A stretch of DNA of 64,000 nucleotides from Clostridia bacterium. GTDB taxonomy: Bacteria; Bacillota; Clostridia; Oscillospirales; Acutalibacteraceae. Where the stretch lies: positions 154,433-218,432 of the forward strand of contig JAFVSK010000023.1 of NCBI GenBank assembly GCA_017503785.1, written 5' to 3'. A program made the position numbers and the translations under genes. Shown here one piece after another: positions 1-64,000 of this stretch. The first letter of the stretch is position 1; every line of letters starts with the position of its first letter. The notes below the pieces were generated by a model. It had not been told where the DNA came from and searched no databases. It saw only the letters and a list, made by a program, of their open reading frames with translations.

Positions 1-1016
1 AGTGCTTCGACGGTGAGCGAAAACGGGGTGGAACGGTCGGAGTTGATGAACGACAGCAAAAACACCGAGGGCAGTATATCAATATGATGCGTACCCACTG
101 CCACATACAGGCCCGGCAACAGCAAGCTGATAACGAACGACACGTACTTAATGATGCGGATAAAGCTGGCGTACAACGGGTGCTGCGTATAATCGTCCAT
201 GGTTTGAAAATGCTCGGAAAACAAGTAGGGCACCACCAAGGCAAAGGGGGTGCCGTCCACCAGCACGCCGATACGCCCTTCCGCCATTTTGCCGCACAGC
301 GTGTCGGGGCGTTCGGTAGTGTCGACTCCCGTGAATACCGAATGACTTTTGCCCTCTAAAAACGGCTGCAGGTAGCCCGAATCCAGCACCATTTCCAGCG
401 GACAGCGTTGAATACGGCGGCGAATATCACGCAGCAGGCGGCGAGAAACGCGGTCGCGCAGGTAGCATAAGCACACCGCCGTGCGGCTTTGCGTGCCGAC
501 ACTGAGCATTTCAAACGTCAACTGCGGTGTTTTTAAGCGGCGGCGTACCATGGAAATGTTGACGCGGATCGCCTCGGTAAACCCCTCACGCGAGCCTCGC
601 ACGCTGACCTCGGTGGACGGCTCGGAGATGCTGCGGATCATAAACGCCTGCAAACCACCGAGCAAGGCGGTGGGAACACCGTCGATAAGCACGGCGGCAA
701 AGCCCGATATGATAAGCTCGATGAGCTGCTCCAGTGTATCGGCCTCTAAAAGATCCACAAAGCCGAGAACGTTTTCGCGGATCTCCTGCATGAGCGCCGC
801 TGCCGACGGATACCCCTCGCGCAGGCGCAGCAGCGGCAGCACCACGGCGTTGGCCATCATGTGACGGTCGATCATGCCCTCAATACTGACCAGTGCGGCA
901 TCGTAGCCTGCCACACGCACCTCGCGAATGACCAGATCGGCGCTGACATCAAACGCCGACCGCAATGCGGTCAGCGTGTCTGTCAGCGAAGCGGTGAGCG
1001 GTGTTGTGTTGGACAT
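1..1016 (-). CDS. GerA-family spore germination protein (germinant receptor A subunit), 3' end cut by the window
   Basis: This is the N-terminal 338 codons of a GerA/GerKA/SpoVAF-family membrane protein, which forms the A subunit of nutrient germinant receptors in the spore inner membrane. Visible family marks are the soluble N-terminal domain with VSVRGSREGFTE and the segment TPFALVVPYLFSEHFQTMDD that leads into the membrane domain, followed by the first hydrophobic helices (IIKYVSFVISLLLPGLYVAV). The ATG at 1016 follows GGGAAGTG. The gene diverges from the yetF-like pair, with which it shares a short intergenic region containing sigma-G-like elements. The C-terminus lies outside the window. 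The family is certain; which receptor (GerK-like or SpoVAF-like) cannot be decided here. Confidence 0.93.
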   Translation of the reverse strand, partial: MSNTTPLTASLTDTLTALRSAFDVSADLVIREVRVAGYDAALVSIEGMIDRHMMANAVVLPLLRLREGYPSAAALMQEIRENVLGFVDLLEADTLEQLIELIISGFAAVLIDGVPTALLGGLQAFMIRSISEPSTEVSVRGSREGFTEAIRVNISMVRRRLKTPQLTFEMLSVGTQSRTAVCLCYLRDRVSRRLLRDIRRRIQRCPLEMVLDSGYLQPFLEGKSHSVFTGVDTTERPDTLCGKMAEGRIGVLVDGTPFALVVPYLFSEHFQTMDDYTQHPLYASFIRIIKYVSFVISLLLPGLYVAVGTHHIDILPSVFLLSFINSDRSTPFSLTVEA

Positions 1017-1054
1017 TGTATCACTTCCCTGCTTTCAGCATTTCCCATACGTTG

Positions 1055-1086
1055 CAGAATATCCCTTAAAAAAGCGGCTCATACTA
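1055..1086. promoter_or_regulatory. Candidate sigma-G forespore promoter, possibly bidirectional
   Basis: On the plus strand, GAATA (1057-1061), an 18-base spacer and CATACTA (1080-1086) match the Bacillus sigma-G consensus GHATR-N18-CATXHTA exactly and lie just upstream of the yetF-like gene. On the minus strand the same bases give GTATG-N18-TATTCTG, a weaker match pointing at the gerA-family gene. Forespore expression of both genes is inferred from this. Confidence 0.55.
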
Positions 1087-1107
1087 ATCACGGAAAGGCG
1101 GGATGGT

Positions 1108-1785
1108 ATGGCGATTGCAGCACTGCGTACCGTGATCATTTACATAATGATCATGGGAGCGTTACGGTTAGCGGGAAAACGGCAGCTGGGCGAACTACAG
1201 CCTGCCGAACTGGTGGTGACACTGCTGATCTCCGATCTGGCATCGGTGCCGATGCAGGATAACGGTATGCCGCTGTTGAGCGGGCTGATCCCCATTGCGG
1301 TGCTGGTGTCACTGGAGCTGATCGTGTCGGCGTTGATGATGAAATGGCATTGGCTGGCACGGCTGGTGGCGGGCAACCCCGTGGTGATCATTCGCGACGG
1401 TAAGCTGCAGCAAAAAGCGCTGCGGCTGCTGCGGCTGACGGTGGAGGATCTGATGGAAAACCTGCGGCAGCAGCAGGTGTTTGAGATCCGCGACGTGCAA
1501 TACGCCATTGCGGAAACCAACGGCAAGATCAGCATTTGTCTGATGCCCGAGGCCAAAACGGTAACGCCCGCCACGCTGGAGGTGCAGGTTTCCGACGAGG
1601 GGGCACCCGTGCCGGTGGTGAGCGACGGCAAATTGGTGGATTGGGGCATGGCCATGTGCGGCGTGACCCCCGAGTGGGTGCAGGAAAAGCTGCGGCGGCG
1701 GGGATATCCGCTAAAGCAGGTGCTATTGATGACGGCAGATAAAAATAAAAAGGTATGCATTGTGCGACGGGAGGAGCAAACATGA
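1108..1785 (+). CDS. DUF421 / YetF-family membrane protein
   Basis: A 225-residue membrane protein of the YetF family (DUF421): N-terminal transmembrane helices (about 1-80) followed by the conserved cytoplasmic domain, with GKRQLGELQPAELVVTLLIS near the start and LMENLRQQQVFEIRDVQYAI in the middle. The ATG at 1108 was chosen because the family consensus starts here and GGAAAGG lies upstream; an earlier in-frame start at 928 would run through the gerA start region. It overlaps the next gene by 4 bases (ATGA). DUF421 proteins are linked to spores: the 2Duf protein of the spoVA2mob operon has this domain. The sigma-G-like promoter upstream supports a spore inner-membrane role, which is inference. 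Confidence 0.85.
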   Translation: MAIAALRTVIIYIMIMGALRLAGKRQLGELQPAELVVTLLISDLASVPMQDNGMPLLSGLIPIAVLVSLELIVSALMMKWHWLARLVAGNPVVIIRDGKLQQKALRLLRLTVEDLMENLRQQQVFEIRDVQYAIAETNGKISICLMPEAKTVTPATLEVQVSDEGAPVPVVSDGKLVDWGMAMCGVTPEWVQEKLRRRGYPLKQVLLMTADKNKKVCIVRREEQT

Positions 1786-2162
1786 AGCGGGTAATTCCGG
1801 CGGTGGTGCTGCTGACGGTGGTGGTCGTGGGATGTATTCTCTCGTTTACGACCGAAAGGGAGCATTTTGAGAAAATGATACGGTTGGCCGAGCAGGCAGA
1901 GGAAGCCTATTGCAGCGGTGACACGGAGGGCGCACAGCAAGCAGCTGAGGAGCTGGCGGCAGTGTTTACCGAGCGCAGCAAGCTGATGGCGTTGTTTCTG
2001 CCTCACGCCGCGCTGACCGAGGCTGAAAAATGCGTGCAGGGGTTGACGCTGATCCTCCCCTACGGTGAGCCAAAGGATTTTACCGCCGAATCGCGACGGT
2101 GTCGGCTGCTGCTGAAGCGGTTGTGGGATCAGGAAAAGCCAACTTGGGAAAACGTGTTTTAA
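1782..2162 (+). CDS. DUF4363-like small membrane-anchored protein
   Basis: A 126-residue protein with one N-terminal hydrophobic helix (residues about 4-22) and a helical exported or luminal domain. Length, architecture and position directly after a yetF-like gene fit the DUF4363 family, which often accompanies DUF421 genes in Clostridia. The ATG at 1782 overlaps the upstream stop and has GGAG at the right distance. It ends before the intrinsic terminator at 2318-2343, so the two genes form a two-gene operon. Function unknown; a spore envelope role is inferred from context only. Confidence 0.7.
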   Translation: MKRVIPAVVLLTVVVVGCILSFTTEREHFEKMIRLAEQAEEAYCSGDTEGAQQAAEELAAVFTERSKLMALFLPHAALTEAEKCVQGLTLILPYGEPKDFTAESRRCRLLLKRLWDQEKPTWENVF

Positions 2163-2192
2163 AACCCACTATCCCTCCGTTTTTCAAGGAAA

Positions 2193-2308
2193 CTCCCTCA
2201 GTCAGCTTCGCTGACAGCTCCCTCAAGGAGGGAGCCTCGCCTCTCCGTCAAGAGAGCGGCAAGAAAACCAGTGCAACTATGTAGACGGAACGACACATAG
2301 GTCGTTCC
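2193..2308. repeat. Two palindromic intergenic repeats (REP-like)
   Basis: The first unit, 2193-2234, contains GTCAGCTTCGCTGAC inside an outer CTCCCTC/GAGGGAG pairing. The second, 2287-2308, is GGAACGAC-ACATAG-GTCGTTCC. Both lie between the DUF4363-like gene and its terminator and code for nothing. Palindromes of this kind are commonly dispersed in Ruminococcaceae genomes; copy number cannot be judged from one window. Confidence 0.5.
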
Positions 2309-2317
2309 CTACGCGTT

Positions 2318-2343
2318 CCACCCCCAATCGGGGGTGGTTTTTT
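2318..2343 (+). terminator. Intrinsic terminator of the yetF-like operon
   Basis: A perfect stem CCACCCCC / GGGGGTGG with loop AATC is followed by six T on the plus strand. The T-run touches the stop codon of the convergent spoVAD gene. Confidence 0.9.
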
Positions 2344-3349
2344 ATTCCACGCTGAAATGAATTAAATGGGCGATACCGGGGATGCTTTCCCCCTGCTGCG
2401 AGGACGTGGGGGACATCATGGCACCGGTGGCCATGAACAAGCCGTTTTTCCACACGCCGTTTTCCAAATTGCCGAGAATGTGCGAGCACAGCACCGAGGC
2501 TGAACAGCCGCAGCCCGAGGCGCCGGAATGAACGTCTTGGGTGTTGCGATCGTACAGCAGCAGCCCGCAATCAAAATGGTTTTCGCCGATCTTATGCCCC
2601 TCACGCGCGGTGAGCATTTTAAACAAGGCGCTGCCCTCTACCCCGAGATCACCGGTGGCAATAAATTCGTAGTCGTCGGGTGAGGTGTGCGTGTCTTTCA
2701 AGAAATTCATCAGCGTATCCGCCGCCGCAGGAGCCATGGCGGCACCCATGTTGTTCATATCGGTGATGCCCATATCCACAATGCGACCGATGCACACGTG
2801 CTCAATGTGCACGCGACCGCTCATGCCCACCAACGCACAGCCCGCGGCGGTGGCTGTCCATTGTGCGGTGGGCGTGCGTTGACCGCCGTATTCCAGCGGA
2901 AACCGAAACTGCCGCTCGGCGGTGCAAAAATGCGACGAGGTCACGGCGGCGGCAACGTCGGCGGCACCGCTGTCGACAAAAATGGCGGCCAAGCACAGCG
3001 TTTGTGCCATGGTGGAGCAAGCACCGAATTGGTTGAGCAAGGGGACGTTGCTTTCGCGCATGCCGAACGTTGAGGCGATATTTTGGTTGAGCAGGTCACC
3101 CGTGAACAGTACATCCACCTGTGAGGGGGCGTAGCCCACCTTATCCAAGGCACGCGTAAACGCCTCCTTTTGCAAGCGACTTTCGGCCTTTTCCCACGTT
3201 TTTTCGCCCAAGCGACCATCGGGAAACACGGCGTCGAAGCCCGCTTCCAACGGACCTTCGCCTTCTTTTTTGCCAACGACCGAGGCATATCCCAAAATTC
3301 GCGGACGACTGGATAAACTAATGGTGTACTTCCCTTTTCTCTCCGGCAT
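2342..3349 (-). CDS. spoVAD: Stage V sporulation protein AD (SpoVAD)
   Basis: A 335-residue thiolase-fold protein, the usual SpoVAD length. In spores, SpoVAD binds dipicolinic acid and acts with the other SpoVA proteins in Ca-DPA uptake during sporulation and release during germination. Diagnostic segments are VVGKKEGEGPL, FTGDLLNQNI, GACSTMAQ, TSSHFCTAERQFRFPLEYG and HSGASGCGCSA near the C-terminus. The ATG at 3349 has GAGGGATCACA upstream; in-frame codons further upstream have no ribosome site. It stands alone, without spoVAC or spoVAE beside it; spoVAC is 7 kb away and spoVAE is not in the window. A sigma-G-like promoter lies upstream. Confidence 0.95.
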   Translation of the reverse strand: MPERKGKYTISLSSRPRILGYASVVGKKEGEGPLEAGFDAVFPDGRLGEKTWEKAESRLQKEAFTRALDKVGYAPSQVDVLFTGDLLNQNIASTFGMRESNVPLLNQFGACSTMAQTLCLAAIFVDSGAADVAAAVTSSHFCTAERQFRFPLEYGGQRTPTAQWTATAAGCALVGMSGRVHIEHVCIGRIVDMGITDMNNMGAAMAPAAADTLMNFLKDTHTSPDDYEFIATGDLGVEGSALFKMLTAREGHKIGENHFDCGLLLYDRNTQDVHSGASGCGCSASVLCSHILGNLENGVWKNGLFMATGAMMSPTSSQQGESIPGIAHLIHFSVE

Positions 3350-3367
3350 TGTGATCCCTCCGCGCAT

Positions 3368-3397
3368 TAGTATCTCGCCGTTTTGAGCCAAATATGC
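3368..3397 (-). promoter_or_regulatory. Candidate sigma-G promoter of spoVAD
   Basis: Read on the minus strand, GCATA (3397-3393), an 18-base spacer and GATACTA (3374-3368) differ from the sigma-G consensus GHATR-N18-CATXHTA at one position and lie 19 bases before the spoVAD start codon. Confidence 0.5.
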
Positions 3398-3467
3398 ACC
3401 CTTTTCGTTTGCCGAAAAAACAAACGCACGATATTTTTGTAAACCTCTTCCATTTTTCGACAAGGTG

Positions 3468-3476
3468 TGTTATAAT
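3468..3476 (+). promoter_or_regulatory. Extended -10 promoter of the FliB-like gene
   Basis: TGTTATAAT is a perfect extended -10 (TGn plus TATAAT). The -35 position is poor (TTCCAT at 3448-3453). Confidence 0.5.
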
Positions 3477-3498
3477 GACTTGAAATGAGGTGGAATGC

Positions 3499-4434
3499 GT
3501 GCTGACCGTTGTTCCGAATTACTATACCGCATTCCGCTGCATCGGCAGCCGTTGCCGTCACAACTGCTGTATCGGGTGGGAGATCGATATTGACGACACC
3601 ACGCTCGCCCGCTACCGCGCTCTTGACGGTGCGTGGCGCCAACGGTTTGACGCACACGTTGCAAACGACGAGGTGCCGCATTTCATAACCGATGAAAGCG
3701 GGCGGTGCCCGTTTTTGAACGCAGAGAATCTGTGCGATATCCAACTGGAGCTTGACGACGGCTGCCTTTGCGAAATTTGCCGCGAGCATCCGCGGTTTCA
3801 CAACCGCCTGCCCGGCCGCGTGGAAAGCGGTTTGGGACTGTGCTGCGAGGAGGCGGCACGGCTGATCTTGGGACAACGCGAGCTGATGCACTTGTGCTGC
3901 AGCGGTACCGACGAGGCCGACGATGCCATTCTTGCCCTGCGCGACCATGTGATCGCGTTGCTGCAAGACCGCACGTTGTCCATCCCCGAGCGCTGCGAAG
4001 CGATGCTGGCACTGTGTAACACGGCTATGCCGCAAGCCACGCCCGCCGAATGGGCACGAGTGCTTTTGCAGCTGGAACGGTTGGATTCGGCGTGGGAAGA
4101 TACCCTGCTGCTGTTGCAAAACGAGTGGCACACGGCCGATCTTAACGGCTTTCGCTCCCACATGAGTGATCGCCAGACCCCTTACGAGCAGCTGTTAGTC
4201 TATTTTGTGTACCGGCATTTTGCCAATGCCGACAGTGTTTCCTCCGCCGCTGCACGTGCTTGCTTTGCCGTGTTGGGCTACACGGTTCTGGAGGCGCTGG
4301 GGGCCGTGCTTTTTACCAAGCACGGAAGCTTTACCTTTGAACAATTTTGCGAGCTCGCGCGGGCGTTTTCCGCCGAGGTCGAATATTCCGATGAAAATCT
4401 CGATATCCTATGGGATACACTGGGAGGCGTTTAA
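3499..4434 (+). CDS. Flagellin lysine-N-methylase (FliB) family protein
   Basis: A Cys-rich protein of about 311 residues. Its N-terminus carries the family signature YYxxFxCxGxxCxxxCCxGW (seen as YYTAFRCIGSRCRHNCCIGW), followed by CPFLNAENLCDIQ and CLCEICREHPRF, a cysteine pattern like that of Fe-S binding FliB-type proteins. FliB methylates flagellin lysines in Salmonella, but many Clostridia carry homologues without flagella and no flagellar gene is in this window, so the substrate is unknown. The GTG at 3499 was chosen for GAGGTGG at 5 bases; GTG at 3490 is the alternative. Spacing to the next gene is 1 base, so the two are co-transcribed. Confidence 0.8.
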   Translation: MLTVVPNYYTAFRCIGSRCRHNCCIGWEIDIDDTTLARYRALDGAWRQRFDAHVANDEVPHFITDESGRCPFLNAENLCDIQLELDDGCLCEICREHPRFHNRLPGRVESGLGLCCEEAARLILGQRELMHLCCSGTDEADDAILALRDHVIALLQDRTLSIPERCEAMLALCNTAMPQATPAEWARVLLQLERLDSAWEDTLLLLQNEWHTADLNGFRSHMSDRQTPYEQLLVYFVYRHFANADSVSSAAARACFAVLGYTVLEALGAVLFTKHGSFTFEQFCELARAFSAEVEYSDENLDILWDTLGGV

Positions 4435-4435
4435 C

Positions 4436-6154
4436 GTGGAAGTAACCGAAATCGAAAAGCGGTTTCTAAGGCGGATCACAGGTGTGTATACGCACCTGCA
4501 GGCTTTGTATGAACCCGCACCGGAAGAGGCTTCCGAATACAAAATGCGGCAGTATCGCCGTTGGCTGAACAAGCGTTACAAGAAAATGCTCCAGTCGCTG
4601 CCGGAGGACGTGCGCGTTCACATGGCCGACTCCGTGGGCGACCGCGAATTCTTTACGTTTATGAAGGCATGCAAGGAGCAGCTTGCCGTGGTGATCGACG
4701 GCGAAAAGCAGCGGTTTTATCTGACCGCTTCGGGGCTGCCCTACGATGCTCGCGCTGCGCTGTGGAAGCTGGCACAGGGCACCAATTGGCCCTCGGTGCT
4801 GCGCCACGGCAACGATCTGGAAATTGCCGTTGACGGTACCGAGGCATACCGCCGCCGCTTGTTCCTAAAAGACGTGGAGGGGATTCCCGAGGGCGCCGAG
4901 GAGGAGTGGTTTGCCGCCATTGAGATGGTGCTCACCAAGGAGGGCGATCGGTATTGCCTGTCGGGCGAGGTGTTCGACGCCATGGCCGACGATTACCGCG
5001 CCTACAGTTTGACGTTTGCCGATGCCGAGGTGATCACCGAGGTGTACGATGCCATCAACAGCATCAACCTGTGGGATCATCCGTGGAACTTCCTGATCAC
5101 GGCAGCTTCGGGCATTGTGGCAAAGGCGTATCTGCCCGGTGCACACTGCAACGATCAAGAGTTGCAAATGCTGCCCCTGCTGACCGAGCTCGCCGCTTTG
5201 GACGACTGGGACGAGCTGCCCGACGATTTCCCCTTTACCTTCCCCACCTTGAAAGCGTTGGCCGCCAAGCACGGCTGTAACACGCTGGTGCCGCTGTTTG
5301 ATGCGCTGGGCCAGCAGGTGCCCGACAGCGCCGAATATACCAACCAGGTGCAAAAGATCATTTCCGCCTTGTGCGATCAAAGCGTGGAGCCGCTGTGGCG
5401 CGAGATCTTTGACGAGATCTACGCCTCGCAGGCCGACTACCCCGACAAGGCCGAGGAATGCTGCCCCGCACCGGTGCTGATCTCCACGCGAGAAGCGGTG
5501 CAAGCGCAAATGCGCCAGCTGGGCTTTGAGGGTGACTATCCCAACTTTGTGAAAGAGGGGCCGCTGCAGGGCGTGCATTTGGAGGATTCCTACGATACCG
5601 CCTACGTGTTGGGCCCGAAAGCGCGCATGGTCAGCCGTATTCGCTGTATTGAAACGGTGGTCGACCGCGAGCTGACGGTGCAATTCCTGTGCGGCACCGC
5701 GCTGCTGAAGGACGGTGAGGAGGCCGGCGATATTTATTCCTGCCTGTTCAACGCCGGTGGGCGGCGGTTATTCCATCACACCGAGTATTCGACGTTGCTG
5801 TACGAGCCGACGTTTGAGTACATTCCGCAGGATCTCAGCCTTTGCGTGTCGGTTGCCGCAAAGAAAGCTCAGCTGCAGCGCCTCACCAAGGACGAGCAGC
5901 ACACCTACTCGGGTATGCGCGAGGCCAGCCTGCGCACCTTCTTAACCTTCTTGGTGGTCATGGGCGGTATGTTCGGCTTGGCAATGACGGCTGTCTTTAT
6001 GCTGTTTACGATGCTGGTGTCCTTCCTCATCGGCGGCAGCGACGCCATGCACTCCGTGCTGGCGGTGGTGCCGTGGGGCTGGGTGCTCTTATTCTGCTGG
6101 CTGGGCTACGGCGGAACCATGGCGATCATTACCACAATCGCTAAAAGAAATTAA
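4436..6154 (+). CDS. Unknown protein with two C-terminal membrane helices
   Basis: A 572-residue protein not assigned to a known family. About 500 residues form a soluble, acidic, mixed alpha/beta region; the last 90 contain two strong hydrophobic segments (LTFLVVMGGMFGLAMTAVFM and VVPWGWVLLFCWLGYGG), so it is probably tail-anchored with most of the chain in the cytoplasm. The N-terminus has a basic stretch YRRWLNKRYKKM. The GTG at 4436 has GGGAGG at 8 bases; longer in-frame starts would overlap the preceding gene by more than 200 bases. It follows the FliB-like gene by one base, which suggests a functional pair, perhaps a Cys-cluster enzyme and its membrane partner. That pairing is inference. 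Confidence 0.75.
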   Translation: MEVTEIEKRFLRRITGVYTHLQALYEPAPEEASEYKMRQYRRWLNKRYKKMLQSLPEDVRVHMADSVGDREFFTFMKACKEQLAVVIDGEKQRFYLTASGLPYDARAALWKLAQGTNWPSVLRHGNDLEIAVDGTEAYRRRLFLKDVEGIPEGAEEEWFAAIEMVLTKEGDRYCLSGEVFDAMADDYRAYSLTFADAEVITEVYDAINSINLWDHPWNFLITAASGIVAKAYLPGAHCNDQELQMLPLLTELAALDDWDELPDDFPFTFPTLKALAAKHGCNTLVPLFDALGQQVPDSAEYTNQVQKIISALCDQSVEPLWREIFDEIYASQADYPDKAEECCPAPVLISTREAVQAQMRQLGFEGDYPNFVKEGPLQGVHLEDSYDTAYVLGPKARMVSRIRCIETVVDRELTVQFLCGTALLKDGEEAGDIYSCLFNAGGRRLFHHTEYSTLLYEPTFEYIPQDLSLCVSVAAKKAQLQRLTKDEQHTYSGMREASLRTFLTFLVVMGGMFGLAMTAVFMLFTMLVSFLIGGSDAMHSVLAVVPWGWVLLFCWLGYGGTMAIITTIAKRN

Positions 6155-6182
6155 AAAAATACACAATATCTTGTATTTACCA

Positions 6183-6211
6183 TTGACAAACGAAACTAGA
6201 TATTGTATAAT
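6183..6211 (+). promoter_or_regulatory. Sigma-A promoter of the pflB operon
   Basis: TTGACA (6183-6188), a 17-base spacer and TATAAT (6206-6211) form a consensus promoter that starts just before the ZTP riboswitch. Confidence 0.9.
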
Positions 6212-6220
6212 TCAAACACA

Positions 6221-6294
6221 GCTTTTACATGACTGACGGATTTTGCGGAGTACCGCAAGGGAGTGTAAATGCGTTTATGCCGACCGTCTGGGCA
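6221..6294 (+). promoter_or_regulatory. ZTP (pfl motif) riboswitch
   Basis: P1 is TTTACA (6224-6229) paired with TGTAAA (6264-6269), enclosing the conserved TGACTGACGG and GGGAGTG. The conserved 3' block GCCGACCGTCTGGGCA (6279-6294) is the pfl-motif signature. This class senses ZTP/ZMP (AICAR phosphates), which signal shortage of 10-formyl-tetrahydrofolate; formate from PflB feeds formyl-THF synthesis. The GGGCA of the 3' block is also the first strand of the terminator at 6290-6329, so ligand binding should prevent termination (an ON switch). Confidence 0.93.
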
Positions 6295-6329
6295 AATTCA
6301 GTTCGTGAAGAGCTGGATTTGCCCTTTTT
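6290..6329 (+). terminator. Riboswitch-controlled intrinsic terminator
   Basis: GGGCAAAT (6290-6297) pairs with ATTTGCCC (6317-6324), with a CAG/CTG extension inside, followed by TTTTT. Its 5' strand overlaps the pseudoknot strand of the ZTP aptamer, making the two structures mutually exclusive. Confidence 0.9.
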
Positions 6330-6350
6330 GTTGAGTGAGGAGAATGGGAA

Positions 6351-8582
6351 ATGAAACACAACAATTGGAACGGCTTCGTAGGTGGAGCATGGGAAAACGA
6401 AGTCAATGTGCGCGATTTTATTCAAAACAATTATGAGGAGTACACCGGCGACAGCAGCTTCCTTGCCGGTGCAACGGCACGCACCTCGGCTCTGATGGGC
6501 AAGGTGCAGGAGCTGTTTGCGCAGGAACGCCAGCGCGGCGGCGTGTTGGACGTGGATACCGAGACCGTATCCTCGCTCACCAGCTATGCGCCCGGCTATA
6601 TCGACAAGGAACACGAGCTCATCGTGGGCCTGCAGACCGACAGCCCGCTCAAGCGCGGTGTAAATCCGTTTGGCGGTATTCGTATGGCACGCCAGGCGTG
6701 CGCTGCCTACGGCTATCGTTTGGGTGATGCCGTGGAGGACGGCTTCCGTTTCCGTACCACCCACAACGACGGCGTGTTCCGTGCCTATACCGATGAAATG
6801 CGCGCTGCCCGCAAGTGCCACGTGATTACCGGTTTACCGGATGCCTACGGCCGCGGCCGTATCATCGGTGACTATCGCCGTGTGGCGCTGTACGGTATCG
6901 ATTACTTGATTGAGGAAAAGAAAAAGGACAAGGCCAAACTTGCCGAGGCGTGCTTTACGCCCGAGGAGATCCGTTTGGCGGAGGAGCTGTTCCAGCAGAT
7001 CCGTTTCCTTGGCTTAATGAAGGAAATGGCCGAACAGTACGGCTACGATATCAGCGAGCCCGCTGCCAACGCCCGCGAGGCAATTCAGTGGACGTATTTC
7101 GCCTATCTGGCTGCCATTAAGGAGCAGAACGGTGCGGCTATGTCGCTGGGCCGCGTGAGCACGTTCTTTGATATTTATATTGAGCGCGATATTCAAAACG
7201 GTGTGCTCACCGAAGAAGGCGCTCAAGAGTTGATGGACGATTTCGTAATGAAACTGCGCATGGCCCGCCATCTGCGCACCGCCGAGTACAACGAGCTGTT
7301 TGGCGGCGATCCCATGTGGATCACCGAGGCTGTGGGCGGTATGGGCGCCGACGGCCGCACGCTGGTTACCAAAAACAGCTTCCGCGTGCTGAACACGCTG
7401 TACACGCTGGGCTCCTCGCCCGAACCGAACCTGACGGTGCTGTGGTCGACTGCACTGCCCGAGGGCTTTAAGAAGTTCTGTGCCAAGGTGTCGGCCGACA
7501 CCGATTCGATCCAGTATGAAAACGACGACGTGATGCGTCCCCTGCATGGCGACGATTACGCCATTGCGTGCTGCGTGTCGGCAATGACGATCGGCAAGCA
7601 GATGCAATTCTTCGGTGCACGCTGCAACCTGGCTAAGCTGCTGCTCATTGCCATTAACGGCGGCTACGATACCACCAGCGGTATGCATATCGGCCCGCAG
7701 ATGCCGGTTATGGAAGGCGATACCCTGGATTTCGAAGCCGTGATGGAGCGGTATTCCGTGTATATCACGTGGCTGAGCCGCTTGTACGTGAATACGATGA
7801 ACGTCATTCACTATATGCACGATAAATACGCCTACGAAAAATCCCAGATGGCGTTGCACGACACCAACGTGGAACGCTTGATGGCGTTCGGCGTGGCCGG
7901 TCTTTCGGTGGTGGCGGATTCGCTGTCGGCCATCAAGCACGCTCAGGTGCATCCCGTCAAGGATGAATTCGGCTACATTACCGCCTTTAACACCGTGGGC
8001 GATTTCCCGAAATACGGTAACGACGACGACCGTGTGGACCTCATCGCCCGCGATATGACGCATCAGGTCATTACCGAGCTGCGCAAAACTCCCACCTACC
8101 GCAACGCGGTGCACACGCTGTCGGTGCTGACCATCACCTCGAACGTTATGTACGGCAAACACACCGGTGCCACGCCCGACGGCCGCGCTGCCGGCGCTCC
8201 CTTTGCCCCCGGTGCCAACCCCATGCACAACCGCGAGGAAAACGGCGCCTTGGCTTCGCTGAACTCGGTGGCCAAGATCCGCTACGAGGATTGCCGCGAC
8301 GGTATTTCCAACACGTTTTCCATCACGCCCGATGCACTGGGCAAGACCGACGAGGAGCGCGTGAACAATCTGGTTGCCATTCTGGACGGCTATTTTGCCA
8401 AGAAGGCACACCATATCAACGTGAACGTGCTCAACCGCGAAACGCTGATCGAGGCTTACAAAAATCCCGATGCGTTCCCGAATCTCACCATTCGCGTATC
8501 GGGCTATGCGGTGAATTTCCACAAGCTGTCGCGCGAGCAGCAGCGTGAGGTTATCAGCCGCACGTTCCACGAAGCCGTATGA
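6351..8582 (+). CDS. pflB: Pyruvate formate-lyase (formate C-acetyltransferase)
   Basis: A 743-residue glycyl radical enzyme converting pyruvate and CoA to acetyl-CoA and formate in the cytoplasm. Adjacent active-site cysteines are C407-C408 in [12 protein letters not shown]; the radical-bearing glycine is G718 in the C-terminal [13 protein letters not shown]. Length and motif order are those of true PflB, not of the glycerol dehydratase or choline lyase relatives. The ATG at 6351 has GAGGAG upstream. The gene is controlled by a ZTP riboswitch and overlaps its activase gene by 4 bases. The product requires strict anaerobiosis. Confidence 0.98.
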
Positions 8583-9292
8583 GCACCGTAGGTTACGTAC
8601 ACTCTATCCAAACGCTCGGCACCGTCGATGGGCCGGGCGTTCGGTTTGTGGTGTTTATGCAAGGATGCCCTTTGCGGTGCAAGTGCTGTCACAATCCCGA
8701 CACGTGGGAGCTTCGCGGCGGCACGGAATACACGCCCGAGCAGCTGGTGCAAAAGGCGTTGCGCTACCGTGAATATTTTGGTGACGAGGGCGGCATTACC
8801 CTTTCGGGCGGTGAGCCGCTGCTGCAGGCGGCGTTTGCGCGCGAGGTGTTTCGGCTGTGTCATCAGCAGGGGCTGAACACCTGCCTGGATACCTCGGGCT
8901 GTCTGCTGAACGACGAGGTGCGCGCGCTGCTGCAGGAAACCGACCGTGTGCTGCTGGATTATAAGTATACGGACGACGCGGCCTACCGCGAAAACGTGGG
9001 CTGCGGGCTGGCGCCGGTGCAAGCGTTCTTGGCGCTGTTGAACGAGCGGCAATTGCCCACCACGCTGCGGCAGGTGATCATTCCCACACTGAACGACACC
9101 GCTGAACAGGTGCTGCAGCTCAAAGCCGTGGCCGAAGCACACGCGTGCGTGGACAAGATCGAGCTGCTGCCGTTTCGCAAGCTGTGCCAAACCAAGTACG
9201 AGGCAATGGCACTCCCCTTTCCGCTGGCGCATCTGCCCGAGCCGAGCCACGAAGCAATGGAACGTTTGAATACGTTATTAAAACAGGCTTGA
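8579..9292 (+). CDS. pflA: Pyruvate formate-lyase activating enzyme
   Basis: A 237-residue radical SAM enzyme that abstracts hydrogen from the PflB radical glycine. The cluster-binding cysteines are C30, C34 and C37 in [15 protein letters not shown]. The SAM-binding segment [13 protein letters not shown] is present, as is the later LLDYKYTD. The start overlaps the pflB stop (ATGA), giving translational coupling. The gene ends a few bases inside the upstream arm of the terminator at 9281-9313. Confidence 0.97.
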
Positions 9293-9313
9293 CCGATTGG
9301 TCAAGCCTGTTTT
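9281..9313. terminator. Bidirectional terminator after pflA
   Basis: AAACAGGCTTGACC (9281-9294) pairs perfectly with GGTCAAGCCTGTTT (9299-9312) around GATT. A related hairpin with the same core (GGCTTGACC / GGTCAAGCC) recurs at 10430-10460 beside spoVAC, as part of the duplication described there. Confidence 0.88.
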
Positions 9314-9314
9314 G

Positions 9315-9431
9315 TTAGAATAACGCGGTTATCCAATAAATGATCCCATACACCACGCTCGCCACCGTGCCGTAGACGATGACCGGGCCGGCGATGGAGA
9401 ACATTTTGGCACCGACACCGAGGACGAAGCC
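9315..9431 (-). pseudogene. Duplicated 3' end of spoVAC (gene fragment)
   Basis: These 117 bases match the last 117 bases of the intact spoVAC gene (10463-10579) with five mismatches by eye, including the stop codon. They encode the last 38 residues (FVLGVGAKMFSIAGPVIVYG and onward) with no start. The match ends abruptly after GAAGCC, where AT-rich DNA begins. With the hairpin copies at 9281 and 10430, this forms an imperfect direct repeat flanking the TIM-barrel gene, so it is a scar of an insertion or duplication. Confidence 0.85.
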
Positions 9432-9473
9432 TTCTGCTGCTGTCAATATAGGACACACCATTTTGGAAGAATA

Positions 9474-9502
9474 TTTACATTAAAACAGCGGTGTGGTATA
9501 AT
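9474..9502 (+). promoter_or_regulatory. Sigma-A promoter of the TIM-barrel gene
   Basis: TTTACA (9474-9479), a 17-base spacer and TATAAT (9497-9502) lie inside the AT-rich insert, so the cassette brings its own promoter. Confidence 0.8.
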
Positions 9503-9551
9503 GAAAGAAAGCAAGGGAAATATCAGTTATAAATAAGAAGGAGTAATCGCA

Positions 9552-10409
9552 ATGAAAATCTCAACCAACTTTATAAGATTTCATAATGAATTCGGCCTTA
9601 AAAACACAATAGATATTTTTTCTGATGCTGGTTTTGAAGGAATTGACTTTAATGCAGATTTAGAAGAGTACTATACAGATATTCATGACGAGGCGTTTTA
9701 TAAAAACATCAGAAAATACGCACAAGCTAAGGAAATCGTATTTGCGCAAACCCACGCTCCCTTTGGCTCAAGTTTTACCGAGGACGAAAAAACAAAAAAA
9801 CGGTTTGGTGAAATTGTAAAAAGCATGCAGCATTCCGCGTGGCTGGGTGCGAACATGATCGTGATCCATCCCTGCAATCATATATCCTATAAAGAAAATA
9901 ATAACTATGATTATATGATGGATTATAATCTTGACTTTTACAAAAAACTTATTCCGTATGCAGAAGAATATGAGATTAAGATTGCAATCGAAAATATCCC
10001 CAACTGCATCACCGAAACTCCAAAAGGACTGCTGGAACTGGTACACCAGCTTGATGATGAGGTGTTTACTGTATGCTATGATGTAGGGCACGCGAATATA
10101 TGTGGTCAAGATCCTGCCGATATGATAAAGGCGCTTGGAAAGCATATCGGCTGCACCCACATTCATGATAATGATGGAATCCATGATTCGCACACACTTC
10201 CGTACTATGGCACAATAGATTGGGAGCGTGTTATGAAGGCATTCGCAGAAATAGGATACGAAGGAAATCTAAATTACGAAGCAGGTCTGTTTGTAAACCG
10301 TGTACCCGTTGACTTAAGAAAAGAAAGTGCAAAATATATGGCTAGCGTAGGAAAATATCTTGTTGAAAGATATTGGCATTATAAAAATACGCAAAATACA
10401 GTGCTTTAA
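9552..10409 (+). CDS. Sugar phosphate isomerase/epimerase-like TIM-barrel protein
   Basis: A 285-residue protein of the xylose-isomerase-like TIM-barrel superfamily (AP endonuclease 2 family). Metal-site motifs in order are MIVIHPCNH, IKIAIENIPN, VCYDVGHANI and CTHIHDNDG, followed by a late acidic residue in NYEAGLF. These fit a sugar epimerase or isomerase, or inositol catabolism type enzyme; the substrate cannot be read. The ATG at 9552 follows AAGAAGGAG. Codon usage is strongly AT-ending, unlike both neighbours, and the gene sits between two copies of the spoVAC 3' end, so it was probably acquired recently as a single-gene cassette. Confidence 0.88.
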   Translation: MKISTNFIRFHNEFGLKNTIDIFSDAGFEGIDFNADLEEYYTDIHDEAFYKNIRKYAQAKEIVFAQTHAPFGSSFTEDEKTKKRFGEIVKSMQHSAWLGANMIVIHPCNHISYKENNNYDYMMDYNLDFYKKLIPYAEEYEIKIAIENIPNCITETPKGLLELVHQLDDEVFTVCYDVGHANICGQDPADMIKALGKHIGCTHIHDNDGIHDSHTLPYYGTIDWERVMKAFAEIGYEGNLNYEAGLFVNRVPVDLRKESAKYMASVGKYLVERYWHYKNTQNTVL

Positions 10410-10429
10410 ACATATGATTTGTTATGCAT

Positions 10430-10460
10430 AAAGGCTTGACCGATTTGGTCAAGCCTTTTT
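10430..10460. terminator. Terminator shared by the TIM-barrel gene and spoVAC
   Basis: AAAGGCTTGACC and GGTCAAGCCTTTTT pair around GATT. It is a diverged copy of the hairpin at 9281-9313, with a T-run on the plus strand. Confidence 0.8.
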
Positions 10461-10462
10461 CA

Positions 10463-10906
10463 TTAGAATAATGTGGTTATCCAATAAATGACCCCATACA
10501 CCACACTGGCCACCGTGCCGTAGACGATGACCGGGCCGGCGATGGAGAACATTTTGGCACCGACACCGAGGACGAAGCCCTCGCTTTTAAACTCCATTGC
10601 CGGGGAGGCCATGGAGTTGGCGAAACCCGTGATGGGCACCAGCGTGCCTGCGCCCGCATATTTGGCAATGTTATCGTACACGTTAAACGCCGTAAGCAGC
10701 ACGCTGACGGCGATAAGCGTCAGCGAACCGAGCAGGCGGGCATCTTGGTCTTTAAAGCCGGCGTTTTGCGCCAGCAGGATCACAACTTCGCCCAGCGCAC
10801 ACAGCAAGCCGCCTACCAAAAAGGCACACGTACAATCGCGAAGCAGCGGCGATTTTGGGGCGCGCTTTTTGGCGATACTTTGATATTGTTGTTTGGTGAT
10901 CTTCAC
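10463..10906 (-). CDS. spoVAC: Stage V sporulation protein AC (SpoVAC)
   Basis: A 147-residue integral membrane protein, the normal SpoVAC size. The family signature GAGTLVPITGFANS...SPAMEFKSEG, then GVGAKMFSIAGPVIVYG, is intact. SpoVAC is the mechanosensitive-type channel component of the SpoVA complex that passes Ca-DPA across the spore inner membrane. The start is GTG 10906 with GGGAG upstream; the nearby ATG at 10911 runs into a stop. It is monocistronic here, separated from spoVAD, with a sigma-G-like promoter upstream. Its last 117 bases are duplicated at 9315-9431. Confidence 0.93.
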   Translation of the reverse strand: MKITKQQYQSIAKKRAPKSPLLRDCTCAFLVGGLLCALGEVVILLAQNAGFKDQDARLLGSLTLIAVSVLLTAFNVYDNIAKYAGAGTLVPITGFANSMASPAMEFKSEGFVLGVGAKMFSIAGPVIVYGTVASVVYGVIYWITTLF

Positions 10907-10926
10907 GACATATCACTCCCTGCGGA

Positions 10927-10955
10927 TAGTATGTCATGAACACTTGACAATATAC
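10927..10955 (-). promoter_or_regulatory. Candidate sigma-G promoter of spoVAC
   Basis: On the minus strand, GTATA (10955-10951), a 17-base spacer and CATACTA (10933-10927) match the sigma-G -35 and -10 hexamers exactly; the spacer is one base shorter than usual. Confidence 0.55.
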
Positions 10956-10956
10956 A

Positions 10957-10989
10957 AAAAACGGACAGCCGAGGCTGCCCGTTTTTTAT
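10957..10989 (-). terminator. Intrinsic terminator of the proBAC/PTS operon
   Basis: CGGGCAGCC and GGCTGTCCG pair (one mismatch), with a run of T on the minus strand. It separates the five-gene operon from the spoVAC promoter. Confidence 0.85.
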
Positions 10990-12062
10990 TACGCGTTCAG
11001 TTTTAAATCGTTTTCGCGGATCCAGCCGATCTTGCGCAGCGGCAGGCTGATGAGCCACGTGAGCACGGCCGGCAGCACCACGCAAATGAGCAGCAGACCG
11101 ATCCAATCCATCGTGGTGGGTGTGATGGCGGCCACGCCCTCCACCGTGGGGGCAACCCAGCCCGTCCACACGCCGATGGGGCCGCACAGGCCACAGGTGC
11201 CCATGCCGGAATTGACGGCGGCTCCGTTCATTTGCAGTTTAAACACGCAGGTGGCGATGGGGCCCGTGATGGCCGAGGCCAGCGTGGGCGGGATCCAGAT
11301 GCGGGGGTTACGCACAATGTTGCCCATTTGCAGCATGCTGGTACCAAGTCCCTGCGACACCAAGCCGCCCCAGCGGTTTTCGCGGAAGCTCATGACCGCA
11401 AAGCCCACCATTTGGGCGCAGCAACCGGCTACCGCCGCGCCGCCTGCCAAGCCGGTGAGACCGAGGCTTGCGCAAATGGCCGCACTGGAAATGGGCAAGG
11501 TGAGCGCAATGCCCACCAGCACCGAAACTACGATGCCCATCCAGAAGGGAGCGAGCTCGGTGGCCTGCTTGATGAGCGTGCCGAACGCGCTGGCTGCCGT
11601 GCCGATGGGCGGCGCAATGAGCATAGCGAGTGCCACGCCCGAGAAAATGGTAACGGCGGGGGTTACCAAAATATCGACCTTGGTGGTCTTGCTGACCAGT
11701 TTGCCCAGTTCGGCAGCGATCAGCGCGATCACATACACAGCAAGAGGACCGCCGGCTCCGCCCTCAATATTGGCGGCATAGCCGACAGCGGCTAACGAAA
11801 ACAGCACCATCGGCGGTGCTTTCAGCGCATGGCCGATCGCCACCGCCATGGCCGGGCCGGATACTGCTGCTGCGTAGGTTCCGATCTCGACCAAAAGCTC
11901 CACGCCGAGCTGCTGACCCAGCGTTTTGATGATGGTACCGATGAGCAACGAGCAGAACAAGCCCTGCGCCATGGCACCCATGGCATCAATGAAATAGCGC
12001 TTGAGCGAGAACTCAATACCTTGACGTTTTAAAAACGCCGCGAACCGTTCCTTTGCTGACAT
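10989..12062 (-). CDS. PTS_EIIC_2-family membrane permease (PfoR-like)
   Basis: A 357-residue polytopic membrane protein of the PTS_EIIC_2 family, related to Clostridium PfoR. About ten hydrophobic segments are visible, with conserved GHALKAPPMVL, AVGYAANIEGGAGGPLAVY and MQMNG-like glycine-rich loops (LQMNGAAVNSGMGTCGLCGP). No EIIA or EIIB domain is fused or adjacent, so phosphotransfer-coupled sugar uptake is not proven. The ATG at 12062 has AAGGAG at 9 bases; the ATG nine bases earlier overlaps the ribosome site. It is the last gene of the operon after proC (13-base gap), which hints at a substrate or osmotic link to proline. That link is inference. Confidence 0.82.
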   Translation of the reverse strand: MSAKERFAAFLKRQGIEFSLKRYFIDAMGAMAQGLFCSLLIGTIIKTLGQQLGVELLVEIGTYAAAVSGPAMAVAIGHALKAPPMVLFSLAAVGYAANIEGGAGGPLAVYVIALIAAELGKLVSKTTKVDILVTPAVTIFSGVALAMLIAPPIGTAASAFGTLIKQATELAPFWMGIVVSVLVGIALTLPISSAAICASLGLTGLAGGAAVAGCCAQMVGFAVMSFRENRWGGLVSQGLGTSMLQMGNIVRNPRIWIPPTLASAITGPIATCVFKLQMNGAAVNSGMGTCGLCGPIGVWTGWVAPTVEGVAAITPTTMDWIGLLLICVVLPAVLTWLISLPLRKIGWIRENDLKLNA

Positions 12063-12075
12063 AGTTGACATCTCC

Positions 12076-12879
12076 TTATTGTTTGCCGAGTTCCTTGGTA
12101 CGTGTGAAGGCCGCATCCACAGCACCCATTACCGTGCCGCGGAATGCACCGTCCTCCAACGCGTGCACGCCTGCAATGGTACTGCCGCCGGGACTGCACA
12201 CGGCATCCTTCAATTCGCCGGGATGGCGGCCGTCGGTGAGCACCATTTTTGCTGCACCGCTCACGGTCTGTGCCGCATAGCGGAGGGCTTTATCACGAGG
12301 CAGACCGCATTCAACGCCGCCGTCTGCCAACGCTTCGATGAATTGATAAACAAACGCAGGGCCACAGCCCGAAAGGGCGCTGCCCGCATCAATCAACTGT
12401 TCGGGTAAGCGGTCGAACGAGCCGGCCGCACGCATTAAGTGCAAAAACGCCGTTTCGTCGGCTTCGGTGACCAAACCGTTGACCGTGTACAAAATCATAC
12501 CCTCGCCAAGGGAGGCAGGGGTGTTGGGCATGATGCGAATAACGGGCAGCTCGGCACCCAGCCACGCGGTGATGGTGTCTATCGTAACGCCTGCGGCCAT
12601 GCTGACGAGCACCACGTCGTTACGCTCGCGCAAAGCAGCAGCCAACTCGCCCACGACGGCGCCCAGCACCTGCGGCTTTACGCCCAAAAACACAAAGCGG
12701 CAATCGCTCGCCACGGCAGCGTTATCCCCTGCCGTACAGCCGCATTGTGCGGCCAAGGCGGCGGCTTTGGCCGCATCGCCGTCGGACAGCAGCACCGCCG
12801 TGTTGGTTTTGCACGCGGCCGAAGCCAGCGCGCCGCCCATATTGCCGGTGCCGATAAATCCTGCGATATACTTGCTCAT
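12076..12879 (-). CDS. proC: Pyrroline-5-carboxylate reductase
   Basis: A 267-residue NAD(P)H-dependent reductase performing the last step of proline synthesis. The Rossmann motif GFIGTGNMGGALA is at residues 7-19 (IAGFIGTGNMGGAL), the central MPNTPASLGEGM matches the family signature, and the C-terminal dimer domain carries LSGCGPAFVYQFIEALADGG and the conserved VCSPGGSTIAG. The start is ATG 12879 with GGAG at 8 bases. It lies 12 bases after proA in the proB-proA-proC order. Confidence 0.97.
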   Translation of the reverse strand: MSKYIAGFIGTGNMGGALASAACKTNTAVLLSDGDAAKAAALAAQCGCTAGDNAAVASDCRFVFLGVKPQVLGAVVGELAAALRERNDVVLVSMAAGVTIDTITAWLGAELPVIRIMPNTPASLGEGMILYTVNGLVTEADETAFLHLMRAAGSFDRLPEQLIDAGSALSGCGPAFVYQFIEALADGGVECGLPRDKALRYAAQTVSGAAKMVLTDGRHPGELKDAVCSPGGSTIAGVHALEDGAFRGTVMGAVDAAFTRTKELGKQ

Positions 12880-12891
12880 TGCAATCACTCC

Positions 12892-14133
12892 TTATCGGAT
12901 CTGTCCGTTACCACGGACGACGTATTTATACGTAGTCAGCTCGCGAAGACCCATGGGGCCGCGGGCGTGCAGCTTTTGGGTGGAAATGCCGATCTCGCAG
13001 CCCAAGCCGAATTCGCCGCCGTCGGTAAACCGTGTGGAGGCATTGACGTACACCGCCGCACTGTCGACCGCCGCCACAAAGCGGTCGGCCACCGCCGCAT
13101 CTTCGGTGATGACAGCATCGCTGTGACCGGTGGAATGTGCGGCAACGTGCTCAATAGCGGCCTCGACGTCGTCTACCACCGCTACGGCAAGAATGTAATC
13201 TAAAAATTCGGTGTCGAAGTCGCGCTCGCTCGCGGGCGTACCCGCAATGATGGCGGCGGCGCGTTCATCCAACCGAAGCTCGACAGGCTGCTCGCGGTTG
13301 GTAAGCCGCTCGCGCAGGCGCGGCAAAAACGTATCGGCAATAGCTTTATGTACCAAGCAGACCTCCTCGGCGTTGCACACCGAGGGACGGCTGGTTTTGG
13401 CGTTTTCAATAATGTTCAACGCTTTCTCAACATCGGCGGCGGCATCCACGTACACGTGGCAGATGCCCGTGCCGGTTTCGATGCACGGAACGGTGGCGTT
13501 TTCGACGCAGGCGCGGATGAGACCTGCACCGCCGCGGGGAATGAGCAGATCGACGTAGCCCACGGCAGTCATCAGCTCGTTGGCACTTTGGCGAGTGGTA
13601 TCGCGCACCAGTTGGATCATATCCTCACAGATGCCGCATTGCTTTAACCCGGCACGCAGCGCCTCGGCAATGGCCAACGACGACCGAAACGCTTCCTTAC
13701 CGCCGCGCAGCACGCACACGTTGCCGCTCTTAAATGCCAGCACCGCCGCATCCGAGGTGACGTTGGGACGGCTTTCGTAGATCATGGCCGTAACGCCGAT
13801 GGGTACGCTGAGTTTTTCTATGTGCAGGCCGTTTTCACGGTCGATGCGCTCCAGCACGCGACCCACCGGATCGGGCAACGCCGCGACCTGACGAATACCG
13901 TCGGCCATGGCGGCGATGCGAGCGGGGGTTAGTGCCAAGCGGTCGAGCATGACGGTGGACAAGGTGCCGCGGGCGGCCTCCATGTCGGCAGCGTTGGCTT
14001 CCAGAATGGCTTCGGTGTGCGCAAGCAGCGACTCGGCCATGACCTCCAGCGCTTGATTTTTTTGTTCGGTGGTGAGGCGGGATGCCTCACGGCAGGCGGC
14101 CTTGGCCGCTTTTAAAATCTCCTGCGTTGTCAT
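12892..14133 (-). CDS. proA: Gamma-glutamyl phosphate reductase (glutamate-5-semialdehyde dehydrogenase)
   Basis: A 413-residue member of the ALDH superfamily that reduces glutamyl-5-phosphate to the semialdehyde. Key motifs are [41 protein letters not shown] and [11 protein letters not shown], which carries the catalytic cysteine. The start ATG 14133 overlaps the proB stop by 4 bases (ATGA), so translation is coupled and the kinase and reductase can form the usual complex that protects the labile phosphate. Confidence 0.97.
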
Positions 14134-14906
14134 ACGGCACACCCTTTCCCCACAAAGCGTGTGCCCACACGCTCGCCGTCGGTAATGCGGTAGAGCACCT
14201 CGGGGTCGGCGCCGTTGGCGATGACCATATCAATGCCTGCCTCTACGGCAAGCTGCGCCGCATGCAGCTTGGTGGCCATGCCACCCGTGCCCAGCGACGA
14301 GCCGGCACCGCCTGCCAGCGCCAACACCTCCTCATCCACGGCATTGACCACGGGGATGAGCTTGGCATCGGGATGGGTGTGAGGGTCGGCATCGTACAAG
14401 CCGTCGATATCCGACAGCAAAATCAGCAGATCGGCGTTCGCGTTGACGGCGACGATAGCCCCCAGCGAATCGTTATCACCGATGCTGATCTCTTCGGTGG
14501 CGACGGTGTCGTTTTCGTTAATGATGGGCAGCGCACCCAGCTCCAGCAAACGGAACAGCGTGCGGTGGAAATTTTCGCGGCGCTCCTCATCGCGCAGATC
14601 GGCACCGGTGAGCAGAATTTGCGCAACGGTGTGATGATACTCGGAGAACAGCTTGTCGTAGGTGTACATCAGCTCGCACTGGCCCACGGCGGCGGCCGCC
14701 TGCTTGGTGGCCATGTCGGTGGGGCGCGATTTCAGCGACAGCTTGCCCACACCCATGCCGATGGCACCCGAGGACACCAAAATGACCTCGTGGCCGGCGT
14801 TCTTTAAATCACTCATTACCTTGCACAACAACTCCACGCGGCGAATGTTGAGCTGCCCCGTGGTGTGTGCCAAGGTGGAGGTACCTATTTTAATAACGAT
14901 ACGCAT
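14130..14906 (-). CDS. proB: Glutamate 5-kinase, short form without PUA domain
   Basis: A 258-residue amino acid kinase that phosphorylates glutamate, the first and feedback-inhibited step of proline synthesis. Visible motifs are VIKIGTSTL at the N-terminus, [32 protein letters not shown]-like [12 protein letters not shown] and [12 protein letters not shown]. The C-terminal PUA domain of E. coli ProB is absent, as is common in some Firmicutes. It is the second gene of the operon, 14 bases after the serine hydrolase gene. Confidence 0.96.
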
Positions 14907-14920
14907 GAAGCATGCCCCTT

Positions 14921-15922
14921 TCAGTCGGCGTGAAATGCGGTGTGAAGGATATCGATTTGCTTGGCCAATTCGTGATAGGCTGTCATGGAGGCGGCGGCAA
15001 ACGGTTCCAGCGAGGTGGCCACCGCCAGCACGAACGGCTGCTCGGCGTAGACGATAGCGCCGTCGTGGAACGCGTTTTCGATATTTTTGGTGTCGCCGTA
15101 TTTATGGGCGACCGTGTATTTATTGCGGTAGGCCTCGACCAGCTGGCTTTCCTCGGAGGTGGAGGTCATCCATGTTTTAAGGCGCTTGGCATCTTCGCTG
15201 CCGGTTTCGAGGAACTTGGCGATATCGGCCATGTACAAGCCGATATCCCGCGCCGACAGATAACCAAACCGCGGCCGCGGATAGGTGAGCACGCAATTGC
15301 TGTTCGCATTGGCCTTAATGCCGAGCTCTGCGGCGTAGGTGTTGAACTCCTTAAAGCCGAAGCGCTTATTTAACATATAATAAGCGGTATTGTCGCTGTA
15401 GCGGATGGCGTTCTCCATCAGCTGATCGACGGTGAACTGCGTGCCTGCCGGCTCCTTATCCACCACGCCCGAGCCGCCCTGCTTATCGGACGAGAGCATG
15501 GTGAGTTTTTCCGAGCCGTCGATACCGCTCGCCAGCAGCCACTTGACATACGGCGCTTTAATAACGCTGGCGGCTTGATAGGCGCGGTCGGCACGGTATT
15601 CAACGGAATAGCCGCTTTCGAGGTCGTAGTAGTAAAAGGAGATCTGACCGTTGTGAGTTTTGCAAAGCTGCTCCAGCTGTTGCAGGGCTGCCTTGGCCTC
15701 TGCCCGCTCCACCGGCATATTCACCAGCAGCGAAGTGCTGTTGGCTGCCGTGCTGGTTTTTATGGGCATACGCGTGGTAGTTGTGGTGGGCACCGTGGTG
15801 GTGACCGTGGTGGTCGACAAAGCGGGCTCCTGCGGCTCACCTTTGCGGCCGCGAAGCAACAGGCCGAGCATCAGGGCTAAAATTACCGCTAACACACAAG
15901 CACTGGCAACCAGTTTTTTCAA
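14921..15922 (-). CDS. Exported class A beta-lactamase-like serine hydrolase
   Basis: A 333-residue protein with an N-terminal signal or membrane anchor (residues 4-22), a Thr-rich linker (about 37-60) and a beta-lactamase/transpeptidase-like domain. Catalytic motifs are S119-x-x-K122 (ASVIK), the SDN motif at 176-178 (YSDNTAYY) and HKYG in place of KTG. The linker suggests extension through the cell wall. It could be a peptidoglycan-active hydrolase or a class A lactamase relative; the domain has no clear omega-loop ExxLN, so resistance is not claimed. It heads the operon with proB. The reason for that pairing is not evident. Confidence 0.82.
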   Translation of the reverse strand: MKKLVASACVLAVILALMLGLLLRGRKGEPQEPALSTTTVTTTVPTTTTTRMPIKTSTAANSTSLLVNMPVERAEAKAALQQLEQLCKTHNGQISFYYYDLESGYSVEYRADRAYQAASVIKAPYVKWLLASGIDGSEKLTMLSSDKQGGSGVVDKEPAGTQFTVDQLMENAIRYSDNTAYYMLNKRFGFKEFNTYAAELGIKANANSNCVLTYPRPRFGYLSARDIGLYMADIAKFLETGSEDAKRLKTWMTSTSEESQLVEAYRNKYTVAHKYGDTKNIENAFHDGAIVYAEQPFVLAVATSLEPFAAASMTAYHELAKQIDILHTAFHAD

Positions 15923-16079
15923 GACGGCGACCCTCTTTCTGATACGAATTAAACAACGGAGCCGGGCGTTTCACACCCTTGTTTTCCGTGAGATTTCACA
16001 AATCGCGGAAGCAGCTTTTGGCGAGCTCGGGTAAAAACGGAAAAATATATAAAAAAACCTGCCAATTCTCAAAAAAACA

Positions 16080-16108
16080 TTGACAAAGGCAGTTAAATCC
16101 TGTATTAT
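16080..16108 (+). promoter_or_regulatory. Sigma-A promoter of rpoBC
   Basis: TTGACA (16080-16085), 17 bases and TATTAT (16103-16108), preceded by TG (extended -10). Confidence 0.85.
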
Positions 16109-16255
16109 AGTATACTGCACAACCAGCGAAGACCCCCAAAAGATACCAGTAAAATTGTAGCACAAACGCTCACAAATTGCAAGTGCTTTTTTCAGTCTTC
16201 GCCGGAACACTTGGTGGTAACACCGCGGAATAAAGAACAGGAGTGATGGAAGCCT
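16109..16255 (+). promoter_or_regulatory. rpoB leader with possible attenuator
   Basis: The 147-base untranslated leader holds a long-range pair GCGAAGAC (16126-16133) with GTCTTCGC (16195-16202). Nested inside it is a short stem AGCAC (16159-16163) with GTGCT (16183-16187) that runs into six T (16187-16192), which could act as a weak terminator. No rplJL genes lie upstream, so this leader would be the local control point for RNA polymerase subunits. Function is inferred from structure only. Confidence 0.4.
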
Positions 16256-19984
<3,729 letters not shown>

Positions 19985-20003
19985 GAGAGGGGGCTGAATT
20001 ACT

Positions 20004-23000
20004 ATGATGGAATTTAACGTTTTCGATTCGATCAAGATCGGTCTTGCCTCCCCCGAGCAAATTCGCGAGTGGTCCTACGGCGAAGTGAAGAAGCCGGAGA
20101 CCATCAACTATCGCACGCTCAAGCCCGAACGCGACGGCTTGTTCTGCGAGCGCATCTTCGGGCCTACCAAGGACTGGGAATGCCATTGCGGTAAGTACAA
20201 GCGTATTCGCTACAAGGGCAAGATCTGCGACCGCTGCGGCGTTGAAGTAACGCGCGCAAAGGTGCGCCGCGAACGTATGGGCCACATTGAATTGGCGGCT
20301 CCCGTATCGCACATTTGGTATTTCAAGGGTATTCCCTCTCGCATGGGCCTGCTGCTGGAGATCTCTCCCCGCTTGCTGGAGCAGGTGCTGTATTTCACCT
20401 CGTATATCGTGGTGGATCCCGGCGATACGCCGCTGGCAGCAAAGCAGGTGCTGAGCGAAAAGGATTATCGCGATATGCGCGAAAAGTATGAGGATGATTT
20501 CGATGCCGGTATGGGCGCCGAATACATTCAGAAGCTTCTCGCTGCACTCGACTTGGAGAAGCTGTCTGAAGAACTGAAGGAAGAACTGGAAAGCGCTACC
20601 GGCCAAAAGCGCGCACGCTTGCTGAAGCGCTTGGAGGTTGTGGAGTCGTTCCGCTTGTCGGGTAACCGCCCCGAGTGGATGATCATGGACGTTATTCCGG
20701 TTATTCCGCCGGATATTCGCCCGATGGTTCAGCTGGACGGCGGCCGTTTTGCCACCTCCGACCTGAACGATCTGTACCGCCGCGTGATCAACCGCAACAA
20801 CCGTTTGAAGAAAATGTTGGAGCTGGGCGCGCCGGATATCATTGTTCGCAACGAAAAGCGTATGCTGCAGGAAGCGGTGGACGCGCTGATCGATAACGGC
20901 CGCCGCGGCCGTCCGGTCACCGGCCCGAACAACCGCTCGCTGAAGTCGCTGTCGGATATGCTGAAGGGTAAGCAGGGTCGCTTCCGTCAGAACCTGCTGG
21001 GTAAGCGTGTTGACTACTCCGGCCGTTCGGTTATCGTTGTCGGCCCCGAGCTGAAAATGTATCAGTGCGGTCTGCCTAAGGAAATGGCGCTGGAGCTGTT
21101 TAAGCCCTTCGTGATGAAGCGCTTGGTGGAGACCGGTGCTGCCGGTAACATCAAATCTGCCCGTAAGATGGTGGATCGCGTGCGTCCCGAGGTGTGGGAT
21201 GCGCTGGAGATCGTCATTAAAGACCATCCCGTTATGCTCAACCGTGCACCTACCCTGCACCGTTTGGGTATTCAGGCCTTTGAGCCCGTGCTGGTGGAAG
21301 GCCGCGCCATTAAGCTGCATCCGCTGGCCTGTACCGCCTTTAACGCCGACTTCGACGGCGACCAGATGGCTGTGCACGTGCCGCTGTCGGCCGAAGCTCA
21401 GGCCGAGGCTCGCTTCCTGATGCTGGCTGCCGGTAACCTGTTGAAGCCGTCCGACGGACGCCCGGTTACCGTTCCCACGCAGGATATGGTGCTTGGTTCC
21501 TACTACCTCACCATTGAGAAGCCCGGCGAGCCCGGCGAAGGCAAGACCTTCCGCGATGAGAACGAGGCCATGATGGCCTACTCCGACGGCGTGATCGGCT
21601 TGCATGCCAAGATCCGTGTGCGCCGCACGCTGGAGATCGACGGACAGAAGATGTCGCGCATTGTGGAAACCACCATCGGCCGCATCATCTTCAACCAGCC
21701 CGTTCCGCAGGATCTGGGTCTGGTGGAGCGTAAAAATCCCGAGGATCTGTTCCTCTATGAGGTCAACTACAAGGTTGGCAAGAAGCAGCTGTCGCAGATC
21801 ATTGACAAGTGCATTAAGGTGCACGGTCCCGCCCGTACCTCTGAAGTGCTGGATGCCATTAAGGCCCAGGGCTACAAGTACTCCACGAAGGGTGCTTTGA
21901 CGGTGGCGGTTGTGGATGCCTCCATCCCGCCCGAGAAGAAGCAGCTCATTGCCGAGGCTGAGGCCACGGTGGATCAGATCACCGATCTGTACAACCAGGG
22001 CTTGCTGTCCGACGAGGAGCGTTACCAGATGGTTATCCGCACCTGGAACGACACCACCGACAAGGTTACCGCTGCTCTGAACAGCAACATGGATCCGTTC
22101 AACCCCATCTACATGATGTCCGACTCCGGTGCTCGTGGCTCGATTGCCCAGATCCGTCAGTTGGCCGGTATGCGCGGTCTGATCGCCAACACCTCCGGTC
22201 GTACCATTGAGGTGCCGATCCGTGCAAACTACCGTGAAGGCTTGAACATTTTGGAATACTTCATCTCGTCGCGTGGTGCTCGTAAGGGCTTGGCGGATAC
22301 CGCTCTGCGTACCGCTGACTCCGGTTACCTCACCCGCCGCTTGGTTGACGTTTCGCAGGATGTTATCATCCGCGAGGACGATTGCGGCACGCACGAGGGT
22401 ATCGAGGTTTACGATATCAAGGACGGCAAGGAAATGATCGAGCCGTTGACCGAGCGTTTGGTCGGCCGTTATTTGGCAGAGGACTTTGTGGATCCTGCCA
22501 CCGGCGAAGTGATCGTTGACCGCCACACCATGATGAACGACCGCATTGCCAAGATGCTGGTGAACGACTACGGCGTTGAGCGCATTAAGATCCGTTCGGT
22601 GCTCACCTGCCAGGCCAAGCACGGCGTTTGCGCCAAGTGCTACGGTTCGAACCTGGCCACGGTGGATCCCGTTACGGTTGGCGAGGCTGTGGGTATCATT
22701 GCTGCTCAGTCCATCGGTGAACCCGGTACGCAGCTGACGATGCGTACCTTCCACACCGGTGGTGTTGCCTCCGCTGAAGATATCACGCAGGGTCTTCCCC
22801 GCGTTGAGGAACTGTTCGAAGGCCGCAAGCCGAAGTCGCTGGCTATCATCTCCGAGATCGACGGCGTTGTCCGCTTGGGCGAGGAGAAGAAAAAGCGCGT
22901 GATCTACGTAACCTCCACCGATCCCGAGAACGTGGACGAACGCAGCTATCCCATTTCGTTCGGTTCGCGTATTCGCGTGCAGGAGGGCGACGTGGTGAAG

Positions 23001-23642
23001 AAGGGCGACCGCCTGACCGAGGGTTCCATCAACCCGCACGATATTCTGGCTGTCAGCGGTGCCGAGGCTGTGCAGAACTACCTGATTCAGGAAGTGCAGC
23101 GCACCTACCGTATGCAGGGTGTTGACATCAACGACAAGCACGTTGAGGTTATCGTTCGCCAGATGATGCGCAAGGTGAAGGTTGACGACGCCGGCGATAC
23201 CTATCTGCTGGGCGGCGCGATGATCGATCGCAGCCAGTTCGATGCCGAAAACGCCCGTGTGCGTGCCCGCATTGAAGCCGGTGACATTCATTTGAAAGAG
23301 GCCACCTGCTCGCCTGTGCTGCTGGGTATTACCAAGGCTTCGCTGGCAACGGATTCGTTCCTGTCGGCTGCCTCCTTCCAGGAGACCACCCGCGTGCTCA
23401 CCGATGCCGCTATCAAGGGCAAGGCTGATCCGCTGCTGGGCTTGAAGGAAAACGTCATTATCGGTAAGCTCATCCCTGCCGGTACCGGTATGGATGTGTA
23501 TAACAACGTGGACGTGATCAACACCCACGCTTCCAGCGACGATCCGTATGTTGCCGCACTGCGCAGCATGCTGGAGGAAGGCGAAAACGCCGAACCCGTG
23601 GAAATTGCCGAGGAAGAGTCCGACGACAACACCGAGGAATAA
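20004..23642 (+). CDS. rpoC: DNA-directed RNA polymerase subunit beta'
   Basis: The 1212-residue beta' subunit. The N-terminal zinc site (CHCGKY... CDRCG) is present, the catalytic Mg triad is in [15 protein letters not shown] with D449, D451 and D453, and the second zinc-binding cluster lies in [15 protein letters not shown]. The trigger loop and bridge helix region includes [10 protein letters not shown]. The start is ATG 20004 or the adjacent ATG 20007; GAGAGAGGGGG lies upstream. It is co-transcribed with rpoB and closed by the terminator at 23658-23686. Confidence 0.99.
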
Positions 23643-23657
23643 ACGTATAAACAAAAC

Positions 23658-23686
23658 CCCCTGCTTCGCAAGAAGCGGGGGTTTTG
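23658..23686 (+). terminator. Intrinsic terminator of rpoBC
   Basis: CCCCC-T-GCTTC pairs with GAAGC-GGGGG around GCAA, followed by TTTTGTATTT. Confidence 0.9.
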
Positions 23687-23760
23687 TATTTGGGTCTTTA
23701 CTTTTTCGACAAAATTTGGTACAGTAGAAGTGTACTTTTAATAAAAGGAAGTGACGACCG

Positions 23761-24285
23761 ATGAAATCGGTAAAGGATTATGTGTTGACCATTCCGGATT
23801 TTCCGGAACCGGGTATTATGTTTCGCGACCTCACCTCGGTGCTGCAGGATGCCGACGGCTTTCAGCTGGCCATTGACGAAATGCTGAACGCACTGGACGG
23901 TGTGGAATTCGACGTGATTGCGGGTGCGGAGTCGCGCGGATTTATTCTGGGTGCTCCCCTCGCCTATCAGCTGCACAAGCCGTTTGTGCCCATCCGCAAG
24001 CAGGGCAAGCTGCCGCGTGACGTGGTGTGGCAGGAGTATGAGCTGGAATACGGCACGGCGGTGATCGAGATGCACCGCGATGCCATTAAGCCCGGTCAAA
24101 AGGTGGTGCTGGTGGACGATTTGATGGCCACCGGCGGCACCATTGCCGCCTGCGCCAAGCTGGTGGAAGAACTGGGCGGCGAGGTTGTGAAGATTTTGTT
24201 CTTGATGGAACTGAAGGGTCTTAACGGCCGCGCCAAGTTAAACGGCTACAACGTGGAATCGGTTGTGGAATACGAAGGAAAATAA
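23761..24285 (+). CDS. apt: Adenine phosphoribosyltransferase
   Basis: A 174-residue cytoplasmic enzyme making AMP from adenine and PRPP. Motifs are the N-terminal IPDFPEPGIMFRDLT (adenine pocket), GAESRGFILG, the flexible-loop segment RKQGKLPRDVV and the PRPP-binding VVLVDDLMATGGTI. Length is that of typical short Apt. The ATG at 23761 follows AGGAAGTGACGACCG. It is monocistronic, between two strong terminators. Confidence 0.97.
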   Translation: MKSVKDYVLTIPDFPEPGIMFRDLTSVLQDADGFQLAIDEMLNALDGVEFDVIAGAESRGFILGAPLAYQLHKPFVPIRKQGKLPRDVVWQEYELEYGTAVIEMHRDAIKPGQKVVLVDDLMATGGTIAACAKLVEELGGEVVKILFLMELKGLNGRAKLNGYNVESVVEYEGK

Positions 24286-24296
24286 GCTTGTTTCCC

Positions 24297-24337
24297 ACAA
24301 AGAGCCTTCCCCCCTTGGGAAGGCTCTTTGTTTTTTT
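24297..24337 (+). terminator. Intrinsic terminator of apt
   Basis: ACAAAGAGCCTTCC pairs with GGAAGGCTCTTTGT around a C-rich loop, followed by seven T. Confidence 0.93.
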
Positions 24338-24349
24338 ACAAAAAATGGA

Positions 24350-24398
24350 TTGACAGGCCGGCCGGGATATGCTATTTTTGTATTAGTGAGATAGTACA
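24350..24398 (+). promoter_or_regulatory. Promoter and candidate GntR operator of the ABC operon
   Basis: TTGACA (24350-24355) and TATTTT (24373-24378) with a 17-base spacer form the promoter. Immediately downstream, TGTATTAGTGAGATAGTACA (24379-24398) is a partial dyad TGTAnTA...TAnTACA overlapping the likely transcription start, a fitting site for autorepression by the first gene product. Confidence 0.55.
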
Positions 24399-24415
24399 GT
24401 AAAGGAGGAGGACGC

Positions 24416-24775
24416 TTGAACTGGAAACCAAGTAAGGCACGCGCGATCTGCCCGCAGATCTGTGAGCATTTGTGTGAGCGCATTGCGCGCGGCGAGCTGA
24501 CCGCCGAGGAGCGTCTGCCATCGGTGCGGGAATACGCCGTGCAGATCGGCGTGAATCCGAACACGGTGCAACACGCGTTTGACGTGCTGGCACAGGAGGG
24601 TGTGCTGTACGCCGTGCAAAACGTGGGGTGGTTTGTGGGACGTGATGCTACCCCCGCCAAGCAAACCGTACAGCGACTTGCCGAAGAAAAGACCGCCGCG
24701 TTTTTTGAGGAAATGGCAAACCTGGGTTGGGATGCCGAGACGGTGAAACGCTTTGTAAAGGAGTGGACGATATGA
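24416..24775 (+). CDS. GntR-family regulator, YtrA subfamily
   Basis: A 119-residue regulator: an N-terminal winged helix (about 10-75, with [30 protein letters not shown]) and a short helical dimerisation tail. This short form is the YtrA subfamily, which typically represses a downstream ABC transporter. The start is TTG 24416 with AAAGGAGGAGGAC upstream; no better ATG exists. The stop overlaps the next ATG by 4 bases. It probably represses its own operon until a cell-envelope signal appears, by analogy with YtrA. Confidence 0.9.
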   Translation: MNWKPSKARAICPQICEHLCERIARGELTAEERLPSVREYAVQIGVNPNTVQHAFDVLAQEGVLYAVQNVGWFVGRDATPAKQTVQRLAEEKTAAFFEEMANLGWDAETVKRFVKEWTI

Positions 24776-25470
24776 GTGAAATTCTGCGATGCGCCGGATT
24801 GACCAAACGGTACGGCAGCCTTGTGGCCTTGGACAACATTGATCTGTCGCTGCAAAGTGGGCGTATTATCGGGCTTTTGGGGCCTAACGGTTCGGGTAAA
24901 ACCACACTGATCAAGCTGATAAACGGTCTACTTTCACCCGACGGCGGCATGCTGGCGGTGAACGGCCTGCTGCCCGGTGTGGAAACCAAAAAGCTGGTGG
25001 CGTATCTGCCGGACAACAGCTTCCTCAATTCGTGGATGAAGGTGCGGCAGATCGTGGACTACTTTGTGGATTTTTACGAGGATTTCCGCCCCGATATGGC
25101 GTATGAGATGCTGGAAGATCTGGGCATCTCCCCCGACAGACGGCTGAAAACGCTGTCGAAGGGCAATAAGGAAAAGGTGTGCTTGATCCTCACCATGAGC
25201 CGCAACGCGCTGTTATACGTGCTGGACGAGCCGATTGCCGGCGTGGACCCCGCCGCGCGTGATTACGTGATCTCCACCATCATTAACAACTACAACCCCG
25301 AGGCGACGGTGTTGATCTCCACGCACTTGATTACCGATATTGAGCAAATTCTGGACGAGGTGGTTTTCATTAATCAAGGCCATGTCGTGCTGCAAAAAAC
25401 GGTGGACGACATTCGTGCCGAAAACGGCAAGAGCGTTGACGAGCTGTTTCGGGAGGTGTTCCGATGGTAA
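24772..25470 (+). CDS. ABC transporter ATP-binding protein
   Basis: A 232-residue ATPase. Walker A is GLLGPNGSGKTTLI, the signature loop is degenerate (LSKGNKEKVCLILTM in place of LSGGQ), Walker B is ALLYVLDEPIAGVDP, and the switch histidine is in ISTHLI. It pairs with the permease that overlaps its 3' end by 7 bases. The arrangement GntR(YtrA)-ATPase-permease is typical of export or envelope-stress ABC systems; the substrate is unknown. Confidence 0.93.
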   Translation: MSEILRCAGLTKRYGSLVALDNIDLSLQSGRIIGLLGPNGSGKTTLIKLINGLLSPDGGMLAVNGLLPGVETKKLVAYLPDNSFLNSWMKVRQIVDYFVDFYEDFRPDMAYEMLEDLGISPDRRLKTLSKGNKEKVCLILTMSRNALLYVLDEPIAGVDPAARDYVISTIINNYNPEATVLISTHLITDIEQILDEVVFINQGHVVLQKTVDDIRAENGKSVDELFREVFRW

Positions 25471-26273
25471 GAAAGCTGTTTAAACACGAGTTCGCGGCAT
25501 TGGGGCGCGTGCTGCTGCCCACCTGCGCCGTGTTGCCGGCGATTGCCGCTTGTGTTCGTTTGCTGTTATTCTTTGAAACCGACACGTTGCTGTTTAACAT
25601 TCTGTTCACCTCCACCGTAACGGCGTTGGTGGTGGCGTGCATTGTGGTGACGGTGCTGACCTCGGCAATGGTGGTCGTGCGGTTTTACCGCAACCTGTTT
25701 ACCTCGGAGGGGTATTTATCGTTCACCCTGCCCGTTACCCCCACCCAGCATTTGTGGGTGAAGCTGCTCAGCGCTCTGTTGTTTGAGCTGATCGCGCTGG
25801 TGGCGGTGCTGCTGGCGGCGGTGATCGCCACAGAGGGCGAGCTGCTGGTTGAGATCTTTCGCGCGGCAGCGTACTACGTTGAACTCATTCTGCGCGGCGC
25901 TATCGGCGCGCATTTTTGGGGATATCTGGCAGAGGTGCTCGTGCTGCTCCCCGTGCTGTGGACGGTGCAACTGTTAACGCTTTACGCGTGCATGACGGTG
26001 GGACAACTGGCAAAGAAAAACCGCATTTTGCTGGCGGTTGGCGTGTATTTCGCCTACACCTCGATAATGCAAACGCTGTCGAGCACGGCGACCTTTATTC
26101 TGCCGATCTTGGGCGAGGAGTTTTGGGAGCCGATCGTGAGCTTTATCGGCGCGCATCCGCACGCTTCGGCGCACATGGCCCTAATTGGCGCGATTGTGTT
26201 TTCGGCGGCGTTCGGTGTGTTGCTGTTCTTCATCTGCCGCCACATTTTGAACCGCCGACTGAACTTGGAGTGA
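25464..26273 (+). CDS. ABC transporter permease
   Basis: A 269-residue membrane protein with about six hydrophobic segments and a basic N-terminus, resembling ABC-2-like permeases (FYRNLFTSEGYLSFTLPVTPTQHLWVKL has the form seen after helix 2 in this class; quoted here in part only as EGYLSFTLPVT). Translation is coupled to the ATPase gene. The two lipoprotein genes follow within 4 and 14 bases. Confidence 0.85.
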   Translation: MVRKLFKHEFAALGRVLLPTCAVLPAIAACVRLLLFFETDTLLFNILFTSTVTALVVACIVVTVLTSAMVVVRFYRNLFTSEGYLSFTLPVTPTQHLWVKLLSALLFELIALVAVLLAAVIATEGELLVEIFRAAAYYVELILRGAIGAHFWGYLAEVLVLLPVLWTVQLLTLYACMTVGQLAKKNRILLAVGVYFAYTSIMQTLSSTATFILPILGEEFWEPIVSFIGAHPHASAHMALIGAIVFSAAFGVLLFFICRHILNRRLNLE

Positions 26274-26277
26274 TGCT

Positions 26278-27045
26278 ATGAAAGTGAAACGTATCGTTGC
26301 CCTGCTTTTGGTTACGGCGCTTTGCCTTGGCCTTTGCGGCTGCCGCGTGGACGTGGACGAGCTGCGTGCACAGCACGGCGTATGGGACGACAACGGCAAT
26401 ATCGTGCTGAACGGGGCGGTGTATAAGCCGCTGCCCGCGTGTAAGGCGTTGCAGCCGAATATTCTTGTTGACACCTACGCCTTCCCGGTGCCCGTGTATT
26501 ACGTTACGGAAGCGAACGTGCCGTTATTGGCGGCCGAGGAGGAAGGCGAGGAGTTTGCCGCCGACGAACAGCAGATCTTTTTACAGAGCACGTTCGACGA
26601 AAGCGAACCCCTGTTTTGCCGCGAGGACTACTTCGACCGTGTTGTGGAGCAGATCGAGCACGGTGTTACGGACCTTACGTATCACTACACCTACACGAAG
26701 GTGAACGAAAACGGTGCGCTGGAGGACGTTCATTACTCGCTGACCGACGAGCAAACGGCGCAATTTAGTCAGCTCCTCCAACAATGCACGTGGACGTTGG
26801 CCGACGGAACCACCGACATTTCTTTTGACGGCGCGTCCTGTGTGGTTTTTGAAAGCCGCTCGGCGGATTCGTGGTTTTTGGGGCAGTCGTACCACGTAAA
26901 TTACTGGCCGGGTGAACCGCTGCGGTTTTGCCTGGAGAAGCCGACGTCACCCTACGTGTTATACTACTGTGAAATTGATCCCGCGTGGAGCGATGAGCTG
27001 ACGGCCATTATCCAGCCTGTGCTGGAGGCTGAAGGCGCGCACTAA
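26278..27045 (+). CDS. Unknown lipoprotein, copy 1 of a tandem pair
   Basis: A 255-residue exported protein with a signal peptide and lipobox ending at C22 (LGLCGC). After the cysteine, RVDVDELRAQHGVWDDNGNI begins a segment of about 30 residues nearly identical to that of the next gene; the rest of the mature chain has diverged. No family is recognised. It sits 4 bases after the permease, so it is probably an accessory lipoprotein of this ABC system or a protein induced with it. Confidence 0.8.
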   Translation: MKVKRIVALLLVTALCLGLCGCRVDVDELRAQHGVWDDNGNIVLNGAVYKPLPACKALQPNILVDTYAFPVPVYYVTEANVPLLAAEEEGEEFAADEQQIFLQSTFDESEPLFCREDYFDRVVEQIEHGVTDLTYHYTYTKVNENGALEDVHYSLTDEQTAQFSQLLQQCTWTLADGTTDISFDGASCVVFESRSADSWFLGQSYHVNYWPGEPLRFCLEKPTSPYVLYYCEIDPAWSDELTAIIQPVLEAEGAH

Positions 27046-27059
27046 GAAAGGATGATCGT

Positions 27060-27809
27060 ATGAAGCGACGTATAACGGCATTGCTCGCCGTGCTGGCACT
27101 GTGTGCCCTGCTTTGCAGCTGCCGCGTGGACGTGGACGAGCTGCGTGCACAGCACGGCGTGTGGGACGAAAACGGCAACATTGTGCTGAACGGAGCCGTG
27201 TACCGCCCTTTCATAGCCTCTGACAGCTTACATCCCGTTGTGGATCTTGAATCGACCATTTACGTTACCGAGCCCGACATACCGCTGTTGTTGGCACGAA
27301 GCAAGGGAGATATATACTCCATCAGCGTTGATCGTGTGTTTCTGGAATACAGCGCCTACGACTATTATTGCCGTGAGGACAAGTACGACGAGGTGCAGCG
27401 GTTGTTGGCAGACTCCCCCACCATTGACACGTATCGCTACGCTTGCTACGGCAGTGGTGGTAAAGTGCAAAGCGTGGTTTTGAACGCAGAACAGGCTGCC
27501 TCGCTTCAGAGTATGTTAGACACGTTGGCATGGGAAGCGGGAGAAGCCTACGAGCAGCCGCTGTTGGATGACGACTTCAACCACCTTACGATCTGGCGGT
27601 GCAGCGCAGACGGATGGTTTACGGAGGGGAACCCGATTCACGTCTACTGGGTACCGGGAAAGTCGGAATATCTGTTGGAAACTCAAACGATGCTGGATTA
27701 TTACGCCTTGTGCATTGCCTACCTCCCCACTGCCGACCAAGCCGCTTTTAAGGAACTGTTTAAGCCTGCTTTGGATGCCGCCGATAAGGACGATTGGATT
27801 GCGTGGTAA
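27060..27809 (+). CDS. Unknown lipoprotein, copy 2 of a tandem pair
   Basis: A 249-residue paralogue of the preceding gene with lipobox cysteine C21 (ALLCSC). The segment RVDVDELRAQHGVWDENGNI and onward to LNGAVY is almost identical to copy 1 even at the DNA level, whereas later regions align only loosely (both keep a late CREDxxD and a tryptophan-rich C-terminal part). The start ATG 27060 has GAAAGGATG upstream. Last gene of the operon. Confidence 0.8.
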   Translation: MKRRITALLAVLALCALLCSCRVDVDELRAQHGVWDENGNIVLNGAVYRPFIASDSLHPVVDLESTIYVTEPDIPLLLARSKGDIYSISVDRVFLEYSAYDYYCREDKYDEVQRLLADSPTIDTYRYACYGSGGKVQSVVLNAEQAASLQSMLDTLAWEAGEAYEQPLLDDDFNHLTIWRCSADGWFTEGNPIHVYWVPGKSEYLLETQTMLDYYALCIAYLPTADQAAFKELFKPALDAADKDDWIAW

Positions 27810-27824
27810 CACCCCCCCTCTCAG

Positions 27825-27984
27825 GGCAGCGCTCCGTAAGGTGCACGGCAGTTTTGAGAGTCAGATTTTTTGTTTAAGCAAAATGATAAAAATCCCGTAA
27901 TACTCACGTATTACGGGATTTTTTCATACAGCATAAACGGAAAAGATGGTTTCAAAACCTATTCTTCCTTACGGAGTGCTGCCC
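27825..27984. repeat. 160-bp palindromic element (MITE-like) containing a bidirectional terminator
   Basis: The ends GGGCAGCGCTCCGTAAGG (27825-27842) and CCTTACGGAGTGCTGCCC (27967-27984) are inverted repeats with one mismatch. Further in, GTTTTGA pairs with TCAAAAC. The centre is AAAAATCCCGTAATAC / GTATTACGGGATTTTT (27888-27925), which with its T-runs acts as a terminator for both the lipoprotein operon and the antiporter gene. The whole stretch can fold into one long interrupted hairpin. Confidence 0.6.
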
Positions 27985-28000
27985 CATGCGGGAGTTTTTG

Positions 28001-29293
28001 TTATTTCTTGTGCGATTTGCCGACCTCGGCAAGCTTGTGGTGGCGGCGATGCTTGACTTCATCGGGCATGGGATGAATTTCGCCTGCGGCGGTGAGCGCC
28101 TGACGCGTGAGCAGCGGGCCGACCAGTTCGTAAATTAACACGGCAAACAGGGTGATATTGCGAATGAGGGCGCCCTGCTCACCCAACTGCATGGCCGTGG
28201 TGCACATGCCCAGCGCCACGCCTGCCTGCGGCAACAGCGTGATACCGAGGTATTTGCAGATTTGCGGTTCACATTTGACGAGCTTCGCGCTGCCCAGTGC
28301 ACCGAAATACTTACCCATCGAGCGGGAAAGAATGTAGGCAACACCGATGCCCACGATGGCCAGATCGGTGAACACGCCAAGCTCCAGCTCGGCACCGCTG
28401 ATAACGAAGAACAACGCAAACAGCGGCGAGGTCCATTTATCGGAAGCGGCCATTAAGTCGTGCGACAGCGGGCAAATGTTGCAAAACACCGTACCGAGCA
28501 TCATGCATACCAGCAGCGACGAGAAATGAACGTGCACGGGGCCGATTTCGAATTCCAGCATAGACAGTGCCGCCGTGAGGAATACAAACGCGATGGTCAA
28601 ATTCAAGCGATTGGTGTTGGAGTTGAACAGGCGCTCCAGCCACGTGAGCACCGCGCCCATGATGGCACCGAGCACCAGCGAGCATGCGATCTCGACGATG
28701 GGGTTGACCAAAATGGAAATGAGATCGACCTGACCGCTGACCATGGTTTTGGCTATGCCGAACGATACGGCGAACACCACCAGACCCACGGCATCATCTA
28801 ACGCGACGATGGGAAGCAGGAGTTTGGTGAGCGGGCCCTTGGCCTTGTACTGGCGCACCACCATCAACGTGGCGGCAGGAGCGGTGGCTGTGGCAATGGC
28901 GCCCAAAGTGAGCACCTGCGGCAGGGTGAGCTTATCGGGAGCGATGAGGTGCACGGCATACAGGCACAGATCCACCAGCAAGGCAGCAACCAGCGCCTGC
29001 AAAATACCAACCACCAGCGCTTGTTTGCCGGTTTTTTTGAGGTCATCCAAGCGGAATTCGTTACCGATGGAAAACGCGATGAAGCCGAGCGCCACCTCCG
29101 ACACCAGCGACAAGCCCTCGACGGCGTGCATGGAGTCGAAGCCGAGGCCGGGAACGCCCAAGGCACCCAAGCAATACGGGCCGATGAGCACACCGGCAAT
29201 GAGATAGGCCGTGACCGACGGCAGCTTGAACGGCTTGAACAAGCGCGTCATTAACAGGCCGGCCAGCAGCGCAATGGAAACAGACAATAACAC
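28001..29293 (-). CDS. Cation:proton antiporter (CPA2/Kef-type)
   Basis: A 430-residue membrane protein with 12 or more hydrophobic segments and the Na+/H+ exchanger fold. Family features are KLPSVTAYLIAGVLIGP near the N-terminus, IAFSIGNEF, ATATAPAATLMVVRQY, the conserved acidic pair in LDDAVGLVVF and SGAELEL. The C-terminus is short and charged, with no TrkA-N or TrkA-C domain. It probably exchanges Na+ or K+ for protons in pH and ion balance. The start GTG 29293 has only a weak ribosome site; the sigma-A promoter TACAAT-N17-TTGCAA region lies upstream. Confidence 0.88.
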   Translation of the reverse strand: MLLSVSIALLAGLLMTRLFKPFKLPSVTAYLIAGVLIGPYCLGALGVPGLGFDSMHAVEGLSLVSEVALGFIAFSIGNEFRLDDLKKTGKQALVVGILQALVAALLVDLCLYAVHLIAPDKLTLPQVLTLGAIATATAPAATLMVVRQYKAKGPLTKLLLPIVALDDAVGLVVFAVSFGIAKTMVSGQVDLISILVNPIVEIACSLVLGAIMGAVLTWLERLFNSNTNRLNLTIAFVFLTAALSMLEFEIGPVHVHFSSLLVCMMLGTVFCNICPLSHDLMAASDKWTSPLFALFFVISGAELELGVFTDLAIVGIGVAYILSRSMGKYFGALGSAKLVKCEPQICKYLGITLLPQAGVALGMCTTAMQLGEQGALIRNITLFAVLIYELVGPLLTRQALTAAGEIHPMPDEVKHRRHHKLAEVGKSHKK

Positions 29294-29330
29294 GGTAAAT
29301 TACTTCTTTCTTTTTTTGAAATCGCCTACT

Positions 29331-29359
29331 ATTGTACTGCGTTTACCAAAGAATTGCAA
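29331..29359 (-). promoter_or_regulatory. Sigma-A promoter of the antiporter gene
   Basis: On the minus strand, TTGCAA (29359-29354), 17 bases and TACAAT (29336-29331). Confidence 0.6.
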
Positions 29360-29394
29360 GAGCTATTTTAGACAAATATCAGACACCTTTTGCG

Positions 29395-29423
29395 TTGACA
29401 ATACAGCAGGTTTGTGGTATGCT
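29395..29423 (+). promoter_or_regulatory. Sigma-A promoter of the amidotransferase gene
   Basis: TTGACA (29395-29400), 17 bases and TATGCT (29418-29423). Confidence 0.7.
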
Positions 29424-29455
29424 TATTGGCGACAAAAAATTGCGGAGGTTTGACT

Positions 29456-30154
29456 ATGAAACCGCTCGTTGGTGTGGCATCGCCTGCCTTTTTATTTGAA
29501 AACGAAAAGACCAATTTGGACATATACCGTTTCAGCAACAACTACGGCAAGCGCCTGTATGAGGCGGGAGGAATTCCGGTGGGGATCCTCCCCTACGACG
29601 GCCGCGTGCCGGACGGCGTGCTGGACATGTTCGATGCGTTTGTAATCTGCGGCGGCACGCAAATGTGGCCGCATCACTTTCAGGTGGTGGAGCATGCGTT
29701 GAAGCACAACAAACCGCTGCTGGGCATTTGCTTGGGCATGCAAACCATTCACCGATACTTCAAATACAAGGATTGGGCCGATGCGCAGGGCTACACGGGC
29801 GATCTGTTTGCGTTTTACCAAGAGCACTGCAGCGACCCTGCCTACACCACGCTGGTGGAGTTGGACGGCCATTACAAGGCCATGCTGCGCGGTCGCGAGA
29901 ACGAAGCCAAGCACCGCGTGAATTTGGAGGAAGGCAGCCATATTGCGCAGCTGGTGGGCAATGACCATCTGTTTGCCGCCACCGTGCATCACTACTGTGC
30001 TTTTGAGCCTTCAAGCCGGCTGCGCGTAACAGGCTACGCCGAGGACGGCACCATTGAAGTGATCGAATACGGCGAGAAGGTTTTGGGCGTGCAATTCCAC
30101 CCTGAAATGGACGATACGCTGATGCCGCTTTTCTCGTTCTTGATAAACAAATAA
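29456..30154 (+). CDS. Class I glutamine amidotransferase-like hydrolase (peptidase C26, PuuD-like)
   Basis: A 232-residue protein of the peptidase C26 group, whose best known member is gamma-glutamyl-GABA hydrolase PuuD. The nucleophile cysteine is in LLGICLGMQ, and the His/Glu partners are in VQFHPEMDD near the C-terminus. The N-terminal GVASPAFLF fits the family. The ATG at 29456 has CGGAGG upstream. It is monocistronic; gamma-glutamyl substrates are likely but the exact one is unknown. Confidence 0.87.
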   Translation: MKPLVGVASPAFLFENEKTNLDIYRFSNNYGKRLYEAGGIPVGILPYDGRVPDGVLDMFDAFVICGGTQMWPHHFQVVEHALKHNKPLLGICLGMQTIHRYFKYKDWADAQGYTGDLFAFYQEHCSDPAYTTLVELDGHYKAMLRGRENEAKHRVNLEEGSHIAQLVGNDHLFAATVHHYCAFEPSSRLRVTGYAEDGTIEVIEYGEKVLGVQFHPEMDDTLMPLFSFLINK

Positions 30155-30186
30155 AAAAAGCCCGCGCCTACGGCGCGGGCTTTTTA
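30153..30186. terminator. Bidirectional terminator between convergent genes
   Basis: AAAAAGCCCGCGCC and GGCGCGGGCTTTTT pair perfectly around TAC, with A- and T-runs on both sides, serving both the amidotransferase and the APC permease. Confidence 0.95.
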
Positions 30187-30188
30187 CT

Positions 30189-31601
30189 TTAGTCTTCTTT
30201 TTTAGATTTGCGAAGCAGGCCGCCGATAAGCATAATCACCGCAAACACGATGAGGTACCATACGCACGCCATCTTGTGTGCCAGCGCGCAAGCGACCACC
30301 ATAAAGGTACTGCCGCAGAACGCCAGAATGGGCATCAGGAAGCGGCGCACAAACGACTGATCCTTCTCCTTGACCATCCACATAATATACATGGGGAGAT
30401 ACATCGCATAGATCGTGATGATCGGCAGCTCGGTAGAGTCGAACACGAACGGACCCGACCACGTGCCGGCGAGGTTGCTGAGATAGAAATATGCCAGCCA
30501 GCTAGCGGTGACCAACAGACCGATAACAGCGGAGTTGCCCGCCATGTTGCTTTCCTTGTCGACGGAGGCGAACATCTTCGCCTTCGGGCCTTCGCCACGG
30601 GCGGCGATGGTGTACATACCACGGGACTGACCGACCATCAGACCGTTGAGCGTGCCGAGGCAGGAGATGGCCACAAACAGGTTGAGCACGTTACCGATCA
30701 CGCCGCCGAAGATACGGTTGAACGCGACCGTTGCGCCTTCACCGATGAGTTCCGCGTTGGAAGCACCGCCGGCAACACCAATGAAGTACAGCAAATACAC
30801 AACGACAATGATAATACCGCCAAGCACCAACGCCTTGGGAAGATTCTTTTTGGAATCCTTGATCTCGGAGTTGATGGAGGTGGCGATGATCCAGCCCTCA
30901 TACGCAAAGGCCGTGGCGCTGACTGCCGCAAACAGCGGGCTGCCCGACACGGTAATCCCCAACGCATCCAGTTCGGCAGCCGAGGGCGTTGTCGACATAT
31001 TCTGCTGCAGCGCACCCGAGGTGATACCAACGATAAGACCGACGACCGCCATGAGCAGCAGCGGAATGAGCTTGATCACCGTTGTGGTGGTTTGGAACTT
31101 ACCTGCCAGCTTCGGAGACAGCGCGTTGATCGCGTAGCTCGCGCACAGATAGAACAGCGCCAGCACCATGCACTCGGGGCCGACAATGCAGCCGCCTTCG
31201 GCCGCAGGAATGAGCAGCGGAAATTTCGGGAACGCGTTGGTGATGAACACCAACGTGTACCGCGCCGATAACCACGCCAGCGCCGAGGTCATGCCCGGAT
31301 AGTAGATGGTGGTGGCGAACCAACCCATGTAATATCCATAGGTTTTTCCCATGGTGGCTTCGGCATAGTCGACCAGGCCGTTCACCTTTTCATACTTTTG
31401 CCCCATGAAGGCAAAGGTGAGCAGGCACACCAGCATGATAGCACCGCCGATGATCCACGCAATGATACCAAGCGGCATATCGCCGCCGGTACGCTGCATA
31501 ATGACTTGTGCTTTGAAGAAAACGCCCGAACCAATGACGATGCCCACGACCATGCAGATGGCGGTGAACAAGCCATACTTGCGTTCCAGTTTGTTTTCCA
31601 A
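30189..31601 (-). CDS. APC-superfamily amino acid permease
   Basis: A 470-residue transporter with 12 hydrophobic segments. The N-terminal GIVIGSGVFFKAQVIM matches the substrate loop of helix 1 in amino acid/polyamine antiporters (LAT-like), and FAYEGWIIATSINSEIKDSK is the usual helix 6 and following loop. It likely imports or exchanges amino acids at the cytoplasmic membrane; specificity is not readable. The start is TTG 31601 with GAGGGG upstream. It has its own promoter and lies beside the branched-chain regulon without a T-box of its own. Confidence 0.88.
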   Translation of the reverse strand: MENKLERKYGLFTAICMVVGIVIGSGVFFKAQVIMQRTGGDMPLGIIAWIIGGAIMLVCLLTFAFMGQKYEKVNGLVDYAEATMGKTYGYYMGWFATTIYYPGMTSALAWLSARYTLVFITNAFPKFPLLIPAAEGGCIVGPECMVLALFYLCASYAINALSPKLAGKFQTTTTVIKLIPLLLMAVVGLIVGITSGALQQNMSTTPSAAELDALGITVSGSPLFAAVSATAFAYEGWIIATSINSEIKDSKKNLPKALVLGGIIIVVVYLLYFIGVAGGASNAELIGEGATVAFNRIFGGVIGNVLNLFVAISCLGTLNGLMVGQSRGMYTIAARGEGPKAKMFASVDKESNMAGNSAVIGLLVTASWLAYFYLSNLAGTWSGPFVFDSTELPIITIYAMYLPMYIMWMVKEKDQSFVRRFLMPILAFCGSTFMVVACALAHKMACVWYLIVFAVIMLIGGLLRKSKKED

Positions 31602-31633
31602 AACGATCCCCTCTTTCTAAAACTTGTATTATC

Positions 31634-31662
31634 ATTTTATCGTCTTAAAGTGCAAAAGTCAA
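31634..31662 (-). promoter_or_regulatory. Sigma-A promoter of the APC permease
   Basis: On the minus strand, TTGACT (31662-31657), 17 bases and TAAAAT (31639-31634). Confidence 0.65.
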
Positions 31663-31722
31663 CAAAAAAAGAGCAAGCCGAAAAATTTGTTCTTTTTTTT
31701 GTTTTTGACAACGATTTTTTTG

Positions 31723-34236
31723 TTATTTTCCCTGCATTGCCTTAATTTTTTTCTCGGCTTCCTCGCGCATTTTGTACTTGAGGATCTTGCCGGCGGCGTT
31801 CATCGGGAAGTTATCCACAAAATCAATGTAGCGCGGAACCTTGTGGCGCGCCATGTTGGCGGCAATGTAATCGCGCATTTCCTGCTCGGTCATTTGCTCG
31901 CCCTCTTTGAGGATGATGCAAGCCATGATCTCCTCGCCGTACTTTTCATCGGGTACGCCGATGACCTGCACATCGCTGACCTTGGGACAGGTGTAGATGA
32001 ATTCTTCGATCTCCTTGGGGTAAATGTTCTCACCGCCGCGGATGATCATATCCTTCAAGCGGCCGGTAATGCGATAGTTCCCCTCGGGCGTGCGGCAGGC
32101 CAAGTCGCCCGTGTGGAGCCAGCCGTTGGCATCAATGGCATCGGCTGTGGCTTTGGGCATTTTATAGTAGCCCTTCATGACGTTATAGCCGCGGGCGACA
32201 AATTCGCCGTTGACACCGTCGGGGCAATCCTCGCCGGTTTCGGGATCGACGATCTTACATTCCACGTGAGCAAACGCGCTGCCCACCGTTTCGGTGCGCA
32301 CCTCCAACGAGTCGTAATAGCTGCTCATGGTGCAGCCGGGCGAGGCTTCGGTTTGGCCGTATACCGACACGATCTCGCGCATGTTCATCCGCTCGGTGGC
32401 GGCTTTCTTCATGAGGTCGGCCGGACAGTTGGCACCTGCCATAATACCGATGCGCATATAGGAGAAATCCGTTTTCTCGAAGTCCTCGTGCTGCATCATG
32501 GCAATAAACATGGTGGGCACGCCGTTGAACGCCGTGATATGCTCGTTGTGCACGCAGGCCAGCGCCGGCTTGGGCGAGAAATACGGCAGCGGCAGCATGG
32601 TGGTGCCGTGAGTCATGGAGGCTGTCATCGACAACACCATGCCGAAGCAATGGAACATGGGCACTTGGATCATCATGCGGTCGGCTGTGGAGAGATCCAT
32701 GTGGTCGCCGATGTATTTGCCGTTGTTGACCACGTTGTAGTGCGTGAGCATAACGCCCTTGGGGAAGCCCGTGGTGCCCGAGGTGTACTGCATGTTGCAC
32801 ACGTCGTCCTTATCCACGGCGGCGGCCATGCGATAGACCTCCTCCACCGGCACCTGCTCGGCGAGGGCTAAACTATCGTTCCATTCGAGGCAGCCCTTCT
32901 GACGGAAACCGACAGTGATGACATTGCGCAAAAACGGCAAACGGCGGGCGTGCATGGGCTTGCCGGGCTTCAAGTTTTCCAGCTCAGGGCACAGCTCGGC
33001 AATGATCTTGCCGTAGTGGCAATCCTTGGCACCCTCGGTGATGATGAGCGTGTGCGTATCCGACTGGCGCAGCAAATATTCCACTTCGTGGATCTTGTAG
33101 GCTGTGTTGACGGTAACCAGCACGGCGCCCAGCTTCACGGTTGCCCAGAACGCAATGTACCACTGCGGCACGTTGGAGCACCACACCGCCACGTGCGAGC
33201 CTGCCTTAACACCAAGGGCAATGAGCACGCGGGCAAATTCATCGACATCGTCGCGGAATTCACTGTAGGTGCGGGTGTAATCCAGTGTGGTGTATTTAAA
33301 CGCGTATTGATCGGGAAATTCCTCAACCATGCGGTCGAGCACATCGGAGAAGGTGGCGTCGATCAGACGATCCTTTTCCCATACGTATTTACCGGTGTGA
33401 GCGCGGTTATAATACAGCGCCTTTTCGTTGCGCGAGGTATCGCCGAACACCTTCATGTAGGTGACGAACTGGGCGAAGATGATCTCCATATCGTCCAGCT
33501 CCTCGCACCACGTGGGATCCCACACCAGCGAGATGAAGCCATCGTAATTGACGGAGCGCAGCGCCAGCATCATATCGGAAAGCGGCAGCTCGCCCTCGCC
33601 CAACAGGCAATAGGTAACGGTGTCGCCCTCTTTGACGGCATCGTTGATGTGCACGTGACGAACGTAGGCACCGAGATTTTTGATGATCTCGTCGGCGGTT
33701 TCGCCGGCACCCAGATAGGCGGCCGCCATGTTCCACAGCGCGGCGAGATGGTCGCAGGCAAAACGATCGAGCAGGTCGCGCAGCTTGGCCGTGCTTACAA
33801 ACAAGCCTGCCGTTTCCACCAGCAGCGTGATGCCGCTTTCCTCGGCTTCGGGAAGCAGCTCGGCTAACAGCGCATAAACGGTTTCGACAGCACTGTCGGC
33901 GTCGGTCTTGGCTTCGGCGCGCACGCGCACGGCCGGGATCTTCAGATTGCGTGCGATCTCCAAGCATTGACGGATCTCGGCAGCGCACTCGGCGGCGGCC
34001 GACGGATCGGCAATGTCGCCAATGGCATCAATGCACGGCAGCTGCAGCTTCTTTTCATACAAGCGGCGCAGCGTGGCTGCGGCCGTGTAGTCGTGGAACG
34101 CACCGTCCTTGGCGGTGAACAGGCGGTTGTGAATATTGTGCAGTTCGATGCCCTCGAAGCCTAACTCCTGGGCAATATCGCAAAATTCCTCAAACGTGCT
34201 GTTGTGCCAGCCCTTCGTGGAAAAAGAGAATTTCAT
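31723..34236 (-). CDS. Fusion: TIM-barrel (sugar isomerase-like) domain + AMP-forming acyl-CoA synthetase
   Basis: An 837-residue two-domain protein. Residues 1 to about 275 are a xylose-isomerase-like TIM barrel (FEEFCDIAQELGFEGIELHN, TLLVETAG, RHVHINDA); some usual metal residues are changed (LWNMAAAY where an acidic metal ligand is expected). From about 285 it is an ANL ligase: FSDVLDRMVEEFPDQYA, YTSGTTGFPKGVMLTHYN (P-loop), VYGQTEASPG, HTGDLACRTPEGNYRITGR and the C-terminal PMNAAGKILKYKM with the catalytic lysine. The ligase probably activates a short or branched-chain acid; isovalerate is the best guess because the operon has a Leu-type T-box. It starts 3 bases after the LeuA-like gene. 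Confidence 0.82.
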   Translation of the reverse strand: MKFSFSTKGWHNSTFEEFCDIAQELGFEGIELHNIHNRLFTAKDGAFHDYTAAATLRRLYEKKLQLPCIDAIGDIADPSAAAECAAEIRQCLEIARNLKIPAVRVRAEAKTDADSAVETVYALLAELLPEAEESGITLLVETAGLFVSTAKLRDLLDRFACDHLAALWNMAAAYLGAGETADEIIKNLGAYVRHVHINDAVKEGDTVTYCLLGEGELPLSDMMLALRSVNYDGFISLVWDPTWCEELDDMEIIFAQFVTYMKVFGDTSRNEKALYYNRAHTGKYVWEKDRLIDATFSDVLDRMVEEFPDQYAFKYTTLDYTRTYSEFRDDVDEFARVLIALGVKAGSHVAVWCSNVPQWYIAFWATVKLGAVLVTVNTAYKIHEVEYLLRQSDTHTLIITEGAKDCHYGKIIAELCPELENLKPGKPMHARRLPFLRNVITVGFRQKGCLEWNDSLALAEQVPVEEVYRMAAAVDKDDVCNMQYTSGTTGFPKGVMLTHYNVVNNGKYIGDHMDLSTADRMMIQVPMFHCFGMVLSMTASMTHGTTMLPLPYFSPKPALACVHNEHITAFNGVPTMFIAMMQHEDFEKTDFSYMRIGIMAGANCPADLMKKAATERMNMREIVSVYGQTEASPGCTMSSYYDSLEVRTETVGSAFAHVECKIVDPETGEDCPDGVNGEFVARGYNVMKGYYKMPKATADAIDANGWLHTGDLACRTPEGNYRITGRLKDMIIRGGENIYPKEIEEFIYTCPKVSDVQVIGVPDEKYGEEIMACIILKEGEQMTEQEMRDYIAANMARHKVPRYIDFVDNFPMNAAGKILKYKMREEAEKKIKAMQGK

Positions 34237-34239
34237 GGA

Positions 34240-35613
34240 TTACGCCTCCTCGTAGACGATCTTGTTGACAGCGCTCAAATACGCACGGATGCTGGCACCG
34301 ATAATGTCGGTGGAGATGCCGTTGCCGGAATACACCTTACCGCCCGAACGCAGCTTGATAAGCGTGCTGCCCATGGCGCCGCGGCCTTCGGTGACCGACT
34401 GGATCTGGAAATCGTCCACTTCAAAATGCTGGCCGATGATCTGCTCGATGGTGCGGAACGCCGCATCGATGGGGCCATCGCCCGTGTTAATACCGGCCAC
34501 CACCTTGCCGTTGTGGTTCAATGTGATCTGTGCGCTGGCAGCCAGCACGTTGCCGGTGTTGATAACGTAGTTTTCCAGCGTGTAGGTGGCGGGCACCTGC
34601 AACGCAACGCTGGCGATGATGGCATCCAATTCCTTGGCGCCCACCGTTTTCTTTTCGGCAACGCGGCAGAATTCCTCGTAGACCTTGCTTTGGTCTTCCT
34701 CGGACAGGTCGTAGCCCAGCTTTACGGCAGCCGTGATGACGGCGTCCTTATCGTCCTTCGCATCGAGATGAATGGCTTCGTCGGCTGTGGAGAGCACCGC
34801 AGCGGCGGTGTCTTTCGATTTGTCGGCCACCCAGTTGATCTGCTTAATGATGCGCTTCATTTGCGTGTAGCGCAGGCGGCTTTCGAAGCCGTAGGTGTTA
34901 CCGCAGTTCTTTACCATGGTGGCAAAGGTTTCCAGCGGCACCGTGTTGCCGGAAACGTCGGTCTTAACACAGGCCACGCCGCGGCGTACCGCCAAGATCG
35001 CCTGTGCGGCCGCCAAACCGTTTTGGTTATCGCAACGGACACCCACGGGTACGCGGATTCCCTCGGTGGCTTCGGCAACGAAGGCGGCAAAATCATCGGG
35101 CAGCATTTCGCCGGTGCTGTCGCACAGGCTGATGCTGTGGGCACCCGCTTTCACTGCCGCAGCCAATGCCTGCTTCAGATAGGCAGAGTCGGCGCGCGTG
35201 GCGTCCACAGCGCAAAATTCAACGTCGCTGCATTTTTCGGCAGCCATTGCCACTGCGGTGCCGATCCACTCCAGCATGGCGGCAGGCTTTTTATGGGCGG
35301 TGTATTCCATGCCCACGGCCGACAGCGGCAGTTCGATGCGAATGCGCGCGTAAGCGGCGTTGCTCAGCGCCTCGGCAGCCAGATCAATACTTTCCTTGCC
35401 GATACCGGCCGCCACCGAAAGAATACTCTCTTTGGCAAAGGTGCTGATGGTGCGCACCAGCAGCGTATCGGTTTTACCGCCGGCAATGGGCGGCAATTCA
35501 ATCACATCGACGTGTAGGCTTTCCAGCTGACGAGCAATGGCCAGCTTCTCCTTGAAGCTGTAGGCGCTGCCCTGCGAGCAAAGCGTGGTGTCGGCGATTT
35601 GGATGCGGTTCAT
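34240..35613 (-). CDS. LeuA-like protein with a disrupted catalytic site (possible pseudoenzyme)
   Basis: A 457-residue protein with an HMGL-like barrel (1 to about 270) and a well-kept LeuA C-terminal regulatory/dimer domain (GDGPIDAAFRTIEQIIGQHF, GRGAMGSTLIKL, ISTDIIGASIRAYLSAVNK). The barrel has lost the isopropylmalate synthase signature: DTTLRDGEQ is DTTLCSQGS with a shortened loop, and the metal-binding HxH segment is VRCDNQNGLA. Condensation of acetyl-CoA with a 2-oxoacid by the usual mechanism is therefore unlikely. The start ATG 35613 has AAGGAG at the right distance. A Leu T-box controls it. It may be a leucine-binding partner of the next protein or an enzyme of changed chemistry; both are inference. 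Confidence 0.8.
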   Translation of the reverse strand: MNRIQIADTTLCSQGSAYSFKEKLAIARQLESLHVDVIELPPIAGGKTDTLLVRTISTFAKESILSVAAGIGKESIDLAAEALSNAAYARIRIELPLSAVGMEYTAHKKPAAMLEWIGTAVAMAAEKCSDVEFCAVDATRADSAYLKQALAAAVKAGAHSISLCDSTGEMLPDDFAAFVAEATEGIRVPVGVRCDNQNGLAAAQAILAVRRGVACVKTDVSGNTVPLETFATMVKNCGNTYGFESRLRYTQMKRIIKQINWVADKSKDTAAAVLSTADEAIHLDAKDDKDAVITAAVKLGYDLSEEDQSKVYEEFCRVAEKKTVGAKELDAIIASVALQVPATYTLENYVINTGNVLAASAQITLNHNGKVVAGINTGDGPIDAAFRTIEQIIGQHFEVDDFQIQSVTEGRGAMGSTLIKLRSGGKVYSGNGISTDIIGASIRAYLSAVNKIVYEEA

Positions 35614-35653
35614 AGTGATCGACTCCTTCTTGCACAAACGTGCGATTTAACGT

Positions 35654-35925
35654 AAAAAAAGCCCTGAGGCCACAGTGACCTCAGGGACGAAAAACCTTTT
35701 CCGCGGTACCACCCTGATTACCGTTACAAGAACGGTCATCTCATTAAGAACTCCAACAAGCTCTCTGCCATGATAACGGGGCAAGCCGTAGCAGCCTACT
35801 GGGAAGCCTTTTCAGCCACTCTGCTCAGGAGCCAGAATTTCTGTTCCCACCGTACCGCCCTCACAGCAACGGCGGCTCTCTGTAACGGTTTGCGGAATAG
35901 AAAAATCTCCATCGACGCATTTAAA
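35654..35925 (-). promoter_or_regulatory. T-box leader, specifier CUG (leucine)
   Basis: Read on the minus strand: stem I begins near 35915, and the specifier triplet CUG (35835-35833) precedes GCTCCTGAG, the position found by alignment with the two other T-boxes in this window. The T-box bulge TGGTACCGCGG is at 35711-35701 and the terminator TCCCTGAGG...CCTCAGGG with seven A on the plus strand is at 35687-35654. Uncharged tRNA-Leu would favour read-through. The codon is assigned by alignment, not by a computed fold. Confidence 0.9.
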
Positions 35926-35938
35926 AAATATTGATACC

Positions 35939-35967
35939 ATTATAAATCATCGTTTTTGATTTGTCAA
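35939..35967 (-). promoter_or_regulatory. Sigma-A promoter of the Leu T-box operon
   Basis: Perfect consensus on the minus strand: TTGACA (35967-35962), 17 bases, TATAAT (35944-35939). Confidence 0.92.
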
Positions 35968-35984
35968 CAGGTATTTTTAGATTT

Positions 35985-37823
35985 TTATTCGTAAACGCGT
36001 ACCTCAAAAATGCGGGCCTCGGGAACGCCGTTGGTGGCGTGCACCGTTATGCGCACGGTATCGCAGAGAACGCCGTCGAATACCACGCGGCACAGGCGTT
36101 GATAGTTATCCACCATGCGCCGCTCGGCCACCACGGTACCGCCGTGCAACAGCTGCACGGTGGCCTCCTTGACCAATTCGGCGGGAACCCCGTCCTTTTG
36201 CTGCCGTTGACGGCGCGAGGACAGCGTGATCTTCTTTTCGGTATCGAAATCGGAGTCGAACGTGAGCTGCACGGTACGCACCGCGGCTTGCGTGCCCAGC
36301 GACAGCGACAGCCACTCCCCTGCCTCGCTCAAGGCATCCGAACGCCATTGATGCGACACACCGTCGACACGGCGCGACACGCCCGACACGACGGCTGCCG
36401 CAGGATAGGCGGCGCTTTCGCTCGAGGCGGTAACGGTGGCACGGCGAGCGAGATCGGCTTCATCGGCGTTTGAACGGTTGGGCAGATAGCAATCGTCGCG
36501 CAGCAGGGTCTGCTGCAGCTCGGTAATATCCACCTCGCGCAGGCCGCAGCCGTGCTTAACGCACAAGGCCGCCGCAGTACCGATGGCCTGACCGCCGATG
36601 GCGCAGGTGCCCATCACGCGGGAGCTGGCCATGGCCAGCTTGGAGGCGCCCATGCAGCGACCGCCCACGTACAGATTGGTGAAGCCCTTGGCGCAATACG
36701 AACGGTACGGAATGTCGTACGACCCTTCAAACGGAAACACCTCGGAGGCGGGCTGATCGTAGGCAAACAGGCCGCCCGGTATGTGGTTGTCGACGTGCCA
36801 GCCGCCGTAGGCAACGGCATCGTCGAAGCGGCGGTTGCTCATAACATCGGCTTCGTTCAGCATATAATCGCACTCAATACGGCGGCTTTCACGCACACCG
36901 GGGAGCATGCCGACCCACACCAGCTCGAAATTGTCGGCTCCGTGGTCGCCGCCGTTTTTAATGTGATCCCACACACCGTAAACCGCGCGTACCAGCTGGT
37001 CGCGGATATCCTCGTATTCGTCGATGATATCCTCGCCCTCGCCCGGAAGCTCGATCCACCAGTAGCCGTAATCTTGGCAATAGCCGTCGTACAGCGTGCG
37101 GATCTCGGCCTCGGTTAAACCCTTGACCATGTCTTCCGGCACCTTGGCGGTGTGCTTGCGGAGCTTTAATTGCTCCTCAGTGAAATGCAAAGCATCCACC
37201 GGCGGGATGAACGGCACGGGATGTCCGGTATCGGCGGCCTTGAACAGCAAGGTGTTCCCCATGCGGTAGTTGTTGGCCGCTTGCGGCGCGTGCGGCTCGC
37301 CGAATTCGGCCTGCGCTTCGCTGCCGGTGCGGTATTCGGCACCCACGAACGCCGACAGCGTGCCGTTGCCGGTGCAGTCGGCAAACAGCGAGGCCGACAG
37401 CAACAGACGCCGCTCGGTGGTGGTTTGATAGCACTCAATCGCTGTTACCGTGCCGTTTTCGCACGTGGCACCGTGCATGGCGGTGTTGAGGTAGACCGTT
37501 AAATTCGGCTCCTCCTTGGCGGCTTGGAACAGCACGGCATCCCAAACGGAGAAGTTGAAGTTATGGTTAACGCGCTTGTTCGCGAGCATCAGCTCGTGCA
37601 GAATACCACCCTCGGCAAGCTCGGGCTTTTCCATGTTGGCGGTAGCTCCGCACACGTGCATGCGAATTTCGCTTGAGGCGTTGCCGCCCAGCACGGGACG
37701 ATCCTGCACCAGCGCCGTTTTGGCACCGTGACGAGCTGCCGCCAGTGCTGCGCACAAGCCCGTGAGGCCGCCGCCGACCACGATAAAATCGTAGTGTTTT
37801 TCCGTTGTTTTAAAACCGATCAT
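35985..37823 (-). CDS. FAD-dependent oxidoreductase with a C-terminal discoidin-like domain
   Basis: A 612-residue flavoprotein of the FAD_oxidored type. The dinucleotide motif VVGGGLTGLCAALAAARHG is near residues 14-32, followed by GGNASSEIRMHVCGA; later RCMGASKLAMASSRVMGTCA and AIGTAAALC close the FAD site. The last 150 residues resemble an F5/8-type carbohydrate-binding domain (VDGVSHQWRSDA, EWLSLSLG). There is no signal peptide. ATG 37823 was chosen for GGAGG at 6 bases. It overlaps the SGNH hydrolase gene by 14 bases. Such pairs occur in glycan-use loci; the substrate is unknown. Confidence 0.85.
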   Translation of the reverse strand: MIGFKTTEKHYDFIVVGGGLTGLCAALAAARHGAKTALVQDRPVLGGNASSEIRMHVCGATANMEKPELAEGGILHELMLANKRVNHNFNFSVWDAVLFQAAKEEPNLTVYLNTAMHGATCENGTVTAIECYQTTTERRLLLSASLFADCTGNGTLSAFVGAEYRTGSEAQAEFGEPHAPQAANNYRMGNTLLFKAADTGHPVPFIPPVDALHFTEEQLKLRKHTAKVPEDMVKGLTEAEIRTLYDGYCQDYGYWWIELPGEGEDIIDEYEDIRDQLVRAVYGVWDHIKNGGDHGADNFELVWVGMLPGVRESRRIECDYMLNEADVMSNRRFDDAVAYGGWHVDNHIPGGLFAYDQPASEVFPFEGSYDIPYRSYCAKGFTNLYVGGRCMGASKLAMASSRVMGTCAIGGQAIGTAAALCVKHGCGLREVDITELQQTLLRDDCYLPNRSNADEADLARRATVTASSESAAYPAAAVVSGVSRRVDGVSHQWRSDALSEAGEWLSLSLGTQAAVRTVQLTFDSDFDTEKKITLSSRRQRQQKDGVPAELVKEATVQLLHGGTVVAERRMVDNYQRLCRVVFDGVLCDTVRITVHATNGVPEARIFEVRVYE

Positions 37824-38835
37824 AGCCAACCTCCGAAAGTGCATGATAAAAATTCTCAACGTATGCGGCAAAGCCGTCGTCATTGGGATGCAGGCGCAGA
37901 TCGGCGAAATACGCCGAATCCTTAGGAACGAGATCGTATCCGTCGATCACCGTTACCTGCGGCAGATGCGCGGTTTCCTCGTGGATGAGCCGCTGCACAT
38001 CCAAAAACGCGCAGTCTTTTGCCTCTGCATGATCGCCACGCCAGATCGGGGTGAGTGCCACGATCGTCACCCCCGGGTAGGAGGTGCACAGCGCCTCGTA
38101 GAACGCGCGGCAGGCCGTGCGGATGGTTGCTTCGGTGTCTTTCGACCAATCGTTCGTGCCGTATGCGACCCAAATGAGAGCAGGCGTAAAATCGTCCGGT
38201 GTAGCCGCGAGCGGCGGAAAAAAACATTCGCCGCCGATCGCCTTATTCACTTCCTCGGCACCGAGACGGTCGCAGATCTGCGCTGCATAACGGTGCGATG
38301 CGTAGCGTGCATCGTATCCCTGCGTGATGGAATCACCAAGCACCAGTATCTTTTTATCGGGCTTTACGGGTGTAAACGTTGCATCGTCGTCCAAAGTCAG
38401 TGTTTTGAGCACCGCAACGACCGACCACGGGAAGTGGATGCAGACCTCCTTCTCACCCGCACCAAGATCGAACGCCCCCTCAAACGAGCCGATCGGCAGT
38501 TCCTGCTGCGGAGCCCCCTGCAGCACGGTATCACCGATATTGTCCAGTGTGCCGATGCGTTTTCCGTTAACCAACACGTCAAACGAAAAATAACTGCGCG
38601 AGGTTCCCTGCGTTACGGTGACAGCAAGCCCCAGTGAGCAGCTGTTCGTGCGAAAGTGCAGACGAACGCCCGCCGTGGTGATGCTGCGCACATAGGCCGA
38701 GGCCTTGGCGGCAGTGCGGCTGTACAGCGCCTCTTGCGCCTCGGTAAAGCGATAGAAATGAATACCCTGCTCGTCTTGTTGTACGCGCACAGCGCCGAGG
38801 GTGGCAGCTTTCAGTTGTTCAAAAGTTACACGCAT
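37810..38835 (-). CDS. SGNH/GDSL-family esterase
   Basis: A 341-residue cytoplasmic hydrolase: an N-terminal beta-sandwich (about 1-155) as in SsfX3-like carbohydrate esterases, then an SGNH domain with block I LGDSITQG (nucleophile S169), block II GGEC (G201-G202), block III YGTND (N228) and block V DLRLHP (D312, H316). It probably deacetylates or de-esterifies a sugar. It forms an operon with the FAD oxidoreductase. Confidence 0.87.
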   Translation of the reverse strand: MRVTFEQLKAATLGAVRVQQDEQGIHFYRFTEAQEALYSRTAAKASAYVRSITTAGVRLHFRTNSCSLGLAVTVTQGTSRSYFSFDVLVNGKRIGTLDNIGDTVLQGAPQQELPIGSFEGAFDLGAGEKEVCIHFPWSVVAVLKTLTLDDDATFTPVKPDKKILVLGDSITQGYDARYASHRYAAQICDRLGAEEVNKAIGGECFFPPLAATPDDFTPALIWVAYGTNDWSKDTEATIRTACRAFYEALCTSYPGVTIVALTPIWRGDHAEAKDCAFLDVQRLIHEETAHLPQVTVIDGYDLVPKDSAYFADLRLHPNDDGFAAYVENFYHALSEVGYDRF

Positions 38836-38847
38836 GACGACTCTCCT

Positions 38848-39849
38848 TTAAGAGCGCTTGACAAATTTTTTGGTGAGCCACTTTTGCAAAGGCTTTTCCA
38901 GATATTTTCCCACAAGCCACGTGAGAACAATTGTGCCGAAAACGGCAACAACCGTAACCAAAATGCGTGAGGAATTGATAGCGGGAACCCTATCGATGAT
39001 GCCGCAGAACACCACACCGTGCACCAAATAGATGGTGTAGGAATATTTATCGAGCACATTGACAAGCTTTTGCAACGGTGTGGGAAGCGTGAGTGTATCA
39101 CCGATGGGGATCAGCACTGTCAGCATCGTAGCAAAGGCAAAGGTGTAGGCAATGGCTTTGGCACCAAGGATTACCGCGCCGATCATTACCACTTGAAAGG
39201 CAGCGGCAGCAAGAGGAACGGCCTTTTTCTGAATACAGAAATACACCAGCACACCTAAAAACAGATAATGTAGCTTCGCGGTAAGATCGCAATCATAAAA
39301 ACGGCGAAGAATGGCGGTGATGCCAAACAAGCCAACCCACGTGAACAGCGCCGACCAAATCCCCTTAATACGCTTGAGCACAAACGGAGCGATCAAATAG
39401 AACACCGCGAACACCGGAATTGACCAGGTGATTCCCAAATTGCCCCAAAAATTCGTTTCGCTTGTTAAAAAACCGTTAAGTAAAAACAAATAACGCAGCC
39501 ATCCTAATCCCAGTTCGTCTGCCGGAATGGAATCATGGTAAAAAACGTTCATCGAAACAAAATAGTACAGCATGATAAGATAATACAACGGCAATATCGC
39601 GATGGCGCGTTTAACGTAGTATTCCTTTAAAGAAATATCCGGATGCTCCGAAAACGTTTTTGCCGCCAAAAAGCCACTGATCAAGAAAAACAGCTGCACA
39701 CCATAGGCACCAAAGGAGGTGGCTTCCAAGAGAAGGCCGTCTACTTTAAGCCGCTGGCCAAAATGAACGATGAATACCAAAATACACGCTGCCGCTCGCA
39801 GCAATTGAAGAGATACGTTGCGGGGAGCACCCAACTGTGCTTTTTGCAT
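38848..39849 (-). CDS. Acyltransferase 3 family membrane protein
   Basis: A 333-residue membrane protein with about ten hydrophobic segments. The N-terminal LQLLRAAACILVFIVHFGQ holds the conserved Arg and His of the acyltransferase 3 (OafA/NodX-like) family, and GVQLFFLISGFLAAKT is its second motif. It probably acetylates a surface polysaccharide or lipid. ATG 39849 was chosen for GAGGTGAACC upstream; longer in-frame starts run into the ilvE terminator. It lies 12 bases before the SGNH esterase gene, so acylation and deacylation functions may be linked. Confidence 0.85.
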   Translation of the reverse strand: MQKAQLGAPRNVSLQLLRAAACILVFIVHFGQRLKVDGLLLEATSFGAYGVQLFFLISGFLAAKTFSEHPDISLKEYYVKRAIAILPLYYLIMLYYFVSMNVFYHDSIPADELGLGWLRYLFLLNGFLTSETNFWGNLGITWSIPVFAVFYLIAPFVLKRIKGIWSALFTWVGLFGITAILRRFYDCDLTAKLHYLFLGVLVYFCIQKKAVPLAAAAFQVVMIGAVILGAKAIAYTFAFATMLTVLIPIGDTLTLPTPLQKLVNVLDKYSYTIYLVHGVVFCGIIDRVPAINSSRILVTVVAVFGTIVLTWLVGKYLEKPLQKWLTKKFVKRS

Positions 39850-39873
39850 ACGGTTCACCTCTGCTTCGTTTTG

Positions 39874-39906
39874 AAAAGCCGAGGAAATGGTGTTTCCTCG
39901 GCTTTT
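39874..39906. terminator. Terminator of the Val T-box operon (after ilvE)
   Basis: AAAAGCCGAGGAAA and TTTCCTCGGCTTTT pair perfectly around TGGTG; A- and T-runs make it work in both directions. Confidence 0.9.
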
Positions 39907-39913
39907 GTGTTTG

Positions 39914-40978
39914 TTAATCGATTTGGCAGGTCCAGCCGAAGGTGTCTTCGCCCTTGCCCCACTGGATACCGGTGAGGGTATCGTACAGCAGCTGGGTGAC
40001 TTCGCCGATCTTGCCTTCATTTACGGGGTGCTGAACACCCTTATAGCAGAACTCGCCGATGGGCGATACCACCGCAGCCGTGCCGCAGCCCCACGCCTCT
40101 TCCAGCGTGCCGTTTTCCATGGCGGCTTCCAGCTCGTCGATGCTGAACAGGCGCTCGGTTACCTTGTAACCGGCCTTTTTGAGCACCTCGATGCAGGATT
40201 TGCGGGTGATACCCGGCAGAATGGAGCCGGACAGCATGGGCGTGATGATCTCGCCGCCGATCTTGAACATGACGTTCATGGCGCCAACTTCTTCAATGTA
40301 CTTGCGCTCCACGCCATCGAGCCACAACACCTGCGAATAGCCCTTTTGCTCGGCACGCTCACCGGCACGGTTGGAGGCGGCATAGTTACCGCCGCACTTG
40401 GCTTCACCGGTACCGCCGCGCACGGCACGGACATCCTGATCCTCGATCATGATCTTGACCGGGTTGATGCCCTCTTTATAGTAGCTGCCCACGGGAGAGG
40501 CGATGATGACGTAGGTGGCGTTGTGCACTGCGTGCACACCCAGCGTTTCATCGTTACCGAACATGAACGGGCGCAGGTACAGCGAGGTGCCGGGGGCCGA
40601 GGGAGTCCACTCCTGCTCGAATTTCACAAATTCCTTGAGAATGTACAGAGCATCCTCCTCGGGAATGGTGGGCAGGCACATACGCTCGGCCGAGCGGTTC
40701 ATACGGCGGATATTCTCCAGCGGACGGAACAGCTGCACCTTACCGTCGGCGCGACGGTAGGCCTTTAAGCCCTCGAAGATCTCGGAGCCGTAGTGCAGCA
40801 CCGTGGAAGCCGGATGCAGCGACAGGTTGCCGAACGGTACGATGCGGGCATCGTGCCAGCCCTGCTCACGCGAATAGTCCATGATGAACATGTGGTCGGA
40901 GAAATATTTACCGAAGCCCAGGGTAGAAGCCTCCGGCTTTGCCTTGGGAGCGGTGGTTTTGGTAATGGTGATCTGCAT
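39914..40978 (-). CDS. ilvE: Branched-chain amino acid aminotransferase
   Basis: A 354-residue fold-type IV PLP enzyme exchanging amino groups between glutamate and the 2-oxoacids of Val, Ile and Leu. The family marks are HYGSEIFEGLKAYRR, RPFMFGNDETLGVH, AKCGGNYAAS, QVLWLDGVERKYIEEVGAMN (PLP lysine in the SGNYAAS/AKxGGNY region upstream) and SGSILPGITRKS. ATG 40978 was chosen for AAGGAG; an upstream GTG lies inside the ribosome site. It is the last gene of the Val T-box operon and would supply the final step to valine. Confidence 0.95.
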   Translation of the reverse strand: MQITITKTTAPKAKPEASTLGFGKYFSDHMFIMDYSREQGWHDARIVPFGNLSLHPASTVLHYGSEIFEGLKAYRRADGKVQLFRPLENIRRMNRSAERMCLPTIPEEDALYILKEFVKFEQEWTPSAPGTSLYLRPFMFGNDETLGVHAVHNATYVIIASPVGSYYKEGINPVKIMIEDQDVRAVRGGTGEAKCGGNYAASNRAGERAEQKGYSQVLWLDGVERKYIEEVGAMNVMFKIGGEIITPMLSGSILPGITRKSCIEVLKKAGYKVTERLFSIDELEAAMENGTLEEAWGCGTAAVVSPIGEFCYKGVQHPVNEGKIGEVTQLLYDTLTGIQWGKGEDTFGWTCQID

Positions 40979-40990
40979 ACTGCTCACTCC

Positions 40991-41527
40991 TTATTCATAA
41001 TCGGCACCGAGCTGCATAGCCTTTAAGTTGGTTTCCAACATATCGGCACGCTTGGCGGAAATCACCTTGCCCAGTGAAGCGCGCAGGGAGGTTTCGTCGA
41101 AGTCGTTCAGTACCTTGAGGATCTTACCCATCAGCACCATGTTGGCGAGGGTGGGCATGTTGTTTTCGTTGGCGATCTTGGTGGCGGGAACGTAGTACAC
41201 GGTTACGTCATCGCGCTCGACCTTGCGCTCAATGAGCGTGGAGTCGGCAAAGATGATGCCGCCGGGCACCACGGCCGATTCGTATTTATCCAACGAGGGC
41301 AGGTTCATGGCTACCAGCACGTCGGGATTGGCAACGATGGGCGAACCCACCGGATCGTCGCTGAGAATGATGCCGCAGCTGGCGGTGCCGCCGCGCATTT
41401 CGGGGCCGTAGGACGGCAACCAGCTGACCTGCTTATCGGCCATTAAGCCTTTGTAGGCCAAGAATTTGCCGGCGAACAGAATACCCTGACCGCCGAAGCC
41501 GGAAAACAGAAATTGTGTGGTACTCAT
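40991..41527 (-). CDS. 2-oxoacid:ferredoxin oxidoreductase, gamma subunit
   Basis: A 178-residue subunit of the pyruvate/2-ketoisovalerate ferredoxin oxidoreductase family (gamma domain): [17 protein letters not shown] at the N-terminus, [17 protein letters not shown] in the middle. It overlaps the beta gene by 4 bases. With the alpha, beta and ferredoxin subunits it completes a VorABCD-type four-subunit enzyme. Confidence 0.93.
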
Positions 41528-42285
41528 TTCGCTTCCTCCTTTGCTGCGGAACGGTCTTTATACACGCCGAGCGGATAGTACGGCAGCATGTTGTCGTCGA
41601 TCCATTTCAGGGCGGCCTGCGGAGTCATACCCCAGTTGGTGGGGCAAGAGGACACCACCTCGACCAGCGAGAAGCCCTTGCCGTCTAACTGGTTCTGGAA
41701 CGCCTTTTTGATGGCCTTCTTGGCGGCGCGAATGTTCTTGACGCTGTTCACGGTGACACGCTCCAGATACTCGGGGCCCTCGAGCTGCGACAGCATCTCG
41801 CACACGCGGATGGGATAACCGCAGTGGTTAACGTCGCGGCCGTAGGGCGAGGTCTGCGTGACCTGGCCGGGCAGCGAGGTGGGAGCCATCTGGCCGCCGG
41901 TCATGCCGTAAATAGCGTTATTGACGAAGATGATGGTGATATTCTCGTTGCGGGCCGCGGCGTGCACCGTTTCCGCCATACCGATGGAGGCTAAGTCGCC
42001 GTCGCCCTGGTAGGTGAATACCACGTGGTTTTCGGGATCGGAGCGCTTAACGCCGGTGGCGATGGCCGGAGCGCGGCCGTGAGCGGCTTCGATCATATCG
42101 CAATTGAAGTAGTTATACGCCATAACCGAGCAACCAACCGGTGCGATACCGATGGTGCGGCCTTCGATGCCCAGTTCATCCAGCACCTCGGCCACCAAGC
42201 GGTGAATGATACCGTGGGTGCAGCCGGGGCAATAGTGCATGGGCATATCGTTAAGAGCGTGGGGTTTATCAAACACAACAGCCAT
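41524..42285 (-). CDS. 2-oxoacid:ferredoxin oxidoreductase, beta (TPP-binding) subunit
   Basis: A 253-residue thiamine pyrophosphate subunit. CPGCTHGIIHRL carries cluster cysteines, GIAPVGCSV follows, and the TPP-Mg motif GDGDLASIGMAE...NNAIYGMTGGQ is complete. In the VOR class this subunit catalyses reversible decarboxylation of branched-chain 2-oxoacids to acyl-CoA. It overlaps the alpha gene by one base. Confidence 0.94.
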   Translation of the reverse strand: MAVVFDKPHALNDMPMHYCPGCTHGIIHRLVAEVLDELGIEGRTIGIAPVGCSVMAYNYFNCDMIEAAHGRAPAIATGVKRSDPENHVVFTYQGDGDLASIGMAETVHAAARNENITIIFVNNAIYGMTGGQMAPTSLPGQVTQTSPYGRDVNHCGYPIRVCEMLSQLEGPEYLERVTVNSVKNIRAAKKAIKKAFQNQLDGKGFSLVEVVSSCPTNWGMTPQAALKWIDDNMLPYYPLGVYKDRSAAKEEAK

Positions 42286-43349
42286 TATTGGGCACCTCCG
42301 TTCGCAGCGTTTTTAATGGATTCCAGCACCTGCTCGGGCGAGGGGATCATGCCGCCGGCGCGATTGCACAGCGTGACCGGTACCTTGCACTCGGTGGCGA
42401 GGCGCACGTCTTCGATCATCTGGCCCATCGAGAGCTCGACCGAAATGAACGCCTTGGCGTGCTCGACGGCCTTGGCAAACGGAGCCTTCGGGAACGGCCA
42501 CAGCGTGATGGGACGAATGAGACCCACCTTGATGCCCTGCTTGCGGGCTTCCACCACGGCGCTGCGTGCCACGCGGGCGGCAATGCCGAAGGCGGCTACC
42601 ACGATGTCGGCATCGTCCACCAGGTACTCCTCGTACATGGCTTCGTGCTCTTCAATGTACTTGTAGCGCTCGTAGCGGTCGAAGTTGAACTTTTCCAGTT
42701 CCTCGGGAGCGAGGAACAGCGAGTTCACAATGTTATGCTCGCGCTCCAGCTTGGTACCGGTGGTTGCCCACGGCTTTTCGGGAGCGGGCTTAATGTCGAA
42801 ATCGAGGCTGACGGGCTCCATCATCTGACCCATCGTACCGTCGGCCAGCACCATGGCGGTCATGCGATAGGTATCGGCCAGTTCAAAGCCTTTTACCGTG
42901 AGGTCGGCCATTTCCTGCACCGAAGCGGGTGCCAGCACGATCATGCGGAAATCGCCGTGGCCGCCGGCACGGGTGGCCTGAAAATAGTCGGACTGGCTGG
43001 GCTGGATACCACCGAGGCCCGGGCCGCCGCGCTGGACGTTAACGATGAACGCCGGCAGGTCGGCACCTGCCAGATAGGACAGGCCCTCGCTCTTGAGCGC
43101 AATACCGGGGCTGGAGGACGAGGTCATTACGCGCTTGCCGGTGGAGGACACGCCGTAGACCATGTTGATCGCGGCGATCTCACTTTCGGCCTGCAGGAAG
43201 CAGCCGCCGATCTTGGGCATCTTCTTTGCCATGTACGCTGCAATTTCGGTTTGCGGCGTGATGGGATAACCGAAATAATGACGGCAACCGGCCAAGATCG
43301 CCGCTTCGGCGATGGCTTCGTTACCTTTCATCAATACTTTATCTGCCAT
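42285..43349 (-). CDS. 2-oxoacid:ferredoxin oxidoreductase, alpha subunit (VorB-like)
   Basis: A 354-residue alpha subunit: MKGNEAIAEAAILAGCRHYF, GYPITPQTEIAAYMA, QAESEIAAINMVYGVSSTG and RGGPGLGGIQPSQSDYFQA are typical of VorB/KorA. The C-terminal domain is of the short four-subunit type, lacking fused gamma or ferredoxin modules. ATG 43349 was chosen for AAGGTGAGCACG upstream. The Val T-box on the operon and the adjacent ilvE favour 2-oxoisovalerate over 2-oxoglutarate as substrate. Confidence 0.93.
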   Translation of the reverse strand: MADKVLMKGNEAIAEAAILAGCRHYFGYPITPQTEIAAYMAKKMPKIGGCFLQAESEIAAINMVYGVSSTGKRVMTSSSSPGIALKSEGLSYLAGADLPAFIVNVQRGGPGLGGIQPSQSDYFQATRAGGHGDFRMIVLAPASVQEMADLTVKGFELADTYRMTAMVLADGTMGQMMEPVSLDFDIKPAPEKPWATTGTKLEREHNIVNSLFLAPEELEKFNFDRYERYKYIEEHEAMYEEYLVDDADIVVAAFGIAARVARSAVVEARKQGIKVGLIRPITLWPFPKAPFAKAVEHAKAFISVELSMGQMIEDVRLATECKVPVTLCNRAGGMIPSPEQVLESIKNAANGGAQ

Positions 43350-43359
43350 CGTGCTCACC

Positions 43360-43566
43360 TTACCTTTCTACCTTAATGATACAGTCGGGGCACATCATTG
43401 CGCAGGAAGCGCAGCCCACGCAGGCCGCCTCATCGGTGATCTCTGCGGGGTGGTGACCCTTTTTGTTGATCTTGTCTTTGGCCAGCTGTAAAAGCTTTTT
43501 CGGGCAGGCATCTACGCACAGTCCGCAGCCCTTGCAGTTGTCGGTCTTGAATGTCAGCTTTGCCAT
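43360..43566 (-). CDS. 2x[4Fe-4S] ferredoxin subunit of the 2-oxoacid oxidoreductase
   Basis: A 68-residue ferredoxin with two cluster motifs, CKGCGLCVDACP (residues 11-22) and CVGCASCAMMCP (49-60). It is the delta/D subunit of VOR and passes electrons between free ferredoxin and the TPP site. ATG 43566 was chosen because GGGAG stands upstream and the protein then begins exactly as other VorD subunits; longer frames reach into the neighbouring gene. Confidence 0.94.
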   Translation of the reverse strand: MAKLTFKTDNCKGCGLCVDACPKKLLQLAKDKINKKGHHPAEITDEAACVGCASCAMMCPDCIIKVER

Positions 43567-43592
43567 ATTCACTACTCCCTTATATTGATCTA

Positions 43593-44267
43593 TCAGCAAG
43601 AAAAGCCGATTTTTGCCTGTAATTCCAACGGAAACAGCTGTGGCACCTTGCCCTCCAGCTCGCTGCACAGCTCGCTTTTGGCGGTGGTGAGCACCAGCGG
43701 CAGGCCGGTGAGCTCTGCCACCTCCCGCGCATAGTCGAGCGAGGCCAGCACGTCTTGTGCCGTGGTTTCCACACCAAGATTGGAATTGTTGATGAGCCCC
43801 GTAAACGGGATGCCGCACGCCGTTTCGATCTCGCGCATCACTTCGAGCGTGGCGGGAGCATCGGGGGTGAGCGGGCGGTAACGGTTGATGACCATCAGCA
43901 TGGAATAGTTATTCTCTGCTTTGATCTGTGGGGCGAGGCGGCCCAGCGCCAGCGCGCCGCGGTCGTCGCCGCCGATATCCAACACGACGGTAAGCTCTTT
44001 ATCGTCGGTGATGGCGTACATTTCGGGCGGCAGGGCGGGAATATCCACATTGCTGTTAGCATATTCCGAACAGATGAGCCCAATGCCGCGTGCAGCGAAA
44101 TCGTCGCTGCTGTCTTTCGTGCGGAAATACGGATTGACAATGTCCAGATCGGCGATAGTGACCCGCTCGTGCTGCTTCTTGAGCGCATAGGCGAGGTTGA
44201 CCGCCACGTTGGTTTTGCCGCTGCCGTAGTGGCCGCACAAAATGGTAAGTCGCTTATGTTCGTTCAT
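43593..44267 (-). CDS. P-loop NTPase of the CobQ/MinD/ParA type
   Basis: A 224-residue ATP-binding protein with Walker A CGHYGSGKTNVAVNLA (about residues 11-26), LDIVNPYFRT as the switch I region and VVLDIGGDDRGA as Walker B. It resembles the small MinD-like proteins that accompany 2-oxoacid:ferredoxin oxidoreductase operons in Clostridia. It may help assemble or load Fe-S clusters on VOR, by analogy with Mrp/MinD-like proteins; this is inference. It lies between the ligase (9-base gap) and the ferredoxin gene (26 bases). Confidence 0.85.
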   Translation of the reverse strand: MNEHKRLTILCGHYGSGKTNVAVNLAYALKKQHERVTIADLDIVNPYFRTKDSSDDFAARGIGLICSEYANSNVDIPALPPEMYAITDDKELTVVLDIGGDDRGALALGRLAPQIKAENNYSMLMVINRYRPLTPDAPATLEVMREIETACGIPFTGLINNSNLGVETTAQDVLASLDYAREVAELTGLPLVLTTAKSELCSELEGKVPQLFPLELQAKIGFSC

Positions 44268-44276
44268 ATCGTCACC

Positions 44277-46562
44277 TTACAGCTTATTGCGCTGGATCTT
44301 GCCGCTGACCGTCTTGGGCAGGCTGTCGCGGAAGACGACGATACGGGGATATTTGTACGGAGCGGTGCGTTTTTTGACGTAGTCTTGAATTTCCTTCTTG
44401 AGCTCGTCGGTGGGTTCGGTGCCGTCGACCAGTACGATGCTGGCCTTGACCACCTGACCGCGCACCTCATCGGGGGCGGCAGACACGCCGCATTCCAGTA
44501 CGTAGGGCAGCTCCATGATGACGCTTTCGATCTCGAACGGCCCGATACGGTAGCCGGAGGACTTGATCACGTCGTCCACACGGCCGACGTACCAGTAGAA
44601 GCCGTCTTCATCCTGCCATGCGGTATCGCCCGTGTGGTAGAAGCCGTCGTGCCAGACTTCGGCGGTTTTTTCGGGGGCGTTATAATAGCCCGTGAACAAG
44701 CCGCAGGGAGCGCCGTTTTTGACGTTGACCACGATCTCGCCGGTTTCACCCACCGGAACGGGATTGCCGTCGGGATCGACGATGCTCACGTCGTAAATGG
44801 GAGCCGGCTTACCCATGGAACCGATCTTATGCGAGGCACCTACCATGTTGCCGATGACCATGGTGCTTTCGGTTTGACCGAAGCCCTCGATGATCTGCAG
44901 ACCGGTGGCCTTTTCGAATTGGCGGTATACCTCGGGGTTCAGCGCTTCGCCCGCAGTGGTCATGTGCTTAACGGACGAGAAATCATACTTGGAGATATCC
45001 TGCTTGATCATCATGCGCAGCATGGTGGGCGGCGCACAGAACGTGGTGATCTTATACTTGGCAAACATGGGCAGAATATCGGCGGCATCGAAACGGTCGA
45101 AGTCGTACACAAAAGTGGCGGCTTCGCACAGCCATTGACCATACAGCTTACCCCACATGGCCTTTGCCCAGCCGGTGTCGGAAATGGTGAAATGCAATCC
45201 GTCGGGATCGACATCGTGCCAGTAGCGGGCCGTGTGGAAGTGGCCCAGCGCGTATTTATAGTTATGAGCGGCGATCTTGGGATAGCCCGTGGTGCCCGAG
45301 GTGAAGAACATGAGCATCAGGTCGTCGCCGCCGGGAGCATCCTCGGTGCGCTTGTAATGCGTGCTGTACAGCGGATATTCTTCGTCGAAGCTGCGCCAGC
45401 CCTCGCGTTCGCCGTTAACGATGAGTTTATGCTTCAGCGTGGGACAGTTTGCGGCGGCCAGCTCCACCTGATGCGCCGTATCGCCGTCGGCCGTGCACAG
45501 CACTGCGCTGACACCGGCCGCTTGGAAGCGGTATTCCAAGTCGTGCTCCACCAACTGGTTGGGGGCCGGAATGGCAATGGCACCCAGCTTGTTCAAGCCG
45601 ATCATGGCGAACCAGAACTGATAGTGGCGCTTGAGAATGAGCATCACGCGGTCGCCCTTTTTGATGCCGAGCGACTTGAAATAGTTCGCGCACTGGTTGG
45701 ACAGCTTCTTAATATCCTTAAACGTGAAGCGGCGCTCGGTGTGGTCGCGGCTGACGTGCAGCATGGCCAGCTTTTCCGGCTCGCGCTCGGCCAGCGCATC
45801 CACCAAGTCGAACGCAAAGTTGAACTTTTCGATGTTTTTGAACGTAATGGACGTGGGCGTGCCCTTTTCGTTTTCCGTTACGTCGATAAACTGCTTATAG
45901 ATACGGTCTTTGGTATCTTTATGCGCGGTGGCACGCTCGGCCACCTCGGGGGCGGCCAGCTCGGGAATGGGCTCGCCGGTGGGGTTGAGCACGATGGCGT
46001 AGAACACGCAATCCTCACCGCCCACGGCGATCATGCCGTGCGGGGTGTCGGAGTCGAAATAAATGCTGTCGCCGGGGCCGAGAACCTCGGTGTGCTCGCC
46101 CACCTGCACCTTCAGCTTACCGCTGATGATGAGATCGCATTCCTGACCGGCGTGGGTGGTGAGCTCGATATCCTTTTGCTGGGCAGCTTCATCGTACACG
46201 CTGCGCACGTACAACGGCTCGGCAATACGGTTGCGGAACGCGTAGGCCAGGTTATAATACGTCATACCGTGGGCCTGCGACACCTTTTGCCCCGCACCGA
46301 AGCGGGTGACTGTGTAGGATTTCAGGGTGGGGCTGTAGCCCTCGATGATATCGGTGACGTTGACGTTGAGCGCCATGGCGCAGCGATAGATGAACGCAAA
46401 GTTCAAGTCGCTTTTGCCGCTTTCACATTCCGTGTATTCCGCGGCAGAAACGCCGGTTTTGACCGCCATCTCCTCCACCGACAAGCCTTCCAGCTCACGC
46501 AGGGCGCGGATACGCCCTGCCATTTCTTTAATTTTAAAGTCTAAGCCTGTGATCTGTTCCAT
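44277..46562 (-). CDS. Fusion: XRE helix-turn-helix + cupin + AMP-forming acyl-CoA synthetase (Val T-box copy)
   Basis: A 761-residue three-domain protein. Residues about 10-70 form an XRE-type HTH (RALRELEGLSVEEMAVKTGV). Residues 120-185 form a cupin (ECDLIISGKLKVQVGEHTEV, GDSIYFDSDTPHGM), the layout of XRE-cupin regulators. From about 235 to the end it is an ANL ligase with FFTSGTTGYPKIAAHN (P-loop), GFGQTESTMV, YHTGDTAWQDEDG, GRVDDVIKSSGYRIGP and a terminal KTVSGKIQRNKL with the catalytic lysine. The chain ends on this motif as in short- to medium-chain ligases. It likely makes isobutyryl-CoA for VOR and may sense its own substrate. ATG 46562 follows AAGAGGG. Confidence 0.88.
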   Translation of the reverse strand: MEQITGLDFKIKEMAGRIRALRELEGLSVEEMAVKTGVSAAEYTECESGKSDLNFAFIYRCAMALNVNVTDIIEGYSPTLKSYTVTRFGAGQKVSQAHGMTYYNLAYAFRNRIAEPLYVRSVYDEAAQQKDIELTTHAGQECDLIISGKLKVQVGEHTEVLGPGDSIYFDSDTPHGMIAVGGEDCVFYAIVLNPTGEPIPELAAPEVAERATAHKDTKDRIYKQFIDVTENEKGTPTSITFKNIEKFNFAFDLVDALAEREPEKLAMLHVSRDHTERRFTFKDIKKLSNQCANYFKSLGIKKGDRVMLILKRHYQFWFAMIGLNKLGAIAIPAPNQLVEHDLEYRFQAAGVSAVLCTADGDTAHQVELAAANCPTLKHKLIVNGEREGWRSFDEEYPLYSTHYKRTEDAPGGDDLMLMFFTSGTTGYPKIAAHNYKYALGHFHTARYWHDVDPDGLHFTISDTGWAKAMWGKLYGQWLCEAATFVYDFDRFDAADILPMFAKYKITTFCAPPTMLRMMIKQDISKYDFSSVKHMTTAGEALNPEVYRQFEKATGLQIIEGFGQTESTMVIGNMVGASHKIGSMGKPAPIYDVSIVDPDGNPVPVGETGEIVVNVKNGAPCGLFTGYYNAPEKTAEVWHDGFYHTGDTAWQDEDGFYWYVGRVDDVIKSSGYRIGPFEIESVIMELPYVLECGVSAAPDEVRGQVVKASIVLVDGTEPTDELKKEIQDYVKKRTAPYKYPRIVVFRDSLPKTVSGKIQRNKL

Positions 46563-46587
46563 AGTCAATTCCCTCTTTCGTGGGACG

Positions 46588-46882
46588 ATAAAAGCACTCG
46601 CCCCAAAGTAATGACTTTGAGACGAGTGCTGATTAGTCACCCGCGGTACCACTCAAATTGCCATCTGCCTTGGGGCAGACAACCACTCTTCGGGATCTAA
46701 CAATCCCTATGCCTTTACGCAGCAATCACGGAGAGGTTCTACTCCCCCGTTTGGGGTTTCTTCCTCTCGGCTCGGAAGCTACAAACGCAAAGATCATGCC
46801 AATGGCTTACACCAACCGCCATCTCTCTGAAGGATGATTCCCTGCGCACTCTTCGTCAGTGCCTTTTGTTTTATTAAATATA
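46588..46882 (-). promoter_or_regulatory. T-box leader, specifier GUA (valine)
   Basis: Minus strand: stem I lies near 46850-46760, and specifier GUA (46782-46780) precedes GCTTCCGAG, the conserved 3' flank of the specifier loop. The antiterminator motif TGGTACCGCGG is at 46651-46641. The terminator GCACTCGTCTCAAAGT...ACTTTGGGGCGAGTGC is followed by TTTTAT at 46629-46588. Uncharged tRNA-Val should switch on the ligase-VOR-ilvE operon. The codon is assigned by alignment with the other two leaders. Confidence 0.92.
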
Positions 46883-46888
46883 TAGGGG

Positions 46889-46918
46889 ATTATAGCACAT
46901 CCCACTTGTGGCTGTCAA
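46889..46918 (-). promoter_or_regulatory. Sigma-A promoter of the Val T-box operon
   Basis: Minus strand TTGACA (46918-46913), 18 bases, TATAAT (46894-46889). Confidence 0.88.
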
Positions 46919-46951
46919 CTCTTTTTTTGATAAAAAGTGCGAAAATGCGCC

Positions 46952-49219
46952 TTACAGCTTGTTGCGCTGGATCTTGCCGCTGATGGTCTTGGGGAGCTCG
47001 TCGCGGAAGACCACCACACGGGGGTATTTGTACGGCGCGGTGTGCTCTTTGACATAGGTTTGGATCTCTTTTTTGAGTTCCTCGGTGGGCTCGGTGCCCT
47101 TGGTGAGCACGATGCTGGCCTTGACTACCTGACCGCGCACCTCATCCGGCACGGCCGATACGCCACATTCCACCACGTAGGGCAGTTCCATGATAACACT
47201 TTCGATCTCGAACGGCCCGATGCGGTAGCCCGACGATTTGATGACATCGTCTACGCGGCTGACATACCAGAAATAGCCGTCCTCGTCGCGCCATGCGGTG
47301 TCGCCCGTGTGATACAGGCCGTCGTGCCAGGCCTCCTGCGTTTTCTCGTCGTCAAGATAGTATTCCTTGAACAGACCGCAGGGTACGCGCTTGTCGGTGT
47401 GGATGACGATCTCGCCCGTTTCGCCCACTGCAACGGAGTTGCCGTCGGGATCGACGATGTCGAGATCAAACTGCGGCGAGGCCTTGCCCATGGAACCGAT
47501 CTTCGGCACGGTACCCACCAGGTTGGCGATGGCCAGCGTGGTTTCGGTTTGGCCGAAGCCCTCCATGATCTCCAGACCCGTAGCGGCTTTAAACTGCTTG
47601 AACACCTCGGGGTTCAGCGCTTCGCCGGCGGTGGTCATGTGATGGATGGAGGACAGATCGTATTTGCTCAGATCGCCGCGGATGAGCATGCGCAGCATCG
47701 TGGGCGGCGCGCAGAACGTGGTGATATTGTACTTGGCGAACATGGGCAGAATGTCGTTTTCGTCGAAACGATCGAAGTCGTACACAAAGACGGCACCCTC
47801 GCACAGCCATTGGCCGTACAGCTTGCCCCACAGCGATTTACCCCAACCGGTATCGGAGATGGTGAGGTGCAAGCCGTCGCGCTCGCAGCAATGCCAGTAG
47901 CGGGCGGTAACGTAGTGGCCCAGCGCATAGGTGTGCTTGTGAGCCGCCATTTTGGGGTTGCCGGTGGTGCCGGAGGTGAAGAACATGAGTGCCGTGTCAT
48001 CACCTGCCGAGGCATCCTCGGGACGGACGAATTTGCGCGAGAACAGCTTGAACTCGCTGTCGAAATCGTGCCAACCGTCGCGGGCACCGCCCACCATCAC
48101 CTGCGTGATGTTCTGCTTGCATTTTTTGGCGGCTGCGGCAGCGATCTCGGCGGTATCGCCGTCGGCGGTGCAAACGATCGCCGTGACACCCGCCGCGTTG
48201 AAGCGATATTCAAAATCGTGCTCCTTGAGCTGGTTGGTGGCGGGAATGGCCACCGCGCCCAGTTTATGCAATGCTACCATGGCAAACCAGAACTGATAGT
48301 GGCGCTTGAGCACCAGCATCACCTTGTCGCCGCGCTTGATGCCCAGCGAGGTGAAGTAGTTGGCCGCTTGGTTGGAGTAGTGCTTAATATCTTTAAACGT
48401 GAAGCGACGCTCGTTCTTATGCTTATCGAGATGCAGCATGGCCAGCTTGTCGGGATACTGCTCGGCGATGCCGTCGACGATATCAAAGCCGAAGTTGAAC
48501 GTATCGGTATTTTTAAACTCGATATGCTGCAGGGCGCCGTGCTCGTCCTCCTGCGTTTCCACAAACTTTTCGCACACCAGCGGTTGCGAACGGGTGGACG
48601 ATACCAGATTGCGGCGCACGACCTCTTCCTTGGTGTCCTCGCCCGGGAGAACCACCGCACAGAACACGCAATCCTGCCCCTCCACCGCGCGCATACCGTG
48701 CGGTGCGGAGGAGTCGTAATAGATGCTGTCGCCCTCGCCGAGCACCTCGGTGTGCTCGCCCACCTGCACCATCAGTTTACCGCTGATAACGAGGTCAAAT
48801 TCCTGACCGCTGTGGGTGGCCAGCTGAATGGGCTTATTTTGCTGGGCGGGATCGTATTCATACCGCACCCAGTAGGGCTCGGCAATTTTATCGCGGAATT
48901 TGGGAGCCAGGTTGGCAATGCTGATGCCGTTTTCCTTGGCCGTTTGCTGACCATGACCCTTGCGCGTAACGGTGTACGAGGACAAACGGGCACTGGTGGT
49001 GCCCTCCAGCAGGTCGGACATGCCGATGCCGAACTCCTGCGCGCACTTATGGATAAACGAGAACGGAAAATCCTGCTCACCGGATTCCAGCTTGAGGTAT
49101 TCCTCGGTGCTCAGTTCCACCTTCTCTGCCATCTGCTCGATTGTATAACCGGCAATTTCACGCATCTCCTTAATTCGCAGAGCCACCTCATACAGTTTTT
49201 CCGTTGCTACAGTTGACAT
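46952..49219 (-). CDS. Fusion: XRE helix-turn-helix + cupin + AMP-forming acyl-CoA synthetase (Ile T-box copy)
   Basis: A 755-residue paralogue of the Val-linked fusion with the same three domains: HTH (REIAGYTIEQMAEKVELSTE), cupin (FDLVISGKLMVQVGEHTEVL, SIYYDSSAPHGM) and ANL ligase (FFTSGTTGNPKMAAHK, GFGQTETTLA, YHTGDTAWRDEDG, TISGKIQRNKL). The ligase halves are much more alike than the HTH and linker parts. The start ATG 49219 has AAAGGAGGA at 7 bases; another ATG six bases upstream is too close to it. By the Ile-type T-box it probably activates 2-methylbutyrate. It is monocistronic, followed by the promoter of the Val operon. Confidence 0.88.
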   Translation of the reverse strand: MSTVATEKLYEVALRIKEMREIAGYTIEQMAEKVELSTEEYLKLESGEQDFPFSFIHKCAQEFGIGMSDLLEGTTSARLSSYTVTRKGHGQQTAKENGISIANLAPKFRDKIAEPYWVRYEYDPAQQNKPIQLATHSGQEFDLVISGKLMVQVGEHTEVLGEGDSIYYDSSAPHGMRAVEGQDCVFCAVVLPGEDTKEEVVRRNLVSSTRSQPLVCEKFVETQEDEHGALQHIEFKNTDTFNFGFDIVDGIAEQYPDKLAMLHLDKHKNERRFTFKDIKHYSNQAANYFTSLGIKRGDKVMLVLKRHYQFWFAMVALHKLGAVAIPATNQLKEHDFEYRFNAAGVTAIVCTADGDTAEIAAAAAKKCKQNITQVMVGGARDGWHDFDSEFKLFSRKFVRPEDASAGDDTALMFFTSGTTGNPKMAAHKHTYALGHYVTARYWHCCERDGLHLTISDTGWGKSLWGKLYGQWLCEGAVFVYDFDRFDENDILPMFAKYNITTFCAPPTMLRMLIRGDLSKYDLSSIHHMTTAGEALNPEVFKQFKAATGLEIMEGFGQTETTLAIANLVGTVPKIGSMGKASPQFDLDIVDPDGNSVAVGETGEIVIHTDKRVPCGLFKEYYLDDEKTQEAWHDGLYHTGDTAWRDEDGYFWYVSRVDDVIKSSGYRIGPFEIESVIMELPYVVECGVSAVPDEVRGQVVKASIVLTKGTEPTEELKKEIQTYVKEHTAPYKYPRVVVFRDELPKTISGKIQRNKL

Positions 49220-49242
49220 ATCCATTCCTCCTTTTGAAAAAT

Positions 49243-49522
49243 AAAAAACACTCGTCTCAATCATTGAGACGAGTGTGTAAATACACATCCGCGGTACCAC
49301 TCAATTTGCCGCCGAAGCGACCGCTTATCGAGGCCCAACAGCCCCTATGCCTTTACGCAGCAATCACGGGAGTTCCTACGGGGACCAACGCCCTTTCAAA
49401 GCTCCGGCTCGGAAGTGATGGGCTGTTTTGAACACTTGTTATCGGTTTACACCAACCACCGACTCTCTGTGAACGCCTGCTCAAAGCCGTCTTCGTCATA
49501 GCCTTTGATATGAAATTGATAG
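49243..49522 (-). promoter_or_regulatory. T-box leader, specifier AUC (isoleucine)
   Basis: Minus strand: stem I lies near 49490-49400, and specifier AUC (49419-49417) precedes ACTTCCGAG. The T-box TGGTACCGCGG is at 49299-49289. The terminator CACACTCGTCTCAA / TTGAGACGAGTGT with a T-run is at 49276-49243. The leader is clearly homologous to the Val leader in its 3' half (shared GTGATTGCTGCGTAAAGGCA). Confidence 0.92.
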
Positions 49523-49527
49523 TAAAC

Positions 49528-49555
49528 ATTATAGCACCGTGTTTGGATTTGTCAA
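49528..49555 (-). promoter_or_regulatory. Sigma-A promoter of the Ile T-box gene
   Basis: Minus strand TTGACA (49555-49550), 16 bases, TATAAT (49533-49528). Confidence 0.85.
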
Positions 49556-49573
49556 GGGGTTTTAAAAAATTTT

Positions 49574-50302
49574 TTAAAACTGCATTTTTGCATAGTCACG
49601 TGGGGTATACCCTGTTACCGACTTAAATGTTTTCGAAAAATACGCGTAATCGCTATAGCCGCACTGTTCGCAGATTTGCGTAAGCGACAGCGAGGCGTGG
49701 TAGAGCTCCATGAGAAAGCACGCATGCCGAATCCGCAGTTCGGTAACAAACGCATGCGGCGTTTTACCCATGATGTGCCTGAAGCAGGCACGAATGTAAT
49801 CGACGGCATAACCGCTTTTCTGCAGCACGGCGGTGATATCACAGGCAGCATCCAAGCAACGGTCGGACAGCGTTTGCACGATCTCCTGCACCGCACGGTG
49901 CACGGGCTCCTCTGTGTTCACATGCGTGACCACCCGCTGCAAAAGCGCATGACACAACGCGTTGACGTAGTTGGCGTTTCCAAACCGATTGCGCACGATA
50001 AGCTCGGCCAGCTGCCGACAATCGCCGTTTTCCTCTTCACAAAACACCAGCGGCTCGTCGAGCGGTAAAACCGCATCGAAGACACCTTGAATATATATCC
50101 GCCGCCCCTCACCTTCGGTTCGCGAGCTGTGGGTAGTGTGCGGCGGTATCACCGCCACCGTGCCCGGCCGAAAGAGGTACTGCTTTTCCCCCAAGCACAG
50201 CGCACCCACGCCGTCGGTAAACAAAACGATCTCGTGTTTCTTATGAGAATGTGATACAAACACGGTATAATCGGTTTCAGCCGCGTTCAAATGGTATTCC
50301 AT
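49574..50302 (-). CDS. AraC-family transcriptional regulator with cupin sensor
   Basis: A 242-residue regulator: an N-terminal cupin (HSHKKHEIVLFTDGVGAL, AVIPPHTTH) that would bind a small ligand, and a C-terminal AraC double HTH ending in the family signature ICEQCGYSDYAYFSKTFKSV-TGYTPRDY. It is transcribed divergently from the MATE exporter gene, so it is a good candidate activator of that gene. The ligand is unknown. Confidence 0.92.
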   Translation of the reverse strand: MEYHLNAAETDYTVFVSHSHKKHEIVLFTDGVGALCLGEKQYLFRPGTVAVIPPHTTHSSRTEGEGRRIYIQGVFDAVLPLDEPLVFCEEENGDCRQLAELIVRNRFGNANYVNALCHALLQRVVTHVNTEEPVHRAVQEIVQTLSDRCLDAACDITAVLQKSGYAVDYIRACFRHIMGKTPHAFVTELRIRHACFLMELYHASLSLTQICEQCGYSDYAYFSKTFKSVTGYTPRDYAKMQF

Positions 50303-50369
50303 ACGATCACCTCAAGCAGAGTTTAACACATATCTATGTTTTATACAAGTTTGTTTCGGAAACTTCCTC

Positions 50370-50397
50370 TTGCTTTTGCTAAATAGTGCGGTATAAT
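50370..50397 (+). promoter_or_regulatory. Sigma-A promoter of the MATE gene
   Basis: TTGCTT (50370-50375), 16 bases, TATAAT (50392-50397). Because the -10 box covers the ATG at 50396, translation must begin at the later ATG 50423. Confidence 0.75.
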
Positions 50398-50422
50398 GGA
50401 CTCGTTGAAAAGAGGGGTTTAT

Positions 50423-51757
50423 ATGTTATTTACCAAACGCGACATTCGCAGGATCATTATACCACTCATTATCGAACAATTATTGGCGGTCACCATCGGT
50501 ATGTTCGACTCCATGATGGTATCGCAAGCCGGCGAGGCGGCCATTTCGGGCGTGTCGCTGGTGGACTCACTGAACGTGCTTTTGATTCAGCTGTTTGCGG
50601 CGCTGTCCACGGGCGGCGCGGTGGTGGTGTCGCAATATTTAGGTAAAAAAGACCTTGCCAAAGCCTCCGATGCTGCCAAGCAATTGGTGCTTGCCATTGC
50701 GATCGCTTCGGTAGCGGTGTCGCTGTGTGCGATCTGTTTTCGCGTACCGCTGCTCAAACTCATTTTCGGCAAGATCGAGGCCGACGTAATGGCCAATGCG
50801 AAGATCTACTTTTTGATCACAGCTCTCTCCTACCCGTTCTTGGGACTGTACAATTCCGGTGCGGCCATTTTCCGCGCAATGGGCAATTCCAAAATCTCCA
50901 TGCAAGCCTCGCTATTGATGAACGTGGTGAACGTGTCGTTTAACGCGCTGTTTATTTTCGTGTTTGGTTGGGGCGCCGCCGGTGCCGCGGCCGCCACGCT
51001 GCTATCCCGTGCCGTGGGCGCAACAATGATGCAATGGCTGCTGAAAAGCGAAAAGAACACGGTACATACGCGCGGCTTGCTGAAAACCAAGTTTAATTGG
51101 TACATTATTAAAACCATTTGCCGCTTTGGTATCCCCAGCGGTATTGAAAACAGTATGTTCCAGTTTGGCAAGGTGCTCACGCAAAGCGTGGTATCGGTCT
51201 TCGGCACCGTGCACATTACCGCCAACGCGGTATCAAACTCCCTGACGATGCTGGAATTTATTCCCGGTTCGGCCATCGGTCTCGCGATGATCACCATTGT
51301 GGGGCGCTGCATCGGCGCGGGCGAATTCGGGCAGGCCAAGGCCTATTCGCACAAGCTGCTGGGCATCGCTTACGGATGTATTGTGTCGGTTTCCGTGGTT
51401 ACCGTTGCTGCTTTGCAACCGTTACTCGGCATTTACAGCCTGTCGGCCGAATCGTTTGAACTGGCGCGAACGCTGATCTTGGCGCACAGCGCACTGGTGT
51501 GTACGTTGTGGCCGCTTTCGTTCACCATACCCAATGCGTTCCGCGCCGCAGGCGACGTGAAATATCCCATGATCGTTTCCGTTGCAACCATGTGGATCTG
51601 CCGCGTGGGCTTCAGCTACCTGTTCGGCTTGTGGCTGGGCTGGGGCGTTATCGGCGTATGGGCGGCCATGTTCTCCGACTGGCTGTTCCGCGCAGCGTTC
51701 TTCGCCTACCGCTACTTCAAGGGCATTTGGCTGAAAAAGTGCCAACGCGTAGAATAA
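50423..51757 (+). CDS. MATE-family multidrug/metabolite exporter
   Basis: A 444-residue membrane protein with 12 hydrophobic segments in two homologous halves. Typical MATE segments are IIEQLLAVTIGMFDSMMVS in helix 1, GGAVVVSQYLGKKD, NSGAAIFRAMGNSK and the second-half MITIVGRCIGAGEFGQAKAYS. It should export cationic drugs or metabolites with Na+ or H+ antiport. The start is ATG 50423 with AGAGGGG upstream. It may be regulated by the divergent AraC protein. Confidence 0.94.
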   Translation: MLFTKRDIRRIIIPLIIEQLLAVTIGMFDSMMVSQAGEAAISGVSLVDSLNVLLIQLFAALSTGGAVVVSQYLGKKDLAKASDAAKQLVLAIAIASVAVSLCAICFRVPLLKLIFGKIEADVMANAKIYFLITALSYPFLGLYNSGAAIFRAMGNSKISMQASLLMNVVNVSFNALFIFVFGWGAAGAAAATLLSRAVGATMMQWLLKSEKNTVHTRGLLKTKFNWYIIKTICRFGIPSGIENSMFQFGKVLTQSVVSVFGTVHITANAVSNSLTMLEFIPGSAIGLAMITIVGRCIGAGEFGQAKAYSHKLLGIAYGCIVSVSVVTVAALQPLLGIYSLSAESFELARTLILAHSALVCTLWPLSFTIPNAFRAAGDVKYPMIVSVATMWICRVGFSYLFGLWLGWGVIGVWAAMFSDWLFRAAFFAYRYFKGIWLKKCQRVE

Positions 51758-51759
51758 CA

Positions 51760-51792
51760 AAACGACCGCTTGCATACACAAGCGGTCGTTTC
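51760..51792. terminator. Terminator after the MATE gene
   Basis: AAACGACCGCTTG and CAAGCGGTCGTTT pair perfectly around CATACA. It also serves the convergent MBL gene. Confidence 0.9.
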
Positions 51793-51794
51793 GT

Positions 51795-52574
51795 TTATTG
51801 AGCGGCTTCGTCGGCCAGCAGTTTGTCCAGCTTTGCTTCGTAGGTTTGCAGCAAAGCGGGCCACGCATTTCGGTTCAAAATGCTTTCGCCTGCCAACACT
51901 TTCTTTAGGTTATGCGTGGTGTTGCTTTGACCGGGATGGTTGCCCATAACAATATCCACCGTTTCGTCGGCTAATTTGTGCAGACTGTTGCGGTAGGCAT
52001 CGCGCATTGCCACCGTGAACCCATTGGCATTCAACCACGCGCGCTGTAACGTGTTAAGCCCTAACCCGCCGTGCATACCGGCAACAACGGTGCTGCCGTT
52101 TTCTTCCACGTTTACAAAAAACGCAAGGGTACCCTCGGTGTGGCCGGGAGCCAAACGGCACCGTACGGTGGTGGTGCCAAAGGTAAAGCTGTCGCCCTCG
52201 TCGATAAGCACATCGCAATCGAACGGCTTTTCGCGTTCCAGCCCCAACTCGGTAGCCCACGACAAATCGCGTGTGCCGTTAACAATGTCGTTATCAATGC
52301 GGCTGATATACGTTTTGGCACCGCTGAGTTCTTTCAAGCGGAGCGTGCAACCGAAATGGTCGATATGCCCGTGCGAATGAAAGATGGCACAAATATCTTT
52401 GGGGTCGAGCTCCAGTGCTTGCATACTGTCTAAGATCTGCTCGTACATATCGGGATAGCCCGTATCGATCATTACCAAGCCCACTTCGGTTTTGATAATA
52501 TGCACCGACACCTTACTGCTACCAACAAAATATAGGTTGCCGTACATACGGAACGGTTGAATATCGGATCTCAT
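51795..52574 (-). CDS. MBL-fold metallo-hydrolase
   Basis: A 259-residue metallo-beta-lactamase-fold protein. The metal motif HSHGHIDH is present, with later ligands in APGHTEG and GNHPGQSNT. The N-terminus YGNLYFVGSSKVSVHIIKTE and MIDTGYP are typical of general MBL hydrolases. The substrate is unknown; nothing ties it to beta-lactam resistance. ATG 52574 has AAAGGAG at 8 bases. It is the second gene after the HAD phosphatase (13-base gap). Confidence 0.9.
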   Translation of the reverse strand: MRSDIQPFRMYGNLYFVGSSKVSVHIIKTEVGLVMIDTGYPDMYEQILDSMQALELDPKDICAIFHSHGHIDHFGCTLRLKELSGAKTYISRIDNDIVNGTRDLSWATELGLEREKPFDCDVLIDEGDSFTFGTTTVRCRLAPGHTEGTLAFFVNVEENGSTVVAGMHGGLGLNTLQRAWLNANGFTVAMRDAYRNSLHKLADETVDIVMGNHPGQSNTTHNLKKVLAGESILNRNAWPALLQTYEAKLDKLLADEAAQ

Positions 52575-52587
52575 GCAGGGCACTCCT

Positions 52588-53253
52588 TTAAGAAATTTGC
52601 TCGATCAAGCGGGCAAGCGAATCGGTCTCACCGATATATTCGGTGGAAACCTCGGGCACGCGGTCGAGGTTGAAGTTGTGCTTATCGAACACGCCCACCG
52701 TTTTGAAGCCTGCTTTTTGGGCCGTTTCCAGCGAAACGATGGAGTCCTCGAACACCCACGTGTCTTCACGCGAGGTGCCCATGTACGTTTCGGCGGCGAT
52801 GAACACGTCGGGATGCGATTTGCCCTTCCCCACGTCGGCGCAGGAAATGATCTTGGGAAAATAGTCGTCCAGGCCGAAGCGGTCGAAAATGGCACGCAGC
52901 AGATCGGGCATGGAGGCGGAGGCGATGCACATGCGGATGCCGCGCGATTTCATGTGATCGAGCAGCTCTTTGGCACCGGGCTTGAACGTCGCCTCGTCGC
53001 GGTAGATCTCGATGCAGAAATCGTGCATGAGGTCGTAGATCTCGTCGGGGTCGCCGAAGCCGAATTCTTCGTGCAGCAGCTTCGCCGCGTCGCGAAAGGT
53101 AACCGTGCGCACGGCCTTTTCCAACACCGAACCGGGGCGAAACTCGCTGTTGCCGAGGTACTTCTCCCCCAGCTTCACCCACAAGCGATCCCAGAAAAAC
53201 AACGAGTCGATCAACGTGCCGTCGAGATCGAAAATAGCACCTTTCATGTTCAT
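52588..53253 (-). CDS. HAD-superfamily phosphatase (beta-phosphoglucomutase-like)
   Basis: A 221-residue HAD hydrolase with motif I FDLDGTLIDS, a helical cap (about 15-85), motif II IASASM, motif III lysine in GKGKSHPDVF and motif IV FEDSIVSLETAQ. This is the beta-phosphoglucomutase/phosphatase subclass acting on a small phosphorylated metabolite, probably a sugar phosphate. ATG 53253 has GAGGAGG upstream. Confidence 0.92.
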   Translation of the reverse strand: MNMKGAIFDLDGTLIDSLFFWDRLWVKLGEKYLGNSEFRPGSVLEKAVRTVTFRDAAKLLHEEFGFGDPDEIYDLMHDFCIEIYRDEATFKPGAKELLDHMKSRGIRMCIASASMPDLLRAIFDRFGLDDYFPKIISCADVGKGKSHPDVFIAAETYMGTSREDTWVFEDSIVSLETAQKAGFKTVGVFDKHNFNLDRVPEVSTEYIGETDSLARLIEQIS

Positions 53254-53290
53254 TGGGCATCCTCCTCACCATTGTGCTTTAACACCGAAC

Positions 53291-53319
53291 AGTATAGTCC
53301 ATTCGCACGGCAAAGTCAA
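53291..53319 (-). promoter_or_regulatory. Sigma-A promoter of the HAD-MBL operon
   Basis: Minus strand TTGACT (53319-53314), 17 bases, TATACT (53296-53291). Confidence 0.75.
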
Positions 53320-53436
53320 TCGGCGGTTTGCCGAATTTATACCGCATCAAACAGTTGAGTTAAATAGGTGCGTAACCGTACTGTTCGAGAAATTCTTATT
53401 TATTTAACAGAGTATATCACTTTTCTGAAAACAAAT

Positions 53437-53615
53437 CAAGTCGAAGCATTGCATCTCATCAAACCGCAGAGGAATTGATACATGGCTTTGCCGTGATGAG
53501 ATACAGCCCCAAAGGGGCTGATGATATACACGACTACGTCGTGATGATATGCCAAGCTAAGCGGCTTGGATAAAAAAAGAAGTAACTTTTGGTAGACAAA
53601 AATTACTTCTTTTTT
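53437..53615. repeat. Multi-hairpin element, copy C
   Basis: A row of short hairpins (CAGCCCC-AAA-GGGGCTG, ACGACTACGTCGT, CCAAGC-TAA-GCGGCTTGG) is separated by GATGATAT. It ends in a terminator-like hairpin (53572-53615) whose loop side reads CTTTTGGTAGACAAAA. The architecture matches the two longer copies at 59153-59393 and 59792-60033, but the hairpin sequences differ. The 458 bases between the HAD gene and the next gene hold only this element and the HAD promoter. Confidence 0.6.
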
Positions 53616-53711
53616 GGGTAAGAATGCATATTTTGATACAATAACTAAATTTGTCTTTTCGCCACTATATCGTGGGGTCATTTTAAATTTGTGGGGGTCA
53701 CTTTGAATTTC

Positions 53712-55391
53712 TTATGTATTATTGCTTTTTTGACCTGAACAATATGGGCAACCACTACCTCTATTTCTACCTTGAATTCTTGCTTGCCACTCGTGCCCAT
53801 TACTACACGTCCACCATACTTTTTTGCCGCTATTAGGCATAACTTCCTCGGGTGTTAATCCTGTGTTTTTTTCAAAATTCCATTCTTTTGCTAAAGTTGG
53901 ATTGACCGTTTGCAAATCATTGAATCCTTTCAAAACTTTGTTACCAGAGCAATATGGACATCCGTGTCCCTTTTTTCTATCATTAACGGCAGCCTGCCAT
54001 TCGTGCCCTTTGTCACATTTCCACCACACTTTTTTGCCTGATGCATTAGAAATCATTTCGGGTGTTAATAAGCCATTTTTCTCATAATTCCATTCTTGGG
54101 CAATTTCGGGTAATTTTGCGGCTAAGCTGTTTTCCTTTTCGGAAATAATGTATTGGCTATATATTTCTGCTGCATCGTTTTCGACGTCTATATACATTTC
54201 TGTTAGGCTGATTTTTTTTAACAACTCACGAATGGCCCAATTTAACGATTCCTTGTTTGTTGATGCTTCGTATTCTATAATATCATTATGTACGGCATTT
54301 TGATACCCTTCTGCAACAGTAATAATGCGGATGTTTCTCTCAGCAAAGAACAATATTTTTTGTTTGTCTTCTTCTTTTTTGTCTTTGTGATAAAACTTTC
54401 CATTGTGCTCAATTCCTATTTTATACTCGGGAAGATAAACGTCTATTTCTTTTCCAAAATCGTTATTTCTACTTTCTGCACAAGTGATTTTTCGCAAATA
54501 GAATAAAATTGCTTGTTCAGGAAAAGATGTTTTCATCTCTTGATTACAAATTGGGCAACCTGCTCTTAAATCTGTTCTGCTTCCAATAACCGCTTGCCAC
54601 TCATGGCCTTTACTACAAATCCACCATGCCTTCTTTTTAGAACTGGCCGAAACTTCGCAAGGTGTTAATGATCCGTTTTTTGTCGGATGCCATTCTTTTG
54701 CAACATCAGGATATTTTATAGCCAAATCGTTAAATCCTGCAAGAACTTTATGGTTAGAACAATAAGGACAACCATTCCCATTAACCCGACTTACAACTGT
54801 TGCATCCCATTCATGGCCGAGAGAACATTTCCACCACACTTTTTTTAGAGAGCCAGGAACTACCATCTTAGGTGACAAATCTTTATTTTTTTCATAATTC
54901 CACTCAATTGCTAACTCCGGATTAGTTGTTGCCAAATCGTTAAAACCTATCAATACTTTTTGATTAGCACAATAAGGACACCCAGTTTTACGAACAGCTC
55001 TTTCAACTACAAGCGCTTGCCATTCATGCCCTTTGCTACATTTCCACCACACCTTTTTTTGAGAGCCTGCGGGTAACATTGTAGGCAATAAACCTTTATT
55101 TTTTTCATAGTTCCATTCAGATGCTACAATTTGATGCGTTGTAGCTAAATCGTTATATCCACTTTGCACTTTTCTGTTTGAACAAAATGGGCAACTGCTG
55201 CCGCCTATTGTCCGGTTTTTTATTGTGGCCTCCCATTCGTGACCTTTCTCGCATTTCCACCATACTTTTTTATGGCTTCCAAGTGTTAATTCATTGGGAT
55301 TGAAATTTAATTCGTCATTTTTCTCCCAATCCCATTCAGCCATAAGTTGAGCATTATCGCTCACATATCTTTTTTCTTTCTTTTCAGCCAC
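53712..55391 (-). CDS. Zinc-ribbon repeat protein with embedded Vsr-like endonuclease domain
   Basis: A 559-residue protein with six copies of a treble-clef zinc-ribbon (DUF4379 type), each with WWxCxxGHEWxA...CPxC. Four copies precede and two follow a nuclease-like segment at about 300-390: SFPEQAILFYLRKITCAESR, GKEIDVYLPEYKIGIEHNGKFYH, which resembles Vsr/PD-(D/E)xK domains with E, D and E-x-N as candidate metal residues. It is likely a DNA-binding nuclease. The start GTG 55391 has AAAGGAG upstream. Codon use is much more AT-rich than in the main chromosome, and the gene sits in the accessory region, so it was probably acquired. Confidence 0.82.
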   Translation of the reverse strand: MAEKKEKRYVSDNAQLMAEWDWEKNDELNFNPNELTLGSHKKVWWKCEKGHEWEATIKNRTIGGSSCPFCSNRKVQSGYNDLATTHQIVASEWNYEKNKGLLPTMLPAGSQKKVWWKCSKGHEWQALVVERAVRKTGCPYCANQKVLIGFNDLATTNPELAIEWNYEKNKDLSPKMVVPGSLKKVWWKCSLGHEWDATVVSRVNGNGCPYCSNHKVLAGFNDLAIKYPDVAKEWHPTKNGSLTPCEVSASSKKKAWWICSKGHEWQAVIGSRTDLRAGCPICNQEMKTSFPEQAILFYLRKITCAESRNNDFGKEIDVYLPEYKIGIEHNGKFYHKDKKEEDKQKILFFAERNIRIITVAEGYQNAVHNDIIEYEASTNKESLNWAIRELLKKISLTEMYIDVENDAAEIYSQYIISEKENSLAAKLPEIAQEWNYEKNGLLTPEMISNASGKKVWWKCDKGHEWQAAVNDRKKGHGCPYCSGNKVLKGFNDLQTVNPTLAKEWNFEKNTGLTPEEVMPNSGKKVWWTCSNGHEWQARIQGRNRGSGCPYCSGQKSNNT

Positions 55392-55444
55392 AATGCCCAC
55401 TCCTTTCTAAACTTTTATAGAAAATTTCAGTTTGTAAACTTGTT

Positions 55445-56488
55445 CTATTCAGCACACCTTTTTTGAATTTTTGCTAATGCCAGACCTAATTTATATCCCA
55501 TACCAAAATTCAAGTAAAGCTTACTGTCAAATACATTTACTACATTTTCTATATAAATATCTTGATGTTTTTTCGCTATCAGCCATTCTTCGTCTGTTAA
55601 ATAGTGATAATCCCCATAATGTAGGTTGTCTCTTATACTTCTGTTCAGAGCATAAAAATTAGAGGGAATACAATTTTCATTAAGTGCAAAGATTTCCTTT
55701 AGTACCGAAATACTCCCATTGTTTTTTGAATCGGTATAAAACATTTCAAGCAAGGAAGCCTTGCATTTCACTATAAATCTTTCGGATTCAAATTTCAGGT
55801 TGTTACAAGAAAACGAAACATTCTCATCAAACAACGCATCAACGAATTTTATTAACTGCACAAGCCCATATCGTTGAAGTATGTATAGTTTATCATCCGA
55901 ACTCAATGTTGCTTTTGAAAATAACTTATATGAAGAATATGATTTTTTATCTATAGAGCAACTTGATAGTCTATTAATATAAATTTCCGTTTGTTCTTTC
56001 ATCATTTCAAGCATAGTTTTGTACAAGTCCGGCATAAGCCTTTCCATCCATGCATTTGGTGTAGAAATTACACATTCCAATAATTTTGATTTTTCTTCTT
56101 TGTTAAAATCCCAACTTCGAAAGTTTATATCAATTATTTTAGAGTCATTCATAAACAAAACTAAATCAAAGACATAGTTTTCTAAATTTACTCCCATTTC
56201 ATCAATAATACCTTTTGCTGTATCTGAAGTGGTTTTAAAGCACTTCTTTAAATTTTCATTTCTAAAATTGTTTATCTCTTTTTCTGTTGTAATTGTATTT
56301 TCACCCATTCCACCGTATCCGGCAGAAATAGTTTCATCGCAAAAAACGGATGAGAAAGCAAGTAGAAAAAAACTCAATATTTCTTTTTGATTATAATCTG
56401 TAATCCTACGTTTTATTTCCAATATGTAGCTCAACCAAAAAGCATCATTGATTATCTCATTTGTTATTCTAAATTTCTTATCATCCAT
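55445..56488 (-). CDS. Unknown AT-rich protein next to the zinc-ribbon nuclease
   Basis: A 347-residue, mostly helical soluble protein without recognised family. ATG 56488 is preferred (TAGGA about 10 bases upstream); GTG 56506 in frame is the alternative. Near the C-terminus the segment LNRSIRDNLHYGDYHYLTDE recalls the R-x(4-6)-H region of HEPN-type domains (RSIRDNLH gives R-x6-H), but this is weak. It lies directly upstream of the nuclease gene on the same strand (53-base gap) with the same AT-rich codon use, so the two probably act as one module. Confidence 0.65.
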   Translation of the reverse strand: MDDKKFRITNEIINDAFWLSYILEIKRRITDYNQKEILSFFLLAFSSVFCDETISAGYGGMGENTITTEKEINNFRNENLKKCFKTTSDTAKGIIDEMGVNLENYVFDLVLFMNDSKIIDINFRSWDFNKEEKSKLLECVISTPNAWMERLMPDLYKTMLEMMKEQTEIYINRLSSCSIDKKSYSSYKLFSKATLSSDDKLYILQRYGLVQLIKFVDALFDENVSFSCNNLKFESERFIVKCKASLLEMFYTDSKNNGSISVLKEIFALNENCIPSNFYALNRSIRDNLHYGDYHYLTDEEWLIAKKHQDIYIENVVNVFDSKLYLNFGMGYKLGLALAKIQKRCAE

Positions 56489-56779
56489 ATAATAAAATCC
56501 TATCACAAGTACTGTTATTAATAAAAATTATATCACAAATATAATAAAAATTCAATATATGTGACCATATACAACGATTTTAATATTTGAACGATTACCC
56601 ATAAATTAAACGATTACTTTAACAAAAGTAGTAAAAAGCCATAAGGAATTAAAAATCATCCTTACGGCATCTTTTATAGATGTTTCAAAAAACTATAAAA
56701 TGCTAAAAACCTAGTAAAATTAAGGTTTTCGAGGCAAAAATAAAAGAACGATCATTGTATCAAAATAATCGTTCTTATT

Positions 56780-56807
56780 TGGTTGCGGGAGATGGATTCG
56801 AACCACC
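56780..56807 (-). other. tRNA 3'-end fragment (possible attachment site)
   Basis: On the minus strand, GGTGG-TTCGAAT-CCATC (T-arm), TCCCGCA (3' acceptor strand), A and CCA follow each other exactly as at the end of a tRNA gene, but no D-arm, anticodon arm or 5' acceptor strand lies upstream. Such fragments are the usual trace of an integrase att site. The complete tRNA with acceptor TGCGGGA is not in the window. Confidence 0.75.
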
Positions 56808-56813
56808 GGTCTT

Positions 56814-56838
56814 GCCAAATTCTCTGCGGAGAATTTGG
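56814..56838. repeat. Perfect hairpin beside the tRNA fragment
   Basis: CCAAATTCTC and GAGAATTTGG pair perfectly around TGCGG-type loop bases. The 459-base gap 56507-56965 holds only this, the tRNA fragment and AT-rich sequence with no gene. Confidence 0.5.
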
Positions 56839-56965
56839 TTTCGGTCTTGTGTAGGGGAATCGGGAATTTCTGCAAGTGCGCCTGTGATAGCGACGATCGC
56901 CTTGGCAAAAGCCTTCTCACCACTTCCCCGCGCTTACGGGGAGTTCCCCTTATTTTATTCCGTTA

Positions 56966-57946
56966 TCACTCATTAACATCGTGATACGTTTTGCTGTACT
57001 GAGGTTCGATGCCTTTGTATTCGAACAGTTGGCTCATCGTACAAAAGCGATACCCTTTATCGTAGAGTTGCTTACAAATCTCGTCCATCGAGAGAGCAGT
57101 TTCCTCTCGAGCAGGGTGCATCACGTAGATCGCGCCGTCGTACGCGTTATTCACGGCATCACGAAGTACGTTTCCGCCATCCTCTACATTGTACCACGTG
57201 TTGGTTGTGCTGTTTTTATTACCGTTAACAACGTGCATCCAACCATTAGCAGCACAAGCCGCCCGAATCGTGGAATTGCTCGCCAGATATGGCGGTCGGA
57301 ACCATTTCGGTTTTACTCCCACGCTCCGTTCTATAATATCGTTGGTTCTTCGCACTTGCGACACAATCTCTTCGTAAGAACATTTACTCAAGTTCGCGTG
57401 GTCATAGGAATGATTTCCAATCTCAAAGCCATTCTGCAAAGCATATTCGAGCAGTTCCGGCCCTGCTTTTTCGAGATTCTCACCCAACACAAAGCACGTG
57501 CCGAAGCCCTCGTATTTGGCCAGCGTGTCTATAACCATTTGAACATTACCGGCGCTGGTGGGAAGATCGTCAAAGCCGAAGGCGATCAATTTAAAGTCCT
57601 GCGGATGGGATTGCCACTCGTAAGTCGGCGCAACCATCGGCTTTTTCGTAGTCGTGGTTGTCACGGAGACCGTTGAACGGGTTGTACTTGTCACAATGCT
57701 GCTCGTATTCGTGGTAGTTCTCTCTAAGTCGGATCTGGTAGTTGTCATTGGCATCGTCTGTGTTTTGCTCCTTTGAGTTGTTGTCGTGGCTGTTGTTGAA
57801 TTTGTGGTAAAAACCGTAGTGGTGACCACCGTAGTGGTTGTTTGTGTGTCAGTTGAGCCCGTATCAACGGATGCGTCGGATTTTGCGCAAGCTGTCAATA
57901 GCAAGCACAAAGCCAATAACAACGGTAATAATTTGAATTTTTGCAA
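56966..57946 (-). CDS. Polysaccharide deacetylase lipoprotein (NodB homology)
   Basis: A 326-residue exported protein: signal peptide with lipobox C20 (LLTAC), a Thr/Ser-rich linker (about 27-105) and a NodB domain. Motif 1 is AFGFDDLP (catalytic and metal Asp pair), motif 2 GNHSYDH (metal histidines) and motif 3 WFRPPYL. It probably deacetylates peptidoglycan or another N-acetyl glycan at the cell surface; the linker fits reach into the wall. The start is TTG 57946 with GGAGGAG upstream. A shorter paralogue lies directly upstream. Confidence 0.9.
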   Translation of the reverse strand: MQKFKLLPLLLALCLLLTACAKSDASVDTGSTDTQTTTTVVTTTVFTTNSTTATTTTQRSKTQTMPMTTTRSDLERTTTNTSSIVTSTTRSTVSVTTTTTKKPMVAPTYEWQSHPQDFKLIAFGFDDLPTSAGNVQMVIDTLAKYEGFGTCFVLGENLEKAGPELLEYALQNGFEIGNHSYDHANLSKCSYEEIVSQVRRTNDIIERSVGVKPKWFRPPYLASNSTIRAACAANGWMHVVNGNKNSTTNTWYNVEDGGNVLRDAVNNAYDGAIYVMHPAREETALSMDEICKQLYDKGYRFCTMSQLFEYKGIEPQYSKTYHDVNE

Positions 57947-58006
57947 CGTCTTCTCCTCCTAAATCAACGATGTCACGATCGAAACAGATTGTAACGGTCG
58001 ACTACA

Positions 58007-58681
58007 TTATCCATTAACATCGTGGTATGTTTTATTGCCTAAAGGAACAATGCCTTTATACTCAAACAACTGGCTCACTGTGCAAAAACGATAGCCTTTA
58101 TCATACAGCGCTTTACAAATCTCCTCCATAGCCATAGCGGTGGTTGATCGTGCAGGATGCATCACGTATATTGCACCATCATACGCATTGTCAACCGCAT
58201 CTCGAAGTATATCGCCGCCGTCTTCAACGTGATACCAAACATTGGTCCGGCTGTTTTTGAGGCCATTGACTACACACATACCATCGACGGCAAAGCAAGC
58301 TACTTCAACGGTACTGTTGTTCATCAGATAGGGCGGTCGGAACCACTTGGGCGTGATTCCCATTTCCCGTTTCAGAAGATCGTTCGTTTTCTGCAATTCG
58401 GTAACGATTTCTTCATACGCGTATTTGCCGATCCTCGGATGAGAATACGAATGGTTTCCCAATTCAAATCCATATTGCACCACGTACTCCAGCAACGATT
58501 TGCCTCCTTTTTCAATATTTTCTCCAAGCACAAAGCACGTGGCAAAGCCCTCGTATTTTGCCAAGGCTTCGACCACCATCTTCACATTCTTTTCACTGCA
58601 CGGCAAATCATCGAACCCAAACGCAATTAACTTAAAATCCTGCGGATGCGATTGCCACGTGTACTTTTTCTGATCAAGCAC
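58007..58681 (-). CDS. Polysaccharide deacetylase-like protein without export signal
   Basis: A 224-residue NodB domain closely related to the previous gene from the shared WQSHPQDFKLIAFGFDDLP onward, with GNHSYSH, WFRPPYL and VMHPAR all kept. It lacks the signal peptide, lipobox and Thr linker, starting only nine residues before the shared block at GTG 58681 (AAGGAGG upstream). It is either cytoplasmic or a copy that lost its export part in a duplication. It follows the 25-codon frame by 23 bases. Confidence 0.85.
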   Translation of the reverse strand: MLDQKKYTWQSHPQDFKLIAFGFDDLPCSEKNVKMVVEALAKYEGFATCFVLGENIEKGGKSLLEYVVQYGFELGNHSYSHPRIGKYAYEEIVTELQKTNDLLKREMGITPKWFRPPYLMNNSTVEVACFAVDGMCVVNGLKNSRTNVWYHVEDGGDILRDAVDNAYDGAIYVMHPARSTTAMAMEEICKALYDKGYRFCTVSQLFEYKGIVPLGNKTYHDVNG

Positions 58682-58704
58682 GGTATGTCCTCCTTATTCG
58701 TATT

Positions 58705-58782
58705 TCAAAGCAAGTTGCACAAATCTTCTAAAATACCAAGATCCCACGCTAACATAGAAAGCACATACTTATCTCTTTTCAT
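58705..58782 (-). CDS. 25-codon open frame translationally coupled to the four-helix-bundle gene
   Basis: MKRDKYVLSMLAWDLGILED and five more residues end at a TGA. The ATG overlaps the stop of the preceding gene (ATGA) and has GGAGAATGCG upstream, so it should be translated. No family is recognised. It could be a real small protein or a decayed gene end. Confidence 0.4.
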   Translation of the reverse strand: MKRDKYVLSMLAWDLGILEDLCNLL

Positions 58783-59132
58783 TTCGCATTCTCCTTTGCG
58801 GTCTTGCAAGATGCAATCAGCATTACACGCAACGACGTACATTTTGCAGAAAGTGCTTTATATAATTGTTCGTCGATGTAGTTGGTCTTGTGCAGCAATT
58901 CAAGCCAATAGCCAGTTTCGCTTGCTTCTTTTAAGGCGATTTCAAGTTTTGAAACGAAGTCTTTCTTGCCTTGTGCGTACTGCGCTTCGTGGATGTTGGC
59001 ACCAATACTCGTTCCGCTTCTGCCGATTTGGTTAGAAATAATGGCTTCCCGATTTTCTTTTAGTTGCTTTACAAGGTTTATAATATCCACAGAAAACTCC
59101 ATTGATAGTTCTGCGAGCTTATTTTCTTTCAC
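58779..59132 (-). CDS. Four-helix-bundle protein (S23 / intervening-sequence type)
   Basis: A 117-residue helical protein of the S23 four-helix-bundle family: IINLVKQLKENREAIISNQI, RSGTSIGANIHEAQYAQGKK and ASETGYWLELLHKT are the conserved blocks. Relatives are coded by intervening sequences in 23S rRNA genes or are accessory (Avd) proteins of diversity-generating retroelements; no reverse transcriptase or rRNA is here. The start is GTG 59132 with GGAGG upstream. The promoter TTGAAT-N17-TATAAT that drives it is the edge of a multi-hairpin element. Confidence 0.88.
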   Translation of the reverse strand: MKENKLAELSMEFSVDIINLVKQLKENREAIISNQIGRSGTSIGANIHEAQYAQGKKDFVSKLEIALKEASETGYWLELLHKTNYIDEQLYKALSAKCTSLRVMLIASCKTAKENAK

Positions 59133-59152
59133 AAAATCGCCTCCTTTATTTA

Positions 59153-59393
59153 ATTATATCATAAAATTCAGAACAATTCAATGATGCATCGCCTACGGCG
59201 ATATGATGATATGCTCCGCATAATGATGTTGCTCGTTTCACTCGCAATGATGCGATGTTTGCCATAAAATGTGGCGAAGCCACACATCATTCGCGAAGCG
59301 AACATCATTAGGCGAAGCCGTCATCATTTGCCGAAGGCAAACATCATTCAAAAAACGCACCTTTGTCGGTAGACAAAAGTGCGTTTTTTGTTG
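59153..59393. repeat. Multi-hairpin element, copy A
   Basis: The left half has hairpins (CATCGCC-TAC-GGCGATG, TATGC-TCC-GCATA, TTGC...GCAA) separated by ATGATG; the right half has hairpins (TGTGGC-GAA-GCCACA, CGC-GAA-GCG, GGC-GAA-GCC, TGCC-GAA-GGCA) separated by CATCATT. ATGATG and CATCAT can pair across the element. Minus-strand promoter TTGAAT (59181-59176) - 17 - TATAAT (59158-59153) forms the left edge. The right edge is a terminator-like hairpin with GGTAGACAAAA in its loop (59350-59389). It fills the gap 59133-59455, which holds no gene. Confidence 0.8.
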
Positions 59394-59455
59394 CGAAAGA
59401 GCTATTAAACGGTGCGTAAAGCGAGGAAAGAAAAGCGAAAAGGTGCATAAAAGTG

Positions 59456-59770
59456 TTAATACTTACCCCAATCTCGGAGCATTTCTCTAAAATAAGAAGC
59501 CTTATATCCTCCAAGAAGTGGTTCTATACTAATGAAAGATACAAAGCACTCCATCTGTTTGCACCAATCAATCACAAACTGATCCGTTGGAAAATCCGGA
59601 GGGCTTGTCAGGCAGATAACCGTACCGTTTTTGCTTCCGTAGTTTTCTATATATCCAAATACAGAAAGTGTTTCTGTTAAGGCATAAGGGCTGTGAAATA
59701 CAAAATCAAAATCATTTGCCGCCAACTCGAATTTTTCTCGTGCAATTTTTTCTTGAGATTTAGAAATCAT
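59456..59770 (-). CDS. Unknown 104-residue protein between two multi-hairpin elements
   Basis: The protein has a helical charged N-terminus (SQEKIAREKFELAANDFDFV) and an alpha/beta remainder with GTVICLTSPPDFPTDQFVID. No family is recognised. It has a convincing ribosome site (GGAGGTGTCC) before ATG 59770 and the promoter TTGAAA-N17-TATAAT (59820-59792) supplied by the edge of hairpin element B. It is the second gene in the window driven by such an element edge. Confidence 0.65.
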   Translation of the reverse strand: MISKSQEKIAREKFELAANDFDFVFHSPYALTETLSVFGYIENYGSKNGTVICLTSPPDFPTDQFVIDWCKQMECFVSFISIEPLLGGYKASYFREMLRDWGKY

Positions 59771-59791
59771 ACGGACACCTCCGTTAAAGAT

Positions 59792-60033
59792 ATTATATCA
59801 TAAAATCCCGGATATTTCAATGATGCATCGCCTACGGCGATATGATGCATTTGCTTCGCAAATATGATGTTGCTCCCGTTGGTCGCAATGATGCGATGTT
59901 TGCTATAAAATGTGGCGAAGCCACACATCATTCGCGAAGCGAACATCATTAGGCGAAGCCATCATCATTTGCCGAAGGCAAACATCATTCAAAAAACGCA
60001 CCTTTGTCGGTAGACAAAAGTGCGTTTTTTGTT
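59792..60033. repeat. Multi-hairpin element, copy B
   Basis: Close copy of the element at 59153-59393 with the same order of ATGATG-spaced and CATCATT-spaced hairpins. Several hairpin arms differ while pairing is kept (for example ATTTGC-TTC-GCAAAT in place of TATGC-TCC-GCATA). Its terminator-like hairpin (59991-60030) ends directly at the CCA end of tRNA-Leu. Confidence 0.8.
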
Positions 60034-60119
60034 GGTGCCGGAAGCGGGGGTCGAACCCGCACGGTATCGCTACCACTGGATTTTGAGTCCAGCACGTCTG
60101 CCAATTCCATCATTCCGGC
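60033..60119 (-). tRNA. tRNA-Leu (anticodon CAA)
   Basis: An 87-base gene including encoded CCA. Acceptor GCCGGAA pairs with TTCCGGC, the anticodon arm is CTGGA-CTCAAAA-TCCAG with anticodon CAA, a long variable arm follows as expected for tRNA-Leu, and the T-arm is GCGGG-TTCGACC-CCCGC. Confidence 0.97.
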
Positions 60120-60266
60120 GTATTCCGTTGTGAACATTCGTCATTATACCGCGCACGTTAGCGATTGTCAAGAGGTTTTCTGCGGTTTTTTACGGTGAAA
60201 GTTTGCTCGTATATTATATATATGGTATAAAAGCGCCGTTTTAAAACCGTTCTGCTAAAAAAGTGC

Positions 60267-60295
60267 TTGACAAGGTGGACACGGTGTGCTACAAT
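60267..60295 (+). promoter_or_regulatory. Sigma-A promoter of the str operon
   Basis: TTGACA (60267-60272), 17 bases, TACAAT (60290-60295). The leader of about 115 bases to rpsL holds no gene; no defined structure is claimed. Confidence 0.85.
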
Positions 60296-60415
60296 TCTTA
60301 ATTGGCACGGTATGCAGATGGGTGAACTATGCCCAAATGCCGAAACCGTCCACCCGTGGCTCGTTGGGTATAATCCGAACGGAAACGGGAACGAATATGC
60401 AAGGAGGTGCCTATA

Positions 60416-60841
60416 TTGCCCACTTTTAACCAGTTGGTCCGCAAGGGTAGAGAAGAACTCGAAAAGAAAGCGAAGGCTCCCGCTCTGTTGAAGGGCTGGA
60501 ACTCCAAAAAGCGCGTTCCTACCGATCAGAACTCTCCCCAGAAGCGCGGCGTCTGCACGGCTGTGAAGACTTCCACCCCGAAGAAGCCGAACTCCGCTCT
60601 CCGTAAGGTAGCGCGTGTCCGTCTTTCCAACGGCATCGAAGTTACTTCGTACATCCCCGGTGAGGGTCACAACCTGCAGGAGCACAGCGTCGTGCTGATC
60701 CGCGGCGGCCGTGTTAAGGACTTGCCCGGTGTGCGTTACCACATCATCCGCGGTACTCTCGATACCCAGGGTGTTGCTAACCGCAAGCAGGCTCGTTCGA
60801 AGTACGGTGCCAAGCGTCCCAAGGCCGGTGCTGCCAAATAA
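60416..60841 (+). CDS. rpsL: 30S ribosomal protein S12
   Basis: The 141-residue S12 of the decoding centre, in the longer Firmicutes form with the insert [30 protein letters not shown] and [12 protein letters not shown], the segments where streptomycin resistance arises, are wild type. The start is TTG 60416 (protein MPTFNQLV) with AAGGAGG at 8 bases, an unusual start codon for such a highly expressed gene; GTG 60407 lies inside the ribosome site. First gene of the str operon. Confidence 0.98.
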
Positions 60842-60987
60842 TCGACATTTCATCAGCGGCTACATAGTAGCGGCAGATCTCATATAACGGGCTTGTCCGT
60901 TTTGCGAGCTGCCTCAACTGTGGCGCCAACGGGAGTATGTCACTTTCGAGTACCTATGATATCATTACTATGAAGGAGGGAAGTAAA

Positions 60988-61458
60988 GTGCCGAGAAGAG
61001 GTTCTATCGCAAAACGTGATGTTTTGCCCGACCCGCTTTACAATTCCAAATTGGTGAGTAGACTCATCAACAACGTGATGTACGATGGCAAGAAGGGCGT
61101 TGCCCAGAAGATCGTTTACGATGCTTTCGACATCATCCGTGAAAAGACCGGTAAAGAGCCCCTGGAAGTTTTCGAGGAGAGCATGGAGAACATCATGCCT
61201 CTGTTGGAGGTTAAAGCCCGCCGCGTTGGTGGTGCTACGTACCAGGTTCCGATCGAAGTGCGCCCCGACCGTCGTCAGACGTTGGGCCTGCGCTGGCTCA
61301 CCACCTACTCGCGCGCCCGTTCCGAGCGCACGATGAAAGAGCGTCTTGCCGGAGAAATCCTCGACGCCCTGAACGGCAACGGCGGCGCCGCGAAGAAGCG
61401 CGACGACACCCACAAGATGGCCGAAGCCAACAAGGCTTTCGCTCATTTCCGCTGGTAA
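60988..61458 (+). CDS. rpsG: 30S ribosomal protein S7
   Basis: The 156-residue S7 protein that nucleates assembly of the 30S head and is a translational repressor of the str operon in E. coli. The sequence begins [16 protein letters not shown], with [17 protein letters not shown] in the middle and the C-terminal [12 protein letters not shown]. The start is GTG 60988 with AAGGAGGG upstream; earlier in-frame starts are not conserved. Confidence 0.98.
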
Positions 61459-61494
61459 TCCGTTTGCTGTATTTTGGAAGAAGGAGGATGACTT

Positions 61495-63594
61495 ATGGCA
61501 AGAGATGTATCTCTGGCTAAAACCAGAAATATCGGTATTATGGCGCACATTGATGCTGGTAAAACCACCACCACTGAGCGTATTCTGTACTATACCGGTG
61601 TAAACTACAAGATCGGTGAAACCCACGACGGCGGCGCTACCATGGACTGGATGGCGCAGGAGCAGGAGCGCGGTATCACCATCACCTCCGCTGCCACCAC
61701 CTGCTACTGGGATAAGCAGGGCCAGGGTGAAAGACACCGTATCAATATCATTGATACCCCCGGCCACGTGGACTTTACCGTTGAAGTGCAGCGCTCGCTG
61801 CGCGTGCTCGACGGTTCCGTAACGGTTCTGTGTGCCAAGGGCGGCGTTGAGCCCCAGTCCGAAACGGTGTGGCGTCAGGCGGACGAATATCAGGTGCCCC
61901 GTATGGCGTACGTCAACAAGATGGACATCATGGGTGCCGACTTCTATCGCGTTGTGCAGATGATGCGCGACCGTCTGAAGTGTAATGCTGTTCCGATCCA
62001 GCTTCCCATCGGTTCCGAAAACCTGTTTAAGGGTATCGTTGACCTGGTGGAAATGAAGGCCGATGTCTATTATGACGATATGGGTAAGGATATGCGCGTG
62101 GAAGAGATCCCCGCGGATATGGCTGAGATCGCGGCAGAATACCATGAAAAGCTGTTGGAGGCTGTTGCCGAGCAGGATGACGAGCTGATGGAGAAATACT
62201 TCAGCGGCGAAGAGATCTCGATCGACGAGATCAAAACGGTTATCCGCAAGGCCACCATCGCCAACACCATGGTTCCCGTGTGCTGCGGTACTTCCTACCG
62301 TAACAAGGGCGTTCAGAAGCTGCTGGATGCTATCGTGGACTATATGCCTTCCCCGCTGGATGTTCCCCCAATCAAGGGTGTGAACCCCGAAACCGAGGAA
62401 GAAGACTGCCGTCACTCTTCGGATGACGAGCCGTTTGCCGCTTTGGCATTTAAGATCGCAACCGACCCGTTCGTGGGTAAGCTTGCGTTCTTCCGTGTGT
62501 ATTCCGGTACCATTAAGGCCGGTGAAACCGTGTACAACTCCAGCAAGGATTCCAACGAGCGCTTGGGCCGTATCGTTCAGATGCACGCCAACGCCCGTAA
62601 GGACCTGGATGTCGTGTACGCCGGTGATATCGCCGCTGCGATCGGTCTGAAGAACACCACCACCGGTAACACCCTGTGCGACGAGAAGCATCCCATCATT
62701 CTTGAGTCGATGAACTTCCCGGAGCCGGTTATCCGTGTTGCCATTGAGCCCAAGACCAAAGCCGGTCAGGAAAAGATGGGTATCGCTCTCGCCAAGCTGG
62801 CAGAAGAAGATCCCACCTTTAAGACCTACACCGACGAGGAAACGGGCCAGACCATCATTGCCGGTATGGGTGAGCTCCACTTGGAGATCATCGTCGACCG
62901 TTTGCTGCGTGAGTTCAAGGTGGAAGCCGACGTTGGCGCTCCCCAGGTTGCTTACAAAGAAACGATCCGCAAGCTGGCTGACGTGGATCAGAAGTATGCT
63001 CGTCAGTCGGGTGGTAAGGGTCAGTACGGTCACGTTAAGATCAAGCTGGAGCCCAACGAGTCCGGTAAGGGTTATGAGTTCATCAACGCCGTGGTCGGCG
63101 GTGCGATCCCGAAGGAGTATATCCCCGCGGTCGACGCCGGTATCCAGGGCGCGATGCACGCCGGTACCATTGCCGGTTACCCCGTTGTGGACGTGAAGGT
63201 CACTCTGTACGACGGTTCGTATCACGAGGTCGACTCGTCCGAAATGGCGTTTAAGATCGCCGGTTCTATGGCGTTCAAAGAGGCTATGCGCAAAGCAGAT
63301 CCCGTGCTGATGGAGCCCATTATGAAGGTTGTCGTGGTTGTTCCCGACGAGTATATGGGCTTCGTGGTGGGCGATATTGCTTCCCGCCGTGGCCAGATGG
63401 AAGGCTCCGAAAACATCAACGGCGCTGTTCAGATCCGTGCCAACGTCCCGCTGTCGGAAATGTTCGGTTATGCTACCGATCTGCGTTCCGGTACCCAGGG
63501 CCGTGGCCAGTATGTGATGGAGCCCAGCCACTATTCTGAAGTTCCTAAGAGCGTTGCCGAGGAGATCATCTCCAAGCGCTCCAAGGCCAACTAA
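61495..63594 (+). CDS. fusA: Elongation factor G
   Basis: The 699-residue translocation GTPase. G1 is [17 protein letters not shown]2/switch [14 protein letters not shown]3 DTPGHVDF, G4 NKMD; domains II-V follow, including [10 protein letters not shown] and the C-terminal [19 protein letters not shown] 61495 follows AAGGAGGATG. It lies 36 bases after rpsG in the str operon. Confidence 0.99.
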
Positions 63595-63624
63595 CGGGTA
63601 TTTCATAAACTTTGCAAAAAAGGC

Positions 63625-63653
63625 TTGAAATTTTCCCCGTAACTTGGTAGAAT
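63625..63653 (+). promoter_or_regulatory. Separate promoter of tuf
   Basis: TTGAAA (63625-63630), 17 bases, TAGAAT (63648-63653) between fusA and tuf would allow extra EF-Tu synthesis. Confidence 0.7.
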
Positions 63654-63707
63654 GGGACTAACACCTATGCAATTTTATTTTGAGGTTAATAAAAGGAGGA
63701 AACTACA

Positions 63708-64000
63708 ATGGCAAAGGCAAAATTCGAAAGAACTAAGCCCCACGTAAACATCGGTACCATCGGTCACGTTGACCATGGTAAGACCACCCTGACCGCAGCT
63801 ATCACCAAGGTTCTGTCCTTGGGCGGCGCTGCCGACTTCGTCGACTACGCCAACATCGATAAGGCTCCCGAGGAGCGCGCACGTGGTATCACGATCAACA
63901 CCGCTCACGTTGAGTACGAGACGGCTAACCGTCACTATGCTCACGTTGACTGCCCCGGCCATGCCGACTATGTTAAGAACATGATCACCGGTGCTGCCCA
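63708..64000 (+). CDS. tuf: Elongation factor Tu, cut by the window end
   Basis: The first 97 codons of EF-Tu, which delivers aminoacyl-tRNA to the ribosome. G1 is [14 protein letters not shown], switch [17 protein letters not shown] and G3 [15 protein letters not shown] 63708 has AAAGGAGG upstream. The rest lies beyond the window. Confidence 0.98.

Follow-up and report, generated by a model that had tools for sequence, protein, structure and literature searches.

Three T-box leaders with Leu, Val and Ile specifiers precede the acyl-CoA ligase genes of a predicted branched-acid route to branched-chain amino acids in a Clostridia bacterium

The DNA examined (the window) was a stretch of 64,000 nt from a Clostridia bacterium (GTDB lineage Bacteria; Bacillota; Clostridia; Oscillospirales; Acutalibacteraceae; assembly GCA_017503785.1, contig JAFVSK010000023.1, positions 154,433-218,432 of the forward strand), taken from a MAG with 95.3% completeness and 6.07% contamination. 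The locus studied spans window positions 31,723-49,555 and consists of three separately promoted units, each with a terminator, one acyl-CoA ligase gene and a T-box that reads a single amino acid's codon (Table 1). Profile matches bore out the gene content described in the initial annotation, namely a LeuA-like gene with a TIM-barrel/ligase gene, an XRE-cupin-ligase gene with 2-ketoisovalerate:ferredoxin oxidoreductase (VOR) genes and ilvE, and a second XRE-cupin-ligase gene. The Ile-type ligase starts with ATG preceded by an AGGAGG-type site. Four oxidoreductase subunits are encoded in the Val operon, the ferredoxin included in the count; alpha scored above the NCBIfam VorB cut-off while beta, gamma and delta are adjacent homologues below the cut-offs of the matched NCBIfam models. 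The delta-subunit ORF opens further upstream than 43566 and most relatives align from about 43566 on.

Table 1. Features of the locus in window coordinates.
Feature	Position	Strand	Evidence
Ile-unit sigma-70 promoter, TTGACA-16-TATAAT	49528..49555	-	12/12 consensus
Ile T-box leader, specifier AUC at 49417-49419	49262..49508	-	RF00230 84.8 bits, E 3.1e-18; specifier column
Ile-leader intrinsic terminator	49248..49276	-	13-pair stem then T-run
Ile-type XRE-cupin-acyl-CoA ligase, probable 2-methylbutyrate ligase	46952..49219	-	Pfam HTH_19, Cupin_2, AMP-binding, AMP-binding_C; 3etc 632.5 bits
Val-unit sigma-70 promoter	46889..46918	-	12/12 consensus
Val T-box leader, specifier GUA at 46780-46782	46615..46868	-	RF00230 86.4 bits, E 1.2e-18; specifier column
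Val-leader intrinsic terminator	46593..46630	-	17-pair stem + T-tail
Val-type XRE-cupin-acyl-CoA ligase, probable isobutyrate ligase	44277..46562	-	Pfam; NCBIfam best MbcS 438.7 bits (cut-off 850)
P-loop ATPase, CbiA/ParA/Mrp-like, Val operon	43593..44267	-	PF01656 34.1 bits; weak MrpORP 25.6 bits
Ferredoxin-type delta subunit, 2x4Fe-4S	43360..43566	-	Fer4 domains
2-oxoacid:ferredoxin oxidoreductase alpha subunit, VorB type	42285..43358	-	NF005507 540.8 bits (cut-off 399)
Oxidoreductase beta subunit (TPP)	41524..42285	-	PRK09628 / PorB_KorB, below cut-offs
Oxidoreductase gamma subunit	40991..41527	-	PRK08537 / PorC_KorC, below cut-offs
ilvE, branched-chain aminotransferase	39914..40987	-	NF009897 479.5 bits (cut-off 307); TIGR01123 399.9 bits (cut-off 250.05)
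Leu-unit sigma-70 promoter	35939..35967	-	12/12 consensus
Leu T-box leader, specifier CUG at 35833-35835	35680..35924	-	RF00230 106.6 bits; specifier column
Leu-leader intrinsic terminator	35662..35686	-	11-pair stem + T-run
LeuA-like pseudoenzyme: degenerate HMGL-like domain + conserved LeuA_dimer allosteric domain	34240..35613	-	Pfam, motif loss, domain conservation
TIM-barrel (AP_endonuc_2)-acyl-CoA ligase fusion, probable isovalerate ligase	31723..34236	-	Pfam; PRK12583 657.5 bits (cut-off 832)

Three T-boxes had been reported from the letters of the sequence, and RF00230 matched at all three places with the specifiers CUG, GUA and AUC, now read from the RF00230 alignments. The leaders share with RF00230 the Stem I, specifier, AGAGAG and GNUG elements, antiterminator and terminator. 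The Leu leader exceeded the curated (gathering) cut-off of 93 bits and the Val and Ile leaders, with E values of about 1e-18, fell under it, as did four further T-box matches in the genome (thrS 86.8, alaS 82, pheS 72.7 and aspS 39 bits). Control leaders of trpB, cysE/cysS, thrS and alaS were read as UGG, UGC, ACC and GCC, all correct, using both the Rfam alignments and the specifier column of our own covariance model, whose 34 training rows include these four. The pheS leader read UUC by eye and the weak aspS match gave no readable specifier. Promoter-like sites numbered 13 in the region compared to 10.9 expected by shuffling, and the three perfect 12/12 sites were those just upstream of the three leaders. 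Terminator prediction covered the three window leaders, and a terminator-like hairpin directly follows each of them (31 in the region, 22.6 expected). The DNA upstream of the promoters, searched for a conserved operator, gave A-rich stretches only. By these matches all three leaders are T-boxes, each with a promoter and an intrinsic terminator, and are predicted regulators. The MAG yielded 39 tRNA genes, a visibly incomplete set in which ARAGORN named no tRNA-Ile(GAU) and no tRNA-Leu(CAG); cognate tRNAs were not seen for two of the three specifiers, and tRNA-Leu(UAG) could decode CUG by wobble.

Specifiers were compared with the genes that follow them in the window and in the best 80 of 592 confirmed Ile-ligase relatives, a sample close to the window since these were the best-scoring loci. 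Leaders were located using a loose motif and then a covariance model built from 34 sequences (the four in-genome controls plus 30 chosen from 72 leaders with a specifier previously assigned to Ile, Val or Leu). The model gave 148 matches, of which 114 were outside the training set and four were the controls themselves. Ligases were labeled Ile-type or Val-type by the best BLAST hit to either window ligase. In this sample of the best 80 of 592 relatives plus the window, AUC was found in 72/72 Ile-ligase leaders, GUA or GUC in 48/48 Val-ligase leaders and CUC or CUG in 20/20 LeuA-like leaders, one of them hand-read; leader L073, where the model's reading of CCT was off by one base, was scored CTC after inspection by eye. 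In the antiterminator UGGN, which pairs with tRNA NCCA, the base N facing tRNA base 73 was U (for A73) in 71/72 Ile, 47/48 Val and 19/20 Leu leaders, 137/140 in total. In the same sample of the best 80 of 592 relatives plus the window a T-box was not found for 7/79 Ile-ligase, 5/53 Val-ligase and 8/28 LeuA-like genes with uncut leaders. Three matches lacked a gene, two of them (L058 and L077, both GTA) lying before cut or broken Val ligases and one (L072, CTC) near a contig end, and leader L046 (GTA) precedes ilvE.

For both XRE-cupin ligases the best NCBIfam model was MbcS (NF047394), with 440.1 and 438.7 bits or about half of the 850 bit cut-off, which by profile score makes them kin of MbcS and not members under its cut-off. 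The nearest solved structure to the Ile-type ligase was 3etc, MacS of Methanosarcina acetivorans (the next structure scored 338.5 bits). MacS is archaeal and resembles the Ile type in its ligase domain and in Gly at position 278, but the aligned 580-residue MacS chain is without an XRE-cupin domain. Among 526 ligase positions, the one that discriminated best was this same 3etc position 278, where Gly or Ala agreed with the specifier in 114/115 sequences (Ile type 69 G and 1 A, Val type 45 A). A quick tree of the XRE-cupin domains separated the Ile type cleanly from the Val type with one label change (SH-aLRT 100), whereas the tree of the ligase domains needs five changes, at least three of them forced by well supported branches. 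PMC10455477 gives 2-methylbutyrate as the preferred acid of MacS, and PMC10026030 describes MbcS as accepting 2-methylbutyrate and isobutyrate and isovalerate only poorly, in keeping with Leu requiring a third, unrelated ligase. The characterized kin of the XRE-cupin ligases use 2-methylbutyrate and isobutyrate, which supports the initial interpretation of these enzymes as ligases for branched acids. MbcS in Staphylococcus is one enzyme for both acids and is described as feeding FabH in lipid synthesis (PMC10026030), and on this model the ligases would supply fatty-acid synthesis with branched acyl-CoA primers and the amino-acid genes would be incidental. We regard this as improbable given that the leaders read Ile, Val and Leu codons, that the ligases share a cluster with VOR and ilvE and that ilvC is rare beside the tandem ligase pair. 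Branched acyl-CoAs could serve lipid and amino-acid ends both.

The third ligase gene follows a gene that had been called LeuA-like. The relationship to LeuA (2-isopropylmalate synthase) held, as the protein has the HMGL-like fold and a LeuA_dimer domain (104 bits, cut-off 24.9) that was detected in 20/20 homologues scanned from a set of 25. A working isopropylmalate synthase was rejected, as the HxH metal motif, the RDG motif and GERxGN were gone in all 25 homologues compared and His was present at either HxH place in 0/25. Across the homologues the allosteric domain was better conserved than the dead catalytic domain. The dimer domain alone, compared with solved structures, gave no LeuA match. 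By its motifs the protein is a pseudoenzyme, a conserved degenerate paralogue that has kept the LeuA allosteric domain. Among the best 80 of 592 relatives the TIM-ligase gene lies directly after the LeuA-like gene in 26/27 loci and the remaining locus (L065) ends about 200 bases past the LeuA-like gene. The acid of the TIM-ligase is probably isovalerate, as read only from the Leu T-box and the place of the gene.

The initial annotation had held that absence of ilvC, ilvD and leuBCD would support salvage. Both ilvC and ilvD were absent from the genome and were detected in 14/14 control genomes, and no leuBCD was recognized, the only related genes being of the aconitase and isocitrate dehydrogenase (IDH) types. 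PF00330 matched a single gene, which its model identifies as an aconitate hydratase (962 bits, cut-off 612). A single gene likewise matched PF00180; an isocitrate dehydrogenase model fitted it best (259 bits, cut-off 509), followed by LEU3_arch (233 bits) and leuB (132 bits), and it falls under the cut-offs of the IDH and leuB models alike. The two genes adjoin a Re-citrate-synthase-like gene on contig C30, and leuBCD on this contig was rejected; from the model fits and this neighbor a complete leu pathway was not recognizable. Together with the LeuA fold and the Leu T-box, these homologues could be read as a separate Leu route from 2-oxoisovalerate through the LeuA-like protein and the TIM-ligase, with aconitase and isocitrate dehydrogenase replacing LeuCD and LeuB. 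The loss of the catalytic motifs in 25/25 homologues makes condensation by known chemistry very unlikely, and we give this route very little chance.

Across 200 family genomes, ilvC was found in 2/23 with a tandem ligase pair, 5/21 with two ligases apart, 12/28 with one copy and 103/128 without a full-length XRE-ligase among the matches listed, a class that may include weaker full-length ligases. A LeuA-like gene was present in 22/23 tandem-pair genomes and an ilvD-family gene in 4/23. Of the genomes with a LeuA-like gene 10/53 carried ilvC, compared to 112/147 without. The P-values of the family-wide contrasts (4.8e-8 and 2.6e-13) ignore kinship. Within the window's genus, genome G018 carries ilvC and had no ligase match at 1e-100, whereas G000 and G118 carry the pair and lack ilvC. 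Of 45 Ile-ligase loci that extend 9 kb or more past the ligase gene (best 80 of 592 relatives), 8 show no VOR genes there. VOR reactions are reversible and serve peptide fermentation in other anaerobes, so that VOR and IlvE could instead work as oxidizers of Val, Ile and Leu, giving acyl-CoA and ferredoxin, while the ligases scavenge or recycle acids. This direction appears very unlikely as T-boxes activate genes when the amino acid is scarce and the matching tRNA uncharged, AMP-forming ligases consume ATP, and ilvC and ilvD are missing here with 21/23 tandem-pair genomes being without ilvC.

We consider it very probable, from the gene set and its leaders, that the locus places ligases for making Val, Ile and Leu from branched acids under T-box control per amino acid, along with VOR, IlvE and a LeuA-like pseudoenzyme. 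Branched acids would be drawn from gut fluid and activated by one ligase each, the Ile-type XRE-cupin ligase converting 2-methylbutyrate to 2-methylbutyryl-CoA, the Val-type isobutyrate to isobutyryl-CoA and the TIM-barrel ligase isovalerate to isovaleryl-CoA. The ferredoxin-dependent VOR of the Val operon would carry out the reductive carboxylation of all three acyl-CoAs to 2-oxoacids, which IlvE would aminate. Shortage of one amino acid would leave its tRNA uncharged and cause anti-termination of the matching ligase unit. The commitment step would in this way be set for each amino acid separately, with the Val switch governing the shared enzymes. The LeuA-like pseudoenzyme would most likely be a leucine feedback sensor for the adjoining isovalerate ligase, the weakest step of the proposal. 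More tentatively, each branch may have two product sensors, the T-box for uncharged tRNA and a predicted amino-acid-specific protein domain governing the ligase, this being the XRE-cupin N-terminus for Ile and Val and the dead LeuA for the isovalerate ligase. The old LeuA and XRE-cupin would then have been recruited as amino-acid-specific feedback modules of a salvage pathway. This idea, which is doubtful, comes from the clean Ile/Val split of the XRE-cupin domains, unlike the ligase domains, and from the better conserved LeuA allosteric domain.

The acid and amino acid pairs proposed here are those described for rumen bacteria by Allison and co-workers (1962-1971), with Val made from isobutyrate, Ile from 2-methylbutyrate and Leu from isovalerate (as cited in PMC7356843). 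That work was biochemical; the present proposal adds a gene set, a ligase for each acid and control by tRNA. Rumen methanogens, which are archaeal, convert 2-methylbutyrate to Ile and isovalerate to Leu, and the PMC10658910 passage on these same acids and amino acids mentions neither genes nor T-box control. Branched-chain amino acid T-boxes in the survey of PMC2494555 are described as controlling amino acid synthesis, transport and tRNA ligases, whereas here three differently specified copies would divide one proposed salvage pathway at the acid-activating step. No description of the gene set and three-way split control was found in the literature searched. The pathway itself is biochemically old.

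That branched volatile fatty acids act as growth factors of rumen anaerobes has been known since the 1960s. The locus offers a set of candidate genes for the use of these acids and would make cross-feeding testable, and annotation by ilv/leu genes would score carriers of this candidate set as auxotrophs. The T-box specifier could be used to label enzymes by substrate, with its codon predicting the acid and the one ligase residue agreeing with that codon in 114/115 sequences. A conserved dead LeuA adjoining a ligase would, if true, represent a new type of leucine sensor. Absent from the initial annotation were the lost catalytic motifs of the LeuA-like gene and the conserved P-loop ATPase gene of the Val operon, homologues of which were found in 55/80 related loci (best 80 of 592 relatives).

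The window lies within contig C36 of a draft genome of 2.06 Mb (64 contigs, 95.3% complete, 6.07% contaminated). Three consecutive units, in the order Ile, Val, Leu, were found on its minus strand, each led by a T-box with a terminator-like hairpin directly 3' of the leader. This agreed with the initial annotation, which had described three T-box-led units with this gene content. The interval between ilvE and the Leu unit encodes an acyltransferase, a GDSL hydrolase and an FAD enzyme with no visible link to the pathway. The P-loop ATPase of the Val unit, perhaps an Fe-S loading helper, had homologues in 55/80 related loci.

Features of the three units and of other sites in the window
Feature	Position	Strand	Remarks
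Ile unit promoter	49555-49528	-	12/12 sigma-70
Ile unit T-box	49508-49262	-	RF00230; terminator after
Ile-type XRE-cupin-ligase	ATG 49219	-	gene of Ile unit
Val unit promoter	46918-46889	-	12/12 sigma-70
Val unit T-box	46868-46615	-	RF00230; terminator after
Val-type XRE-cupin-ligase	ATG 46562	-	first gene of Val unit
P-loop ATPase, ferredoxin, three 2-oxoacid oxidoreductase subunits, ilvE		-	Val unit, after ligase
P-loop ATPase	43593-44267	-	between Val ligase and ferredoxin
Leu unit promoter	35967-35939	-	12/12 sigma-70
Leu unit T-box	35924-35680	-	RF00230; terminator after
LeuA-like gene	ATG 35613	-	first gene of Leu unit; then TIM-barrel-ligase fusion (TIM-ligase)
Amino acid permease	30189-31601	-	just 3' of TIM-ligase
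ZMP/ZTP riboswitch	6219-6300		65.6 bits; upstream of ORF 6351-8582

The window leaders scored 106.6 (Leu), 86.4 (Val) and 84.8 (Ile) bits against RF00230, and among the three only the Leu leader passed the Rfam cut-off of 93. Other T-boxes of this genome, before thrS, alaS and pheS, scored 86.8, 82 and 72.7 bits. The specifiers CUG (Leu), GUA (Val) and AUC (Ile) that had been proposed for the three leaders were borne out by the Rfam alignments, our own covariance model and four control leaders from the same genome. These controls (trpB, cysE/cysS, thrS and alaS) were read as UGG, UGC, ACC and GCC, 4/4 correct, from the Rfam alignments and the specifier column of our model, in which they were also training rows. 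A promoter scan of 19 kb returned 13 promoter-like sites, including three 12/12 sigma-70 matches, one per window leader and no others. The site scans overall were barely above shuffled sequence (13 vs 10.9 promoter-like sites, 31 vs 22.6 hairpins), and the weight of these signals therefore lies in their quality and position. Among the 39 tRNA genes found in the genome ARAGORN named no tRNA-Ile(GAU) or tRNA-Leu(CAG); Val(UAC), Leu(UAG), Leu(GAG), Leu(UAA) and Leu(CAA) were present. As other expected tRNAs were also absent, the two gaps may reflect assembly loss.

GTDB species genomes were scanned for relatives of the Ile-type ligase and at least 592 were confirmed, of which the best 80 were fetched. 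These 80 came nearly all from Clostridia-type MAGs; most are from the gut or rumen of animals, and many bear the name Oscillospiraceae. In 45 of their loci the sequence extends 9 kb or more past the 3' end of the Ile ligase gene; there, vorA, B and C were present in 37, the Val ligase in 32, and no VOR gene in 8. The TIM-ligase directly followed the LeuA-like gene in 26/27 loci of this best-80 set where this was visible. A stem-I covariance model built on 34 training rows detected 148 leaders in 87 sources, 114/148 of them outside the training rows. The specifier was AUC in 72/72 Ile ligase leaders, GUA (43) or GUC (5) in 48 Val ligase leaders, and CUC (15, including one assigned manually) or CUG (5) in 20 LeuA-like leaders. 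U was the antiterminator base opposite tRNA base 73 in 137/140 leaders. Among genes with uncut leaders, the model found none for 7/79 Ile-ligase, 5/53 Val-ligase and 8/28 LeuA-like genes; some leaderless genes start at once after the neighbouring gene, as if in one operon. At three loci (L087, L089, L090) the Ile and Val ligases come after the TIM-ligase with gaps of no more than about 65 bases each, with no leader found before either; here the separate controls appear to have given way to a single operon. The cluster, AUC leader included, was also found in a MAG named Sphaerochaetaceae (L084; spirochaete), through either lateral transfer or a binning error.

We searched the genome for the usual pathway. 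Neither ilvD (PF00920) nor ilvC (PF01450) was found, and both were present in 14/14 controls. By its best model, the one PF00330 gene encodes an aconitate hydratase (962 bits, cut-off 612). The single PF00180 gene matched isocitrate dehydrogenase best (259 bits, under the cut-off of 509), with LEU3_arch close behind (233) and leuB at 132 bits (cut-off 353). On contig C30 (10000-25000) a Re-citrate-synthase-like gene, a GntR regulator, the aconitase and the IDH-type gene adjoin each other, likely as a glutamate arm. Since the PF00330 and PF00180 genes fit aconitase and IDH models and adjoin the Re-citrate-synthase-like gene, leuBCD was not recognisable; a stand-in role in Leu synthesis is possible for both. 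The only AMP-binding genes found were the three ligases and a TIM-ligase duplicate on short contig C9 (1-6871). There the LeuA-like/TIM-ligase stretch is repeated with ORFs of equal length, and the two LeuA-like proteins are 100% identical; the repeat is probably a strain duplicate within the MAG. Across 200 family genomes at least 90% complete (198/200 also at most 5% contaminated), ilvC was present in 2/23 with the two ligases in tandem, 5/21 with two separate copies, 12/28 with one copy and 103/128 without a full-length XRE-ligase among the matches listed. The tandem-pair genomes had the LeuA-like gene in 22/23 and the ilvD family in 4/23: G105 and G116 (460 and 452 bits), which also have ilvC, and G004 and G050 with weaker matches (358 and 364 bits).

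To assign acids to ligases we compared both XRE-cupin ligases with characterised enzymes. The best NCBIfam model for both was MbcS (NF047394), at half its cut-off. Against solved structures the Ile type, the only XRE-cupin ligase searched, matched 3etc far ahead of the rest (632.5 bits, next 338.5). PMC10455477 gives 2-methylbutyrate as the preferred acid of the 3etc enzyme, and PMC10026030 describes MbcS as accepting 2-methylbutyrate and isobutyrate and, poorly, isovalerate. The two kin enzymes thus serve both of the acids with a branch at carbon 2, which would leave the third to a ligase of unrelated origin, in line with the make-up of the cluster. The predicted substrates are isobutyrate for the Val type, 2-methylbutyrate for the Ile type and isovalerate for the TIM-ligase. 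We compared 526 ligase columns in 79 Ile-type and 50 Val-type proteins, each assigned to the type of its best BLAST hit. The column that separated them most sharply was 3etc chain position 278, Gly in 78/79 Ile-type proteins and in 3etc and Ala in 50/50 Val-type proteins. Set against the specifiers, ligases behind an Ile leader had 69 Gly and 1 Ala and those behind a Val leader 45 Ala; the 14 sequences lacking a specifier reading were left out. In an acetyl-CoA synthetase the aligned residue is the Val of GWVTG, a known acyl-pocket residue. The sole Ile-labelled ligase with Ala (L053) sits on a long branch (0.49) and so is possibly a sequencing or assembly fault. In quick trees the label had to change five times on the ligase domain, with three or more of these changes imposed by well supported branches, and once on the XRE-cupin domain (support 100). 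The tandem copies appear to have undergone exchange or conversion of their ligase domains. The codon nevertheless remained linked to the predicted pocket residue and the N-terminal domain, which we regard as strong evidence that the specifier codon labels the ligase's acid.

The pathway of the initial annotation, from fatty acids to branched-chain amino acids with one ligase per amino acid under Leu, Val and Ile T-boxes, is very probably right. Its chemistry is old: PMC7356843 cites old labelling work on the acids, and PMC10658910 describes methanogens in which Ile and Leu derive from the same acids. According to a T-box gene survey (PMC2494555), T-boxes control branched-chain amino acid biosynthesis in Bacillales and Clostridia. 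Among the titles and abstract openings returned by the literature searches, which covered few subscription papers and were aimed at subjects other than LeuA pseudoenzymes or XRE-cupin ligases, none described T-boxes on such ligases or this gene cluster; within that scope the genetic design looks new. Two features go beyond the original finding: the amino-acid-specific XRE-cupin domains and a pseudo-LeuA.

Alignment to solved LeuA chains showed that neither the RDG motif nor the metal-binding HxH pair is retained in the LeuA-like protein. Neither His was present in any of 25 homologues, the window's included, and GERxGN was lost. Both Pfam domains were matched in 20/20 homologues scanned of the 25. 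The conserved part was the LeuA_dimer domain (mean majority share 0.75; 50/127 columns at 90% or more), the catalytic domain having a mean share of 0.52 and 25/246 such columns. Our best guess from these alignments is that the protein would sense leucine on behalf of the predicted isovalerate ligase, as its partner. The amino acid permease gene may belong to the Leu operon; its own promoter-like site is weaker (10/12).
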